Of a stretch of DNA of 64,000 nucleotides, positions 1 to 64,000 are shown one piece after another. The position numbers and the translations under genes are program-made. Below the pieces are notes generated by a model. That model saw only the letters and a list, made by a program, of their open reading frames with translations. It did not search any database and was not told where the DNA came from. The stretch comes from Echinicola pacifica DSM 19836 (GTDB lineage: Bacteria; Bacteroidota; Bacteroidia; Cytophagales; Cyclobacteriaceae): NCBI RefSeq assembly GCF_000373245.1, contig NZ_KB890739.1, forward strand, positions 286,441-350,440, read 5' to 3'. Within the stretch, counting starts at the first letter, position 1, and every line of letters starts with the position of its first letter.

Positions 1-1
1 C

Positions 2-724
2 TGGATGAGGTACGAAACCGTATCCTTGATCCTGGCAGGTCTAGCCACCCCATTGGTACTTTCAGTACACACCATTGTATCCTTTGACTTTGCCACCTCC
101 GTAATACCAGGATGGCATACCACGATCTTCCCTCCCTACTTTGTGGCTGGAGCGATTTTCTCGGGTTTTGCCATGGTACTTACCTTGATGCTTATTACCA
201 GAAAGCTATTTAAGCTGGAAGATTATATCACCATGGTTCATATTGAGTTGATGAACATCGTAATTATCATCACTGGATCCATCGTAGGTATAGCTTATAT
301 CACAGAATTTTTTATCGCTTGGTATTCAGGAGTGGAAGCAGAGCAATATGCTTTCATCAACCGGGCATTCGGTCCTTACTGGTGGGCATACTGGTCCATG
401 ATGACTTGTAATGTGATCTCTCCACAACTTTTCTGGTTCAAAAAAATCCGAACTTCATTGGTATTTACATTCATCTTATCGATAGTGGTAAACATCGGGA
501 TGTGGTTCGAGCGATTTGTAATTATCGTTACCTCCTTACATAGAGATTACCTTCCTTCTTCTTGGGCGATGTTTCATCCTACCTGGGCAGATATGGGAGT
601 TTACCTCTTTACCTTCGGTTTATTCTTCACCCTTTTCTTATTGTTTGCCAAATTCTTCCCGGTAATCAACATGGCTGAGGTGAAATCTGTTCTTAAGTCT
701 TCATCTGAAAAAGTAAATAAATAA
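2..724 (+). CDS. actC: Alternative complex III subunit ActC (NrfD-like), 5' end cut off by window
   Basis: This is the C-terminal half of a polytopic NrfD/PsrC-type membrane protein. Family knowledge: ActC is the large integral membrane subunit of alternative complex III, which oxidises quinol and passes electrons to cytochrome c or directly to the oxidase. The visible 240 residues contain about six hydrophobic helices. The full-length protein is usually about 450 residues, so the reading frame must continue to the left of the window; the ATG at base 5 is an internal methionine. The stop overlaps the actD start by one base (TAATG). The order actC-actD-actE-actF followed by cox genes is the main support for the name. 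Confidence 0.9.
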
Positions 725-1254
725 TGGAAAGAGATACGAATTTTGTCCTCGGTATTTATGAAGATGAGGATGTATTAAAAGACGCAGTAACCAAGGTGCG
801 TGATAGTGGGGTGAAAATCCACGAAGTATTCACTCCTTATCCGATTCACGGATTGGAAGATGTATTAGGCTATAAGAGAAGTCGCTTGCCAATTGCGGCA
901 TTCATCTTCGGAGTTTGTGGGACTGGTTTGGCCCTTACCATGCAGCTATTGATGATGGCTGTAGATTGGCCAATGATCATTGGTGGTAAAGATCACGCTG
1001 CCATACCTGATTTTATCCCAGTGACCTTTGAACTTACAGTGCTTCTGGCTTCTTTCGGGATGGTAGGGGTATTTATGGTAAGTAGTAACCTCAAGCCTTG
1101 GGGTCAGCCAAGGATCTTTGATACCAGAAGTACAGATGATAAGCATGTGATGGCGATAGATCTAGCGGTAAACGCCGGTCTTGGAGAAGATAAAATCAAA
1201 GAAGTGCTTCAGGCTTCTGGTGCTTCTGAGGTGAATAATAAAAGTTTTGAATAG
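724..1254 (+). CDS. actD: Alternative complex III subunit ActD (DUF3341)
   Basis: The 176-residue protein has a soluble N-terminal part of about 55 residues (Tyr-Glu-Asp-Glu start, PYPIHGLE motif), two transmembrane helices near residues 57-80 and 101-124, and a short soluble tail. This is the layout of the DUF3341 family, the ActD subunit that packs against ActC and ActF in the membrane. Length is normal for the family. The start codon overlaps the actC stop by one base, and actE follows after 17 bases, so it is made from the same transcript. Confidence 0.92.
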   Translation: MERDTNFVLGIYEDEDVLKDAVTKVRDSGVKIHEVFTPYPIHGLEDVLGYKRSRLPIAAFIFGVCGTGLALTMQLLMMAVDWPMIIGGKDHAAIPDFIPVTFELTVLLASFGMVGVFMVSSNLKPWGQPRIFDTRSTDDKHVMAIDLAVNAGLGEDKIKEVLQASGASEVNNKSFE

Positions 1255-1271
1255 TAGGTAACCACGAAAAT

Positions 1272-1898
1272 ATGAAAATTTTAAAGTCCATATATTTACT
1301 TACGCTTTCGGCTGCTTCTATGGGAGTAGTATCCTGTGGGGCTTCCGGAGAGGATCAAGGTTTGGAATATGCACCTCAAATGTATCACTCTGTAGCTTAT
1401 GAGCCGCTTACGCAGATTCAGAATGAAGATGCTGGTAGCTGGCTGTCTAACAGAGAAGATGGAAAAGGTGAATTTTTCAATAGTAATATTTATAACCCGC
1501 ATAGCATGAATATGCGGGAGCCTGTAGCCAATACGGTTCCTAGAAACGAGCACGGTATTTTACCTTATAGACTTGGAGTAGCGGAGTTGGAAGCATCCGA
1601 CAGTGTAGCCAATCCTGTAGCGTTAAACGACCAGGTTTTGGCAGAAGGTCAGCAGTTGTTTACGCAATATTGTATGCCATGTCATGGTGACAGCGGTCAG
1701 GGAGACGGTAAAGTAGGAGAAGTAATCGGTGGTGTGGCCAACCTTACGGGTGGAGCATATATCAACCTTACTGAAGGACATATCTTCCATGTGATCACAC
1801 ATGGTAAGGGAAGAATGGGAGCTCATGGTTCTCAGATTAGCCCTGAAAGAAGATGGAAGATTGTTCACTATGTTAAACAAGAAATTCAGAAACAATAA
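1272..1898 (+). CDS. actE: Alternative complex III subunit ActE, monoheme cytochrome c lipoprotein
   Basis: This 208-residue protein starts with a lipoprotein signal peptide whose likely lipidated Cys is residue 22 (VVSC). The C-terminal half is a class I cytochrome c domain: the heme-binding motif CMPCH lies at residues 134-138, and Met182 in a GRMGAHG stretch is the likely sixth ligand. ActE is a periplasm-facing, membrane-anchored electron carrier of the complex. It has one heme, as expected for ActE; the pentaheme ActA subunit would lie upstream, outside the window. actF begins two bases after the stop. Confidence 0.92.
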   Translation: MKILKSIYLLTLSAASMGVVSCGASGEDQGLEYAPQMYHSVAYEPLTQIQNEDAGSWLSNREDGKGEFFNSNIYNPHSMNMREPVANTVPRNEHGILPYRLGVAELEASDSVANPVALNDQVLAEGQQLFTQYCMPCHGDSGQGDGKVGEVIGGVANLTGGAYINLTEGHIFHVITHGKGRMGAHGSQISPERRWKIVHYVKQEIQKQ

Positions 1899-1900
1899 TA

Positions 1901-3292
1901 ATGGCGCACGTTACAAATTTTAACCTGGATCAAAAATTTGACTTTACGGCGGCTTTGAAGAAGTCCCTCATGATAATGGGTGGCATCGGAGCACTACTGT
2001 TAGTCTTAGGTATTTTCACCGCTGGAAGCGGGGATCATGGACATGAAGCTGCCGGGCATGGCACGGAGCATGTAGATGCTGCTGCTCATGGTGATGATCA
2101 TGGAGCACATGATGATCATGCAGCAGAAGCAGGACATGCTGATGCAGGTCACGAGGATGGCGGTCATTCCGCCTTTCACTGGTCTGAGCGTTTCTTCGCC
2201 AACCTTTGGATAAACAATGTTTATTTCGCAGGTATCGCCATTATTGGAGTGTTCTTCTTTGCTATTCAATATGCCTCTCAGGCAGGATGGGCCACAGCTA
2301 TCCTTAGAGTGATGATCTCATTAGGAAACTGGCTGCCATTTGCAGCTATCCTCATGATCGTCACCTATCTGGTGGCAGGACATGACCTCTTCCACTGGAC
2401 GCATGCCGATATTTATGTCAAAGGTGGTGATCACTATGATCATATCATCGATGGCAAAGGAAGTTTCTTCTACTGGCCACTTGGCAAAGGTACTTTCCCA
2501 ATCTTCTGGTTGGGTAGAATGGTACTTTTCTTCGGCCTTTGGATTTTCTTCTTTACCAAACTGAAAAACCTTTCCTTGCAAGAAGATATCCACGGTGGCG
2601 ATAGCTACTGGTACACCATCAGAAAATGGTCTGCTATCTTCCTTGTGATCTTCGCAGTATCTTCTTCTATCAGTGCATGGGATTGGGTGATGTCTATTGA
2701 CACCCACTGGTTCTCTACCCTGTTTGGCTGGTATGTATTCAGCTCATGGTTTGTAGCCGGTCTTTCGGCAATTACCTTGATCACCATCATGCTTAAGGAA
2801 AGAGGCTATCTTGAGATGTTTAACGAAAACCACCTGCATGATCTTGGTAAATTCGTATTTGGATTTTCCATCTTCTGGACTTACCTGTGGTTCTCTCAGT
2901 TCCTTTTAATTTATTACGCCAATATTCCTGAAGAAACAGTTTATTATATCGAGAGATTACGATCAGATAGTTATGGTGGAATTTTCTTCCTAAACCTTAT
3001 TGTAAACTTCGTATTGCCTTTCTTAGTCTTGATGACTAGAGATGCTAAGCGTCATACCATCTTCCTGAAAGTGGTATGTACCATCATCATCATCGGTCAC
3101 TGGATAGATTTCTTCCTGATGGTTCAGCCAGGAACCCTCGGCCATAACGGTGGAATAGGATTTATGGAAGTAGGTATGTTTATGCTTTACGCTTCTGTTG
3201 TGATATTTGTAGTGTTGAGCGGTCTCGCTAAGAAGAACCTCATCGCCAAGAATCACCCTATGTTGGAGGAAACTTATCATCATCACATTTAA
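1901..3292 (+). CDS. actF: Alternative complex III subunit ActF
   Basis: The 463-residue polytopic membrane protein has roughly ten hydrophobic helices and matches the ActF type (a structural relative of ActC that lies in the membrane arm). One helix at residues 22-42 is followed by a loop at residues 45-89 in which 11 histidines alternate with Asp, Glu, Ala and Gly; this is a likely metal-binding or low-complexity insertion. Spacing to actE is two bases, and 24 bases separate it from coxB. Length is in the usual range once the His-rich loop is counted. Confidence 0.9.
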   Translation: MAHVTNFNLDQKFDFTAALKKSLMIMGGIGALLLVLGIFTAGSGDHGHEAAGHGTEHVDAAAHGDDHGAHDDHAAEAGHADAGHEDGGHSAFHWSERFFANLWINNVYFAGIAIIGVFFFAIQYASQAGWATAILRVMISLGNWLPFAAILMIVTYLVAGHDLFHWTHADIYVKGGDHYDHIIDGKGSFFYWPLGKGTFPIFWLGRMVLFFGLWIFFFTKLKNLSLQEDIHGGDSYWYTIRKWSAIFLVIFAVSSSISAWDWVMSIDTHWFSTLFGWYVFSSWFVAGLSAITLITIMLKERGYLEMFNENHLHDLGKFVFGFSIFWTYLWFSQFLLIYYANIPEETVYYIERLRSDSYGGIFFLNLIVNFVLPFLVLMTRDAKRHTIFLKVVCTIIIIGHWIDFFLMVQPGTLGHNGGIGFMEVGMFMLYASVVIFVVLSGLAKKNLIAKNHPMLEETYHHHI

Positions 3293-3316
3293 TACGTATC
3301 CGTAAAAGATAGAATT

Positions 3317-4342
3317 ATGGGATTTCTTATAGCACTCGGTGTTTTATTATTAGTATCCATCATTTGGATGGTTTATAGGATACAAACCTTGGTTTCTGTA
3401 GTCAAAGGTTCTGAAAAGAAAGTAGCTACAGGAAGCAATAAAGTTAATGCTGCTTTATTCCTACTATTTCTGATAGGTTCTGGAGTATTGATGTTCTGGT
3501 ATTCTATTAAGGAATTTGACACATATCACCTTCCTATCGCTTCTGAGCATGGGGTGGTGACGGACAATCTGTTTTGGGTGACCATGGCAGTGACCGGCAT
3601 TGTGTTTATCATCACGCATATTCTTTTGTTTTGGTTTAGCTACCGCTACCAATATAAAGAGGAGAACACAGCGGCATTCTACCCTGACAATAACAAACTA
3701 GAGATCCTCTGGACACTGGTACCAGCTGCGGTATTGACTGTATTGGTGGTATCAGGATGGAAAGCCTGGTCAGATATTACTGCTCCTGCTCCTGAGAATG
3801 CTCACGTTATTGAGGTAATGGGATATCAGTTTGCCTGGGAATTTAGATACCCTGGTAAGGATAAGCAGTTGGGTAATTATGATTACCGATTGATCAATCC
3901 TACCAACTCCCGAGGAATCGACTTCACCGATAAAAATGCTCTTGATGATTTTCCAGCTCAGAAAGTGGTCATCCCGGTAGGCGAGCCTGTATTATTTAAG
4001 ATTCGCTCTAGAGATGTATTGCACTCTGTATTTGCACCTCATATGAGGTTAAAGATGGATGCTGTACCTGGTATGCCTACCCGTTTCTGGTTTGTGCCTA
4101 CTAAGACTACTGCACAGATGAGAGCAGAGCTGAAGGATGATGAATTCGTGTATGAGATCGCCTGTACGGAGGTATGTGGCGGTGGACACTTCTCCATGAG
4201 GAGAGAGATCGAAGTTGTAGAGCCTGAAGAATATCAGAAATGGTTCGCTGAGCAAAAGACTTTCGTGGAAATGGATCCTGCTTTGATCGCAGATGCTCCT
4301 TCCGAAATTAAGGAGTTGGCTCAAATCGAAAGTGCAGAATAA
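3317..4342 (+). CDS. coxB: Cytochrome c oxidase subunit II
   Basis: Subunit II accepts electrons at its binuclear CuA centre and passes them to subunit I. The 341-residue protein has an N-terminal hydrophobic stretch, two further membrane helices near residues 46-62 and 86-108, an extended segment, and a C-terminal cupredoxin domain. The CuA ligands are all visible: His236, Cys283, Glu285, Cys287, His291 and Met294. Only about 47 residues follow the CuA site and there is no CxxCH motif, so the enzyme is aa3-type rather than caa3-type. It must receive electrons from ActE or from a separate cytochrome c. Confidence 0.96.
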   Translation: MGFLIALGVLLLVSIIWMVYRIQTLVSVVKGSEKKVATGSNKVNAALFLLFLIGSGVLMFWYSIKEFDTYHLPIASEHGVVTDNLFWVTMAVTGIVFIITHILLFWFSYRYQYKEENTAAFYPDNNKLEILWTLVPAAVLTVLVVSGWKAWSDITAPAPENAHVIEVMGYQFAWEFRYPGKDKQLGNYDYRLINPTNSRGIDFTDKNALDDFPAQKVVIPVGEPVLFKIRSRDVLHSVFAPHMRLKMDAVPGMPTRFWFVPTKTTAQMRAELKDDEFVYEIACTEVCGGGHFSMRREIEVVEPEEYQKWFAEQKTFVEMDPALIADAPSEIKELAQIESAE

Positions 4343-4369
4343 GATATTAATTGATATAATAAAATAATT

Positions 4370-6265
4370 ATGGCAGTAGCTAACGTATCAACTCACGGTG
4401 CTTCAGCTCATGATCATCACGACGATCATGAGCATAGTGATAATTTTATCACTAAGTATATCTTTAGTACCGACCATAAAATGATCGGTAAGCAATTTTT
4501 GGTTACCGGTATTGTATGGGCGCTAATCGGAGGTTTCTTATCTATTCTTTTTAGGTTGCAGTTAGGTTTTCCAGATATGGATATGACCTTCCTTAAGCCT
4601 ATCCTTGGTGGATGGATCGATGAATCCGGTGCTTTGGACACTAACTTCTACCTCGCTTTGGTGACGATGCATGGTACCATCATGGTATTCTTTGTACTTA
4701 CCGCAGGACTTAGTGGAACCTTCTCCAATTATTTGATTCCATTGCAGATTGGAGCCCGTGATATGGCCTCTGGTTTTATGAATATGCTTTCTTACTGGCT
4801 GTTCTTTATTGCTGGGATTTTGATGTTTATCTCTCTGTTCATCGAGACTGGCCCTGCTGGTGGTGGATGGGTGATTTACCCGCCTCTTTCCGCTTTGGAG
4901 CAGGCGATCCCAGGTTCAGGACTCGGTATGACCCTTTGGTTAGTCGCCATGGTATTCTTTATCGCTTCCCAGCTTATGGGAGGGATCAATTATATCTCTA
5001 CTGTGATTAACCTAAGAACCAAAGGGATGTCTTTTAGCAGGTTGCCATTGACCATCTGGTCTTTCTTCCTTACCGCCATTATCGGTTTGCTATCCTTCCC
5101 TGTATTATTCTCAGCAGCATTATTATTAGTATTTGATAGAAGTTTTGGTACTTCTTTTTACCTGTCTGATATCTATATCGGCGGGGAGGCTCTTCCAAAT
5201 ACCGGGGGTAGCGCCGTATTGTTCCAGCATTTGTTCTGGTTCCTAGGTCACCCTGAAGTATATATCGTTCTCTTGCCAGCATTGGGGATTACCTCAGAGG
5301 TAATTGCCACGAATTCTCGTAAGCCTATCTTTGGGTATAAAGCGATGATTCTTTCCATGCTTGGTATCACCGTATTATCCTTCGTGGTATGGGCCCACCA
5401 TATGTTCGTGTCTGGTATGAACCCATTCCTGGGATCTATCTTCATGTTCCTGACCCTGATCATTGCAGTTCCTTCAGCCGTGAAAGTGTTCAACTACCTT
5501 ACCACTTTGTGGAGAGGTAACTTGATCTTCACCCCGGCGATGTTGTTCTCTATTGGTCTGGTATCCTTCTTCATCTCCGGTGGTCTTACAGGGATTTTCC
5601 TTGGTAACTCCGCAGTAGATATCCAGCTTCACGATACGTATTTCGTAGTAGCTCACTTCCACCTTGTGATGGGTTCTGCTTCATTCTTTGGATTGATGGC
5701 GGGTATTTATCACTGGTTCCCTAAGATGTTTGGTCGAATGATGGATGCCAAATTAGGCTATATCCACTTCTGGTTGACCTTCGTAGGGGTTTATATGGTG
5801 TTCTTCCCGATGCACTATATCGGTATCGCTGGTTTCCCAAGAAGGTATTATAGCTGGACCAACTTCAACTTTGCTGATATGTACACTGACCTGAATATGT
5901 TCGTGTCTGTGGCAGCCATCATCACTTTTGGAGCTCAGTTTATCTTCTTATTCAACTTCTTCTATAGTATGTATAAAGGACGTAAGGCTTCCCTGAACCC
6001 ATGGAGATCTAATACGCTTGAGTGGACTACTCCACTAGAGCCTGGGCATGGTAACTGGCCTGGCGAGATTCCTACCGTTTACAGATGGCCTTATGATTAT
6101 TCTAAGCCAGGTGCTAAGGAGGATTTTATCCCTCAGACTGTACCTTTATCTTCTACTCCTGAATCTAACCTTCCTCATGAAGCAGAGCAGGTGAAACTTG
6201 AAAGAGAAATCATGGCCGAAGAGGGTAGTGATATTCTTGTAGCGAATGAATCAAAAGAATCTTAA
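4370..6265 (+). CDS. coxA: Cytochrome c oxidase subunit I (A1-type)
   Basis: This 631-residue protein is the catalytic subunit, with 12 core helices. Predicted metal ligands are His101 and His431 for the low-spin heme a, His429 for heme a3, and His294, His343 and His344 for CuB. The HPEVY stretch at 294-298 carries Glu296 and the cross-linked Tyr298; Asp131 and Asn138 of the D channel and Lys372 of the K channel are present, so it is an A1-type proton pump. The N-terminus has a His/Asp-rich stretch at residues 14-22 that could bind metal. The 3' end overlaps ctaA by 20 bases. Confidence 0.97.
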   Translation: MAVANVSTHGASAHDHHDDHEHSDNFITKYIFSTDHKMIGKQFLVTGIVWALIGGFLSILFRLQLGFPDMDMTFLKPILGGWIDESGALDTNFYLALVTMHGTIMVFFVLTAGLSGTFSNYLIPLQIGARDMASGFMNMLSYWLFFIAGILMFISLFIETGPAGGGWVIYPPLSALEQAIPGSGLGMTLWLVAMVFFIASQLMGGINYISTVINLRTKGMSFSRLPLTIWSFFLTAIIGLLSFPVLFSAALLLVFDRSFGTSFYLSDIYIGGEALPNTGGSAVLFQHLFWFLGHPEVYIVLLPALGITSEVIATNSRKPIFGYKAMILSMLGITVLSFVVWAHHMFVSGMNPFLGSIFMFLTLIIAVPSAVKVFNYLTTLWRGNLIFTPAMLFSIGLVSFFISGGLTGIFLGNSAVDIQLHDTYFVVAHFHLVMGSASFFGLMAGIYHWFPKMFGRMMDAKLGYIHFWLTFVGVYMVFFPMHYIGIAGFPRRYYSWTNFNFADMYTDLNMFVSVAAIITFGAQFIFLFNFFYSMYKGRKASLNPWRSNTLEWTTPLEPGHGNWPGEIPTVYRWPYDYSKPGAKEDFIPQTVPLSSTPESNLPHEAEQVKLEREIMAEEGSDILVANESKES

Positions 6266-7328
6266 AAATATTAGCAGCTTTCGCAGGATCAGTTTGATCA
6301 CTGCGATCGCTGTCTATTTCCTGATTTTGGTCGGCGGGATAGTGCGAAGCACCGGTTCCGGAATGGGATGCCCCGACTGGCCAAAATGCTTCGGGAGCTA
6401 TGTGCCTCCAACGGATGTGTCGCAGCTTCCCGATGATTACCAAGAAGTATATCTCAACAAAAGGTTAGAGAAAAACGAACGGTTTGTTCAGCTATTACAT
6501 TCCTTAGGCTTTGATCAAAAAGCGGAAGAAATTAAGCAAGACAAATCGATTTTAGTGGAAGGGGAGTTTAATGTTACCAAAACCTGGATTGAATACCTCA
6601 ATCGTCTGGTGGGGGCAGTGATAGGCCTACTGGTCATCGCTACTTTGATCGCTTCCTATAAGCTGATCAAGGAAGATAAATGGCTTTTCATTCTGTCATT
6701 TGCCAACTTAATTTTGGTGATATTTCAAGGTTGGATCGGCTCTATAGTCGTCTCCACCAACCTGCTGCAGTGGATGATTACCGTGCATATGCTATTAGCA
6801 CTACTTATTGTATGTTTGCTATTATACGTTCACTATCGGGCGTATAAACTCAAAACCGACATTAAGAGCACCGTAACTAATTCCCAAAGCTTATTCCGAA
6901 TGATGCTTGTCGGCTTTGTGCTGATGACGCTTCAAGTGGTCTGGGGTACGCAGGTAAGGGAAGAGATAGATATTATAGCCATGCAGTTTGGCGATCTCTT
7001 TCGAGATGAATGGATCAGCCACCTGGGAATTGACTTCCTTATTCACAGATCATTTTCGTTGATCTTATTGGGAATACATATTTGGTTTATATATCGAGTG
7101 TATCAGCAGACCATAAGGGGAGCTGGTGTTTTGAAATGGTCACAGGTATTAGTGTTGTTGATATTTTTGGAAATTCTGTCAGGAGTCGGTATGGCTTATT
7201 TTGGCATTCCAGCGTATCTTCAGCCGGTTCACCTTTTGGTAGGCTCACTTATCATCGGGGTTCAATTTGTGATCATGTTACTATTGTGGGATCAAAAAAG
7301 AGTAGAGTTTAATACATCCAAATCATGA
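6246..7328 (+). CDS. ctaA: Heme A synthase
   Basis: CtaA (COX15 family) oxidises the C8 methyl group of heme O to a formyl group, giving heme A. The 360-residue protein has eight hydrophobic helices in two related halves. Heme-ligand histidines fit His181 in the first half and His267 and His329 in the second; Glu116 of the EYLNR motif and a Cys42/Cys48 pair in the first external loop (CPDWPKC) are present. The ATG at 6246 lies inside the end of coxA, giving a 20-base overlap and probable translational coupling. The 3' end overlaps ctaB by four bases (ATGA). Confidence 0.93.
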   Translation: MNQKNLKNISSFRRISLITAIAVYFLILVGGIVRSTGSGMGCPDWPKCFGSYVPPTDVSQLPDDYQEVYLNKRLEKNERFVQLLHSLGFDQKAEEIKQDKSILVEGEFNVTKTWIEYLNRLVGAVIGLLVIATLIASYKLIKEDKWLFILSFANLILVIFQGWIGSIVVSTNLLQWMITVHMLLALLIVCLLLYVHYRAYKLKTDIKSTVTNSQSLFRMMLVGFVLMTLQVVWGTQVREEIDIIAMQFGDLFRDEWISHLGIDFLIHRSFSLILLGIHIWFIYRVYQQTIRGAGVLKWSQVLVLLIFLEILSGVGMAYFGIPAYLQPVHLLVGSLIIGVQFVIMLLLWDQKRVEFNTSKS

Positions 7329-8230
7329 GGACATTTAATTTATCAGAAGCGTCCTTCTTTGACAGCATATCGATTCGGTCAAAAGCCTATTACGAGCTTA
7401 TCAAGTTCCGTTTGTCAGCTTTAGTGACCTTTTCGGCAGTATTCGGTTTTGTCCTAGGTGACGGCGGTGCGGTATTTTCCTGGGGACAGTGTTTTGCATT
7501 AATGGTAGGTGGCTTCCTAATCAGTGGAGCCTCTGGAGCTGCTAATGAAATCCTGGAGCGAGATTACGACAAGTTGATGAAAAGGACACAAAACCGGCCT
7601 CTTCCTCTGAATATTATATCTGTCAATGAAGCTTATTGGTTTACCACATTGGTAGCCGTGGTGGGTATTGCAGTATTATGGTTATTTACTAACCCATTGA
7701 CCACTGGGCTGGGGATTCTCAGCATGGTGCTATATGTGTTTGTTTATACCCCTTTGAAGCGCGTAGGACCCATAGCCGTTTTTGTAGGTGCTATTCCCGG
7801 AGCAATGCCTCCATTATTGGGATGGACTGCCGCAACGGGTACCATCTCCTATGAGGCTTTGATTATATTTGGAATTCAATTTATCTGGCAGTTTCCCCAT
7901 TTTTGGGCGATTGCTTGGGTAAGTGACGAAGATTATAAGAAGGCTGGATTCAAATTATTGCCTTCGGGAGGTCGTAAGGACCTCAATACGGCAATTCAAA
8001 TTATGATTTACACCTTGTTTCTGCTGCCTTTAGGTTTGCTGCCAAGTTATTTTGGATTGACAGGCCTGAATTCAGCGGTTATAGTGACCATCTGTGGGGT
8101 ATTATTCCTCGCGCAGACTTTCTCCCTGATGAGAGACTGCTCACGGAAGTCGGCATTGAAGATCATGTTCGGATCTTTCTTATACCTGCCCATCGTGCAG
8201 ATTGCTTACTTATTAGATAAGATACCGTAA
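7325..8230 (+). CDS. ctaB: Protoheme IX farnesyltransferase (heme O synthase)
   Basis: This UbiA-superfamily prenyltransferase adds a farnesyl group to heme B to make heme O, the substrate of CtaA. The 301-residue protein has about nine membrane helices. The first prenyl-diphosphate-binding motif is visible at residues 74-93 (Asn74, Asp80, Asp82, then QNRPL). A YTPLKR motif follows near residues 140-145. It overlaps ctaA by ATGA and the next gene by TAATG, so it is part of one tightly coupled operon. Confidence 0.95.
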   Translation: MRTFNLSEASFFDSISIRSKAYYELIKFRLSALVTFSAVFGFVLGDGGAVFSWGQCFALMVGGFLISGASGAANEILERDYDKLMKRTQNRPLPLNIISVNEAYWFTTLVAVVGIAVLWLFTNPLTTGLGILSMVLYVFVYTPLKRVGPIAVFVGAIPGAMPPLLGWTAATGTISYEALIIFGIQFIWQFPHFWAIAWVSDEDYKKAGFKLLPSGGRKDLNTAIQIMIYTLFLLPLGLLPSYFGLTGLNSAVIVTICGVLFLAQTFSLMRDCSRKSALKIMFGSFLYLPIVQIAYLLDKIP

Positions 8231-8811
8231 TGGAAGAGAAATTAGCCTATATAGAGGATGCAGAGCAACCTATTGCAATGCATCCAAAAAAATTCGCTCT
8301 TTGGTTATTTATCGTAAGTGTTGTAATGATATTTGCGGCGATGACCAGTGCGTTTATTGTGCGGCAGGGTGAGGGGAACTGGTTAGAATATGACCTTCCT
8401 AATATCCTTTGGTACACCTCAGGGATCATTTTGCTTAGCAGTGCCAGTATGCATTGGGCTTATTTGTCTGCAAAAAATGACCAATTGGGAAATTTGAAAA
8501 TTGCGTTAGGGATTACCGTCGTCCTCGGGCTGCTGTTCCTCGTAGGGCAATGGTTTAGCTGGGAGGCACTTGTGGAGAGAGATGTTTACTTTGTGGGCAA
8601 TCCTGGCGGTTCATTTATGTATGTATTTACCGGACTTCATGCAGTACACTTGATCAGCGGTGTGATATTTCTGATTATTGTATTAATTTCGTCCTTTAGA
8701 TATAAAATCCACTCCAGGAAAATGAATACCATGGAGATGTGTGCTACTTATTGGCACTTCCTTGGGGGATTATGGATTTATTTGTTTGTGTTTTTATTGT
8801 TGAATCATTAA
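8230..8811 (+). CDS. Heme-copper oxidase subunit III-like protein, first copy
   Basis: The 193-residue protein has five membrane helices and the subunit III signature near its end (ATYWHFLGGLW). It resembles CoxC/CyoC proteins but is about 60 residues shorter than the second copy encoded directly downstream, and its N-terminus carries a short soluble part before the first helix. Subunit III stabilises the oxidase and the proton entry path; whether both copies enter the same enzyme cannot be told from sequence. It starts at TAATG overlapping ctaB. Confidence 0.85.
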   Translation: MEEKLAYIEDAEQPIAMHPKKFALWLFIVSVVMIFAAMTSAFIVRQGEGNWLEYDLPNILWYTSGIILLSSASMHWAYLSAKNDQLGNLKIALGITVVLGLLFLVGQWFSWEALVERDVYFVGNPGGSFMYVFTGLHAVHLISGVIFLIIVLISSFRYKIHSRKMNTMEMCATYWHFLGGLWIYLFVFLLLNH

Positions 8812-8837
8812 GAATATTAAGTTAAAACCTAGAATAT

Positions 8838-9608
8838 ATGTCATCGACTGCTATTGAAATCAATTCCAAGAGAGGAATATGGGATGGTGGAAATGAGCCA
8901 TTAAAGGCCAGCTACGGAAAACTAATGATGTGGTTCTTCCTTCTATCAGACATCTTTACTTTTGCTGCTTTCCTGATCACCTATGGTGCGATCAGGGTGA
9001 GTTATCCAGGCTTCGAAGGCCACGTTGCGGATTTTGCCAGCTCCAATGAGTACTGGCCTATTCCAGAAATGATTTTTAATGCTATTCCATTTGTACATGG
9101 CGTGCATGCTCCCTTGGTTTTTGTGGGTCTTATGACCTTCATCTTGATCATGAGCTCAGTATTTATGGTTTTAGCAGTGGAAGCTGGCCATAGAAATGAC
9201 CGTGCAGATGTGACCAAATGGTTGCTTTGGACGATTCTTGGCGGGGTGACTTTCCTGGGATGTCAGGCTTGGGAATGGTCTCACTTTATCCACGGAACAG
9301 ACGGCGGTACCTTGATGACTTATGTCAATACTTTTGGCAAAACCGTTTCGGAAATGGTCTATGGCGCTAACCTTCATGTCAATGAATACGGCCCGGCACC
9401 TTTTGCTCAGCTGTTTTTCTTCATCACTGGATTCCACGGATTTCACGTAACCATCGGTGTTGTATTATTATTCCTGGCTTTTTACCAAGCTGCAGTGGGG
9501 ATATATGAAAGAAGAGGACATTATGAAATGGTCGAGAAAATCGGTTTATATTGGCACTTTGTAGATTTGGTTTGGGTATTTGTATTTACCTTCTTCTACC
9601 TAGTCTAA
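8838..9608 (+). CDS. coxC: Cytochrome c oxidase subunit III
   Basis: This 256-residue protein is the larger of two adjacent subunit III-like proteins. It has at least five predicted membrane helices, a longer loop in the middle (around residues 155-185) and the family motifs FFFITGFHGFHV and YWHFVDLVWVFVF close to the end. The gap to the preceding gene is 26 bases and to the subunit IV gene 18 bases. By completeness this is the likelier canonical subunit III. Confidence 0.92.
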   Translation: MSSTAIEINSKRGIWDGGNEPLKASYGKLMMWFFLLSDIFTFAAFLITYGAIRVSYPGFEGHVADFASSNEYWPIPEMIFNAIPFVHGVHAPLVFVGLMTFILIMSSVFMVLAVEAGHRNDRADVTKWLLWTILGGVTFLGCQAWEWSHFIHGTDGGTLMTYVNTFGKTVSEMVYGANLHVNEYGPAPFAQLFFFITGFHGFHVTIGVVLLFLAFYQAAVGIYERRGHYEMVEKIGLYWHFVDLVWVFVFTFFYLV

Positions 9609-9626
9609 CTTAAAAATCTTACTACT

Positions 9627-9956
9627 ATGTCTGCACATCAAAATCACAGTACACTAGAGGTACTTCCAAGAAATAAAGCCAAGATTAAGAAAATCTGGAA
9701 AACGGCACTGATCCTTCTGGTGATCACCGCAATAGAATTTTTGCTTGCCTTTACCATGGAAAGAGGAATGTTGCTTTTTGCAATCTTCATCGGACTGACC
9801 ATAGTAAAAGCTGGTTATATCATGATGGAATTTATGCACTTAAAGGAGGAATCCAAAGTGTTATTCTGGTCCATCATGTTACCACTTATCACATTGATGT
9901 GGCTCCTTATCGCCTTATTTAAGGAAGGTGCCGATATCTTTATGTATCGTTGGTAA
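9627..9956 (+). CDS. coxD: Cytochrome c oxidase subunit IV family protein
   Basis: The 109-residue protein has a short soluble N-terminus (His-rich start SAHQNH) and three hydrophobic helices at about residues 27-45, 49-70 and 77-98. This matches the prokaryotic subunit IV family (COX4 pro), a small accessory subunit of heme-copper oxidases. It is the last gene before a strong intrinsic terminator and so closes the first respiratory transcript. Confidence 0.88.
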   Translation: MSAHQNHSTLEVLPRNKAKIKKIWKTALILLVITAIEFLLAFTMERGMLLFAIFIGLTIVKAGYIMMEFMHLKEESKVLFWSIMLPLITLMWLLIALFKEGADIFMYRW

Positions 9957-9972
9957 TCAATCGAATTTCATG

Positions 9973-10012
9973 AAAAAAGTAGGTTGGGGGGAAACCTCTT
10001 ACCTACTTTTTT
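9973..10012 (+). terminator. Intrinsic terminator after the act-cox operon
   Basis: A perfect 12-bp stem (9973-9984 with 10001-10012) with a 16-base loop; the descending arm is itself T-rich. It starts 16 bases after the subunit IV stop codon. Confidence 0.85.
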
Positions 10013-10026
10013 GTTTATAGTAAGGT

Positions 10027-10695
10027 ATGAAGATGGTCAGAGTATTACAGGGCTTAGTATTGTTATGTATCCTAATGGTGCCAGTACTAATTATCCTTTT
10101 TCTTCGCAATTTTGGGGAGAATGAATATGATATTCCTGTATTATATGAGCAAGGAGTAGAGGATCCCTTTGGGGATTGTAATTATCAGCAGACAGGCCAG
10201 CATTATATTCCTGACTTTGAATACATCGCTCAGGATAGCTCACTGGTGGGACGTGAGGATATGGAAGGAAAGATCACCATCGTGGATTTTTTCTTTACCA
10301 GCTGTCCTAGCATCTGTCCGGTGATGTCCCAGGAGATGGAGCGTGTGCAGGATGTTTTTCGCAATGAAGATACCATTCAACTTTTTTCTATTAGCATAGA
10401 TCCTGATTACGATACACCAAAAGTATTGGCTGAATATGCTCAGCTTCATGAAGCCCAGCAGGACAAATGGTACTTCCTGCATGGAGACAAATCCGATGTT
10501 TATGGTCTCGCCCGCTGTGGCTTTATCCTTCCTACCATCGATGGTAAAGGACAGCCCGATGACTTTATCCATAGTGATAAACTCGTGCTGGTGGATGCTC
10601 AGGGGAGAATTAGAGGCTATTACAGTGGTACCAATCGGGAAGATGTTGATTTATTGATCTTGGAGACTAAAATATTGCTTCATGGAAAAAATTAG
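10027..10695 (+). CDS. SCO1/SenC/PrrC family copper chaperone
   Basis: SCO proteins deliver copper to, or reduce, the CuA site of oxidase subunit II. The 222-residue protein has an N-terminal membrane anchor (residues 7-27) and a thioredoxin-fold domain. The copper-binding residues are visible: Cys93 and Cys97 in a CPSIC motif and His182 in the DDFIHSD motif. An additional Cys51 lies between anchor and domain. It follows the cox terminator closely and overlaps the DUF420 gene by 14 bases, which links the two in an assembly operon. Confidence 0.93.
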   Translation: MKMVRVLQGLVLLCILMVPVLIILFLRNFGENEYDIPVLYEQGVEDPFGDCNYQQTGQHYIPDFEYIAQDSSLVGREDMEGKITIVDFFFTSCPSICPVMSQEMERVQDVFRNEDTIQLFSISIDPDYDTPKVLAEYAQLHEAQQDKWYFLHGDKSDVYGLARCGFILPTIDGKGQPDDFIHSDKLVLVDAQGRIRGYYSGTNREDVDLLILETKILLHGKN

Positions 10696-11233
10696 AGAAG
10701 AAGAAGTTCCTCACAAAGGAATCTATAAGTTGATCATCGTGATATCTGTATTGGTACCCGTGGTGGTGGCAGTATTATTATTTATGCCATCCAAAATTGA
10801 CCTGGCCGAAGAGTGGGTGTATTTCCTTCCTCATATGAATGCGGTGATCAATTTTGCCTCAAGTATCGCTTTAGTCTTTGGGCTTTATTTTATCAAAAAG
10901 ATGAATATTACCGCCCACCAGATATCCATGTCCGTTGCCTTTGGCCTTGGTGCGATATTTTTGGTTTCCTATGTGATTTATCATGCTGCAGCAGAGAGCA
11001 CCAGCTTCGGGGGCGAAGGCTTCATCAGGACGGTGTATTATATCATTCTATTGACCCATATCGTTTTAGCGGCTGTCGCCCTATTCCCTATTTTGCTCGC
11101 CTATTATTATGGCCAACGTCGCATGGTGGAGAGACATAAGAAAATCGTGAGATACGCTTACCCCATTTGGCTGTATGTGACAGTCTCTGGTGTGATCGTT
11201 TATCTTATGATCAGCCCTTATTATTCTCATTAA
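10682..11233 (+). CDS. DUF420 family membrane protein, probable oxidase assembly factor
   Basis: The 183-residue protein has five hydrophobic helices and the sequence pattern of DUF420, including His residues at the ends of helices (FLPHMNA, NITAHQ, YVIYHAA, LLTHIVLA). DUF420 relatives in Firmicutes (CtaM/YozB) are tied to aa3-type oxidase maturation, so a role in heme or copper insertion is a reasonable inference. The start overlaps the SCO gene by 14 bases. A small CAMC protein follows after 32 bases. Confidence 0.82.
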   Translation: MEKIREEEVPHKGIYKLIIVISVLVPVVVAVLLFMPSKIDLAEEWVYFLPHMNAVINFASSIALVFGLYFIKKMNITAHQISMSVAFGLGAIFLVSYVIYHAAAESTSFGGEGFIRTVYYIILLTHIVLAAVALFPILLAYYYGQRRMVERHKKIVRYAYPIWLYVTVSGVIVYLMISPYYSH

Positions 11234-11265
11234 ACTATATACGGACGGCCTTCGTTATCCTTAAT

Positions 11266-11511
11266 ATGAAAAGTATCCTTAAAAAATTCATAGCAAGTAG
11301 CTTCCTGTTTATCCTGAGCATAAGCCTGGCCTCTGCCCAGTGTGCCATGTGCCGGGCCTCTGTGGAAAACAACGTCGCCAATGGAGATACCACCGTGGGA
11401 GCAAGTCTAAATATGGGAATACTCTATCTCTTTGTTGCTCCTTATTTATTGGCTGCCATTATTGGATTTCTATGGTACCGAAACTCCAGGAAATCCAAGG
11501 TTTCGGTATGA
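11266..11511 (+). CDS. Small exported membrane protein with CAMC motif
   Basis: I do not recognise a named family. The 81-residue product has a clear signal peptide (about residues 1-24, ending ASA), then Gln-CAMC-Arg directly at the predicted mature N-terminus, a short polar stretch and one membrane helix at about residues 46-68 ending in a basic tail. The layout suggests a periplasmic CxxC group held close to the membrane, which could bind copper or act in thiol exchange. It lies last in the SCO-DUF420 transcript. The ATG at 11266 was chosen because it gives the signal peptide; the frame is open further upstream but that part overlaps the DUF420 gene. Confidence 0.72.
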   Translation: MKSILKKFIASSFLFILSISLASAQCAMCRASVENNVANGDTTVGASLNMGILYLFVAPYLLAAIIGFLWYRNSRKSKVSV

Positions 11512-11535
11512 TCCTTGTATGTCCTCCAAAAAAGT

Positions 11536-11570
11536 AAGCAAAGTTTGAAAATAGACTTTGCTTTTTTACT
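11536..11570 (+). terminator. Intrinsic terminator after the oxidase assembly genes
   Basis: A 9-bp perfect stem (11536-11544 with 11555-11563), a 10-base loop and a T-rich run. It separates the assembly genes from the histidine kinase gene. Confidence 0.75.
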
Positions 11571-11594
11571 TTTATGGCTATTACAAATTGATTT

Positions 11595-14500
11595 ATGCTT
11601 AAAAAGAGAAGGTTTATTATCGTTATTGCGATCGTTTTAATGGCAGTTGTACTTGCCGTTAATTTCTTTTCCGGGTCGCCTGATGATCATAAACTTGGCT
11701 TGCAGCAGATTGAAACCAAAATCCGCCAGGTAGCAGACGAATTTGATGAAGACTTTATCAGTCTTCTAATGAATAATCGACCCGAAAAGCAAGTTTCCTT
11801 CTCCACCCTAAACTATAGCAGTAAGCATCCTTATTATTTATACAATATCGACGGCAAACTGATCTATTGGTCCAATGTGTCCATGATCCCGCGTTTTGAG
11901 GATATCAAAGCAGGACCCTATTACCAGCCCTATCAGCTAATCGATAATGATAAGGGTACCTATTTCTCCAGGGTAAGGAAGATTATCCGAAATAATCAAG
12001 TGTACTGGCTGGTACAGGTTTACTCCCTGTACGATAAGGTGGAGATCGATAATGATTACCTCCATGCTGGATTTAACGGAGAAGTATTTGGCAATGGAAA
12101 TTTTATACTCTCCGCAGATCCCTCTGGCGGATACGATAAGGTCACCGGAAAGGATGGGTCTTACTTCTTTGCGGTCTCGCTTAGGGATGGGTACAAGCCC
12201 GTGGGACATCAGTCTCATACGGCCTTATTGCTGTTTTTCTTTTCGCTTACTGGTCTGGTATTTATCCTTGGCGGGGACTTCGCCTATCGCCTATGGACCC
12301 ATGGACGCAGGCGGCTAGCTCTTATATACACGGTGTTTATCCTGGTGAGTGTGAGGGCGATGATGCTTACCTTTCACTTCCCTCAGGATTATTTTGAGGT
12401 GGCATTGTTTGATCCGGTTTATTACGCTAGTTCCTTGCTAAATCCTTCCCTGGGCGACCTATTCCTAAATGTCATCTGCTCAGCCGTTATATTAGGGATG
12501 TTGGTAAGTATGCTCGGGCGAAGAGAAGCCATCGTCACCTTCGCCAAGATGCGGAAGAAGTACTTCCAATGGGTCTTTTATGTGATCGCTTATGTGCTAT
12601 CAGCCTTGTTTTTATTCTTATTCTTTAGGCTTTTCAGCAATATCTCTAATAACTCCCAGTGGAATCTTAATATCCTGGATATTCCTTCATTTGATTACTT
12701 TAAGGTCATAAGTATTTTGGTTTTATTTTTCGGTGGGGCGGGATATTTACTGTTTACCTTGATGTCCTTAAACTTGGTTTTTTATAAGGCTCGCGCAAAA
12801 AAAGCCTACGCCCTAAGAGTGCTGATGGCCATCTCTGTGCCCATTATGGTCGCTCTGGCCTGGGTGGATTTTATCTATCTGGCAGTATATGTCGCTCACC
12901 TGATTTTATTGGTAGCTATAATCTCCTTTGAGCTTTATGATAATGTATTGAAGTTGCAGCTAAATACTTTCCTGACGTTTTTCTTTGGCTGCCTGGTGGG
13001 GGCCGTGATCACCGGTGCCGCCTCTTATCAGGATTTTCGTAAGAGGGAAATTACCTCCAAAGTAAAGCTGTCCGACCAAATCCTGATGGAAAACGATGTG
13101 ATGGCCGAGTTCCTCCTGAGTGACGTGATGGATCGGGTAAAAGGTGATATCTTCATCAGAAATCGTATGAAAGACCCTTCAAGGTCCAAAGAGGCCATTG
13201 TTCAGAAAATCCGTAAAATCTATATCTCCAATTACTTTGACCAATATGATCTCAATATCAAAATATTTAATGTCAATGGAGAAGACCTCCTGCAGCGTTC
13301 TAGCGAACTGAAGCTGGATGACTATAGGTATAGGTATGTCAATAGTGACTATGCTACCAATGTGAGGAATCTCTATTTCGTCAAAGGAAATGAAGGTGCT
13401 AATAGCAATAAATTCTACACTTTCATCCCTCTCCGCAGTGAAGGGGTTCTGATCGGCACGGTCCTGCTGGAGCTCGTCCAGCAAAGAATCCAATCCACAA
13501 GTGTATTTCCAAAATTGCTTTTGGATAAAAAATACGCCGATGATATCTATGACAAAAACTTCGATTACGCTATGTTTCGGGACGAGGTGCTTCAATATAG
13601 TGTTGGCGTATTTAATTATCGAAGTCCCGATGTGGCGGAATTATTGGACAATAATAACCTCTATACCACGGGGGTTTTTAGGAATAACTTCCATCATTTT
13701 GGAGTAATAAATGGCTCCCGAACCCTTATCATCTCTAGCCCAATATATCCTTATAATTATATATTGGCGGATGTGTCCTTTTTCTTTGTAAGCTATATCG
13801 CCTGCACCCTATTATTCATCATGGCCTATGCCCTGTTGAACGGACTGAATAAGGTGCAATTTAATTATGCTACTAAGCTACAATTTTACCTGAATTTCGC
13901 CTTCTTCGTTCCTATGCTGGTAATCAGTGCCATCTCCATAGGCCTGCTGAGTAATTCCTATTTGGACGATCTCCATCGGCAGTATTTTGATAAAGCGGCC
14001 ATTATTAAGGACAATATTTTTGAGTACCTGGAGCAGGAGTCGGAAGGGGCTATGGATCGGGATGATTTCTTAGCGGAGCTCTATCAATTGTCAGGCACCA
14101 CGGTGACCGATATTAATGTTTATAATCCTGAAGGACAGCTGATGGCTACGAGCCAGCCAAATATCTTCGAGAAGAAGGTGCTGACAGAATACCTCCATCC
14201 TATGGCCTATGCCGAGATGCTGGAGAAACAAAATAACCGTATCATCCTCGATGAGAAGGTCGGTGATCTGAATTATAAGACCGTATATATTAGCCTTCGC
14301 GACACCAAGCGACAAAATATTCTTGGCATTGTGGCCATTCCATTCTTCGAGGCTGAGGAGGAACTAAACGTCCTGATCGTGGATGTGTTCAGTACCATCA
14401 TCAATATCTTTGTGGGAATCTTCATTATCTTCCTCATCGTCTCTTACTTTGTGTCCAAGAGGTTGACTGATCCCTTCCAGCTATTGACCCAAAAGCTGAA

Positions 14501-15320
14501 ATCAACTAATCTAGAAGATAATGAGCCGATGTACTGGCCGGTAAAAGACGAAATTGGCCTCTTGGTCAGTGAGTATAATAATATGCTCTTTAAGCTGGAA
14601 GGCAGCCGTAAGGTGCTAGCCAAAAACGAGAAGGAATCTGCTTGGAGGGAAATGGCCAAGCAGGTGGCCCATGAGATTAAGAACCCACTTACTCCGATGA
14701 AGCTGACCTTACAGCATCTGCTGCGATTGCAGGCGGAGGGACGTCTGGATGATTTGTCCAAACTTAAGCGGCCTATTAATAACCTGATCCACCAGGTGGA
14801 TACTCTTAGTGATATCGCCACCTCCTTTTCTACCTTCGCCAAAATGCCTCTGCCTAAAAATGAATTGATGGACTTCGAGGCAGTGGTGGTCAAAGCCGTA
14901 GAGCTCTTCAATAACCACGAACGTGGAAAAGTGCTCCTTCATAACCAGGCAAACGGCCCCATTACCGTGATGGGTGACGATAAGCTCTTTGGTAGGGTGA
15001 TTTCCAATCTTATAATCAATGGCATCCAAGCCGTTCCCGAGGAGAAACCCGCAGAAATCAATGTGTTCCTCAGTGAAAATAACGGCTGGATACAGCTGGA
15101 AGTGAAAGATAATGGGATAGGTATCGCCGAAGACCTGCGGGAAAAGATTTTTATTCCTAACTTCAGTACCAAAAGTGAAGGCTCAGGACTAGGACTTGCT
15201 ATTGCCAAACGTGGGGTGGAAACCGCCGGTGGGAAGATTTGGTTTGATACCCAAATGGAAATAGGAACTTCTTTCTTTCTGGCTTTCCCTATTATCCACT
15301 CCGGACAGGATCCTGCATAA
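11595..15320 (+). CDS. Very large membrane sensor histidine kinase
   Basis: The 1,241-residue protein combines an N-terminal anchor, a periplasmic part, a cluster of membrane helices (about residues 210-470), a second extracytoplasmic stretch, more helices near 725-785, another sensor-like region, a last helix near 930-955 and a HAMP-like segment. The C-terminal kinase has the phospho-acceptor His1026 (VAHEIKNPL), an N box (NLIINGIQAV), a G1 box at Asp1172 (DNGIGI) and a G2 box at Gly1196 (GSGLGLAI). The arrangement recalls NtrY-like kinases but is longer than typical ones. There is no response regulator next to it; the outer-membrane-type gene begins 9 bases downstream, suggesting co-transcription. 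Confidence 0.9.
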   Translation: MLKKRRFIIVIAIVLMAVVLAVNFFSGSPDDHKLGLQQIETKIRQVADEFDEDFISLLMNNRPEKQVSFSTLNYSSKHPYYLYNIDGKLIYWSNVSMIPRFEDIKAGPYYQPYQLIDNDKGTYFSRVRKIIRNNQVYWLVQVYSLYDKVEIDNDYLHAGFNGEVFGNGNFILSADPSGGYDKVTGKDGSYFFAVSLRDGYKPVGHQSHTALLLFFFSLTGLVFILGGDFAYRLWTHGRRRLALIYTVFILVSVRAMMLTFHFPQDYFEVALFDPVYYASSLLNPSLGDLFLNVICSAVILGMLVSMLGRREAIVTFAKMRKKYFQWVFYVIAYVLSALFLFLFFRLFSNISNNSQWNLNILDIPSFDYFKVISILVLFFGGAGYLLFTLMSLNLVFYKARAKKAYALRVLMAISVPIMVALAWVDFIYLAVYVAHLILLVAIISFELYDNVLKLQLNTFLTFFFGCLVGAVITGAASYQDFRKREITSKVKLSDQILMENDVMAEFLLSDVMDRVKGDIFIRNRMKDPSRSKEAIVQKIRKIYISNYFDQYDLNIKIFNVNGEDLLQRSSELKLDDYRYRYVNSDYATNVRNLYFVKGNEGANSNKFYTFIPLRSEGVLIGTVLLELVQQRIQSTSVFPKLLLDKKYADDIYDKNFDYAMFRDEVLQYSVGVFNYRSPDVAELLDNNNLYTTGVFRNNFHHFGVINGSRTLIISSPIYPYNYILADVSFFFVSYIACTLLFIMAYALLNGLNKVQFNYATKLQFYLNFAFFVPMLVISAISIGLLSNSYLDDLHRQYFDKAAIIKDNIFEYLEQESEGAMDRDDFLAELYQLSGTTVTDINVYNPEGQLMATSQPNIFEKKVLTEYLHPMAYAEMLEKQNNRIILDEKVGDLNYKTVYISLRDTKRQNILGIVAIPFFEAEEELNVLIVDVFSTIINIFVGIFIIFLIVSYFVSKRLTDPFQLLTQKLKSTNLEDNEPMYWPVKDEIGLLVSEYNNMLFKLEGSRKVLAKNEKESAWREMAKQVAHEIKNPLTPMKLTLQHLLRLQAEGRLDDLSKLKRPINNLIHQVDTLSDIATSFSTFAKMPLPKNELMDFEAVVVKAVELFNNHERGKVLLHNQANGPITVMGDDKLFGRVISNLIINGIQAVPEEKPAEINVFLSENNGWIQLEVKDNGIGIAEDLREKIFIPNFSTKSEGSGLGLAIAKRGVETAGGKIWFDTQMEIGTSFFLAFPIIHSGQDPA

Positions 15321-15329
15321 TGAATATTC

Positions 15330-18300
15330 ATGACGGGTAAGACTAAATATAAGTCAATGCATACAGTAGGGATGGCGCTGCTGTGCATATTGATTTTTCT
15401 AAGTCTTACCTCTCAGGCGCAGGAGCAAACCTGCAAATGGATATTCCCAGCTCCTCATCAGCAGGAATATGAGCAAGTGCTGGATTCCCTCACCGTCATA
15501 CAAGCTTCCATCAGCCTTGCCGATAGCGTAGGCCTCCATTGGACTTATGATAGCCAATCGGGAAAAATTAATATTAAATCCATTAGCAAGACTGCGCAGA
15601 TTTTACCAGATTCCTTGCAGATCTGCTATCAGACTTTTCCTATCAATTTTGCCAAACCCATCGCCCATCGTACCCTAGAGGAACATTATGATTCCATGGC
15701 CTATTTCAAGGCGGTGCAGGAGGTCAGTGATCAGATGATTGACTTCAGCGAGGAGATTTTTCCATCGGGCAAACTCAATAAAGCTGGCAGCCTGACCCGG
15801 GGAATTTCCTTTGGCAATACCCAAAATGTATTTGTCAACTCCTCCCTAAATCTCCAGATGGAAGGGGAACTCGCGGATAACCTGAATGTGAGGGCTTCCA
15901 TAACCGATCAAAATGTCCCCTTTCAGCCTCAGGGGAACACCCAGCAGGTTCAGGATTTCGATAATGTACTCATTGAATTGTATAATGATAATATGAGTCT
16001 CAAGGCCGGAGATGTCGTTTTGCGCCAGCCCCAGTCCTTATTTCTGAAGTACTATAAAAATGTCCAGGGACTGCATGTCTCCACCGACTATAAAGTCAAC
16101 GAACAATGGAAAGCCAGAACAGAGATAGGCGCATCCATCGCCAAGGGAAAGTTTAACTCTGTACAACTGGAAGTGAAGGAAGGGGTGCTCGGCCCGTACC
16201 GTATCCCCGGTCCCTCCGGCGAAAAGTATATCATCATAATGGCCAATTCAGAACGAGTATTCTTAGATGGGAAGCTTCTCAGCAGAGGGTATAATCAGGA
16301 TTATATCATTGATTATAATCAAGGGCAGATCACCTTCACCAGTAATGTGGTGGTCACTCAGTACTCTCGCTTGAGGGTGGATTATGAATATGCAGAAAGG
16401 AATTTTTCCAGATCCATTATCACCGCTAGCCATCGACAGGAGCGTGATAACCTCGCCTTTTATTTCAATTATTATAAGGAACAAGACAATAAAAACAGGC
16501 CTCTATTTACAGAATATTCTGATGCAGATAAGGTGCTTTTGGCTTCCGTCGGTGATCAACTGGATAGGGCTCTTATCCCCCGGGTAGATAGTGTCGCCTT
16601 TACTTCTCAGCGCATTCTTTACCAAAAGCAGGTTTATACCAATACTTTAGGGCAAGAGATTCTCTATTACGAATATTCTACCGATCCACAGGAGGCCCAC
16701 TTTGAAGTCAGCTTCTCAGAAGTGGGACAAGGAAGGGGTAATTATCGCCGGAAAGAGCAGCTTGCCAATGGAGTGGTTTATGAATTTGTGCCTCCTCAAA
16801 ATGGCATCTTGCAAGGGGACTATACGCTTTTTGCGCAGCTACCTGCCCCTAATAAGAAGCAAATGTTTACCGCTGGTACAGAGGTGAAACTATCCAAATA
16901 CGAGAAAGTGTATGCAGAGCTAGCGAGCTCTAATCAGGATCTGAACCTTTTTTCTGAATTGGGGAATGAGGATAATAAGGGCTTTGGCGCCAAAGGGGGC
17001 TTTATTTCTGAAGGTAGAAGCCTTGGCGGTAAACTAAGCGATTATAAACTGAAGGGTTTCACCGAAATGGAGTATAACTCTACCAACTTCCAATTCATTG
17101 ATAGGTATCGCTATATAGAGTTTGATCGGGACTGGGGGCTGAGTCCTGACCAGCTGGAGTTGCCCCAAAGTGAAAAACTGGCAAAGGCCGGGCTAGGGAT
17201 AGAAAAAGACAGGGATAATGCGTGGAACTATCAGTTCCAGTATAGAAACCGGGAGGAGCAACTTCAGGGTGTTCAGCAGGAGCTTTCTATTCGGGAGCGG
17301 CTGGCTGGAAGATTCCAAACCTCCCAACAGGTGTTTCTGCTAAACACCAGTGGCTTGCAAACCGAAAATACATGGAAAAGGTATTATGGCCAAATCGAAT
17401 ATCGCTCCAAGGTGCTGGTTCCCGGGTATCGGTATGAGGTAGATCGAAACAGGGAAACCTATACGGAGACCGATTCGGTGTTTTATAGTGCGATTAATTA
17501 TAGCGCACACCGCATTTTTATTAGCTCAAATGACACCCTGACTTATCGGTTTTTGGCAGACGCTAGTTGGCGCGAAGACCGTAGGCCCATCGGAGGTCAG
17601 CTGGTGGATGACACCAAGGCCTTCACCACCAACTATAGTCTTCAGAAAAATATGGGTTTACATCAGCTGAAAGGGACATTTACCTATAGGCGGCTGGAGC
17701 AATTGCAGATGGAGAATGCCGTGGAGACGACGGTGATGGGCAGGCTGGATTATAGCGGCTCTCTATGGGACAATGCCCTGCGCACCGAGCTGAATTATGC
17801 TATAGGCAATGGTCAGGAGTTGAAGCGTGAATTTGTCTATCTGCTCGTGCCCACAGGGGAGGGGACGCACACTTGGAGAGATGATAATGGCGATGGACTG
17901 CAGCAATTGGGAGAGTTCTATCTTGCCGTAAACCCGGAGGAGAAAAACTATATTAAAGTGTTTACCCCCACGGATGAGTATATTCAGGCTTATAAAAGCT
18001 TGTTTAATTTCCGGCTCAATGCGGGCTTTCCTTCCCAGTGGAGTGCCGAGAAGGGACTTAAGAAATTCCTCTCCAAATTCTCCAATACTACCGTTTGGAA
18101 TGTAGAGAAGAAGATTACGGCAGAGGATTTTTGGCAAAGGATTAGCCCTTGGGCAGCGGGAATAGCGGAGGAGGATTTGGTGTCTCTCATTGGGCTATTT
18201 CGCTCTTCTCTATTTTATAATCGGACCTCTCCAGTATTCGGGATGGATTTTAACTTCAGCCTTAATGAAAATAAACAACTGTTGACAGGGGGTTTTGAGC

Positions 18301-18839
18301 AGGACCGACGTAGTGCCTGGCGCCTCAATACACGCTATAATGCCGCTACCAATTTAAGTTTGCGATGGCTGCTGGAGCAGGGCCGAAGATCTACCTCCTC
18401 TGATTTTTTGGATAATAGGAATTATGAAATACACCAAGTGGGAACCGGGCCTGAGATCACCTGGCAGCTCTCCTCCATCTTCCGAACGGCGGTGAAATAT
18501 CAGTATTCGCATAAGCAAAATATAGAGAATATAGAATATGATGAAAGGGCAAATCTGCATGAGCTAGGTTTGGAGATGAGGTATGCCAAGGCAATCAAAA
18601 CCACCTTAAATGCACAGCTAAAATTTACGCGAATCGATTATAATGGCCTTGCCAATACCCCGGTGGGCTATGAAATGCTCAATGCCCTGACCAATGGCAG
18701 CAATGTCTCCTGGATGCTCAATTGGGTGCAGCGCATAGGGGAGGGTTTGCAAATGAACCTTGCCTATGAGGGGAGAAACTCAGAAGGCTTAGATAAGGTG
18801 GTCCACACCGGGAGAATGCAGGTTTCTGCTCTTTTTTAA
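15330..18839 (+). CDS. Large outer-membrane beta-rich protein, unknown function
   Basis: The 1,169-residue product has a signal peptide (HTVGMALLCILIFLSLTSQA) and long alternating hydrophobic/aromatic stretches typical of Bacteroidota outer-membrane barrels; it ends in Phe, as many barrels do. An EF-hand-like calcium loop lies at residues 851-863 (DDNGDG, then Glu862). I do not recognise a named family with certainty; parts of the N-terminal third resemble large surface proteins of gliding Bacteroidota, but this is only a resemblance. Two starts are possible: 15330, or 15357, which puts the signal peptide directly at the N-terminus and is my slight preference. It sits 9 bases after the kinase gene. 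Confidence 0.75.
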   Translation: MTGKTKYKSMHTVGMALLCILIFLSLTSQAQEQTCKWIFPAPHQQEYEQVLDSLTVIQASISLADSVGLHWTYDSQSGKINIKSISKTAQILPDSLQICYQTFPINFAKPIAHRTLEEHYDSMAYFKAVQEVSDQMIDFSEEIFPSGKLNKAGSLTRGISFGNTQNVFVNSSLNLQMEGELADNLNVRASITDQNVPFQPQGNTQQVQDFDNVLIELYNDNMSLKAGDVVLRQPQSLFLKYYKNVQGLHVSTDYKVNEQWKARTEIGASIAKGKFNSVQLEVKEGVLGPYRIPGPSGEKYIIIMANSERVFLDGKLLSRGYNQDYIIDYNQGQITFTSNVVVTQYSRLRVDYEYAERNFSRSIITASHRQERDNLAFYFNYYKEQDNKNRPLFTEYSDADKVLLASVGDQLDRALIPRVDSVAFTSQRILYQKQVYTNTLGQEILYYEYSTDPQEAHFEVSFSEVGQGRGNYRRKEQLANGVVYEFVPPQNGILQGDYTLFAQLPAPNKKQMFTAGTEVKLSKYEKVYAELASSNQDLNLFSELGNEDNKGFGAKGGFISEGRSLGGKLSDYKLKGFTEMEYNSTNFQFIDRYRYIEFDRDWGLSPDQLELPQSEKLAKAGLGIEKDRDNAWNYQFQYRNREEQLQGVQQELSIRERLAGRFQTSQQVFLLNTSGLQTENTWKRYYGQIEYRSKVLVPGYRYEVDRNRETYTETDSVFYSAINYSAHRIFISSNDTLTYRFLADASWREDRRPIGGQLVDDTKAFTTNYSLQKNMGLHQLKGTFTYRRLEQLQMENAVETTVMGRLDYSGSLWDNALRTELNYAIGNGQELKREFVYLLVPTGEGTHTWRDDNGDGLQQLGEFYLAVNPEEKNYIKVFTPTDEYIQAYKSLFNFRLNAGFPSQWSAEKGLKKFLSKFSNTTVWNVEKKITAEDFWQRISPWAAGIAEEDLVSLIGLFRSSLFYNRTSPVFGMDFNFSLNENKQLLTGGFEQDRRSAWRLNTRYNAATNLSLRWLLEQGRRSTSSDFLDNRNYEIHQVGTGPEITWQLSSIFRTAVKYQYSHKQNIENIEYDERANLHELGLEMRYAKAIKTTLNAQLKFTRIDYNGLANTPVGYEMLNALTNGSNVSWMLNWVQRIGEGLQMNLAYEGRNSEGLDKVVHTGRMQVSALF

Positions 18840-18987
18840 ACGCAGCCAAAAACTCCATGTCGCCTTGAAATACGGGGCTTAGCAATCCTAATTTAGTATA
18901 CTGTCCTTCAGCTAATGGGTTGGGCTTAAATGTGATGAGATTTCTCACTTTATCCTCATTTATGAATTGGGACACAAGATATTTCAT
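18838..18987 (-). other. Possible remnant or short reading frame antisense to the 3' flank of the barrel gene
   Basis: Reading leftward from an ATG at 18987 there is an open frame whose first 50 residues look protein-like (start KYLVSQFINEDKV, later ITFKPNPLAEGQY). The frame then runs into the antisense of the barrel gene and continues to 18718. The product matches nothing I recognise. It may be the 5' end of a gene whose remainder was lost, or chance. The rest of the interval up to 19134 is AT-rich and holds no clear signal. Confidence 0.2.
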
Positions 18988-19134
18988 TAATCAGCCAAAT
19001 AGATATATAAAAAAATATAGAAAGTCATTTGATGATGGTGAAAATTTTTTAATTTTATCAAATGCATTTCCATTGATATCATTTAATGGATTTGTAGGAC
19101 GTTTTTACAGAGACCGATAACCCTTTACTGAATT

Positions 19135-20274
19135 ATGAAAAAAGCACTTACTTTATTAATGGCTGTTTTATTACTAGCCAGTTGCTCAGGCAATAAAGAG
19201 CAGCAAACCGGTACTGAAGAGAAGGTAGCGGCCAAAATCCCTGTGCATGCATGGATGGGCGGATTTAATGACAAATCAGAAGAAGAGATCAGAGAGAAGT
19301 TTACCGAATTTAAGGAGCATGGCATCGATGCATTGATGTATAATGGTGGCCATCATCCGGAAGATTATAAGAAAGTAGGCAAAATTGCCAAGGAATTAGG
19401 GCTTGGTTTTCATGCTTGGATTCCTACCATGGTGCAGCATAAGACGGACGAGCTGAAGGCAGAGTGGTATGCGGTAAACCGAAATGGAGAGTCAGCATTG
19501 GAGAAGCCAGCCTATGTGGCTCATTATACTTTCTTGTGTCCAAACAAAGAGGGAACGTATAATTTCCTTAAAAATATGTACACCAAAGTCGCTCAAGTGG
19601 AAGAGGTAGATGCCATTCATTTGGATTATATCCGTTTCCCTGATGTGATCCTGGCTAGAGGCCTTTGGGATAAATATGGCTTAACTATGGACCAGGAATT
19701 TCCTCAGTTTGATTATTGCTATTGTGATGACTGTACAGGTGATTTCAAAGAGAAAACTGGCATAGACATCAAGACTGTAGAGGATGCTACCCAGGTGCAG
19801 GAATGGAAGCAATACCGATATGACCTTATCACTAGCATCGTGAATCGTCTCGCGGATGTCGTGCATGCAGAAGGAAAAGAAATCAATGCGGCAGTATTTC
19901 CTGGGCCACATTCCGTAGCCATGAAATTGGTGCGTCAGGAGTGGGACAAATGGAACCTGGATGCTGTATTCCCAATGAACTATAATGACTTCTATCTGGA
20001 GGACACCAAGTGGATTGGTGAGATTACCAAGGAAGAAGTAGCATCGGTAAACGGTGAGCGCCCAATATTTAGTGGCTTATTTATCTGCCCTAACCCTGAA
20101 AAGAAAGCTGAAATAGCCGATCCTGAAGGTCATGGTCTTCTGCCAAGTGAACTTGGTGCGGCCATTAAAGAATCTATGGACAATGGCGCAACAGGCATTT
20201 GCCTATTTACTCCGGGTCGTATGACTGATGAGCATTGGGTAGAGCTTAAGAAGGCCATTTATCCGACGAAGTAA
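19135..20274 (+). CDS. GHL10-like putative glycosyl hydrolase lipoprotein
   Basis: The 379-residue protein has a lipoprotein signal peptide with Cys17 as the lipidated residue (LLASC). The remainder is a TIM-barrel-like domain with the DYIRFP motif at residues 164-169 that is typical of the GHL10 (YngK-like) group, plus a CYCDDC cluster shortly after it. Members are assumed to act on surface or cell-wall glycans; the substrate is unknown. It is a single gene with its own strong terminator 127 bases downstream. Its place far from the glycan-use region argues against a role there. Confidence 0.75.
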   Translation: MKKALTLLMAVLLLASCSGNKEQQTGTEEKVAAKIPVHAWMGGFNDKSEEEIREKFTEFKEHGIDALMYNGGHHPEDYKKVGKIAKELGLGFHAWIPTMVQHKTDELKAEWYAVNRNGESALEKPAYVAHYTFLCPNKEGTYNFLKNMYTKVAQVEEVDAIHLDYIRFPDVILARGLWDKYGLTMDQEFPQFDYCYCDDCTGDFKEKTGIDIKTVEDATQVQEWKQYRYDLITSIVNRLADVVHAEGKEINAAVFPGPHSVAMKLVRQEWDKWNLDAVFPMNYNDFYLEDTKWIGEITKEEVASVNGERPIFSGLFICPNPEKKAEIADPEGHGLLPSELGAAIKESMDNGATGICLFTPGRMTDEHWVELKKAIYPTK

Positions 20275-20806
20275 TCATAATCAAGGCGCAAGGCCTGAGA
20301 GACTTCTGGTCTAATAGGTTTATAGTCTCCTTATTTTTGATGATGATTTTCTAGAGAACCAAAGTGATTCCTTCTACTAATAGTTAGAGTAGTCGAAATA
20401 GAAAGAGATGGCTTTTGCCATCTCTTTTTTTTTATACTCTTTTTGATTCTTAAATCATATCCATTAGTGAATGGACGTATTTTCCTATGAATATCGAAGG
20501 CGATTTCCTCATGTGCTCGTGTGGTTTTGGCAGAGCCAATTGGCCAATAGTGATTAGCTAAAATGCTAGGCTATAAGCACCGGGGAATAGCTACTTACCC
20601 ATCCAAACCTTTAATCCAGCCCTATAATCCTTTATAATCACCTATGAGGATGGGATGGAGGAGGAGTAAAGCAATCCCATGCTCCGAAGCAGAAATCACT
20701 TCACCTCAATTACCGGTGTGTTCTTTGAATTAAATTCTGGAAATTCAACTGATAAGCCACCACCAAATGCATATTAATAGAAACCTATGGTTAGAGTTGT
20801 TTTCAT
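20275..20806. other. Gene-free interval between convergent lipoprotein genes
   Basis: It holds the terminator at 20402-20433 and otherwise no open frame, RNA gene or repeat that I can support. The last 100 bases before the minus-strand lipoprotein gene contain no clear hairpin. Confidence 0.6.
20402..20433 (+). terminator. Strong intrinsic terminator
   Basis: A perfect 11-bp stem (20402-20412 with 20417-20427), a TTTT loop and a run of nine T. It serves the GHL10-like gene. The preceding strand is A-rich, so it might also work in the other direction. Confidence 0.88.
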
Positions 20807-21193
20807 TTATTTGAAATTATCCGCCTGGACGCTGATTTTATCCAAATAGGTGGTGATTGTAAAGTCCCTATGGATCATGGCGCCCGGGTAAGATACTCTG
20901 TAATAAGCCACCGTGTCCCGAATATCTTTGTTGTCAACTAATCCACAGATTATATGACCATCACCAGTACCTAAGTTTGGCTTCCACTTTTGATTTATGG
21001 TTGTACCATTTTCGGGGAGATGAATAACCAGAGAGTCGATAACCCTATTTTGTGAGTAATCTGTGGTCAGAACGTACAGTAAAACTTCTCCAGTAGTACT
21101 ATTTGCTTTAAAATTGATTTCCGGATTCCTGTCTTCATTTCCTGAAATGCAGGAAAAACATAGGATTGCCATTGAAATGATAATCAGTCTCAT
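20807..21193 (-). CDS. Small hypothetical lipoprotein
   Basis: No family is recognised. The 128-residue product has a short lipoprotein signal peptide (LIIISMAILCFSC, likely Cys15) followed by a polar, beta-rich domain of about 110 residues with no Cys-rich or catalytic motif except one Cys in the second half (IICGLVDN). It stands alone between two gene-free stretches with convergent and divergent neighbours and has no visible terminator. The signal peptide supports it being a real gene. Confidence 0.6.
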   Translation of the reverse strand: MRLIIISMAILCFSCISGNEDRNPEINFKANSTTGEVLLYVLTTDYSQNRVIDSLVIHLPENGTTINQKWKPNLGTGDGHIICGLVDNKDIRDTVAYYRVSYPGAMIHRDFTITTYLDKISVQADNFK

Positions 21194-21942
21194 ATTTTTT
21201 TTAGTTGTAAGTCAATAAAAAGTTCAGTTTATTCCTCCACAGCACATTTTATCAGCTACAGATTTTTATTTAATAGCAATGATCGGGAAAATATTGACAA
21301 ATCACAAAGTCCTGATAGTGAGTAGGTTGTAAGGTGGTTATAATAGGTTTTTGTTACTTGTTTTAGGAGGTAAAATGGTAAGAATAGCCAGGCTTAGATT
21401 GTGGATTTAGTCTGTTCTTCCATTCCCAGGTTTGATTTAGGCAATGGAATGGTGTTGGCTTGATGCTATTTTAGACTTGCATAAGCTGGCCCTACTCGCG
21501 GATTAGTTCTCTGATGAGCTAAAAAAGATAGGCTTGACATTGCGATTACTAGCAATGGATAAGGTTCTAACCAGAATGGGGATTTCCCTATAAAGGGGTA
21601 GAGATAAGGCCGTGCTAGAGTAAGGTGTTTATATTTCTAAAACTATGGGGAGCATAGGTTCTATATTCTTGGAAATAGCTCTGTTTATTTCTGAGGAAGA
21701 TACTAAGTACAGGAATATCAGAAGGATATGGGACCATTGGCAAGTGGTCATTATGTTTATTTGATAATAGAAACGATTGAATTGGATAATAGTGATTCGT
21801 GGAAAAATCTGTAACTTTGTAAACGTATAATTAGTTGTCATACTAATTATTTAAAGGAACAATTGATTAAGGTAAATCAGTGGCCAAGTGCTTTTTTCGG
21901 GAGTGTTTCTGGATTTAGTGGCCTAAATAGCAACCCATAACT
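21194..21942. other. 749-base gene-free interval
   Basis: No convincing coding frame, tRNA or repeat. The right end contains the promoter candidate and hairpin of the SDR gene. The middle part (about 21300-21620) reads like decayed sequence with many stop codons in every frame. Confidence 0.5.
21812..21850 (+). promoter_or_regulatory. Promoter candidate and leader hairpin of the SDR-ispG operon
   Basis: TAACTTTG at 21812-21819 matches the Bacteroidota -7 consensus TAnnTTTG. No clean -33 TTG box is found at the usual distance. Directly downstream, 21827-21835 pairs with 21842-21850 (9 bp, six-base loop), placing a dyad at the expected transcript start; it could be an operator. The leader would be about 115 bases. 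Confidence 0.4.
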
Positions 21943-22647
21943 ATGTCCCAAAATATTATAGTAACTGGAGGAACAAAGGGAATCGGCAAGGAAATCATCA
22001 GGCGTTTTGCGCGAGAGGGATTTTCGATTTTCACCTGCTCTAGAAGCGAGGAAGATCTGAAGCTGTTGGCGGAGGAAATAAGGAGTGATTTTCCTGAGGT
22101 CAGGATACATACCAAGGTGGCGGACTTGTCTAAGAAGGAGGAGGTAATTGCCTTTTCGCAAGCGGTGAAGGCGGTATTTATTCCTGATGTATTGGTAAAT
22201 AATACGGGGGTGTTTCTACCTGGAGCGATCCATGACGAACCCGATGGAAACCTGGAGCTGATGATGCAGACCAATTTATACAGTGCTTATTATTTGCTGC
22301 GTGCCTTTGCTCAGGAGATGATAGCGCGTAAGTCGGGGCATGTATTCTCCATTGGCTCTATCGCGGGTCTTACAGCCTACGCCAATGGGGGCAGTTATGC
22401 CATTTCAAAATGGGCCATGCTAGGGATGACCAAGTGTCTGCGCCAGGAGCTTATGCCTTTTGGTATCAAGGTGACTTCTGTGCTGCCCGGTGCTACTTTT
22501 ACGGCCAGCTGGGAAGGAGTGGATATCCCGGAGGAGCGATTTATGAAAGCGACGGATGTCGCCGAGTCAGTTTGGTCAGCCTATAACCTTTCTGCCCATT
22601 CTGTTGTTGAAGAGATAGTGATCAGGCCTCAATTAGGAGATTTATAA
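21943..22647 (+). CDS. Short-chain dehydrogenase/reductase (classical SDR)
   Basis: The 234-residue protein shows the classical SDR signature: the nucleotide-binding motif TGGTKGIG at residues 8-15, NNTG at 86-89, and the catalytic Ser139, Tyr152 and Lys156 (YAISK). It should use NAD(P)H to reduce or oxidise a carbonyl/alcohol substrate, with a cytoplasmic location. The substrate is not predictable; classes such as 3-oxoacyl-ACP or sepiapterin-type reductases look similar at this level. It lies 11 bases upstream of ispG, so the two are probably co-transcribed. Confidence 0.88.
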   Translation: MSQNIIVTGGTKGIGKEIIRRFAREGFSIFTCSRSEEDLKLLAEEIRSDFPEVRIHTKVADLSKKEEVIAFSQAVKAVFIPDVLVNNTGVFLPGAIHDEPDGNLELMMQTNLYSAYYLLRAFAQEMIARKSGHVFSIGSIAGLTAYANGGSYAISKWAMLGMTKCLRQELMPFGIKVTSVLPGATFTASWEGVDIPEERFMKATDVAESVWSAYNLSAHSVVEEIVIRPQLGDL

Positions 22648-22658
22648 TTGAAATTACG

Positions 22659-24647
22659 ATGGAACTTAAAGATTCGAATATAAATACATTGAATTATTGT
22701 GATAGTTTAATTCGCTATTCACGCCGCAGGACCATTCCAGTGAAAGTGGGCGGGCTGTATATAGGTGGTGAGCATCCGATCGTGGTGCAGTCCATGACGA
22801 CCAAAGACACCATGGATACGGAGGGCTCCATAGAGGAGTGCATCCGCATGATCGAAAGTGGCTGTGAATTGATCCGTATTACGGCTCCCAGCATCAAGGA
22901 GGCGGAGAATCTTAGAAATATAAAAGCCGGATTGGCTAAGCGGGGATACCATGTTCCCTTAGTGGCGGACATCCATTTCACCCCAAACGCCGCGGAGATT
23001 GCCGCGCAGATTGTCGAAAAAGTCCGCATCAATCCGGGAAATTATGCAGACAAGAAAAAATTTGAAGAAATAGAATATACCGATGAAAGCTATCAAGCGG
23101 AGCTGGACCGGATTCGCGAGCGCTTTTTGCCCTTGGTGAATATCTGCAAGGAGCATGGTACCGCCATGCGTATCGGTACAAACCACGGGTCCCTGTCTGA
23201 TCGGATCATGAGCAGATATGGCGATACCCCCTTAGGGATGGTGGAGTCAGCATTGGAATTTCTGAGAATCTGTGAGGACGAAAACTACCATGATATCGTC
23301 ATCTCTATGAAATCTTCCAATACTCAGGTGATGGTGCAAGCCTATCGTCTGCTGGTGCAAAAGCTGGATGAAGGTGGGTTTAAGCCTTATCCCCTGCACT
23401 TAGGAGTGACAGAAGCGGGTGATGGTGAAGATGGTAGGGTGAAGTCGGCCGTGGGCATTGGTACCTTGCTTGAGGATGGACTTGGGGACACCGTAAGGGT
23501 TTCCTTGACGGAGGATCCAGAGCTGGAGGCTCCCGTAGCGCGTGCTTTGGTGGATCGCTATACGGTCAGACCTGGACATGCCCCCATTCGGGATTTGACT
23601 CACTATCCTCTAAATCCTTATGAATACCAAAAGCGATCGACTCATGAGGTGGTTAATTTTGGCGGAGCCAACGTGCCAAGGGTAATTACTGATATCTCCA
23701 CTCTCGCAGCGTTGACCGAAAAGGAGCTGAGGAATGTGGGGCATTTTTACTTACCTGAATTGGATAAGTGGAAGATGAATGACCAGGGCTGTGACTATAT
23801 CTATTCCGGCGACCAGCCGATTCCTTTTATGCTGCCCAATGGCCTGAAAGAAATAGTCAATCTGAAGGCTTGGACCGCACTTGAGGATCATGAAAATAAA
23901 CTTCCTGCCTATACTTTGGAGGAATTTACCTCCGCCACCTCCTTCCATTCAAAAATAAACTTTCTGAAGTTAGAAGATGTTGAGGTAGAGGCTGCCGTGA
24001 AGGCTTTGGCGGGGCGCAAAGATGTGGTGATTATCTTGTCTAGCAAAAACAAACATACTATGGCCGCCCTGAGGCGTGCTTATATTACTCTGATTAATCA
24101 TGAAATCACCGCCCCAGTGGTTTCCGAAGTTGGATATCAACTGCAAGATGCTGACCATACGATGCTATTTGCTGCGACCGACCTTGGCGGCTTATTGATC
24201 GATGGCCTTGGTGATGGCGTCATGCTGGGCCTAGAAGCCAAGGGGCAGCAGAGCCGCGAGGAAATGTTGGAGACTGTCAAATTGCATAACTCCGTAAGCT
24301 TTGGGGTGCTTCAGGCCGCTCGTACTCGAATGTCTAAGACGGAATATATCTCTTGCCCTTCCTGTGGAAGGACCTTATTTGACCTTCAGGAGACCACCGC
24401 CATGATTCGCCAGCGTACTGATCACCTGAAAGGGGTGAAGATTGGTATCATGGGATGCATCGTGAATGGCCCGGGAGAAATGGCTGATGCCGACTATGGC
24501 TATGTCGGTTCGGGCAAAGGAAAAATCACCCTTTATAAGGGAAAAGAGGTCATGAAAAGATCCGTGCCTTCGGAGCAAGCAGTGGATGAACTTATTGAGA
24601 TCATCCGACAAGGTGGCCAGTGGATCGAACCGGAATCGGTGGAATAG
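22659..24647 (+). CDS. ispG: 4-hydroxy-3-methylbut-2-enyl diphosphate synthase, long form
   Basis: IspG converts methylerythritol cyclodiphosphate to HMBPP in the MEP isoprenoid pathway, using a [4Fe-4S] cluster. The 662-residue protein is the long form with an extra domain (roughly residues 300-540) between the TIM-barrel and the cluster domain, as in other Bacteroidota, Chlamydiae and plants; the short form has about 370 residues. Cluster ligands are Cys566, Cys569, Cys600 and Glu607 (GCIVNGPGE). It follows the SDR gene by 11 bases. Isoprenoids also feed the farnesyl group used by CtaB in this window. Confidence 0.96.
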   Translation: MELKDSNINTLNYCDSLIRYSRRRTIPVKVGGLYIGGEHPIVVQSMTTKDTMDTEGSIEECIRMIESGCELIRITAPSIKEAENLRNIKAGLAKRGYHVPLVADIHFTPNAAEIAAQIVEKVRINPGNYADKKKFEEIEYTDESYQAELDRIRERFLPLVNICKEHGTAMRIGTNHGSLSDRIMSRYGDTPLGMVESALEFLRICEDENYHDIVISMKSSNTQVMVQAYRLLVQKLDEGGFKPYPLHLGVTEAGDGEDGRVKSAVGIGTLLEDGLGDTVRVSLTEDPELEAPVARALVDRYTVRPGHAPIRDLTHYPLNPYEYQKRSTHEVVNFGGANVPRVITDISTLAALTEKELRNVGHFYLPELDKWKMNDQGCDYIYSGDQPIPFMLPNGLKEIVNLKAWTALEDHENKLPAYTLEEFTSATSFHSKINFLKLEDVEVEAAVKALAGRKDVVIILSSKNKHTMAALRRAYITLINHEITAPVVSEVGYQLQDADHTMLFAATDLGGLLIDGLGDGVMLGLEAKGQQSREEMLETVKLHNSVSFGVLQAARTRMSKTEYISCPSCGRTLFDLQETTAMIRQRTDHLKGVKIGIMGCIVNGPGEMADADYGYVGSGKGKITLYKGKEVMKRSVPSEQAVDELIEIIRQGGQWIEPESVE

Positions 24648-24704
24648 ATTGCTGAGCTCATTTTAAAATGCCCCAAATCCATTTATTATAAAAATTAGCA
24701 TATC

Positions 24705-24896
24705 ATGGGAGATAATAAATTTAAAGAGTTTTTCCAGTTGGGTGCCGTAGGCAATTACTTCATTCGAGTATTTCAGAAACCTGACCCAAATCAGAAATCT
24801 AATTTTAACCTACGAATGATGCATGGGATCAATAAGATATCAATTTTGGTATTTATGGGGGCCCTTATCATTTGGTTGGTAAGAAGATTTATGTAA
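24705..24896 (+). CDS. Small membrane protein (DUF6728-like)
   Basis: This 63-residue protein begins with a soluble, aromatic-rich part (FKEFFQLGAVGNYF), then a conserved-looking NFNLRMMHGINKISI segment and one C-terminal membrane helix (about residues 44-60) with basic end. I recall this pattern from short Bacteroidota proteins grouped as DUF6728, but the assignment is from memory and the function is unknown. It lies 57 bases after ispG and 34 before the YjbR-like gene. Confidence 0.65.
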   Translation: MGDNKFKEFFQLGAVGNYFIRVFQKPDPNQKSNFNLRMMHGINKISILVFMGALIIWLVRRFM

Positions 24897-24930
24897 ATGA
24901 ATCTGGCGGCTCTTAAAAAGTAATAGCACT

Positions 24931-25281
24931 ATGGATATTGAGTATTTCAGAAATTACTGTTTAAGTAAACCTTCCGCAACAGAGGACACCCCTTTTGATG
25001 CGAATACCTTGTGTTTTAAGGTGGGAGGGAAGATTTTTGCGATTATTAATATTGAAGTATTCGAAAGTGTAAATCTAAAATGTGATCCTGAAAGGGCCAT
25101 AGAGCTTAGGGAACAGTATAATGGGGTCCTGCCAGGCTATCATATGAATAAGAAACATTGGAATACCGTCTCCTTTGGGGCGGATGTTCCTGATCCAAGG
25201 GTCTTAGAAATGGTGGATCATTCCTACGAACTGGTTTTTGCCAGTCTATCCAAAAACCAAAAAGCAGCATTGGGATTATGA
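24931..25281 (+). CDS. MmcQ/YjbR family protein
   Basis: The 116-residue protein fits the MmcQ/YjbR (CyaY-like fold) family from its length, the N-terminal YCLSKPSATEDTPF segment, the central FKVGGKIFA strand and the C-terminal HMNKKHWNTVSF motif. Members are sometimes called DNA-binding, but a role is not established. The last four bases (ATGA) overlap the start of the ABC ATPase gene, so they are translationally coupled. Confidence 0.85.
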   Translation: MDIEYFRNYCLSKPSATEDTPFDANTLCFKVGGKIFAIINIEVFESVNLKCDPERAIELREQYNGVLPGYHMNKKHWNTVSFGADVPDPRVLEMVDHSYELVFASLSKNQKAALGL

Positions 25282-26234
25282 GTTTTTTGAAGGTCACCGA
25301 GCTAAGCAAGCATTATAATAATACTCATAAGGCACTGGAAAACTTCAGCCTCCAACTTCCCAAAGGAGGGATACTGTCCATGGTCGGCGAGAGTGGCTCT
25401 GGTAAGAGCTCACTCCTACGGATCATCGCAGGCCTAGAGGTCCAAAGTGCTGGCCTCGTCCATCTGGGAGATCAGAAGATCCTCAACCCCGACCAAAAAC
25501 TAGTGGCGGGCTATGATGAAATCCAGTTGATCCATCAGGAGTATAAGCTATATCCCAATTCCACCGTGGAGGAGAATATTGCTCGACCCTTATTATTATA
25601 CGACAAAGCCTACCAAAAAGAAAGAACAGAAACCTTGCTCTCCATGCTACGGCTGCAGGACCATCGCAATAAGAAACCGCGTCAGCTCTCCGGTGGGCAG
25701 CAGCAAAAGGTGGCTATTGCCCGGGCATTGAGCATAGAGCCGGAGGTGCTCCTTTTGGATGAGCCTTTTAGCAGCCTGGACGTGATTCAGAAGCGTATAT
25801 TGATCGAGGAGCTTAAGGATATCTTTGAAGAACTTAAGGTAACCGTGATCTTTGTCACTCATGAGGTGGAGGATGCCATGCTGATGAGCGAAGACCTGGT
25901 GGTGATTCAAAAAGGCGAAATAGTACAGCAGGGCAAGGCCCAGGAATTGGTGGAGCAGCCGGCAAGTGAATATGTCGCCCGCCTTTTTGGTTTCTTGAAT
26001 AAAATCCCAAAAATGGATAATACCTTCATTCGTCCCATCGATATACGTGTAAGCGCCAAGGGCGAGCTAATGGGGAAAGTCCTTAGCAAGCAGTATTTGC
26101 TTCAATACAACCTTCTCAAAGTGGAAGTGGCGGATGAGGTATGGCGCATCGTCGATTTCCAGCGAGCCCTGACTATTGGCGAATCGATAGGTTTGGATTT
26201 TGATGAATCTAATTTTTTGAAGTTTAAGGCATAA
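25278..26234 (+). CDS. ABC transporter ATP-binding protein without adjacent permease
   Basis: The 318-residue protein has an intact ABC ATPase domain: Walker A GESGSGKSS at residues 37-45, signature LSGGQ at 137-141, Walker B LLLDEP at 158-163 and the switch His195. Residues 240-318 form an extra C-terminal domain of the kind seen in importer ATPases (MalK/PotA/FbpC-like regulatory or TOBE part). Import of an unknown solute or ion is a guess, since no permease or binding protein is next to it. It overlaps the YjbR-like gene by four bases. Confidence 0.85.
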   Translation: MSFLKVTELSKHYNNTHKALENFSLQLPKGGILSMVGESGSGKSSLLRIIAGLEVQSAGLVHLGDQKILNPDQKLVAGYDEIQLIHQEYKLYPNSTVEENIARPLLLYDKAYQKERTETLLSMLRLQDHRNKKPRQLSGGQQQKVAIARALSIEPEVLLLDEPFSSLDVIQKRILIEELKDIFEELKVTVIFVTHEVEDAMLMSEDLVVIQKGEIVQQGKAQELVEQPASEYVARLFGFLNKIPKMDNTFIRPIDIRVSAKGELMGKVLSKQYLLQYNLLKVEVADEVWRIVDFQRALTIGESIGLDFDESNFLKFKA

Positions 26235-26363
26235 ATAGGCCATTAGTTTCTGTTAACAAGGGTTTTTGCCCAAAAAAAGGATGTTCTTATTGTAGTGCTC
26301 CGCCTGTTTCTATCGCTTTGGGATAGGATCGATGGGAGGAAGGTCGAAAAATAATTAGGGTAT

Positions 26364-26387
26364 AGGCCACGAGTATTCCCGTGGCCT
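26364..26387. terminator. Hairpin between convergent genes
   Basis: A perfect 8-bp GC-rich stem (26364-26371 with 26380-26387) with an 8-base loop lies between the ABC gene and the SlyD-like gene. The nearest T run on the plus strand starts about 9 bases later, so termination is uncertain. Confidence 0.4.
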
Positions 26388-26496
26388 GGTATATGTGTTT
26401 TTTATTAGCAGGAAATTGAATTTACCCTAATTATAATAGAGCGCGGCCCTATCGGCGTACCTAAGGAAAGCAAAAACCTGCCTGATGCAAATGAAT

Positions 26497-27015
26497 TTAA
26501 TGCTGATGTCCATTGACCCCGTGCACGTGGCCATGAGCGATTTCTTCGGCAGTGGCTTCACGAACTTCCAATACTTCTCCGTCAAAATGCAGTTTGAAGC
26601 TTACCAAAGGATGATTAAAATCTAAGAGCAGCTGATCTCCCAGGTCTTTCAATACCTTAGCCTGCATAGGATAGCCATCTTCATCCACTAGCGGTAGGAA
26701 GTTGCCCTCTTGAAGCATTTCGGGTTTGAATCCACGCTCTTCAGTGAGTTGTGCTTTTTCGATATCTACGATCAATTCATCATCGGCAGGACCATAGGCC
26801 TCGTCCACCTCCAGGATAAACTGGAACGTATCCCCCTGCTGCTTATTGGCGAGCAGTGTTTCGAATTTCTCTGGCAGGCCACTATTGCCATAAATAAAGT
26901 AAAAAGGGTCTTCATTGTCCCGAACTTCCACGCTGAAGGGAGCTGATTCTTCCTCTTCCTTGCTTACTTTTAATTCATATGTGAGGCCAACGACCTTGTT
27001 TTGGGATATTTCCAT
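26497..27015 (-). CDS. SlyD-like FKBP-type peptidyl-prolyl isomerase
   Basis: It should catalyse prolyl cis-trans isomerisation and hold folding proteins in the cytoplasm. The 172-residue product has the split FKBP domain with the insert-in-flap part and the SlyD-type motif FNHPL followed by VREATAEEIAHGHVHG; the tail is His-rich (HGHVHGVNGHQH) and likely binds nickel or zinc. A longer frame starts at a TTG (27039), but that TTG is part of a promoter box, so the ATG at 27015 is chosen. It is monocistronic, convergent with the ABC gene. Confidence 0.9.
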   Translation of the reverse strand: MEISQNKVVGLTYELKVSKEEEESAPFSVEVRDNEDPFYFIYGNSGLPEKFETLLANKQQGDTFQFILEVDEAYGPADDELIVDIEKAQLTEERGFKPEMLQEGNFLPLVDEDGYPMQAKVLKDLGDQLLLDFNHPLVSFKLHFDGEVLEVREATAEEIAHGHVHGVNGHQH

Positions 27016-27036
27016 GGTGTATTCTTTTGTGTCAAG

Positions 27037-27067
27037 CAAATATAAGTGACTCCCTCACCGCCTCCAA
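27037..27067 (-). promoter_or_regulatory. Promoter of the SlyD-like gene
   Basis: Read on the minus strand: TTG (27065-27067), 20 bases, then TATATTTG (27044-27037), a good match to the Bacteroidota TTG-N19/21-TAnnTTTG promoter. The predicted transcript start lies only about 15 bases before the ATG at 27015. Confidence 0.6.
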
Positions 27068-27353
27068 GTTTTTGGAACCATTATGGCCGCTCCTTATTCG
27101 ATATAATACTAATTCATCTGAATTTAAGAGACCTCTTCCTATGGGGGATTTCCATTTGGCACACTAAAAATAATGTCAGCACCCATTCCCATGCCAGAGC
27201 CTATGCTGTATTAGCTAAGCTTAATAGAAGTACCTTAAAAATGCTAAAGCCACAAAACCAACCATTCGGAATCGGTAATCGAGGGAGTTTTGACAAATGG
27301 AAATAGAGATTGTTTATCAAGGTCACTTCGCCTGAAGGCTGGAATAGCTAGTA

Positions 27354-27386
27354 ACAAAAAAAGGCTGGAGATTTTTCCAGCCTTTT
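27354..27386 (-). terminator. Intrinsic terminator of leuS
   Basis: An 11-bp perfect stem (27359-27369 with 27376-27386), six-base loop, and on the minus strand a run of T after the hairpin. It starts 23 bases past the leuS stop codon. Confidence 0.85.
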
Positions 27387-27409
27387 AAGAAGGTATGTTT
27401 TTGTAGTTT

Positions 27410-30184
27410 TTACACTACGATATTGACGATTTTGCCAGGGACTACAATGACCTTTTTCGGGCTTTTCCCTTCCAGCCACTTTTGTACATTGGCATCCGCA
27501 AGGGCTGCTTTTTCGATTTCATCCTTAGTCAGGCTCAAAGGAAGTGGGAGTTTCACCCTCATTTTTCCATTGATAGACACCGGATATTCATGATCGTTTT
27601 CTGCCATATATTCCTCCTTAAATTGAGGGAATCGGGCTTCCAGGATGGATCGATCATGGCCCATGAGGGACCACAGTTCCTCCGCAATATGTGGCGCATA
27701 AGGAGAGACTAGGATCACTAGTGGTTCGAGTATTTCTCGTTTATTGCATTTAAGGGCAGATAGCTCATTCACACAGATCATAAATCCAGAAACGCTGGTG
27801 TTGAAGGAATAATTGTTCATATCCTCTTCCACCTTTTTGATGGTTTTATGTAAAGCCTTCAGTTCCTCCTTGGAAGCTTGTGCATCCGAGATGGCGAAGT
27901 TGCCATTTTTGTCGTGAAAGAGACGCCATAGTTTCTTAAGGAATTTAGATACGCCGTCTATGCCATTGGTATTCCATGGCTTAAACTGCTCCAATGGCCC
28001 CAGAAACATTTCGTACAATCGTAAGGTATCCGCGCCATATCGCAAGATGATATCATCAGGATTGACCACATTGTATTTGGACTTAGACATCTTTTCCACC
28101 TCAGCACCACAGAGGTATTTGCCCTCTTCAAGGACAAATTCTGCGTCTGCAAGGTCAGGTCTCCAGGCTTTAAACTTCTCCAGGTCCAGCTGGTCATTAT
28201 GGACGATATTCACATCCACATGCATCGCTGCGGTGTCATATTCACCTTTTAGGCCATGGCTTACAAATTTATTGCTGCCTTTTACTCTATATACAAAGTT
28301 TGATCTCCCTTGGATCATTCCTTGGTTGATCATTTTCTTGAAGGGCTCTTCGATCGAGATGATGCCTCTGTCAAAGAGGAATTTGGTCCAAAATCGGCTG
28401 TAAAGCAGGTGTCCCGTGGCGTGCTCAGCTCCCCCAATATAGAGATCCACTGCCTGCCAATACTGCTGGGCATCTTTGCTGACCAGTTCGGTATTGTTTT
28501 TTGGATCCATATAGCGAAGGAAGTACCATGAAGAACCAGCCCATCCGGGCATAGTGCTCATTTCTAGCGGATATTCACCCTCTTCAGTCTTATAGGTCCA
28601 GTTTTGGGCCCTGCCCAATGGCGGAGCACCATCCTCTGTAGGTAGGTATTTGTCCACCTCGGGAAGTACCAATGGAAGGTCTTTTTGATCTACCAAATAG
28701 GGAATTCCCTCCTTGAAATAGACAGGAAGAGGCTCTCCCCAATAGCGCTGACGCGTAAATATCGCATCTCTCATACGGTATTGGATCTTTCCTTTTCCTA
28801 TTTTTTTCTCTTCGAGGAAAGCAATGGCCTTATCCATGGCGTCTTTCATCACGAGTCCATTCAGGAAGTCAGAGTTCATGGCGATGCCATCTCGTCCAGG
28901 GAAAGAACCATTTTCCATGCTTCCTTCCAGTACCTGTCGTATCTCTAAGCCAAAATGATTGGCAAAGTTAAAGTCTCTTTCATCATGAGCAGGTACCGCC
29001 ATCACGGCGCCAGTACCATATCCCGCCAATACATAATCAGCGACCCATACCGGGATCTCCTCCCCATTGAAGGGGTTGATGGCGTAGCTACCAGTGAAGG
29101 CTCCTGAGATGGTTTTTACATCACTCATCCGCTCTCTTTCAGAGCGATTTTTGGCCACTTCAATATAGGCTTCGGCAGTTTCTCTTTGGTCTTCGGTGAT
29201 CAGCGCCGCAGCTAGCTCACTTTCCGGTGCCAAAGCCAAATAGGTAACCCCATAGATGGTGTCGATTCGCGTGGTAAACACCTTGATGCTGGCCTCACTG
29301 TCCTTTACCTGGAAGGTCATTTCAGCACCTACTGATCTTCCGATCCAGTTGCGCTGCATTTCCTTGATCGGTTCATTCCAGTCCACCTTTTCGAGGTCAT
29401 TGAGGAGACGCTCCGCGTAGGCTGTGATCCGCATGCTCCACTGCATCATCTTTTTACGCTCCACAGGATGTCCCCCTCTTTCAGAGAATCCATCCTTTAC
29501 CTCGTCATTTGAGAGTACCGTACCCAATGCAGAACACCAGTTGACGGTCGTCTCCGCTAGATAGGTCAGGCGATATTGGAGTAGGGTTTGCTGCTGTTGC
29601 TTCTCCGAAAATCCCCTCCAGTCCTCAGCTGAGAATTCAGGGCATTCTTCATTACAAACCGCCTTTACGGAGGTGTTCCCTTCTTTTTCGAAAATGCTGA
29701 TCAGCTCTTGGATAGGTTTTGCCTTGTCGGCCTCCTTATCATAAAAGCTGTCAAAGAGCTGCATGAATATCCACTGGGTCCACTTATAATAGGCTGAATC
29801 GGAAGTTCTTATTTCCTTGTCCCAATCAAAGGCGAAACCAATGTTTTTTAGCTGCTCGGTATATCTTTTGATGTTTTCTTCGGTGGTGATAGCTGGATGC
29901 TGGCCAGTTTGGATAGCATATTGCTCCGCGGGCAGCCCAAAGGAATCATAGCCCATTGGATGCAATACATTATATCCCTGAAGTCGCTTGAATCTGGAGA
30001 CTATATCAGAGGCGATATACCCTAGAGGATGGCCCACATGTAAGCCTGCTCCCGAAGGATAGGGAAACATGTCCAAGCTATAAAATTTTGGTTTTTGAGG
30101 GTCTATCTTGGCGTTAAAAAGCTGGGAACTTTCCCATATCTCTTGCCACTTTTTTTCTATTTCTTGAAAATTATAATCCGCCAT
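27410..30184 (-). CDS. leuS: Leucyl-tRNA synthetase
   Basis: It charges tRNA-Leu in the cytoplasm. The 924-residue product has the class I signatures HVGH (residues 49-52) and KMSKS (698-702), the CP1 editing insertion in between, and the anticodon-binding and C-terminal domains. Length fits bacterial LeuRS with a small insertion. The ATG at 30184 (start [13 protein letters not shown]) was chosen over a TTG three codons earlier. It has its own terminator and no operon partner. Confidence 0.97.
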
Positions 30185-30306
30185 TTTTAACAATATTACT
30201 GCTTAATAAAGGTTTGATTGCAAAAATATAAAAATAAATGGGATATGCGGGTGGATTCGGGTAAGTATCAGGCCTTGAGATGAAAGATAATGAATAGAAT
30301 TCTCCC

Positions 30307-31278
30307 TTACCAGAATCTCCATCCCCTTTGTTTGGTGCGTCCACGACGTAGCCAGTTTTCCCAGATGTCCTGAGAGAAGTAGATTTCTACCCCTACATTC
30401 AGCGTGAAATAGCCATCATAGCGATGATCTAGGCCACTTCCCCGACGAATGCTATGCTGGAATTCCCCGTTTTTGTCATAATAAACCGCATTTCGGATCG
30501 CATCGGTTTTTGGCAGCCCATCATCATCAAGCCATTGTGGGTTTCTGACCGCCAGGCGTAGCCTCTCCGGCATAGGCCCATTCCCATTGTCTCCATAGCT
30601 CTCTAGCAAGCTGAGGTAGGAATCTTTCAGGTTAAAAGCACTCACATCGTCCAGGTAATCGGTCATCGTGAAGCGGTAATTCCCCTCGATGAATAAGTCT
30701 GTGTACACATTAAGCTTGTATTTCATTCCCAAACCCATAGGGAAGACCATGACCACAGCAGGATACTCATTGTCCTCCAAAGCCAGAGGCCTAAGGCTAT
30801 AATATTCTCCGTCTAATTGTGCTTTTGGGGTATTGGTGGAGGCTCCTACACCTGCGAAGACGTACCAATTGAGGAAATGACGGGTGATATTATTGATCTT
30901 GACCGGCTTCCAATGATACTCGCCGATAAAGGCCGCCTCAAAATTCCTGGCCCTGAACTCCAAGCTCCGCGGGTAGCGAAAAGCTCGGGGATCAGAAGGG
31001 ATATCGCTGCCGGACATTTGGATATAGGAAGCATCAAACCGTAATCGGATATGAGTCCCCGTTGTCCGCCGGACATTTACCGAGACATTATAGTCAGGCT
31101 GTACCCCTTCCACATACTTCCACAATGAATATAGCTCGCCGAAATACTGTGTAGGACCTATCCCAACTCCCACAGACCATGGTTCTTCAAACTTAAAGCG
31201 ATTGAAGCTTTGTGCTTGGAGGCTTTGGGCCAAGCCAAGTAGCAAGAACAGAAAGGGTAATTTTTTCATGGCGTTCAT
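30307..31278 (-). CDS. Outer-membrane beta-barrel protein (DUF6089-like)
   Basis: The product has a signal peptide (KKLPFLFLLLGLAQSLQAQ) and a beta-rich mature part with the start VGVGIGPTQYFGELYSLW common in Bacteroidota porin-like proteins grouped as DUF6089; this name is from memory. The C-terminal end is Arg/Trp rich (RGWRFW). Two in-frame ATGs exist, at 31278 and 31269; the second places the signal peptide at the N-terminus. Function unknown. There is no operon partner; the MscS gene lies 82 bases upstream on the same strand. Confidence 0.75.
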   Translation of the reverse strand: MNAMKKLPFLFLLLGLAQSLQAQSFNRFKFEEPWSVGVGIGPTQYFGELYSLWKYVEGVQPDYNVSVNVRRTTGTHIRLRFDASYIQMSGSDIPSDPRAFRYPRSLEFRARNFEAAFIGEYHWKPVKINNITRHFLNWYVFAGVGASTNTPKAQLDGEYYSLRPLALEDNEYPAVVMVFPMGLGMKYKLNVYTDLFIEGNYRFTMTDYLDDVSAFNLKDSYLSLLESYGDNGNGPMPERLRLAVRNPQWLDDDGLPKTDAIRNAVYYDKNGEFQHSIRRGSGLDHRYDGYFTLNVGVEIYFSQDIWENWLRRGRTKQRGWRFW

Positions 31279-31360
31279 GCAAGCTATGGGTCAGAATTAG
31301 GGTTAGGTGGCTAAAATGCTCGTTTATGTGAGTCAATGATTAAGCACCGTAAATAAACGA

Positions 31361-32263
31361 TTATTTTTCAAGCTTGTCAAATCCAGATTTTAAATGCAAA
31401 TCTCGTTGTGGGAACGGTATTTCTATGCCTTCATTATTGAACCTACGGAAGATCTCATAGTACAATTGGCTCTTGAGAACGGAAGGTTTATTGATGAAAT
31501 CGGAAGTCCAGACCCTCAGTAGGAAGTTAATGCTATTGTCACCGTACTCCACAAAAAGCACATCCGGCGGTGGGGTCTTGAGTACCCCTTCATTATTGGT
31601 GGCCACCTCCAGAAGGATGGATCGTATCTGATCAGGGTTCTCTTTATAGGAAACCCCTACAGGAAAATTAAATCGAATATTCCGGTCATTATGGGACCAG
31701 TTGATCACCGGACTGTCAATAAACTGGCTGTTTGGGACGATGATGGATATATTGTCGTTGGTTACGATCATCGTGGATCGAGAGGAGATTTTGATTACAT
31801 CTCCACTTACATCGCCCACTTCTATTCTGTCGCCGACCTTGATAGGGCGCTCAAAAAGAATAATCAGCCCACTGATGAAATTATTGGTGATATTCTGAAG
31901 GCCAAAACCAATACCCACACCAAGGGCACCGGCCAGAATGCCTAATGCGCTGAGGTCTATTCCGGAGTTTTGGACTATAATGATAAATCCCGCTATCAGC
32001 AGGAAATAGCGGATGATGGTACCCACAGACTGGCGTGTGCCAACATCCATTTGGTATCGGATCAGTACTTTATTTACAATGAATTTTCTGATCCATTCGG
32101 TAACTATTACCAGTACAAATACCGAGAATATAAGGGCGATTACCACCCCTACGGTTAATTTGGAGGATCCTAAAGTGATAATGGAGTATTCCAAAAAGTC
32201 GTTTAATCTATTCAGAAACGCCCCGATTCCATCTTGCTGTACATCTTGCAGAAGATCTTCCAT
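31361..32263 (-). CDS. Small-conductance mechanosensitive channel (MscS family)
   Basis: MscS channels open under membrane tension and release solutes on osmotic downshock. The 300-residue inner-membrane protein has three helices (about residues 38-58, 84-103, 106-132); the pore-lining third helix carries the GALGVGIGFGLQNITNNF signature and is followed by the beta domain (ERPIKVGDRIEVG) and a C-terminal alpha/beta domain. Length matches canonical MscS. It is divergent from the GNAT-nitrilase gene. Confidence 0.94.
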   Translation of the reverse strand: MEDLLQDVQQDGIGAFLNRLNDFLEYSIITLGSSKLTVGVVIALIFSVFVLVIVTEWIRKFIVNKVLIRYQMDVGTRQSVGTIIRYFLLIAGFIIIVQNSGIDLSALGILAGALGVGIGFGLQNITNNFISGLIILFERPIKVGDRIEVGDVSGDVIKISSRSTMIVTNDNISIIVPNSQFIDSPVINWSHNDRNIRFNFPVGVSYKENPDQIRSILLEVATNNEGVLKTPPPDVLFVEYGDNSINFLLRVWTSDFINKPSVLKSQLYYEIFRRFNNEGIEIPFPQRDLHLKSGFDKLEK

Positions 32264-32426
32264 AAAATTTTAATTGTCAAATTTGAGTGAAATTGTAGGA
32301 CAAAATAATAATATTTTGCCTGTTAAACTAGTTGATAATTAACAGATTTATTTAATTATCACCTATGAGGACCGTAAATAGTTTATGATATTTGTATCGA
32401 CAATCGCAAATTAGCATATTGACCTT

Positions 32427-33968
32427 ATGAGCAAACATAAAGAGGAACTCGAACACCGCTTAAAACTTAGAAATGTCCTTTTGAAAGATTATGAGGACAT
32501 CAGAGATATAATGACCTCTATCTATCAGCAGAAGGGGATGACGTACACCCGTCAGGAATTAAAAAATCAGATTTCTGCCTTTCCCGAAGGGCAAATATGT
32601 ATTGAGGACAACGGCCAGGTGGTCGCTGTGGCCTTGAGTGTGGTGGTGGAATACTCCAAATTTGGGGATAATCATACCTATGATGAAATTACTGGAAATG
32701 GGACTTTCAAAACCCATGACCTGGAGAATGGTGATACGCTCTATGGAACGGACGTATTTGTGCATGGAGAATACCGCGGACTGCGGCTAGGAAGAAGGCT
32801 ATATGATGCCCGAAAAGAGCTCTGCGAAAACCTCAACCTGCGCTCCATCATCGCTGGAGGGAGGATACCGGGATATAGCAAATATGCCGAGCAGATGACC
32901 CCTAGGAAATATATCGAGCTAGTGAAGAATAAGGAGATCTATGATCCCGTTCTTTCCTTTCAGCTGGCCAATGAATTTCACGTAAGAAAAGTAATCACCA
33001 AATATCTCCCTGAGGATAAGGACTCCCGAGCCTACGCCACCTTACTGGAATGGATCAATATCTATTATGAGAAGGACGAGAAACTTATTGGTAATCGGAA
33101 GTCGATCGTGCGCCTTGGGCTAGTGCAGTGGAAGATGAGGCGATTTAAGGATGTGGACGACCTGATGCAGCAAGTAGAGTTCTTTGTGGACACCGTATCA
33201 GGATATAAGTCGGATTTCTGCCTTCTTCCCGAGTTTTTCAACGCTCCATTGCTGGCGGACTTCAACGATATGGATGCCTCAGAGGCGATCCGAAACCTTG
33301 CAGACTTCACCGATGAGGTGCTCTCTAGGATTAGAGAGCTGGCCCTATCGTATAATGTCAATATCATAGCGGGCAGTATGCCCGAATATGATGGTAAGAA
33401 ACTGAGGAATGTAAGTTTTCTGTGCCGTAGAGATGGGACCACAGATAAGCAATATAAGCTGCATATCACTCCTGATGAGCAGTCTTACTGGGGCTTGCAA
33501 GGTGGCAATGGGATCAAGGTGTTTGATACAGATGCGGGAAGAATTGGTATTTTGATATGCTATGATGTGGAGTTTCCTGAGCTGGGCAGGATCCTGGCTG
33601 AGCAGGAGATGGATATCTTGTTTGTTCCTTTCTGGACGGACACCAAAAACGCTTACCTCAGAGTAAGCACCTGTGCCAAAGCCAGGGCGGTGGAAAATGA
33701 ATGCTATGTGGCTATTACTGGCTCGGTAGGGAACCTGCCGCGGGTGGAGAATATGGATATTCAGCATTCTCAAGCAGCGATCTATTCGCCTTCTGACTTC
33801 TCTTTTCCCCATGATGCCGTGATTGCAGAGGCTTCCTTGAATACAGAAACCACCATCGTGGCCGACGTGGACCTGGACTTGCTGACGAAGCTCCGCAAAA
33901 TGGGAAGCGTAAGAAACCTGGCGCAGCGAAGACTCGACCTGTACTCCATTCACTGGAAAAAGAAATGA
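32427..33968 (+). CDS. GNAT acetyltransferase fused to carbon-nitrogen hydrolase
   Basis: The 513-residue protein has two parts. Residues about 14-200 form a GNAT-type N-acetyltransferase domain (motif VFVHGEYRGLRLGRRLYDAR for acetyl-CoA binding). Residues about 225-510 form a nitrilase-superfamily domain with the catalytic triad Glu269 (LPEF), Lys344 (YKLH) and Cys378 (ICYDVEFPE). Such fusions are known across bacteria, but the substrate is not established; an amide or carbamoyl-type compound is hydrolysed and an amine acetylated if both domains are active. It lies alone, 63 bases upstream of kdsC, which has its own promoter candidate. Confidence 0.9.
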   Translation: MSKHKEELEHRLKLRNVLLKDYEDIRDIMTSIYQQKGMTYTRQELKNQISAFPEGQICIEDNGQVVAVALSVVVEYSKFGDNHTYDEITGNGTFKTHDLENGDTLYGTDVFVHGEYRGLRLGRRLYDARKELCENLNLRSIIAGGRIPGYSKYAEQMTPRKYIELVKNKEIYDPVLSFQLANEFHVRKVITKYLPEDKDSRAYATLLEWINIYYEKDEKLIGNRKSIVRLGLVQWKMRRFKDVDDLMQQVEFFVDTVSGYKSDFCLLPEFFNAPLLADFNDMDASEAIRNLADFTDEVLSRIRELALSYNVNIIAGSMPEYDGKKLRNVSFLCRRDGTTDKQYKLHITPDEQSYWGLQGGNGIKVFDTDAGRIGILICYDVEFPELGRILAEQEMDILFVPFWTDTKNAYLRVSTCAKARAVENECYVAITGSVGNLPRVENMDIQHSQAAIYSPSDFSFPHDAVIAEASLNTETTIVADVDLDLLTKLRKMGSVRNLAQRRLDLYSIHWKKK

Positions 33969-33996
33969 AATTCATAATTGATGTCCATAGACATTA

Positions 33997-34004
33997 TATA
34001 TTTG
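33997..34004 (+). promoter_or_regulatory. Promoter -7 box of kdsC-kdsA
   Basis: TATATTTG fits TAnnTTTG and lies 27 bases before the kdsC ATG. A TTG at 33978-33980 is 16 bases upstream, slightly shorter than the preferred distance. Confidence 0.5.
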
Positions 34005-34031
34005 CTAAATAGGAATAATTAAGGATAACTA

Positions 34032-34583
34032 ATGGATCATTACCTGAAAGGAATCGATGAGAAAATCATCAAAAAAGCCTCAAAGATCAAGTTGCTAATC
34101 ACTGATGTGGATGGCGTCCTGACCGATGGAGGGGTTATATATGATGATAATTACCTAGAGTATAAAAAATATAATGTAAAAGATGGCTTGATCGTCAAGG
34201 TGCTGCAGCGCCATGGCATCCTCGTTGGGGCGATTACGGGACGTAATTCTCCCGTGGTCCAAAAGAGATGCGAGGAGTTGCATTTTGACTTTCATCATCA
34301 TGGCATCAAGGATAAGGGGGCGAAGCTTCTGGAAGTCCTGGATCAATACAATCTTGACCTCAACGAAATAGCCTATATTGGCGATGACTTAATTGACCTG
34401 CCCATTTTGGTGCAGGTAGGCCTGGCTGTGGCGCCTAAGGATGCCCTTCCTTATATCAAAGAAGAGGTGGACTTCGTGTCTTCCTTGAATGGTGGTAAAG
34501 GGGTGTTTAGGGAAACCGGCGATTTGATTTTGAGCGCTCAAGGACATTTAAAAAAGATTATTAATCAATTGACAGGGAAATAA
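34032..34583 (+). CDS. kdsC: 3-deoxy-D-manno-octulosonate 8-phosphate phosphatase
   Basis: KdsC dephosphorylates KDO 8-phosphate to KDO for lipid A core assembly. The 183-residue protein is a short HAD phosphatase of the C0 type with the motif DVDGVLTDG (Asp25 nucleophile, Asp27 acid), a conserved ITGR segment near residue 70 and GDDLIDLP near residue 117. Length equals that of typical KdsC. The gene is three bases upstream of kdsA, so the last two steps of KDO synthesis are coded together. Confidence 0.93.
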   Translation: MDHYLKGIDEKIIKKASKIKLLITDVDGVLTDGGVIYDDNYLEYKKYNVKDGLIVKVLQRHGILVGAITGRNSPVVQKRCEELHFDFHHHGIKDKGAKLLEVLDQYNLDLNEIAYIGDDLIDLPILVQVGLAVAPKDALPYIKEEVDFVSSLNGGKGVFRETGDLILSAQGHLKKIINQLTGK

Positions 34584-34586
34584 ATA

Positions 34587-35432
34587 ATGAAAGTTTTTAG
34601 TCATAAAATGAATATTGCGGACCATATGGTCCTGGGTGCTGAGAAACCTGTGCTTTTCTCTGGGCCATGTGCCGTGGAGAGTTACGATATCTGTATAGAG
34701 ATAGGAAGTACCGTGAAGGAATTGGCGGAGCGCATGGGTTTTTCTTATGTGTTCAAGGCCTCTTTTGACAAGGCCAACCGTACCTCCTCAGGTTCCTTTC
34801 GTGGGATCGGGATGGATGATTCTCTTGGGGTTTTAGAGCGGGTGGGCAAAGAGCTTCAGGTGCCTTTGGTGACTGATATTCATGAGAGCTATCAGGCTGC
34901 TGAGGTGGCTGCGGTGGTGGATGTATTGCAGATTCCTGCTTTCCTATGTCGCCAGACCGATTTATTGCTGGCAGCAGGGCATACCGGCAAAGCCGTAAAA
35001 ATCAAAAGAGGCCAGTTTATGGCTCCGGAAGACATGCAGTATGCCGTGGATAAGGTACGCTCCACCGGCAATAATAATGTATGCCTGACAGAACGAGGCT
35101 TTGCCTTGGGCTATCATAACTTGGTGGTGGACATGCGTTCTCTACCGACCATGCGCCAGTACGCACCTGTGGTGTTTGATATTACTCACTCCGTACAGCA
35201 GCCAGGAGGCGAGGGAGGCAGCAGTGGAGGCCAAAAACAATTTGCCCCTTTTCTGGCTCGTGCCGCCGCCGCCACAGGAGTGGATGGCTTCTTTATAGAG
35301 ACTCACCCCGAGCCAGCCAAAGCCCTAAGTGACGGCCCAAATATGGTGCCGCTCGAAAAGATGGAAGGCTTCCTTTCCATGCTTAAGGACGCTTGGGACT
35401 TAGGCCGAAAACATATTGATTTTACTATTTAG
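34587..35432 (+). CDS. kdsA: 3-deoxy-8-phosphooctulonate synthase
   Basis: KdsA condenses phosphoenolpyruvate with arabinose 5-phosphate to KDO 8-phosphate. The 281-residue TIM-barrel protein shows GPCAVES near residues 26-32, KRGQFMAPEDM and the C-terminal ETHPEP motif. Cys28 stands where the metal-independent enzymes have Asn (E. coli), so this looks like the metal-dependent class. It follows kdsC by three bases and ends in an intrinsic terminator. Confidence 0.95.
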   Translation: MKVFSHKMNIADHMVLGAEKPVLFSGPCAVESYDICIEIGSTVKELAERMGFSYVFKASFDKANRTSSGSFRGIGMDDSLGVLERVGKELQVPLVTDIHESYQAAEVAAVVDVLQIPAFLCRQTDLLLAAGHTGKAVKIKRGQFMAPEDMQYAVDKVRSTGNNNVCLTERGFALGYHNLVVDMRSLPTMRQYAPVVFDITHSVQQPGGEGGSSGGQKQFAPFLARAAAATGVDGFFIETHPEPAKALSDGPNMVPLEKMEGFLSMLKDAWDLGRKHIDFTI

Positions 35433-35434
35433 GA

Positions 35435-35465
35435 AATAAAGCCGCTTTGCCGGCTTTATTTTTTA
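35435..35465 (+). terminator. Intrinsic terminator of kdsC-kdsA
   Basis: A 10-bp perfect stem (35435-35444 with 35451-35460), six-base loop, then a T run. Confidence 0.85.
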
Positions 35466-35534
35466 CCCTTGCCGGAGCTCCGCCAAGCCTTAAAAATGGA
35501 CTTGTGGACTTCCTCCGTATGGGCGCTAAAAGAA

Positions 35535-35564
35535 TTGTTTCCTTTTTTTATACCTCTATCTTTT
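35535..35564 (+). promoter_or_regulatory. Promoter candidate for the first L,D-transpeptidase gene
   Basis: TTG (35535-35537), 19 bases, then TATCTTTT (35557-35564), which matches TAnnTTTG except for the last base. The ATG follows 15 bases downstream. Confidence 0.4.
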
Positions 35565-35578
35565 ATTAGTTCGATCTC

Positions 35579-37270
35579 ATGAAATCTCTTCTTTTATTTC
35601 TATTTATCGCTCTGTTTTCATGGCAGTCTTACGCTCAGGATTCCCAGGAGGAAAATTCTGTCCCAGCGGAGTTGAGACGTATTCTAGAGTCTTTTGATGC
35701 CAGCCAGACCATTCAGATTGGCGAGCAGGATGTGCTGGAGCCCCAGCGAATCGTGGATTTTTATACCCAAGGCGATTTTGTGCCTGTATGGACGGAGCAA
35801 GGGAAATTACATCCTGCTGCGAAGGAGGTCCTGGAAGCCATTGAGGATAGTAAATGGGATGGCCTGATCCCTCAGGAATACCACTTGGAGGTGATGACCA
35901 AGGCGGTGGAGCTGATCCATTCTTCAGAGAAAGAACTTACGGCCTTGCACCAGGCTTATCTGGATATCATTTTTACAGATGCCTACTTTGCCTTGGCTTC
36001 TGATCTATACTTCGGTAAGGTGTCTCAGGAGGCTTTGAAGACCGGCTGGAGGATACAGACCAAGGAAGAAAAAATCGATATTGGGGAGGTGATGAAGGAA
36101 GCTCTGGAGACTGGAGATGTAAAATCCAGCATCCAGAAGTTTTGGCCTCGGTACCAGGTATATCGCAATATGAGAAATACCATCAAGGACCTATCGGCTA
36201 AGGCGGACATCGATTCGCTGAGCTGGAAGTCGGTCAGTGGGAAACTGCTTAAAGTAGGAGATCAAAATAAATTGATTCCTGAAATCAGACAGCGACTGGC
36301 CTATTGGGGAGATTATTCGGGGACTGATCTCAGCCCGGAGATGCTTACCTATGATTCTACCTTGCGCGAGGCCGTGATCCGATTCCAAGCCAGAAATGGC
36401 CTGGATGCAGATGGGGTCATGGGCAAAGACACCTATGAAGCCCTCAGTGAGGGGCCAGGAAAACTGGTGAAGAAGGCCGCCGCTAACTTGGAGCGCTTGA
36501 GATGGCTTCCAGATACCGTGATTCAGGATCGTTTTGTGATGGTGAATATCGCTAATTTCCACCTGGACTTCCTCAGAGATAATGGCATGGATACCTTGTA
36601 TTCTTCCCGAGTGATCGTGGGCAAAGAATATCACTCCACGCCAGTCTTCAACGGCGAAATGGCCTATCTGGTCCTTAGCCCCACCTGGACGGTCCCTTCT
36701 TCCATTATTAGAAATGAGATGGTGCCAAAAGCCAAAAAGGACCCTTCTTATCTAAGCAGAAATCACCTGAATATCCTTACTTACCAAGGAAAGGCAGTAA
36801 GCGCCGAAAGTATAGACTGGGCTACTGTCACGCCAAAAACCTTCCCTTATATGATTCGTCAGAGCCCCGGAGTTTTTAATTCCCTGGGGCAAATAAAATT
36901 TATTTTCCCCAATCAATACCATGTATATATCCACGATACTCCTGCCAAAAGCCTGTTTGACAAAGGGGTAAGGGCTTTTAGCCATGGCTGCATCCGACTA
37001 GAGAACCCTCAGGGATTGGCGGAGAAGATCCTGGAAAATGATTCCAAATGGACCCCGGAAAAGATCCATGCAGGGATGAATGCGGGTAAGGAAACTACCG
37101 TTATGCTAAAAGAAAAAATTCCCGTGGTGCTTATTTACCTGACTTTCTGGACGGACTCCGTGGGGAATATGTATAACAGAAAGGATATCTATGAGCGTGA
37201 TAAGGAGATAGAGATGGCGATGTTTTCTGATGAGGTTTTTCTGCAAAATTATAAGCTGAAGGATAAATAG
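35579..37270 (+). CDS. L,D-transpeptidase, YcbB/LdtD-like
   Basis: The enzyme makes 3-3 cross-links in peptidoglycan or attaches proteins to it, in the periplasm. The 563-residue product has a signal peptide (residues 1-19, ending SYAQ), a scaffold part, a peptidoglycan-binding domain near residues 230-290 (RFQARNGLDADGVMG) and a YkuD catalytic domain at about 310-500 with the motif SHGCIRLENP (Cys471 catalytic). Length agrees with the YcbB/LdtD group. A second member of the same family lies directly downstream; promoter and signal peptide are its own. Confidence 0.92.
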   Translation: MKSLLLFLFIALFSWQSYAQDSQEENSVPAELRRILESFDASQTIQIGEQDVLEPQRIVDFYTQGDFVPVWTEQGKLHPAAKEVLEAIEDSKWDGLIPQEYHLEVMTKAVELIHSSEKELTALHQAYLDIIFTDAYFALASDLYFGKVSQEALKTGWRIQTKEEKIDIGEVMKEALETGDVKSSIQKFWPRYQVYRNMRNTIKDLSAKADIDSLSWKSVSGKLLKVGDQNKLIPEIRQRLAYWGDYSGTDLSPEMLTYDSTLREAVIRFQARNGLDADGVMGKDTYEALSEGPGKLVKKAAANLERLRWLPDTVIQDRFVMVNIANFHLDFLRDNGMDTLYSSRVIVGKEYHSTPVFNGEMAYLVLSPTWTVPSSIIRNEMVPKAKKDPSYLSRNHLNILTYQGKAVSAESIDWATVTPKTFPYMIRQSPGVFNSLGQIKFIFPNQYHVYIHDTPAKSLFDKGVRAFSHGCIRLENPQGLAEKILENDSKWTPEKIHAGMNAGKETTVMLKEKIPVVLIYLTFWTDSVGNMYNRKDIYERDKEIEMAMFSDEVFLQNYKLKDK

Positions 37271-37414
37271 AATTAGCGAACCTGAGGAAGGAATAGCGGC
37301 TATATAGTGGTTACTTATATAGGCTCCTTGCTGGATTAGATTTATGCGGCATTAGATGGCATAGTGATTGCAAAGAGATGGAAGATTGTATCAACCAACT
37401 ATTTCTAGATTACT

Positions 37415-39013
37415 ATGACGACTCTACACAAGTGGATTGCACTTAGCTTTATATTTTTATCAGCCTGCAGCTCAGGATTACAAGAAGAAACACTTCAGCA
37501 ATTAAGAGATAGGGTAAGCGAAGATTCCGACCTTTCTGCAATCTATGCGCCCAGTGCCATTCAGCCCATTTGGGTGAATGATGATGGCCTCAATGAGGAA
37601 GGAGAGACTTTTTTGGAGGAATTGGATCAGGTGCAGTTTGATGCTTTGATAGCGGAGAATTATCATTTGGAAGAAATTACCGCCTTACTTAGCGAGTGGG
37701 AAGAGCAACAGGAGCCTTCCACGCTGATCTCCTTGGAGGTGCTGATTTCGAAGAGCTTTTTGAAATTAGGGCACGACTTGCAATTTGGAGGGGTAAGCCC
37801 TCGGAAATTATCCGAGGAGTGGAAAATAGAACCCCGGGATACCACTGATTTTGAAACGGAGGCCTTAAAGGAGCTGGCTTCTGGCAAAGGCTCGGTGGCC
37901 GGGCAGCTGGATGAGTTGCGGCCTTCAAGTGACCTTTATCGCAATTTGCGTGAGCAATACCAGGAATTAATCAAATCAGAAATTGATTTTGCCTCCTTTG
38001 GGGGTGGCGAGGCCATCAAGCCGGGAGAAACTTCTGCCAAGGTGGAGGAAGTACGAAAACGATTTGAGGTGATCACAGGAAGGGACTTGCCTGATTCCGA
38101 TGCGCCAAAGCTATATGATGAGGCCTTGGTGGCTGAGGTGAAGCATTTCCAGCGCCTTCATGGGCTGAATCAGGATGGAGTGCTGGGGAAAGAGTTTTGG
38201 GAGGCTTTTGGAGCTTCCTCGCAGGACCTGAAGGTAAAGCTCGCCGTAAACCTTGAGCGATTGAAGTGGCTACCTGATATGCTGGACACTGAGCTCCCTA
38301 AGGTATTGGTCAATATTCCCGCTTTCAGTGTGGACCTTCTTTATGGGCAAGATACAGTATATAATAGCCGCGCAGTAGTCGGCACAACCAGCAACCAAAC
38401 GCCGGCATTTACCGCCAAAATGAGCTATTTGGTGTTCAGCCCTCGCTGGTATATCCCTGAGGGAATAATCAAATCGGAGACGCTGCCAGCCATCCAGAAG
38501 GATAAGGAATATATAAGTAAAAAAAATATGGCCGTACTCGATGGCAATGGAAAGGAAGTCGATCCTTCCAAGGTCAAATGGGATAAGCTGAATCAGGATG
38601 AGCCTTTACCCTATCGCATTTATCAAAAACCCGGGAAGGACAATGCCTTGGGAAGGGTGAAATTTATGTTCCCGAATCCTTATAGCATTTATATTCATGA
38701 TTCTCCCGCCAGATCACTGTATAGCAAAGATGAGAGAGCTTTCAGTCATGGCTGTATTCGTTTAGAGAAACCTCAGGAATTCGCAGAAGTTCTCTTAAAA
38801 GAGCAGGAGAAATGGCCTACTGACTCCATCGCCTCTGCGATGAATAAGGAGGATGAGGTGACAGTGAAGCTGCCTGAAGGTCCCCAAGTCTGGATCTATT
38901 ACCTTACCGCATGGAATAATGGGGGGGAGCTGCACCTAAGAGAAGATATCTATGGTCAGGACCGAAAAGTGGCGAAGCTGATGGGCTTGCAGCCTGATGA
39001 AAAATATTATTAA
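37415..39013 (+). CDS. L,D-transpeptidase, YcbB/LdtD-like, lipoprotein paralogue
   Basis: The 532-residue product has the same domain order as its upstream neighbour: scaffold, peptidoglycan-binding domain (HFQRLHGLNQDGVLG) and YkuD domain with SHGCIRLEKP (Cys447 catalytic). It differs in having a lipoprotein signal peptide (FIFLSACSSG, likely Cys18), so it should be tethered to a membrane. A 144-base gap without a terminator separates it from the first copy. The stop overlaps the stop of the convergent gene by four bases. The pair is probably a duplication. Confidence 0.92.
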   Translation: MTTLHKWIALSFIFLSACSSGLQEETLQQLRDRVSEDSDLSAIYAPSAIQPIWVNDDGLNEEGETFLEELDQVQFDALIAENYHLEEITALLSEWEEQQEPSTLISLEVLISKSFLKLGHDLQFGGVSPRKLSEEWKIEPRDTTDFETEALKELASGKGSVAGQLDELRPSSDLYRNLREQYQELIKSEIDFASFGGGEAIKPGETSAKVEEVRKRFEVITGRDLPDSDAPKLYDEALVAEVKHFQRLHGLNQDGVLGKEFWEAFGASSQDLKVKLAVNLERLKWLPDMLDTELPKVLVNIPAFSVDLLYGQDTVYNSRAVVGTTSNQTPAFTAKMSYLVFSPRWYIPEGIIKSETLPAIQKDKEYISKKNMAVLDGNGKEVDPSKVKWDKLNQDEPLPYRIYQKPGKDNALGRVKFMFPNPYSIYIHDSPARSLYSKDERAFSHGCIRLEKPQEFAEVLLKEQEKWPTDSIASAMNKEDEVTVKLPEGPQVWIYYLTAWNNGGELHLREDIYGQDRKVAKLMGLQPDEKYY

Positions 39014-39765
39014 TTGGATGCGATGAGGTTTGATTCTGAGTTTTGGGGGATAAAAGCGCTAGATTTTAGGTATTTTTGATCAGTAGCATAGATGTACAAG
39101 CATCCATCCTCTTTGATCGTATCGATGATCTCCTGGTATTGATCCATGGGAAGGGCGGGACATCCCAAGCTTCTGCCTAATCGGCCCGTTTTTTCGATGA
39201 ATTCAGGATTAGCATAATCAGCACCGTGAATGACGATCGCACGGGTACGAGCATTATCATTGAGCCCTTTTTCTAGTCCATCCAAGCGCAGCGAATAGCC
39301 GTGTTTTCCTTGGTAGGTTTCGGAAGTTTTATAAAAACCCAGGCTGCTCATATAGCTGGAATTGGTATTGGAGAAGTTTTTGGCCATCAGCTGACCGCTA
39401 TTACGTCCATGCGCCACCCAGGTATGATGCAGGATGGCTCCCGAGACCATATCGATGGTCCAAAGTCGTTTTTCTGAGGAAGGTAGACTGAAATCTATGA
39501 TGGTAAGTGGCTTATTAATGGCGATTAATCCTTTCTTTACCAGCTTCAAATAGCCAGTTACGCCGATGGTTATCGCCGCCTGATTGGGAAGGCCAATGGC
39601 CGGGTTGGTAGCGAGCTTCTCCGTAATCAATGAAATGACAGCTTCTGTGCTTGTATTGCTAGCTAGATTCTTGTGGATCGATAATTGAGCTTGGCCCGAA
39701 GGGCGAAAAGCAAATAATGAAAGTGTGATAAGTGTGGCAATGGTCAATAAAGATTTTTTAAGCAT
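39010..39765 (-). CDS. Murein L,D-transpeptidase catalytic domain family protein
   Basis: The 251-residue protein has a signal peptide (residues 1-26) and a C-terminal domain of the YkuD-like type with IHGADYANPEF (His180) and RSLGCPALP (Cys202). These fit the family of short L,D-transpeptidase-like murein enzymes without a separate substrate-binding domain; the exact reaction (cross-link formation or cleavage) is not clear. It lies convergent to the paralogue, with a four-base overlap of stop codons, and transcribes away from the QueD-folE pair. Confidence 0.82.
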   Translation of the reverse strand: MLKKSLLTIATLITLSLFAFRPSGQAQLSIHKNLASNTSTEAVISLITEKLATNPAIGLPNQAAITIGVTGYLKLVKKGLIAINKPLTIIDFSLPSSEKRLWTIDMVSGAILHHTWVAHGRNSGQLMAKNFSNTNSSYMSSLGFYKTSETYQGKHGYSLRLDGLEKGLNDNARTRAIVIHGADYANPEFIEKTGRLGRSLGCPALPMDQYQEIIDTIKEDGCLYIYATDQKYLKSSAFIPQNSESNLIASN

Positions 39766-40001
39766 AGGGGTCGTTAATTAAATTAGGTTGGTTTAGGGTG
39801 GTGTTTGGCTTAATATGTTGGTGTATAGCCAGTTGGTTCCATATAGTATAACGCAAAAGTAAGGGATAGATTGTAATAAGGAACTGAATACTTATAAATT
39901 TTTGTTGGAGGAAAGTGTAATTGATTGAATAAAAAGGGGGGAAGAAGGTATGAATAAAAAGGTTTAATCCGATTCGGGATGCAAAAGAAATTTTAATTGG
40001 T

Positions 40002-40009
40002 TAATTTTG
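40002..40009 (+). promoter_or_regulatory. Promoter -7 box candidate of queD-folE
   Basis: TAATTTTG fits TAnnTTTG. No TTG box at the usual distance. The leader would be about 140 bases long. Confidence 0.4.
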
Positions 40010-40077
40010 CACTCTTTAAATGAAATCAACCTTTTGGCATTGAAACAGTTGAAAGGCTAATAAAGATAAGTTTGAAA

Positions 40078-40130
40078 CCTAAACCTGCTAAATGGAGTTT
40101 AGTGTTTAGGCAAGACTCCCTAAATGTGGG
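40078..40130 (+). promoter_or_regulatory. Structured leader with possible pseudoknot before queD-folE
   Basis: A stem of 7 bp (40078-40084 with 40104-40110) continues into a 5-bp stem (40088-40092 with 40098-40102) with loop TGGAG at 40093-40097. GGAG at 40094-40097 plus T98 can pair with ACTCC at 40115-40119, giving an H-type pseudoknot. CCC at 40118-40120 can instead pair with GGG at 40128-40130, a competing fold. This is visible complementarity only; no known riboswitch consensus is matched. Confidence 0.35.
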
Positions 40131-40157
40131 TTTTGCAGACTATCCTAAAGAAAGAGA

Positions 40158-40568
40158 ATGAAGGTATCAGTATATCGCAAGGAGCATTTCAATGCTGCTC
40201 ATCGTTTATTCAATCCGGAATGGTCGGAGGAGAAAAACAATGAAGTATTTGGTAAATGCAATAACCCAAGCTTTCACGGACACAATTATGATTTACATGT
40301 AAAACTGGCAGGACCTATTGATCCGGCCACGGGATATGTGTATGATATGAAAGTTTTGAGTGATTTGATAAAGGAGCATGTTATCAAGAAATTTGATCAT
40401 AAAAACTTAAATCTAGATACAGATGAATTTAAGAACCTTAACCCTACTGCAGAAAACATTGCTGTGGTTATTTGGAATATTTTAAGGAATGAAATTGAAG
40501 AGAAATACGATCTAACAGTTCGATTATATGAAACAGAAAGGAATTATGTTGAATACGACGGGGATTAA
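40158..40568 (+). CDS. queD: 6-pyruvoyl-tetrahydropterin synthase / QueD-like protein
   Basis: The 136-residue protein is a T-fold zinc enzyme. Zinc ligands His15, His40 and His42 (FNAAHRLF and FHGHNY) and the catalytic Cys34 (CNNPSFHGHN) are visible. It converts dihydroneopterin triphosphate to 6-carboxy-tetrahydropterin (QueD, queuosine path) or 6-pyruvoyl-tetrahydropterin; the sequence does not settle which. FolE, which makes the substrate, is encoded directly behind with an overlap, so they act in sequence. Confidence 0.88.
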   Translation: MKVSVYRKEHFNAAHRLFNPEWSEEKNNEVFGKCNNPSFHGHNYDLHVKLAGPIDPATGYVYDMKVLSDLIKEHVIKKFDHKNLNLDTDEFKNLNPTAENIAVVIWNILRNEIEEKYDLTVRLYETERNYVEYDGD

Positions 40569-41226
40569 TGGAGGGCGGAGCATCGATGAAATCGGTGATG
40601 AACATATAGGTACTTCGCAGGATACGCCGCTCAGAGCGGATGCTTTTGTGAAGAGTGATGAGGAGAAAATGGATCTTATCGAAGATCATTTTAAGGGGAT
40701 AATGGAGGTATTAGGGCTTGATCTAAATGATGATAGTCTCAAGGGTACTCCAAGAAGGGTGGCCAAAATGTTTATTAAGGAAGTATTTAGCGGCCTTGAT
40801 CCAAAGAATAAGCCAAATGTAAAGCTGTTTGAAAATAAATATCAATATAGCGAGATGCTGGTAGAAAAGGACATTACCTTCTTTTCTCATTGCGAGCATC
40901 ACTTTGTACCTATTTATGGCAAGGCTCATGTGGCTTATATTTCTAATGGAAGTGTAATCGGCTTATCAAAAATCAATCGAATAGTACAGTATTTTGCCAA
41001 GCGCCCGCAGGTTCAGGAGCGCCTTACCATGCAGATAGGAAAGGAATTGCAGCAGATCCTGGGTACAGAAGATGTGGCGGTGGTGATCGATGCACACCAT
41101 ATGTGTGTGTCCTCGAGAGGTGTACAGGATGTGAATAGCAAAACCTTAACCTCCTTCTATGGTGGGAAATTTGACTCCGACGATCAGTCGCGTCAAGAAT
41201 TTAGACACTATATTACCATGAAATAA
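40546..41226 (+). CDS. folE: GTP cyclohydrolase I
   Basis: FolE turns GTP into dihydroneopterin triphosphate, the entry step for folate and for deazapurine or pterin cofactors. The 226-residue product has the signature TPRRVAKMF, the zinc ligand motif SHCEHH (Cys116, His119) and Cys187 in HHMCVSSRG. The ATG at 40546 was chosen because AAAGGA lies just before it; an in-frame ATG at 40528 would lengthen the protein by six residues. It overlaps the QueD gene by at least 23 bases, indicating translational coupling. Confidence 0.94.
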   Translation: MLNTTGINGGRSIDEIGDEHIGTSQDTPLRADAFVKSDEEKMDLIEDHFKGIMEVLGLDLNDDSLKGTPRRVAKMFIKEVFSGLDPKNKPNVKLFENKYQYSEMLVEKDITFFSHCEHHFVPIYGKAHVAYISNGSVIGLSKINRIVQYFAKRPQVQERLTMQIGKELQQILGTEDVAVVIDAHHMCVSSRGVQDVNSKTLTSFYGGKFDSDDQSRQEFRHYITMK

Positions 41227-41252
41227 TAGATCAATGATCTTATAGTTTATAG

Positions 41253-41282
41253 AAAGCCGGAACGTATGTTCTGGCTTTTTTC
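41253..41282 (+). terminator. Intrinsic terminator of folE
   Basis: An 11-bp stem with one G-T pair (41253-41263 with 41268-41278), a 4-base loop and a T run; 26 bases after the folE stop codon. Confidence 0.82.
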
Positions 41283-41574
41283 TTTTAAAGAGATTTTTTG
41301 TGTGAAAATTGTTTCTTCATAGATGAAGGAGCAAATAATTACCACTATCCAGCTAGCCTGTGCTTTTTGAAATGACCCTGTAGAGTCAGCCAGGACATTG
41401 ATAGTGGCTAGGATGGATCGATTACTTAGTTTTAGTGAATCAACTGATGAAGCAGGAAAGCCGACTTTCCGGGAAGGTCAGTTTTCCTAATAAACCTCAG
41501 AGATGAATAGAGCTTTTTCCTCATTTAGGCATTCAAAAATTGCTCTGTTTATAGAGGGTTGATTCTGATAAGGC

Positions 41575-41612
41575 AATTAAAAAAGGCGCTTATATAAGCG
41601 CCTTTTTTAATT
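41575..41612. terminator. Perfect 38-base palindrome, bidirectional terminator
   Basis: The 19-base arms (41575-41593 and 41594-41612) are perfectly complementary, with a GC core flanked by A and T runs on both sides. It lies 56 bases past the stop of the minus-strand operon and closes both directions. Confidence 0.85.
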
Positions 41613-41668
41613 ATATCTACTTTTCACTCTACTGTTGGTCATGCCAATGGTTTTGAGCCACGCCTTTC

Positions 41669-42781
41669 TTAGTTGGCGGCAGTATTAATTTTAGTATAAG
41701 GGATTTTCATCTTTATTTCCCAGGTACCTGAATCAAGGATCTTGATACCCCATCGGATATAGGCATGGTTTCGGATATTGCCAGTCACTGGGTCTCTGTA
41801 AGGAGCCCAGAATTCCTCCCATTCTTCGGGGGTTTTAGGACCCTTATCGGCCTCGTAAGCTTCCTTATCCACTGTGAAGGCATCACCTCTGGATAGATAA
41901 TACATCAAATAAGAGCTATTGCCCGTATAGTTTCTGCCGTATTGAGGGAATGGTGGGGCTGGAAGGAAAAAGGAGGTTTGCTGATCATCAGTAATGGTCT
42001 CCACCGAATTGTCATGATAGTTTTGCAGGTAGCTGGAGCCACTTGGGTAGAAGGTAACCTTATTAGGGTTTAGCGTTTCACCATAGCTATCTTGAATGAC
42101 CATATTGACTTGTACGGAGTAGGCAGGCTCCTCACTTATTTTCTGAATCGAAAAATAAGGATTCGTGCCATCCAGTGTACTAGGGATATTTTCGTCATTA
42201 GGCCCTGTGATCGTTCCGGTATGAGCGATATAGTTCCCATTGTCTGAGTCGAATAGAAGTCTGGATCTCATCTCCACGGGGAATTCTACCGGCTGGAAAG
42301 GCTGCATCTTAATGACAGCGAAGTCCTGCAGCAGTTTAGACCCTTTAATATTGGACACCTGTACATCTACCTTGAATATATCCCCTTCCACAAATTTGGT
42401 GGCTTGCGTAAAGGCAAACTCCCCACTTACCTTATTGATAAGGATGGAAGGCTCATTAGACAATTCCAGTTTCTGCTCTGCAAGAGCCAGAGTGGTGTCC
42501 GTATCACCGTTGAAGGATTCCTTCCAGATACGAATTTGATGCTCGTCCAGCAGTTCATTATTAGGATTGCCGTCCAAATCAGTAAATCCCACGATTTCCC
42601 ATTCCATTGGGGCGGTGGAGTTTTCGATGGCTGGTCTGGCCGCCACGGAGAATCCTCCGCGGGGCACATAGATGGTGTCTTGATTGGAGTGAATATCCTC
42701 ACTCAGGTAACCTATTTCTGGTGGAGTACAGGACACCACAGCCATATAGGATATGAATAGTATAAATAGTGTTTTTTTCAT
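41669..42781 (-). CDS. DUF5007-like lipoprotein of the SusCD operon
   Basis: The 370-residue product has a lipoprotein signal peptide (Cys18, AVVSC) and a beta-rich body with no catalytic motif. It lies at the place where SusE/SusF-type surface glycan-binding proteins usually sit, last in the operon after SusC, SusD and a fasciclin-domain protein. The assignment to DUF5007 rests on memory of this gene order and sequence flavour, so I hold it loosely. Binding of extracellular glycan at the outer surface is the likely role. Confidence 0.62.
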   Translation of the reverse strand: MKKTLFILFISYMAVVSCTPPEIGYLSEDIHSNQDTIYVPRGGFSVAARPAIENSTAPMEWEIVGFTDLDGNPNNELLDEHQIRIWKESFNGDTDTTLALAEQKLELSNEPSILINKVSGEFAFTQATKFVEGDIFKVDVQVSNIKGSKLLQDFAVIKMQPFQPVEFPVEMRSRLLFDSDNGNYIAHTGTITGPNDENIPSTLDGTNPYFSIQKISEEPAYSVQVNMVIQDSYGETLNPNKVTFYPSGSSYLQNYHDNSVETITDDQQTSFFLPAPPFPQYGRNYTGNSSYLMYYLSRGDAFTVDKEAYEADKGPKTPEEWEEFWAPYRDPVTGNIRNHAYIRWGIKILDSGTWEIKMKIPYTKINTAAN

Positions 42782-42808
42782 CTTTCAAGATATTTTCTGA
42801 TGGATGTA

Positions 42809-43444
42809 TTAATCCTTATAGTTGAATAGGATATGATTGCCCTGGAGGACATGGACCACACCATTGGTGGAGATAAGATTGGAGGTTCTCACCTGAACGA
42901 GCTCATCATCCGTGATATTATTCCAGAGATCCCATTCTTCACCCTGCTTGTAGGTGTAATAGACATACTCTGGGAAGCTACTCAGTTGAGCAGTGTATTC
43001 CTCTCTTGGCTCCAGGGAGATTCTTCTTTCTTCGCCATTTAGGGCGACCATGATATCTCCTTCAGGACTCATGTCCTCTCTGGTGATCTTACCAGGGAAG
43101 ATATAAGCCCCCATATATTTGTCCAAAGTATCCTTAGGGATGTCATTGACGGTAAATTCCGCTTCTGGATCCAGCTCTCGCATGCCCTTTAATATTTCAT
43201 CCACATACTTTTTTACAGATAGATTGTTTGGTGCAAATAGGGTAACCTCCCCATTGACCTCATCAATCAATCCTGCTCTCTCGATCAGCAAGGCTAAGGT
43301 GTCCATCTGAGGATGGGACTGCAGGAAGCTGAAGGTATCTGTGCCCAGCTCACCGCTGCTCACTCCGCCATCCACCAGGTAGTCGTTATCGACACAGGAG
43401 AATAAGCAAAGGGACAAGGCTATATAATAAATACAATATTTCAT
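42809..43444 (-). CDS. Fasciclin (FAS1) domain lipoprotein
   Basis: The 211-residue product has a lipoprotein signal peptide (Cys17) and a single FAS1-like domain: the segments VTLFAPNN near residue 70 and TNGVVHVLQGNHIL near the end are the H1/H2-type motifs. FAS1 proteins act in adhesion or glycan binding. It sits between SusD (24 bases) and the DUF5007-like gene (27 bases), so it is part of the uptake operon and probably surface exposed. Confidence 0.82.
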   Translation of the reverse strand: MKYCIYYIALSLCLFSCVDNDYLVDGGVSSGELGTDTFSFLQSHPQMDTLALLIERAGLIDEVNGEVTLFAPNNLSVKKYVDEILKGMRELDPEAEFTVNDIPKDTLDKYMGAYIFPGKITREDMSPEGDIMVALNGEERRISLEPREEYTAQLSSFPEYVYYTYKQGEEWDLWNNITDDELVQVRTSNLISTNGVVHVLQGNHILFNYKD

Positions 43445-43468
43445 ATTTCTTCTGGTTTTAAATTTGAC

Positions 43469-45007
43469 TTAAAGTCGTCCTTGCCAGTATTCCGTCTGGA
43501 CGATGGATGGGTTTCTGATGATAATATTAGGGGATACAGGCCAAAAGACTCCGTCCTTTGTCTTCCTGTCACTGTTCATCCAGGAGACCCCCTCGAAGTA
43601 ATCCATTCGGATTCTATCATAAGCCAATTGGCCTTCAGCGATTAGCTCGATCGCTCTTTCGTCAAATATCGCCTTGATCAAGCTTGTGCGATCCTGTGCG
43701 CCCTGATATGCAGGCACTCCGGCTTGGCTACGAACGAGATCCAGATCTGCGATGGCACTGCTATATTCTCCGGCTTTGGCATAAGCTTCGGCTCTTAATA
43801 GGTAAATATCCGCCAGTCTGAAGATCAGTATGTTGGACTCGGAGAATAAGGCATAAGCATCTTCAGAGTCAGGATCGTCTGAGCTCAAGGTGTATTTTAC
43901 AGGAAACGCATCAGTGTCCATGTCTTCATAGTCATAGAAGAACAATTCCTTCCGGATATCATTTTCACGTTCTGGTGCATTCATGAATTGAAATCCATAA
44001 AAGTCAGGGTTTCCTTTTGGTGCAGTACCATTATTACTTCCAAAGAAAGGCTGATTGACGGTCAATCCTGTATGGCTTCCATCTCCTGCGCTTAAGCGGA
44101 AAGATTCATTCATATTAGAATTGATATTGATTTCAAACAATCCTGTTTTAGACTGTCCTCTCATCATCTTCTCGAAGCCTTCCACGCCTTCACTTACATA
44201 GTTTACCAAGCTGGTATTGCTATTATTAATAACCGAAGTGGCGGCATCGATGCTCTCAGTGATCATCTGTGCGTTATCATTATCACGGCTAGCATACCAT
44301 AAAGTGACGTGCGCTTTGAGTGCTTCTGCACTGGCCTTATTGGCAGTGATGGCCCAGTTATTAGTACTTTGCGTAGCATAGTCCAATAGGTCGATGGACT
44401 TTTCTGTAGCTTCCAAGATATAGTCTAAGACTTCTTTTTCGTCTGAGCGACCGATCTCCATGATATATCCATCAGGGGTGATCAGCTGAGTAGAGCTCTC
44501 GATAGACTCATGGACGATAGGGACATCACCCCAGATTCTAGCCATATAGAAGTAAGATATAGCGCGCACAAAAGCGGCTTCACCTAGAATACGGTCTTTC
44601 TCCTGAGGCGTTTGGAATATCTCCACAGGCATATCTGCCACATATTGCTCAATGGTAAAAGCCCAGTTGGCTGAGCGGTAGAAATACTTCCACTCCTGGC
44701 TGTCACCTCTATAAGGGAGGTTATAGTCACCATTATTCTCTATATAGTTCACGATCCAAAACTGGCTGTCCATAAAGGTCATGGCGGGAAACTCACCCCA
44801 TAGCAGGAAGTTACTCTGATTGGTAAGGGCAGACTTAAGCAAGGCGTAAGACCCTGCCAATGCCTGCTCAGCCTCGCTTTGAGAGCTCCAGTACACGTCC
44901 GGATGGGTAATCGTAATCGGTTCCTGATCCAATAAGTCCGAGCAGCTGAAGAAAGCGGCGAACACTAATGAAAGGATCGGTATAGTTATAATTCTTGGTT
45001 TTTTCAT
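43469..45007 (-). CDS. SusD/RagB family outer-membrane lipoprotein
   Basis: SusD-like proteins form the lid of SusC and bind glycan at the cell surface. The 512-residue product has a lipoprotein signal (Cys22), the start of the family (LLDQEPITITHPDVYWSS), TPR-like helices with FRLADIYLLRAEAY, and the C-terminal IFDERAIELIAEGQ segment. The susC gene ends 12 bases upstream. Length is normal. Confidence 0.95.
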   Translation of the reverse strand: MKKPRIITIPILSLVFAAFFSCSDLLDQEPITITHPDVYWSSQSEAEQALAGSYALLKSALTNQSNFLLWGEFPAMTFMDSQFWIVNYIENNGDYNLPYRGDSQEWKYFYRSANWAFTIEQYVADMPVEIFQTPQEKDRILGEAAFVRAISYFYMARIWGDVPIVHESIESSTQLITPDGYIMEIGRSDEKEVLDYILEATEKSIDLLDYATQSTNNWAITANKASAEALKAHVTLWYASRDNDNAQMITESIDAATSVINNSNTSLVNYVSEGVEGFEKMMRGQSKTGLFEININSNMNESFRLSAGDGSHTGLTVNQPFFGSNNGTAPKGNPDFYGFQFMNAPERENDIRKELFFYDYEDMDTDAFPVKYTLSSDDPDSEDAYALFSESNILIFRLADIYLLRAEAYAKAGEYSSAIADLDLVRSQAGVPAYQGAQDRTSLIKAIFDERAIELIAEGQLAYDRIRMDYFEGVSWMNSDRKTKDGVFWPVSPNIIIRNPSIVQTEYWQGRL

Positions 45008-45019
45008 GTCTGTAGTAGT

Positions 45020-48000
45020 TTAGAATCTAGCGTCAATACCGATGAAAAATGTCTGAGCCTGCGGATAGCCATTGCCCAATACGTGGCCACGAGCATCCAC
45101 AAGTGAAGCATCTACGACCGCCTTAGAGCGCTGCCATTGGTACGGATTCAGTACGGAGAAGTAGGTTCTCAGTCGATCGAGCCCAAGGTTCTTGATGAAA
45201 GAATTCTTGCTGAAGGTATGACCAACAGATGCATTGGTGATCTTCCAGTAATCGCCGCTTTCTATCCATAAGGTTTGAGTGTCACGGAAGGCATAAAAAG
45301 GAGCCTCGCCGCCTCCAGCAGGAAATAATGCTGGGAATCGCACGCCTGCAGCGCCATCGCCCGGCTGCTCCCAGAAGGAGTATTCGCTCAGATCAGCTAG
45401 GCCAGAGGTCGCCCAGCCTGTGCCTCCACGGTCATAGCGGTCCATATAGCTATTCAGCACGGTATTCATGATGTCTGCACCGAAGGAGAACTGGCTATAG
45501 GCTTGGAAGTACCATCCTTTATAGCGAAGGTCGATATTGAAGTTACCTTGGATATCCGGAATTGGAGAGTAATCCAGAGCCATGATCAGGTCTCCTGTCT
45601 CGTCCAATAGGTAATCGCCGTTAATGTCTTCCCAGATAGGAAGCCCCGGACGGATGCTGGCCCAGGCGGATTTGCCCGTAAGCGCCTCACCTGTATAAGG
45701 ATTGACTGGCAGCTGCTCAATATTATCGATGATATAGTCATTGATGAATACCTTATACAGGTTCAATGGACGACCAACGATGAAGCCGTAAGTGCCGATC
45801 AGGTAATCACGATTCCCGTTTGGTAATTGGCTTACATAGTTTTCGTTTTTGGAGAAACCTGCCGTAAGGTCTAGCTTCCAGTCACTCACTCGTGGGAATA
45901 GGTTGTATTTCACCTGAGCTTCCCAGCCGTAGTTTAGCACTCCAGCTATATTAGCTTTGGCTTGGTTATAGCCTGAGTAAGAAGGGAATTCAATATCGAA
46001 AAACAACTTGTCAGTACTCTTATGGTAAGCATCGAAGGTGACATTCAGTCGCTGATCGAGCATCGCTAAGTCAAAACCAATATCCCACTGCTCTGACTGC
46101 TCCCAAGAGAGCTTGTCATTTCCTATGGAATTGTAGTTTGGTATCACGCCGGTCACTCCACCATAGGAGGCGACATTCATTTGGTTAGATCCATAGCCAG
46201 TTGCCAGACCGCCATATCCAAGGCTATAAGCCCCGAATCGCAGGTAGTTTTGGCTAAACTGCTTGCCATTTATCCCCCAGCTACCTCTGATCTTACCAAA
46301 GTCAAACCAGTTTCCTTTAATGTTTTCGAAGAATTTCTCATCCGTGAATACCCAGCCCGCTGATACAGAACCGAATTTTGCCCATCGTACGTCTTCACCG
46401 AATCTGGAAGATCCATCGGTACTGAAGTTGGCACTGAAGATATACTTGTCTCTAAACTTATAGTTTAATCGGGCATAATAGGATATCAAGGCGTTTTCAC
46501 TGATATCAGTATAGCCATCGATATTGTCTTTTTCATATCGATTGTTGATGACTTTGATGGCATCACTTCCGAAGCCTACTGCAGAGAGCCCCATGTCTTC
46601 GTATTTGTTATAGTCAATACGATTACCTGCGATAGCAATGAACTCATGATCACCGATGGTCTTCAGATAATCAAAGTAAAGATCGGAGGCCTGGTTCTTA
46701 CGAGTGTATAAGGCATAGGCGGCATAGCCGTCGCCATTCGGTCTGATGGAAGAAGGTTCGTAGAAGTTCTTCTTGTTTTGGTCGTACTGGAAGGTCAACT
46801 GGGAGTTTAATTTCAGTCCCTTTACGATCTTCAGCTGCGCAAAATTCGAGAACGTCACCTTAAACTGCTCATCGGTATTCAGCTTTTCTTCCAATTCGCC
46901 CTGTAAGGACTGGATTTTAGCTTCTGGAAGGTAGAATAGGGAGGAGTTCAGATTGTTTGGACTGGTAGGAAGACTGTTGTCTAGGTTATAAGACCCGCCA
47001 GCTGGGTTTCCTTGACCAGTTTTGTTTTCGGTGAAGGAGGTGTTTACCAGGAATTGATTGTTAAATCGCTTTCCTGCCTTAGTATTGATATGGGTGTTGA
47101 GGGTGTACCTGGTGAAGCCAGTCGCTTTCACCACTCCTTTGTCATCGTTATAGCCGAAGGACAAGCGGTAGTTAGAAGCTTCGCTTCCGCCTCTCATGCT
47201 TAGGTTATACCGTTGGGAGATTCCTGTCTGGTAGAATAAGCCCTGATAATCCACATTATTATTAAAAGCAGGGTTCAAGCTATCGGTAAGCATGATGGGC
47301 GTTTGGTTGGAAAGCAAGAAATCATGATCCCACCACTTATCGATCATTCCCATTTTTTCTCTTCTCTCTGCAGCTCCTGCCAGCATAGGCACTAGCTCAG
47401 GGATAGGCTGCACGCCAAAGCTCATGGAAAAGTCAAATTGTGGTTTGTCCAATGCTAAACCGCCCTTGGTTTTGATGATGATTACGCCATTTGCACCTCT
47501 GGATCCGTAGATCGCAGCAGCAGAGGCATCTTTTAAGATATCTATACTCTCTATATCATTTGGGTTTAGTGAGGCGAGGTAATCAGTATTGGACACGCCA
47601 TATCCTGCAAGGTCTTCCAAGGAGGTCTGTACTCCATCCACCACGTATAGTGGTGTACTGAAAGCCGTGAAGCGCTCGCCTCCGTCCAGTTCGCCAGAGA
47701 CGGCAGTACTACCCCTGATGACCAAGGCTCCCCTTGCTCCGGGTGCGCCACTGATATTGACCGTCTGGATCCCTGTACTTTGCGTGCCTATTAGGGTGGC
47801 GACGTTGGTAACCGGGATGGCTTCGAGTTGGTCACTTTTGATGCTACTTACGGAGCCCGTGACATCTCTTTTGATAACAGACTGGTAGCCGACTACCACT
47901 ACTTCATCAAGTTCCGATTCATTGGCCTTCAGGGCCACATCGATTACCTGCTGCGTGCCAACAGTCACTTCTGTTGGGGTGTATCCTAGAAAGGAATAGA

Positions 48001-48211
48001 TCAAGGTTTGACCTTGTTCTACGTTGATTTTATAATGGCCGTCCAAGTCGGAGGCCATTCCCTTGGTGGTTCCTTGGATTCGGATGTTTGCCATGGGGAT
48101 GGTCTCGCCCGTCTCCGAATCTGTCACCGTTCCACTCACGGTAATTGTCTGGGCTGATAGGAAGCCCATAAGACAAAAGGTGAATAAAAAAGTTAGTACA
48201 GTTTTAATCAT
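45020..48211 (-). CDS. SusC/RagA family TonB-dependent transporter
   Basis: The 1,063-residue product is the outer-membrane pore for glycan import. Order: signal peptide (residues 1-20), carboxypeptidase-regulatory-like domain (about 22-95), plug domain starting at DEVVVVGYQ (about 101), the SusC signature near residues 227-246 (DASAAAIYGSRGANGV), and the 22-strand barrel to the end (FFIGIDARF). It is first in the operon. No ECF sigma/anti-sigma genes lie upstream. Confidence 0.96.
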   Translation of the reverse strand: MIKTVLTFLFTFCLMGFLSAQTITVSGTVTDSETGETIPMANIRIQGTTKGMASDLDGHYKINVEQGQTLIYSFLGYTPTEVTVGTQQVIDVALKANESELDEVVVVGYQSVIKRDVTGSVSSIKSDQLEAIPVTNVATLIGTQSTGIQTVNISGAPGARGALVIRGSTAVSGELDGGERFTAFSTPLYVVDGVQTSLEDLAGYGVSNTDYLASLNPNDIESIDILKDASAAAIYGSRGANGVIIIKTKGGLALDKPQFDFSMSFGVQPIPELVPMLAGAAERREKMGMIDKWWDHDFLLSNQTPIMLTDSLNPAFNNNVDYQGLFYQTGISQRYNLSMRGGSEASNYRLSFGYNDDKGVVKATGFTRYTLNTHINTKAGKRFNNQFLVNTSFTENKTGQGNPAGGSYNLDNSLPTSPNNLNSSLFYLPEAKIQSLQGELEEKLNTDEQFKVTFSNFAQLKIVKGLKLNSQLTFQYDQNKKNFYEPSSIRPNGDGYAAYALYTRKNQASDLYFDYLKTIGDHEFIAIAGNRIDYNKYEDMGLSAVGFGSDAIKVINNRYEKDNIDGYTDISENALISYYARLNYKFRDKYIFSANFSTDGSSRFGEDVRWAKFGSVSAGWVFTDEKFFENIKGNWFDFGKIRGSWGINGKQFSQNYLRFGAYSLGYGGLATGYGSNQMNVASYGGVTGVIPNYNSIGNDKLSWEQSEQWDIGFDLAMLDQRLNVTFDAYHKSTDKLFFDIEFPSYSGYNQAKANIAGVLNYGWEAQVKYNLFPRVSDWKLDLTAGFSKNENYVSQLPNGNRDYLIGTYGFIVGRPLNLYKVFINDYIIDNIEQLPVNPYTGEALTGKSAWASIRPGLPIWEDINGDYLLDETGDLIMALDYSPIPDIQGNFNIDLRYKGWYFQAYSQFSFGADIMNTVLNSYMDRYDRGGTGWATSGLADLSEYSFWEQPGDGAAGVRFPALFPAGGGEAPFYAFRDTQTLWIESGDYWKITNASVGHTFSKNSFIKNLGLDRLRTYFSVLNPYQWQRSKAVVDASLVDARGHVLGNGYPQAQTFFIGIDARF

Positions 48212-48556
48212 AATCTTGTTTGTTTTCTCTTGAATGGTTTCGTAGGTAAAGGAAATCTTAGGCTGTGATTTCCTCTGTATTCAACTTCCTTTTGATAGTA
48301 TCCCCCTCGCGGCCCTGTGGTAGTTTTAGCCAGTTCTCCATGGCCCTGAGGGCTTATGAAGATTGGTGGTGGTAGGGATAGCTGGTGAGGCTATGGGCGA
48401 TAGGTGATGGTGTTTTTATCTTAGGAAGTACCGCTAGCTATTATTTTCTGTTTTAGGTAAATATCACCTAGTTCGAGGCACAATTATTTTGTTTTCAAAT
48501 CATTTCATTTTAGAGTTTTCTTGGATGATTATTTCGAAACGTTGCCTTAACAGCAA

Positions 48557-48615
48557 CATAATATATTATGAATAATTGTATAATAAAATATATTCGCAAA
48601 TAATTATTTTCGAAT
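48557..48615. promoter_or_regulatory. Two palindromes upstream of the susC operon
   Basis: CATAATATATTATG at 48557-48570 is a perfect 14-base palindrome. At 48592-48615 a 24-base palindrome has one mismatched pair (ATTCG arms around an AAATAATTATTT core). Both are about 350-400 bases before the susC start. AT-rich composition raises the chance level. Confidence 0.3.
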
Positions 48616-48784
48616 TGATGCTATTTGGCTAGTAATGTATATGAATTGAAAGTGTTTTAAGTGCATGAAAAACAAAAAGAAAGGTTATTGCTTTGGTTTT
48701 AAAGGCGTGTTTTTGGGATTTTGATTTAGCTGGGTTAAAAAATTTTATAAAAAATATTATTTCACGTAAAGATGACTAATATAG

Positions 48785-48844
48785 GTTTCAATAATTGATG
48801 AAACAGCCGATGTTTACTTTAAATATTGAAAAACAGACTGTTTT
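48785..48844. promoter_or_regulatory. Two further dyads in the susC-GH2 interval
   Basis: GTTTCA at 48785-48790 pairs with TGAAAC at 48799-48804 (8-base spacer). AAAACAG at 48830-48836 and CTGTTTT at 48838-48844 form a perfect 7-base dyad around one base, the shape of a repressor operator. Confidence 0.3.
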
Positions 48845-49358
48845 CGTTTTGGTGTGATATGCCTTTCGAAAAGTGGTCCTCCTATTTAATCTTCAGATTG
48901 AAAAGTTATATGGAATAGGCTAGTGAGGATTTAGACCTATTATCCATGTGCAGGTTCTTATTTCGCTTTGGTACTTATTACTAACTTTAAGATTGCAAAA
49001 ATATTCTGATGGTAGATAAGGGATAGGCGCCAGACTCCCTGAGATGAAGTGGAATCTGCGCGGATAGGCAGGACTATAATTTGCTCATTCTGTTCCAAAC
49101 TTCACTTTGTCCTAGGCCGATAGTTCGCTCAAATACGTATTTTGTCAGCCTGATAAAAAGAAAGAATGTTGAGTGTTGAAAAAAATACTTATAATAAAAT
49201 ATTTCTTTTTCTTATGTTTTCCTGTCCCAAGAACCCTTATATCCGCTTGTTTTAGTAGTAGATAATGGTTTTGAAGTTCCTAAATACAAGAATAAGCGTG
49301 CTAAGCTAATTTTTGTTTTGAGTAATAAACATTCGTATTATTTCTTTTTTACCAAATA

Positions 49359-49390
49359 TTTGCATATTTCAAAAGTAAATGTAATTTTTG
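49359..49390 (+). promoter_or_regulatory. Promoter candidate of the GH2 gene
   Basis: TTTG (49359-49362), 19 bases, then TAATTTTTG (49382-49390), close to TAnnTTTG with one extra base between the halves. The ATG is 53 bases downstream. Confidence 0.45.
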
Positions 49391-49419
49391 GTACTTCTTT
49401 TTGTCTAATATTCAATTAG

Positions 49420-52560
<3,141 letters not shown>

Positions 52561-52572
52561 CCCCAAATATTT

Positions 52573-53865
52573 ATGAACAAATTTTTAAGTGCTTTATTGC
52601 TGGGTGGCTTGATTTCCTGCCAGCAGACCTCAACAGAGGTGTTCAAGGATGATTATGCTTCCAAAGTGGAAATCCCAATGGCTGGCAATGCCTACCTCAC
52701 CGAGGGCAAGGGTGCCAAGATCACCAAGAAAGGTCTCCGTGAATGGACTGCCGATGAGGCGGTGATAAGTGTCTATTTCAAAACCGAAAACCCTCAGAAA
52801 GCCTACCTTCAATTGCTGATGGAGGATACTGAAGGTCCCGCAGAATTGACGGTCAAAGTCGGCGATGAGCAGAAGACCATCCCCATTCCTGCGGAAGGTT
52901 CAGACACCCTGAACCTCGGACTGTTTGACTTGCCTGGTGGCTATGCCAAGGTGGATTTACAGGGAACCGAACGTTCCTCCTCAGAATTTGCGAGCATCAA
53001 TTCCTTAATCGTAAACTCCCCTTCGGAGGAGGAAATTACCTTCGTCCGGGATAATGAAAGCAATCGGTTTTACTGGGGACGGAGAGGACCATCCGTGCAC
53101 CTAAGCTATGCCTTGCCAAAGGATAAGGATTTCAAATGGTTTTATAACGAAATTACAGTGCCCAAAGGAGAGGATCCTAATGGTTCATATTATATGGCCA
53201 ATGGCTTTGGAGAAGGATATTTTGGCATTCAAGTGAATGGCGATGATGAAAGAAGGATACTCTTCTCCGTGTGGAGTCCCTTTCATACCGACAATCCGGA
53301 TGAAATTCCTGAAGACCAAAAAATAAAATTGCTCAAAAAAGGTGAAGAGGTGAACACCGGAGAATTTGGAAATGAGGGTTCTGGTGGGCAGAGTTTTAGA
53401 AGGTATAAGTGGATAACTGGTAATACCTATCAATTCCTGAACGCGGTGGAGCCAGATGGAAAAGGGAATACTATCTATACGGCGTATTTTTATGCCCCCG
53501 AAATAGGCGAATGGCAGCTAATCGCGAGCTTCCTAAGACCACAAACGGACACTTGGTATAAGCGACCTCATTCATTCCTGGAGAATTTCAATGATAAGAA
53601 TGGTTATATTGGCCGTAAGGCTCATTATGGAAACCAGTGGGCGCAGGATACTGATGGTAACTGGCATGAGCTGACTGAGGCGAGGTTTACAGGTGATGAT
53701 ATTGCCACTAGGGGATATAGAACAGACTACGCTGGAGGCGAGGAAAATGGCCAGTTCTTCCTGCAAAATGGAGGTTATTTTGCGCCAGCAGTTCCTTTAA
53801 ACTCAGAATATACAAGGGAGAAAACCAATAAGACTCCTCAAATAGATTTTGACGCACTTCCATAA
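52573..53865 (+). CDS. DUF5077/DUF3472-type lipoprotein
   Basis: The 430-residue lipoprotein (Cys16, GLISC) has an N-terminal beta-sandwich part (about residues 28-140, DUF5077-like) and a C-terminal part (about 145-410) resembling DUF3472, with the segment FRRYKWITGNTYQFLN. Such proteins are found beside glycan hydrolases in Bacteroidota; the activity is unknown and a carbohydrate-binding or hydrolase role is inferred. It is co-transcribed with the GH2 gene. Confidence 0.78.
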   Translation: MNKFLSALLLGGLISCQQTSTEVFKDDYASKVEIPMAGNAYLTEGKGAKITKKGLREWTADEAVISVYFKTENPQKAYLQLLMEDTEGPAELTVKVGDEQKTIPIPAEGSDTLNLGLFDLPGGYAKVDLQGTERSSSEFASINSLIVNSPSEEEITFVRDNESNRFYWGRRGPSVHLSYALPKDKDFKWFYNEITVPKGEDPNGSYYMANGFGEGYFGIQVNGDDERRILFSVWSPFHTDNPDEIPEDQKIKLLKKGEEVNTGEFGNEGSGGQSFRRYKWITGNTYQFLNAVEPDGKGNTIYTAYFYAPEIGEWQLIASFLRPQTDTWYKRPHSFLENFNDKNGYIGRKAHYGNQWAQDTDGNWHELTEARFTGDDIATRGYRTDYAGGEENGQFFLQNGGYFAPAVPLNSEYTREKTNKTPQIDFDALP

Positions 53866-54108
53866 TAAGGTTCAGGACTCGTAGAAACTTCCATTTCTCA
53901 GTCCACTGAACGTAAAACCACAGGTGAAGAAGATAAACTGATTGGCACTCTATGGCTTATCAGCTTATCTCTTTCCCTGTGTTTTTTTTGTTTATGGCGT
54001 GGGAGCCAATAAAAATTAAGCTTCCAGTAGATGATTTTTTAATAGAACAGGATTTTTATTCCTCCAGGGGAATTACTGTGGGAATACTAGCTTACTGGCT
54101 TTGATGAG

Positions 54109-56028
54109 CTATTCTTTTACTCGTAATCTTTTATTGTAGATCAGCTTATCTTCGATATAGACCTGGAAGAAATAGCGGCTTTTCGGGTAGCGGCTTAGAT
54201 CAAAAGTAAACTTTCCTTCCTGGAGATCTTGGTAGCGATGCTCCTCGACCACTTCACCACTTGGATCAGCCACTAGCTTGACAATTACGGTTTCTGGCTG
54301 ATTGGCCAAGAAGTCAAAGATGGTATAATCCTGGGCACGGGTAGGGAATACGCCCAGGGAGATTTCCTCAGATGGAATAGCATCAGGCTGATCACTTACG
54401 ATGAAATCATAGTTTATCTCATTACCGAAATCAGAGTCGAAGCTCTTTACGATCTCTCCATTGCCGTTAAGCAAAATTACGTTACCACGACCAGCCCTGG
54501 TCTTATACCAAAACTCGAGTCCATCTCCTGCGCTATCCGTGAGGTGCAGTCTGTAGTTTCCGGCAGGAAGGTGCAAGCTGTCCCTGTAGATGCTGTCCGC
54601 CTCCAAGCTGCCATGCTCCCTATGGTTTACCAGTTCCTGCTCAGAGTTGGTCAGGGTGTAGGCATTGTCCAAGGAGGCTTGGTTGGTTTGGATATAGAGT
54701 ATTAGCTCACCATTATGGACAGGAGCAGGCGAATAATGACTTTGGGATTTATTGTCTAGCGCATAGCCATCTTTCTTTCCATTAGGTTGGAGAAGTTCCA
54801 CCTGATAGTTTAGCGGACCTTGCTGCGGGATGAGGCCTTCCATGCGCAGGGTGTCAGTCTGACCTGGCGCCAGGAGGCCCGTCCAGGTATAGCTGGCCGG
54901 TTTTGCATTGGCTTGACCATGCTTGATTTGTACTTTTTTTAGAGGCTCGCTTCCATTATTTTTGATCACAATGGTAGGACCAAAAGCGGCGGGATTTTGC
55001 CGGCTATGAATGGCTAGATCAGAAGGGATGATGATCTCTTCCAGGCTTACGTCATTCTTAGATTCGTAGTGCTTGTATTCTATTAGGTATGCGGATATCA
55101 ATTCGCTGGCGCTGGGTTTCGGAGCAGAATAGTCTTCCATCTGCAGCTGCAGGCTATGGCTGGCTTCGGACAGCTTCACATCATAGAGGTCGGGCTGAAT
55201 CAGATCGCCAGGGCACCAGTTAGCGCGATCAAAGATCCAGGTTCCCGCCTGGGGGTATAGGGGATTGCTGCCGCATTGTTTCCACATTTGTCGGCTGGAG
55301 AGGATTTTTCCATCGAAGAGGAAATCCCTGAATTTATCGCAGAATTCCCCGCAGCCATCAGGTCTATCCATGCCATGTCCGGTTTGGATGACTCTGAATC
55401 GTCCAAGCTCAGTGGCCGGATTTTTGGAGATGGTGAAGGGAGCGAGGCTTTCATTTATAGGGTTGTCATCATTGCCGTAGGCGTAAGAACCCTGGTACAC
55501 CTTATGGATGGCTACGGGCTCCATGCTTGGCTTGCCTTCGATCAGCTCAAAAGCAAGGGTCACCTTCCATCCACGGTCCTGATTGGGCTCGTATCCGGTG
55601 TGCTTGTATTCGATCTCGACACTGTCTCGAAGGATGAGGCTGAAGTCGGTTACATCCACCTTCCATTCGAATTCCCAATCCTTATCAAAAGCACCTCCAT
55701 AAGGGGTGAGCATTCTGGCTATTTCATAATCTAGCATTTCGCCTTGGAGGCCACCTTGGCGTTTTATGGTGATATGGTCCACATAGTCCCAGTCCGCACA
55801 GCGCATATTGTCTGGACAGGCAAATTTGATCTTCAATAGGATCTGCCGTATGGGGACCTCTTTTTCTGGGAACCTGGCCCAGTGGGTATAGCTATTTTCG
55901 CCTTTGGAGGGATCAGTGACCACCTCAATATTATCATGACTGATCACCCTGAGGGTGTCGCCTGATTGGGCATGGACTAGAGAGGTGCTGAATAATAAGA
56001 TGAAAAGAAATAAATGAATTTTTCTCAT
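54109..56028 (-). CDS. PNGase F-like peptide-N-glycosidase with type IX secretion tail
   Basis: PNGase F removes whole N-glycans from glycoproteins by cutting the Asn-GlcNAc amide bond. The 639-residue product starts with a signal peptide (1-21). Residues 30-290 match the Elizabethkingia enzyme: Asp81 in CADWD equals its Asp60, and Glu228 in GCGEFC equals its Glu206. Cys71/Cys77, Cys226/Cys230 and Cys252/Cys272 match its three disulfides. The residue corresponding to its Glu118 appears to be His143. About 270 extra residues follow, then a type A sorting tail of type IX secretion, indicating release or surface anchoring. Confidence 0.88.
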   Translation of the reverse strand: MRKIHLFLFILLFSTSLVHAQSGDTLRVISHDNIEVVTDPSKGENSYTHWARFPEKEVPIRQILLKIKFACPDNMRCADWDYVDHITIKRQGGLQGEMLDYEIARMLTPYGGAFDKDWEFEWKVDVTDFSLILRDSVEIEYKHTGYEPNQDRGWKVTLAFELIEGKPSMEPVAIHKVYQGSYAYGNDDNPINESLAPFTISKNPATELGRFRVIQTGHGMDRPDGCGEFCDKFRDFLFDGKILSSRQMWKQCGSNPLYPQAGTWIFDRANWCPGDLIQPDLYDVKLSEASHSLQLQMEDYSAPKPSASELISAYLIEYKHYESKNDVSLEEIIIPSDLAIHSRQNPAAFGPTIVIKNNGSEPLKKVQIKHGQANAKPASYTWTGLLAPGQTDTLRMEGLIPQQGPLNYQVELLQPNGKKDGYALDNKSQSHYSPAPVHNGELILYIQTNQASLDNAYTLTNSEQELVNHREHGSLEADSIYRDSLHLPAGNYRLHLTDSAGDGLEFWYKTRAGRGNVILLNGNGEIVKSFDSDFGNEINYDFIVSDQPDAIPSEEISLGVFPTRAQDYTIFDFLANQPETVIVKLVADPSGEVVEEHRYQDLQEGKFTFDLSRYPKSRYFFQVYIEDKLIYNKRLRVKE

Positions 56029-56058
56029 TGATAGTTGGTCTTGATAATATAAAACTAT

Positions 56059-56091
56059 AATAGCCTCCCTAGGGTAATTAGGGAGGCTATT
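56059..56091 (-). terminator. Hairpin downstream of the sulfatase gene
   Basis: A perfect 13-bp stem (56059-56071 with 56079-56091) and a 7-base loop, 28 bases past the sulfatase stop and upstream of the PNGase gene. The T run behind it on the minus strand is weak. Confidence 0.65.
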
Positions 56092-56119
56092 GAAATTCCT
56101 TAAAGGTCTGGTATGGCAA

Positions 56120-57526
56120 TTATTGATTTGCGAGTTTCAGCTGGATCATTTCCTGATTCCAATCAGTATGAAGCTTTAATAGCTCCTTCAAAATCTCAGG
56201 ATTCTGCTTGGCCACATTGGTGGTTTCGGTGGAGTCTTTGGACATATCCACGAGGTATAATTTGTCCTCATCTCCGAAGGTTAGCTCTTTTTCAGAGTCC
56301 CAGGGGTTGCCCAGCAGTTTCCAGTTTCCCTTTCGCACGGCCCATGAGTCGGTGGTGCTTTCCGGATCGCCAGTGGCCCAGTGCAGCACCTCATGTTGGC
56401 TGGGTGCATTTATATCATTGATGATAGGCATTAGGCTTTTGCCATCGATCTCCTCTTTATTTGGGATGTCGGTGCCTGTGATTTCTGCCAAGGTAGGGAG
56501 CCAGTCGATACTGTTGGCCATCTGATTTCTCACCGCCATAGCAGGGACGGCTTTGGGGTAGCGGATCATGGCTGGCACACGGATGCCACCTTCCAGCATG
56601 CAGAATTTTGCGCCATGGTAAATGCCATTACTTCCACCACCAAAATAAGCGCGTTCTTCTGTGCTATGCCCATGGTCAGACTGATAGACAATAATGGTAT
56701 TGTCCAGCTCACCTGTGGCCTCCAAATGGTCTAGTACCTCACCGATCATCTCGTCATAAGTGCTGATAAATGCGGCATAGAGCTGTCTGGATTCCGGTAG
56801 ATCTTTATAGTATTCCAGCCATTTTGGATCACCCTGATAAGGGTAGTGAGGCATATTGATCGCCCAATAAATAAAGAAAGGATCTTCCTTATCCTTGGCC
56901 GTAAATTTCTTTACTTCATCCACCATCAAGTCCCCAAAAAACTCACCTGGACGGTATATTTCTTCCTCATTCTGGTATAAGTCATGCATATTGGGGCCAT
57001 GCCAAAAAAAGAAATGAGAGTAATTGTCTATACATCCACGTTGATGACCAAAGAAATAATCGAAGCCCTGACCATTAGGGAGTTTTTCAGGGGAATGGCC
57101 TAAGTGCCATTTGCCAATTAATGCCGTTTCATAGCCATCAGCCTTGAAGACTTCCGCCATGGTGATTTCATCGGTTGGCAAGCCTGATTTATATTCCGGG
57201 TCACTATGTGGAGGGGATACATTTCCAAATAGCCTGGCGTTTTGGTTGTATTTGGCCGTCAGTAAACTTGCTCTGGACGGGGAGCATACAGGAGCTGCAG
57301 CATAAAACTGCGTAAATCGAACTCCCTCATTGGCGATTCGGTCCAAGTTTGGGGTGTGGAGGTCGGTGGAGCCATATGCATGGGTATCCACTGTGCCTTG
57401 GTCATCTCCTAAAATAACTAGGATATTGGGTTTTTTTAGGCTCTGGCTGATCGCTTTAGGCTGTAAGCCCATCAGTAGAAGAGTGATGAGAACGAGGTTC
57501 AGCCAAGGTTTTACTTGAGTTTGCAT
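56120..57526 (-). CDS. Sulfatase (arylsulfatase family, S1)
   Basis: It hydrolyses sulfate esters, probably on glycans in the periplasm. The 468-residue product has a signal peptide (to about residue 28), the metal-binding start NILVILGDDQG, and the sulfatase signature CSPSRASLLT at residues 81-90, where Cys81 becomes formylglycine; the GKWHLGH motif follows near residue 140. No maturase gene is in the window, so the modification enzyme must be elsewhere. A -7 box is present upstream, and it is separate from the PNGase gene by a hairpin. Confidence 0.94.
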   Translation of the reverse strand: MQTQVKPWLNLVLITLLLMGLQPKAISQSLKKPNILVILGDDQGTVDTHAYGSTDLHTPNLDRIANEGVRFTQFYAAAPVCSPSRASLLTAKYNQNARLFGNVSPPHSDPEYKSGLPTDEITMAEVFKADGYETALIGKWHLGHSPEKLPNGQGFDYFFGHQRGCIDNYSHFFFWHGPNMHDLYQNEEEIYRPGEFFGDLMVDEVKKFTAKDKEDPFFIYWAINMPHYPYQGDPKWLEYYKDLPESRQLYAAFISTYDEMIGEVLDHLEATGELDNTIIVYQSDHGHSTEERAYFGGGSNGIYHGAKFCMLEGGIRVPAMIRYPKAVPAMAVRNQMANSIDWLPTLAEITGTDIPNKEEIDGKSLMPIINDINAPSQHEVLHWATGDPESTTDSWAVRKGNWKLLGNPWDSEKELTFGDEDKLYLVDMSKDSTETTNVAKQNPEILKELLKLHTDWNQEMIQLKLANQ

Positions 57527-58100
57527 GATAATTATGGTTTTATTAGCCCGTAAGTAGGGATATAGTCCTAATACAAAGCTAACTTTTTATTTTATTTAAG
57601 TAAATAATCTAGACTTCTTTTATTTTTTTCAATAAATAAGCCAAGTGTTCCTCCTCATTTCTTTTGTTTTTGACCGCTAAGGAAGGCTGTAATCGGGTGA
57701 AGTAGAGTAATTTAAAGCTTTTTATTTAGCGATGAATGGTTTTCTACTTAATATTATTTTGAGTAGGGGCTGGGCTTAGGTTTGAGGGCTCGGTTAGGCT
57801 GGCCATGGCTATCCCAGCTTTTATAGGATCTAATCGCCATTCCCTGAGGTATAAATATTGGTTTTATTTAATGATTAAAATCAATCCTAAGAGAGTTCTA
57901 CTTAGTCAAATAAAATTATATCCATGGTGGATATTCTGTTGGGAAAAGAAATGATTTGAGGATATTCTGAAATTTTTCTTTATAAATACCAATAAAACGT
58001 TTCTTCTGAATTAATTTAATGGTTTAAACTGTGGTTAGGCAGGCTGAAGGGCAAGCTAAGCCACGGTTAAAATCTATTAAGCCAAATAATTATACCCGAA
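57527..58100. other. Divergent gene-free interval
   Basis: It holds the sulfatase promoter candidate, a small dyad (57918-57923 with 57929-57934) and a hairpin in the leader of the DUF1080 gene (58031-58064). No coding frame. Confidence 0.5.
57574..57581 (-). promoter_or_regulatory. Promoter -7 box of the sulfatase gene
   Basis: TAGCTTTG on the minus strand fits TAnnTTTG; it is about 48 bases from the ATG. A -33 box is not clear. Confidence 0.4.
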
Positions 58101-58967
58101 ATGAAAAAAATATTTTTGCCTTTGGCAATCGTTGCTTGTATGTCCGTCGCTTGTTCTTCTTCGGATAACAAAACCGCTGTGGAAGAACCCCTTGCAGATG
58201 TTTCCGGTCAATGGAAATCCTTATTTAATGGAAAGGATATGGACCATTGGAAGATAAAAATTGCCAAGCATGAGCTGGATGAAAACTATGGAAATACCTT
58301 CCGTGTGGAGGATGGAATGCTGAAAGTTCGGTACGATGAATACACCGATTTTGATAAGCAGTATGGACATATCTTTTATGATGAATCATTTTCGGCCTAT
58401 CTACTTCATTTGGAATACCGCTTTGTGGGTGATCAGGCGCCTGCCGGAGAAGGCTGGGCACTGCGTAATAGTGGAGCGATGCTTCATGGCCAGGATCCGC
58501 GTACCATGCTGAAAGATCAGAATTTCCCGATCTCCATCGAAGGGCAGTTGCTCGGTGGTGATGGTGAGCATGATCGTACCACCTCTAATCTCTGCACGCC
58601 AGGGACGAATGTGGTGATGGAAGGAGAGCTGTTTACGCCTCATTGTGTGAAATCCACTTCCAAGACCTATCATGGAGAACAATGGGTGTCGGCAGATTTC
58701 TTAGTTCTAGCGGATTCAGTAGTTCAGCATATCGTGGAGGGTGATACTGTTTTGACGTATTATTCCCCTCAGATCGGCGGCGGCAATGTGGATCCTGTGG
58801 ATCCAGCGATTAAGCAAGATGGCAAAATGCTTACCGAAGGATTTATCTCCTTGCAAAGCGAAAGTCATCCGATAGATTTTAGAAAAGTGGAGATTTTCGA
58901 TCTTGCACCTTATATGAAGGATAAAAATGAACTTAAAAAGGTCCTTCAGCAGCTACGAGAAAGGTAA
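58101..58967 (+). CDS. DUF1080 (3-keto-disaccharide hydrolase-like) lipoprotein
   Basis: The 288-residue lipoprotein (Cys18, MSVAC) consists of one concanavalin-like beta-sandwich of the DUF1080 group: the pattern begins at WKSLFNGKDMDHWKI and ends with ISLQSESHPIDFRKVEI. Characterised DUF1080 members hydrolyse 3-keto-glycosides; whether this one does is unknown. It is the only plus-strand gene among minus-strand neighbours and has a long leader. Confidence 0.85.
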   Translation: MKKIFLPLAIVACMSVACSSSDNKTAVEEPLADVSGQWKSLFNGKDMDHWKIKIAKHELDENYGNTFRVEDGMLKVRYDEYTDFDKQYGHIFYDESFSAYLLHLEYRFVGDQAPAGEGWALRNSGAMLHGQDPRTMLKDQNFPISIEGQLLGGDGEHDRTTSNLCTPGTNVVMEGELFTPHCVKSTSKTYHGEQWVSADFLVLADSVVQHIVEGDTVLTYYSPQIGGGNVDPVDPAIKQDGKMLTEGFISLQSESHPIDFRKVEIFDLAPYMKDKNELKKVLQQLRER

Positions 58968-59073
58968 AATACTATTGTAAAAAAACATATGCTAGCAAGT
59001 AGCATTTATAAATCATTCATTCTCCTACTATGGGAATGAAAGAAAAATAGCACAAAACTACAGTAACGAAGTT

Positions 59074-59108
59074 TCAGTCTGGCAGTAGGAATCCTGCTGC
59101 CAGACTGA
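59074..59108. repeat. Long inverted repeat between convergent genes
   Basis: A 16-bp stem with one G-T pair (59074-59089 with 59093-59108), three-base loop, GC-rich. No T run on either side. It is 8 bases from the stop of the minus-strand small gene and could end transcription or protect RNA ends. Confidence 0.6.
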
Positions 59109-59115
59109 GATTATA

Positions 59116-59376
59116 TCAACGTCTCTGGTTTTGTGCTTCTTTTTTTATCTTATCTTTTTGAGGCTTTTTATAGAAAAAATACCAAGCCAAACCAAGAACA
59201 AGGACCACTAAAGGTAGTACGATATAGATAATTACCTCCGCACTGTCATTGGTGTTAATACCCGAATCTTCCACCATTGGAGTTCCCTTTGGGAGCTGAC
59301 CAAAAGCCTGAGTAGCAGATACAATTACACCCCAAATAGACAAATAGATCGACTTAAAATTGATTAGTGGTTTCAT
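59116..59376 (-). CDS. Small exported protein with one membrane helix, unknown function
   Basis: No family is recognised. The 86-residue product has a signal-like N-terminal helix (about residues 8-28, ending AFGQ), a short polar stretch (PKGTPMVEDSGINTNDSA), a strong membrane helix near residues 47-67, and a very basic C-terminus. The ATG at 59376 (start KPLINFKSIYL) is chosen; a second ATG nine bases upstream is also possible. It lies 173 bases after the DUF2264 gene stop on the same strand and might be co-transcribed with the glycan genes. Confidence 0.55.
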   Translation of the reverse strand: MKPLINFKSIYLSIWGVIVSATQAFGQLPKGTPMVEDSGINTNDSAEVIIYIVLPLVVLVLGLAWYFFYKKPQKDKIKKEAQNQRR

Positions 59377-59558
59377 GATAAACAATGGTTTTGTATTAGC
59401 TGGTTTTTATCCTTAAAAGATATAACTAAGTTGGTTTCGCTAAACTTAAACCTCTAATAGTTATATATTAGACTATTTAGCAAAAGCGATACCAGTTTTG
59501 GCAATCGCTGAATAAAACCATGTTTTTTTTACCATAAAACTAGTTTTTATTACTCAAT

Positions 59559-60812
59559 TTAGAAAGAAATCGCATGATCGGCGGGCACGGTGACTCCTGC
59601 CCAGGCCTTCTTAGCCGTCCAATCTTCCGCCTCATTGGTCCAGAAAGCGTGCGTTTCGGGTAAGCCTAATGGCAAAAATCCCAAAGTGCATAGATACAGA
59701 CTTCCGGTAGAGATATAGCGATCACCCATTTCTGGTTGATGTCCACAAAATCCAATCTGAAGCCAGCCATTTTCATCGTAGGTTCCGGGAGCTTCAAATT
59801 GTCTATTGATGATAGCTCCTAAGGCTGCCCGTACCTGGCCACGGCTTACATGCTCCGGTAAGCTGTCTTGCAGGGCCACTTCCGCCAAAGGCTGAAAGGC
59901 GCCCACTCTATAGGTAATCGATCTGCCAATAGGTGGGTAAGTGCCTTCAGGAGAGATAAGTCGCTCCTGCTGTTCGGCAAATCGAATCATCCTTTTCTGA
60001 ACTTTCTCGTATAATTCCTGGTAGCTTTTCCTTTTCTCAGCCGCAATCTTCAAAATCTGCTGCATCATTGGCTGGATCACGTAGCCATTATAGTAGTCCA
60101 TATGGAAATCTTTCCCATCTCCATACCATCCATCTCCCACGTACCATTCATCATGTTTCTTTACAGCAAAATCAATTCGCATAAAATCACCCTGATCACC
60201 TGCAAAGAATAAAAAAGCATCCAGCATGGCACCGAAAAGCAGCCAGTTGTTATAATAAGGAGGAATGGCCTCTTTTTGATTTTTGATCTCTTGGATAAAT
60301 TGCTGCTTTACCTTATCAGGGAGTGGTGCCCACAGGGCTTCTGGAGCGCGCATAATCCCATGCACCAAAAAGGCCCCATCCACCAGTGGCTGGGCGCCTT
60401 TGGTCCAGTTGAGGTAATCGGGAGAATCAGGATTCACGCCTGCGGCAATGCTCAGTCGCGCTTTTTCTGCCAATTCTTTACGCATTTCACCTTCCTTAGT
60501 ATCCTGCTCGGGAAGGTTTAGCCAAGGGGCCAGCCCCGCCAAAGTCCTGCCAAGAGCCTCCAGATGGGTCACGTCTTTTCTGCCTCCATAAGGATCGGAA
60601 GGCGTCTCCACGGGCATGGTGGAGATGAGTTTTTCCTCGCTCATTGCGGTGAGCACCGGGTAAGCGATTTTATATAAGGTATTGGCCCAGTATTCCCTTT
60701 GGTCTGAGCGGAGGGCTTTGCTGCTACTTTCCTCAGCCCGTAAGGTATGCGGGACAAGACTACCTATCGCTCCCATGGCGGGAATGAATTTTACAAATGA
60801 TCTTCTATTCAT
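59559..60812 (-). CDS. DUF2264 domain protein, Tat-type signal
   Basis: The 417-residue product begins with a twin-arginine signal (NRRSFVKFIP), so it should be exported folded through Tat. The remainder is the alpha-barrel-like DUF2264 domain with conserved WLLFGAM and DGWYGDG segments. Members are suspected glycoside hydrolase or lyase-like enzymes; the reaction is not known. The start is 12 bases after the stop of the GH20 gene, so they form one operon. Confidence 0.85.
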   Translation of the reverse strand: MNRRSFVKFIPAMGAIGSLVPHTLRAEESSSKALRSDQREYWANTLYKIAYPVLTAMSEEKLISTMPVETPSDPYGGRKDVTHLEALGRTLAGLAPWLNLPEQDTKEGEMRKELAEKARLSIAAGVNPDSPDYLNWTKGAQPLVDGAFLVHGIMRAPEALWAPLPDKVKQQFIQEIKNQKEAIPPYYNNWLLFGAMLDAFLFFAGDQGDFMRIDFAVKKHDEWYVGDGWYGDGKDFHMDYYNGYVIQPMMQQILKIAAEKRKSYQELYEKVQKRMIRFAEQQERLISPEGTYPPIGRSITYRVGAFQPLAEVALQDSLPEHVSRGQVRAALGAIINRQFEAPGTYDENGWLQIGFCGHQPEMGDRYISTGSLYLCTLGFLPLGLPETHAFWTNEAEDWTAKKAWAGVTVPADHAISF

Positions 60813-60824
60813 GCTAAGTGTTTT

Positions 60825-62426
60825 TTAAGGTTTGAATACTGGTTCGGGTGTTGATGCAGGGTCTTTTGGGTCAAAGTAATATAAATCTGCTCGTTCATAT
60901 AGAAGGGTGTGTCCGGATAGTCGGATTAGGAATTCCTCATAATTTCGCTGAGGTACTGCGGTCCATGCCGCCTCGGCCATAGCCGCAATCCTCGGGAAAG
61001 TGAGGTAATCCAAGCGCTCTTCATTATGCACGGTCTCTGTCCATAGATTGGCTTGCAAGCCTTTGATGAGGTGTTGCTGTGACTTGGCGATTCCTAACTT
61101 CTCCATACTGAAGGCATAAACTTGCTCTAAAGGGCTGAAGGCTCCCGCCCATTTTCTGCCATATTGGTCCTGCTCCTGCTGGACAAAATCAAAATACAAG
61201 GGGATCCTTGGGCAGAGAATAGTGGGGATATTATTGTCCAGTACCAATTGCAGCTGTTTGGGCTGATCATGTCGCCACCACATGAGGAGGGTCTTATCAG
61301 ACGGTAAACCAGCATCAGCCATCTCATCCCAAGCCAGTAGGGTACTATTCATTGCAAATAATGAGTCTGCCATGCGCTGCATAAAGTAGTTTTCTACCGC
61401 CTTCAGGTTGGGGAGTGATTCTCGTTGCATCAGGGACTTTACCTCTGGGTCTGACTTCCATCCCTCATTGCCAAAACTCACCTCATCACCACCTAAGTGG
61501 ATCATACCTGAGGTGAATAAGCTGTTTACTTCTTTGAGAATAGTGGTCAGATACTGGTAAGTCCCTTCCTTGGCGGGGTGAAAAGTGAATTCGGGGTATT
61601 TCTCGGAGCCTCCACCGCTATATTCGGGGTAGGCCATATTGGCGGCAGTCGCATGGCCAGGCATATCTATTTCTGGGATAATGGTGATCTTACGCTCCGC
61701 CGCATAGCGTACGATTTCCTTGATGTCTTCTTGAGAATAATATTCTGAATCCAAATTAGGATTGGATTGGTTGCCGATTCCGCCTACCAGGGCTAGCCGG
61801 GGATACTCCTTGATCTCAATCCTCCAGCCAGGAGCATCAGTGAGATGCCAGTGGAAGGTGTTGAGCTTATAGAATGCCATCCAGTCAAGCAGTTTCTTGA
61901 CGGTTTCTTTGCCAAAGAAGTGACGGGATTCGTCCAGCATATACCCTCTCCATCCAAATAAAGCTGCATCCTGAAGGGTCCAGCAGAGAATATTGATTTT
62001 CCCCTCTTCGACAGCACTAGCCTCTGCAAGCTGTAGGACAGAAATCAATCCATGAAATATTCCTTCCTCTTTGGCAGCAGAAATAATGATTTGATTAGGT
62101 TGGATTTGGAGGCTATACCCCTCTGTCTGATTAGGGTCTAGCTGAAGTAGAATGTCGGATTGAGAATCCTTGCCACGACTGATCGTCATCCCTTTTCGGC
62201 GAAGTAGCTCAGTTTGGAAGTAATAAAGTTCGTCCGTCAGCGCTTCATCTGTCGTGAAGATGGTGCTCGCATCAGTCAGAGAAAAAGTGCCATTATTGAG
62301 CTCAAAGCTTGCTGGAAAGGGAATAATTTGGGGTTGGATCTGAGCTATAGCCATGGTGCTAGACCAAAAAAATGCTATGACAATCAGTATTTTAAAGGGC
62401 TTATGGTTAACAGGGGCTGGATGCAT
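60825..62426 (-). CDS. Beta-N-acetylhexosaminidase, glycoside hydrolase family 20
   Basis: It removes terminal beta-GlcNAc or GalNAc using substrate assistance. The 533-residue exported protein (signal peptide to about residue 29) has the GH20b helper domain (residues 32-150) and a TIM barrel with the catalytic pair Asp314-Glu315 in HLGGDEVSF; the LDESRHF and MPGHATA motifs are also present. It is first in an operon with the DUF2264 gene and lies behind the GH88 terminator. Confidence 0.94.
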   Translation of the reverse strand: MHPAPVNHKPFKILIVIAFFWSSTMAIAQIQPQIIPFPASFELNNGTFSLTDASTIFTTDEALTDELYYFQTELLRRKGMTISRGKDSQSDILLQLDPNQTEGYSLQIQPNQIIISAAKEEGIFHGLISVLQLAEASAVEEGKINILCWTLQDAALFGWRGYMLDESRHFFGKETVKKLLDWMAFYKLNTFHWHLTDAPGWRIEIKEYPRLALVGGIGNQSNPNLDSEYYSQEDIKEIVRYAAERKITIIPEIDMPGHATAANMAYPEYSGGGSEKYPEFTFHPAKEGTYQYLTTILKEVNSLFTSGMIHLGGDEVSFGNEGWKSDPEVKSLMQRESLPNLKAVENYFMQRMADSLFAMNSTLLAWDEMADAGLPSDKTLLMWWRHDQPKQLQLVLDNNIPTILCPRIPLYFDFVQQEQDQYGRKWAGAFSPLEQVYAFSMEKLGIAKSQQHLIKGLQANLWTETVHNEERLDYLTFPRIAAMAEAAWTAVPQRNYEEFLIRLSGHTLLYERADLYYFDPKDPASTPEPVFKP

Positions 62427-62457
62427 AATGGATATTAGAATAAGAGGTGAAAATATA

Positions 62458-62485
62458 AAAAAGGGCCAGGTAAAACCCAGCCCTT
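62458..62485 (-). terminator. Intrinsic terminator of the GH88 gene
   Basis: On the minus strand a stem (62480-62485 with 62461-62466, extended by an inner pair) is followed by a T run. It lies about 58 bases past the GH88 stop codon. Confidence 0.7.
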
Positions 62486-62543
62486 AAATCATAAGAATTA
62501 GGAGGTGACACTTTCGTAGTCAATCGGCCAGGAAGCTATTCGC

Positions 62544-63776
62544 TTATTTGCCTAGGTCCCATTCTTTGTATCTTTTTAAGGCTTCTATATAATAGTAGTC
62601 CGCATAGGTCAATGGGACGTCCACCTCGGACTTATGAGGAAGAGAGCCCACACTGTGCTTTAGGATAAACCCACCATTGTCGCCTTTAGCGGCAGTGTAT
62701 TTGTCAGAAGCGAGGCTGACGATCATTGTCTCAGCATCTGCGAGGTATTTTTTGGCCTTATCGGTATCCTTCACATATTTGGATAGCTCCAATAATGCGG
62801 AAGCATTGATGGCCGCGGCTGAGGCATCTCTGTAGGTAGAGTCAGAAGGGCCGTCGTTGAAGTCCCAATAAGGAACCATGTCAGCAGGTAGATTAGAGTG
62901 ACCGAGGATGAAGTCGGCGATTTTTACAGCCTGATCGAGGTAAGCCTGATCTTTGGTCTCTCTGTACATTACCGTAAAGCCATAGAGTCCCCAGGATTGA
63001 CCTCTCGCCCAGGCTGACTCATCAGCCATGCCTTGATGTGTTCTCTTCTCGACCACAGAGCCATCTGCAGGGTCATAGTCGATCACGTGAAAGGAGCTAT
63101 TGTCCTCACGGAAGTGATTAGCAATCGTGCTATCCGCATGAGCTAGGTTGATGTCGATATATCGGTCATCGCCTCCCGCTTCAGCTGCCCAGAATAGGAA
63201 CTCTAGGTTCATCATATTGTCAATGATCACTGGATATTTCCACTTGCCATGATCCCAGGACTTGATCAGTCCCACTTCCTCATGAAATCGCGTCGCCAGA
63301 GATTCAGCACCCTTAAGCATGATGTCTTTATATTGCTCATTGCCGGTGATGCGGTAGGCATTGCCGAAGCTGCAATAAAGCATGAATCCCAAATCATGGG
63401 TTCCTTCGTTATTCTTTTCCTTTTCTAAAATCGTAAGTTTCTGCTCCGCCAATTGTAGTAAGGAGGAATCACCAGACATTTCAAAAAGATAAAGGAGCGT
63501 TCCCGGGTAAAAACCCGAGGTCCACCAGCCCGTACCGGAGGTTACTAGTTGCCCGTTTTCGAAAGTTCTAGGAAGCTTGTCCTCAGGAGTATGCTCGCTA
63601 AGAAACTTATATTGAGCTACGGCCTTATCAATTTCTGTTTGAATAAACTCATCGGTGATTTTGTTTTCAGCGACCGTTTGTTCGGTTTGAGTATCATTGG
63701 CGGGCTCGGATTTGCACGCACCAAAAGCTAGAAATATAGGGATTAAAAGTCCGAATTGGTAAAAGCTGTTTTTCAT
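62544..63776 (-). CDS. Unsaturated glucuronyl hydrolase, glycoside hydrolase family 88
   Basis: GH88 enzymes hydrate and open the 4,5-unsaturated uronic acid left by polysaccharide lyases. The 410-residue lipoprotein (Cys21, AFGAC) is an alpha/alpha barrel; the catalytic Asp128 (HDLGF) and Asp186 (DNMMN) match the two Asp residues of the Bacillus enzyme, and RGQSWGLYGF is conserved. A lyase gene is expected nearby but none is visible in the window. It is followed by a terminator. Confidence 0.93.
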   Translation of the reverse strand: MKNSFYQFGLLIPIFLAFGACKSEPANDTQTEQTVAENKITDEFIQTEIDKAVAQYKFLSEHTPEDKLPRTFENGQLVTSGTGWWTSGFYPGTLLYLFEMSGDSSLLQLAEQKLTILEKEKNNEGTHDLGFMLYCSFGNAYRITGNEQYKDIMLKGAESLATRFHEEVGLIKSWDHGKWKYPVIIDNMMNLEFLFWAAEAGGDDRYIDINLAHADSTIANHFREDNSSFHVIDYDPADGSVVEKRTHQGMADESAWARGQSWGLYGFTVMYRETKDQAYLDQAVKIADFILGHSNLPADMVPYWDFNDGPSDSTYRDASAAAINASALLELSKYVKDTDKAKKYLADAETMIVSLASDKYTAAKGDNGGFILKHSVGSLPHKSEVDVPLTYADYYYIEALKRYKEWDLGK

Positions 63777-64000
63777 AAGTTAGATAGTTTGATATCAGGA
63801 TAAATTGTTTGGGAGGAATTGAATTTTTGCAAAATGTTTCCTTCATAGGTGGAACAATCGGCTAAACAAGTACCTAAATTTACAATTTATTTTTAAAACT
63901 ATTCTGAATATTTGTTTTGTTTTCAAATCCTCAATACTTATGTTGTGTTGTTATTTTTTGTTATATACTTATATATTAGTGTATAAAACTTTCTTTTTAT
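63777..64000. other. AT-rich upstream region at the window end
   Basis: It holds the presumed promoter of the GH88 gene, but no TAnnTTTG box is clear on the minus strand. No coding frame. Confidence 0.4.

Follow-up and report, generated by a model that had tools for sequence, protein, structure and literature searches.

The window analyzed here is a stretch of 64,000 nucleotides from Echinicola pacifica DSM 19836 (contig NZ_KB890739.1, positions 286,441 to 350,440). By gene-order comparison, the 22 kb between positions 41669 and 63776 are made up of four units (A to D) that have different homes among related Echinicola genomes. Unit A (41669..48211, minus strand), delimited by Pfam matches, gaps, and the relatives, comprises four genes on that strand, all identified by Pfam: SusC (45020-48211), SusD (43469-45007), a fasciclin-domain lipoprotein (42809-43444), and a DUF5007 lipoprotein (41669-42781), with intergenic gaps of 12–27 bp. 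Seven further Echinicola genomes carry the four-gene block (70–83% identity) at a different chromosomal place and outside the GAG locus described below, from which it is separated by ~410 kb in G004 and ~380 kb in G008. Its neighbors in the four genomes whose surroundings were inspected are recombinase-, dehydroquinase-, and other housekeeping-type genes (names judged by eye from sequence). Unit B (49444..53865, plus strand; Pfam and NCBIfam) pairs a LacZ-type GH2 beta-galactosidase (49444-52560, plus strand; Glyco_hydro_2_C, E 1.7e-92), with intact GNE and SEY motifs, and a DUF5077-DUF3472 lipoprotein (52573-53865, plus strand). This GH2-DUF3472 pair is conserved in the relatives beside a different ECF-FecR-SusC locus, that is, another PUL.

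Unit C (54109..57526, minus strand) holds an S1 sulfatase (56120-57526, minus strand; Pfam, E 2.5e-64; signature C-S-P-S-R) followed, after a gap of 91 bp, by a PNGase F-like glycoamidase (54109-56028, minus strand; N-glycanase_C, E 2e-15). Ten of 11 Echinicola genomes carry PNGase F, and the sulfatase adjoins it in every case in which the flank was read. The pair also occurs in Echinicola genomes devoid of an orthologue of the unit D dehydratase (GDH, see below), and PNGase F itself is found in G003, G005, and G006, which are without a GDH of the 75% type. The N-terminal N-glycanase Pfam domain gave no match at 1e-3; a pairwise alignment to PNGase F (PDB 1pnf/3pms) spans this region. The catalytic region is alignable to those structures and keeps the W-D and GCxE(F/W)C motifs, whereas the window protein is longer, with an extra C-terminal region, has a sulfatase as partner, and is independent of the GAG locus. 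The W-D and GCGEFC motifs, in which we take the catalytic residues D60 and E206 to lie, are kept in all five Echinicola copies aligned. The pairing suggests that desulfation is coupled to N-glycan release.

Membership of the GAG locus begins only with a DUF1080 lipoprotein of the 3-keto-disaccharide hydrolase family (58101..58967, plus strand; Pfam), which adjoins the GDH/GH20 end of the locus and is 72–78% identical in the relatives, its position unchanged. Unit D (59559..63776, minus strand) follows, and the locus continues past the right end of the window. Its first gene in the direction of transcription encodes a GH88 unsaturated glucuronyl hydrolase with a lipoprotein-like signal (62544..63776, minus strand; PF07470, E 9e-10; PDB 3wiw, E 3.5e-113). 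A GH20 beta-N-acetylhexosaminidase with an intact HLGGDE motif (60825..62426, minus strand; PF00728, E 1.9e-105; PDB matches) lies 117 bp downstream. The third gene, 12 bp further downstream, encodes GDH, a DUF2264 (formerly GH154) beta-D-glucuronate dehydratase homologue (59559..60812, minus strand; PF10022, E 2.6e-119; PDB 9o4u, E 8.9e-125). Because they share a strand and are separated by such short gaps, GH88, GH20, and GDH look like one transcription unit. A first-pass annotation of this region had named PNGase F, a sulfatase, GH2, GH20, and GH88, all of which were recovered by Pfam, PDB, and motifs, although it omitted the GDH and DUF1080 genes. In NCBIfam, GDH, GH88, PNGase F, and the window sulfatase had no match that reached the cut-off. 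The order GDH-GH20-GH88 is kept in six other Echinicola genomes and is beyond chance, whereas the order of the 22 kb as a whole is not shared. G003 and G006 retain GH20-GH88 with no GDH orthologue, so GDH is dispensable in these two genomes.

The DUF2264 domain of GDH is full length (PF10022 1-353 of 353), and the nearest solved structures are the beta-D-glucuronic acid dehydratases 9o4u and 9nwf (E ~1e-124). The enzyme from Bacteroides caccae, BcGDH (formerly GH154), was reported in 2025 to be without glycosidase activity; it dehydrates a saturated non-reducing terminal GlcA to a 4,5-unsaturated residue that is next cleaved by GH88 (PMC12269599). The window protein is ~49% identical to BcGDH, has an N-terminal RRSF motif, and carries all ten of the active-site residues mutated in that study (E74, R78, N176, N177, W178, F181, Y229, R285, Y289, and Y354), with a numbering offset of 5, the sole one of three tried that matched the residue types in the paper. 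We infer that it acts as a dehydratase on terminal GlcA. The statement of the first-pass annotation that GH88 needs a lyase was accordingly too strong as worded: GDH, two genes downstream in the same run, could supply the substrate. A GH88 with no visible lyase is usually read as a sign of an incomplete locus, and a neighboring dehydratase is an alternative source of its substrate. The window genome shows a single GDH copy. At L085:6551-12183 and L086:7714-13348, a second type of Echinicola locus combines GH88 with a GDH paralogue (~50% identical) and DUF1080.

The window itself contains no polysaccharide lyase, as had been noted in the first pass, and the rightward extension it proposed for a lyase and a regulator reached both, the regulator gene being present but broken. 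A divergent spacer of 254 bp in all, starting at 63777..64000 in the window, separates GH88 from the right arm, which lies beyond the window on the plus strand of the same contig (C2). It consists of a cut ECF sigma gene (350471-350941; ORF, Pfam), a PL33 lyase (351020-352981; PDB, Pfam) starting 580 bp past the window end, and three S1 sulfatases (353105-354634, S1_15-like; 354631-356196; and 356251-357717). PL33 enzymes act on GlcA-containing polymers, mainly GAGs. The heparinase II/III-type protein encoded here matches the BtPL33HA/BcPL33HA structures (E 7e-148), and the catalytic and platform residues R103, H154, N238, W239, W242, Y291, H444, Y470, and F475 are all conserved. Of these, N238, Y291, and H444 are the invariant ones, and because a Trp at position 242 is the marker of PL33_1 (residue roles follow PMC11848413), the lyase is assigned to this subfamily, whose members vary in substrate among hyaluronan, chondroitin sulfate, and heparosan. 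It shares the subfamily and every catalytic and platform residue checked with the hyaluronan lyases BtPL33HA (BT4410) and BcPL33HA (PMC11848413) but is ~40% identical to them. PDB names, the only guide to subfamily here, place the first sulfatase nearest to GalNAc-6-O-sulfatase and S1_15 chains, with the other two further away from this group; the C/S-x-P-x-R signature is found in all four sulfatases, one in the window and three in the right arm. The sigma gene, between GH88 and PL33, breaks off within region 4 (Pfam 9-33 of 54), where its DNA similarity to the relatives also ends (L006 6938). No FecR gene follows it. A complete PUL would have an intact cognate regulator, and here the regulator is truncated.

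Six relatives (G001, G004, and G007-G010) have DUF1080 and GDH-GH20-GH88, with a divergent arm in the order ECF1-FecR1-SusC1-SusD1-[PL8]-PL33-[S1]-ECF2-FecR2-SusC2-SusD2-S1b-S1c, that is, with two ECF-FecR-SusC-SusD cassettes. PL8 is found in five of the six (all except G008), with Pfam confirmation in G010. G006 has the same locus minus GDH, and G003 has been independently reduced: GDH, PL33, PL8, and SusCD1 are missing, and a sigma remnant of 62 residues is left. The window genome retains the sulfatases and a PL33 with ~52% identity to that of the relatives; FecR1-SusC1-SusD1-PL8 and ECF2-FecR2-SusC2-SusD2 are missing from its GAG locus. Orthologues of SusC1 and SusD2 were not found in this genome, the best matches to SusC1, SusD2, and PL8 being 37, 36, and 25% identical, respectively, while among the relatives SusC1 and SusD2 are 81–93% identical to those of G010 (except SusC1 in G007, 52%). 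The sole clear PL8 homologue of the window genome, the 25% match, sits beside housekeeping and acyltransferase-like genes and was rejected as a part of the GAG locus. A complete PUL would also have a co-inherited SusC/SusD pair; the adjacent pair (43469-48211) lies elsewhere in the relatives.

Homology, active-site conservation, gene order, and the absence of transporter orthologues lead us to consider it likely, with activities, substrate, and cycle all predicted from these, that GDH-GH20-GH88, PL33, and the three sulfatases would be the enzyme part of a chondroitin/hyaluronan-type GAG locus which works as an exo-cycle and has lost its transporter and regulator, units A, B, and C being separate neighbors. 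The sulfatases would remove sulfate and PL33 would cleave the chain, leaving unsaturated ends from which GH88 could take off the unsaturated uronate. GH20 would then take off the exposed beta-linked hexosamine and expose a saturated GlcA, which GDH would dehydrate into a 4,5-unsaturated residue that GH88 could take once more. Such a GDH, GH88, GH20 cycle could move along a chondroitin/hyaluronan-type oligosaccharide with no beta-glucuronidase. A comparable dehydratase and GH88 cycle for chondroitin is encoded by PUL25 of B. caccae (PL35, GH88, GH109, and BcGDH; PMC12269599). The window locus differs from it in having PL33 (and PL8 in the relatives) for PL35, GH20 for GH109, sulfatases inside the locus, and no SusCD. 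Since BcPUL25 is without a GH20, the place of this enzyme in the cycle is drawn from linkage chemistry; it would fill the place of GH109, whose hexosaminidase step the BcGDH study was unable to confirm on chondroitin (PMC12269599).

The target named in the first pass, one sulfated polymer or glycoprotein containing uronate and hexosamine, holds in part, as a partly sulfated uronate/hexosamine polymer is likely for the right-hand block; one locus for one substrate is not supported, as units A, B, and C lie elsewhere or in another order in the relatives. Hexosamine is beta-linked in chondroitin and hyaluronan and alpha-linked in heparan. A heparosan/heparan-type or non-animal uronate polymer as the target of unit D seems unlikely to us, although the nearest solved GH88 is 3wiw from Pedobacter heparinus, presumably a heparin-type enzyme. 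Heparosan lyases are also found within PL33_1 (PMC11848413). Against this, GH20 cleaves a beta-linked hexosamine, which fits chondroitin and hyaluronan, and the PL8 in the locus of the relatives and the S1_15-like sulfatase also favor this pair.

Because the sigma gene breaks off in region 4, as a deletion would leave it, the window genome probably carries a decayed GAG locus that arose by loss rather than gain. A gain of the SusCD/PL8 cassettes by the relatives, with a simpler ancestral state preserved in the window genome, appears distinctly improbable; the proteins of the window genome stand at about the same distance from every relative (by sequence identity), as a gain would allow, but G003 has its own short remnant of this sigma gene, which argues against a gain. 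What remains of the decayed locus probably works on oligosaccharides imported by other systems, or is still decaying. The window genome shows that a GAG locus can shed its transporters and regulator yet retain its enzymes. The first-pass annotation had the SusCD pair encoded together with the enzymes, which is not supported, since unit A is at another chromosomal place in the relatives; the pair has no support as the GAG transporter, and a single-substrate locus over 41.7–63.8 kb is rejected on the gene order of the relatives. The proposal that PNGase F, sulfatase, GH2, GH20, and GH88 act on one sulfated glycoprotein or proteoglycan via the adjacent SusCD is highly improbable, for although the genes are contiguous here and a GAG block bereft of its own SusCD could have come to rely on the neighboring pair, A, B, and C are apart from D or reordered in the relatives and C persists in genomes with no GDH orthologue. 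The region is a patchwork.

Across the 148 genomes of the family sample, 24 have a GDH match. Among GDH loci with at least 45% identity, GH88 lies within 10 kb at 11 of 22, against 0.14 expected; the 11 include several close-relative genomes, and independent events are therefore fewer. The coupling of GDH to a hydrolase is further supported by natural fusions at three Bacteroidota loci. A single ORF of 790 aa in a Rikenellaceae MAG (L009:99-2471, plus strand) is a GH88-GDH (DUF2264) fusion, and two other Bacteroidota have PF07470-GDH fusions of 772 and 763 aa (L129:577-2895 and L130:1028-3319). The hydrolase halves of the latter two had no significant BLAST similarity to the GH88 of the window and are probably GH105-like. 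The GDH halves keep nine (L009), nine (L129), and eight (L130) of the ten active-site residues. At two more loci (L010:9998-12906 and L134:9014-13208) KduI and a short-chain dehydrogenase come directly after GDH, as enzymes that would be expected to process 5-keto-4-deoxyuronate next; L134 also has GH88 ahead of GDH. A presumed GH20 hexosaminidase in the cluster of G156 was discarded, as Pfam gives GH31 instead. Another ORF (L132:369-2645, minus strand) joins GH88 to an alginate-lyase-type domain, a lyase here taking the place of the dehydratase in the GH88-GDH fusion.

Dehydratase-based removal of uronate is already known in ulvan (PMC8511951) and chondroitin (PMC12269599). In the ulvan system, the dehydratase P29_PDnc acts with GH105 and, likewise, a saturated terminal uronate is dehydrated and then taken by an unsaturated uronyl hydrolase, but the protein family is unrelated and the polymer different (PMC8511951). 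GH154-GH88 sets have been noted in haloarchaea (PMC13260240), and our literature search returned no paper naming DUF2264 and few discussing GH154 activity. Co-localization is reported for BcGDH, and a text search of that paper found no mention of hydrolase-GDH fusions (PMC12269599). What is new is the combination of PL33/PL8, GH20, GDH, and GH88 in a marine genus, decayed in the window genome. We see even prospects for a broader reading, in which dehydration followed by hydrolysis (GDH with GH88 or another PF07470 enzyme) would widely stand in for beta-glucuronidase in Bacteroidota, with at least two fusion events (one involving GH88 and one or more a GH105-like partner), and the window would hold a transporter-less version with GH20 as the hexosaminidase. 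If this is true, the window version would complete the step that lacked confirmation in B. caccae. The fusions make the 2025 proposal on former GH154 proteins directly testable in one protein. Elsewhere in the window, a 1169-aa ORF with no Pfam match (15330-18839) directly follows a large histidine kinase (11595-15320).
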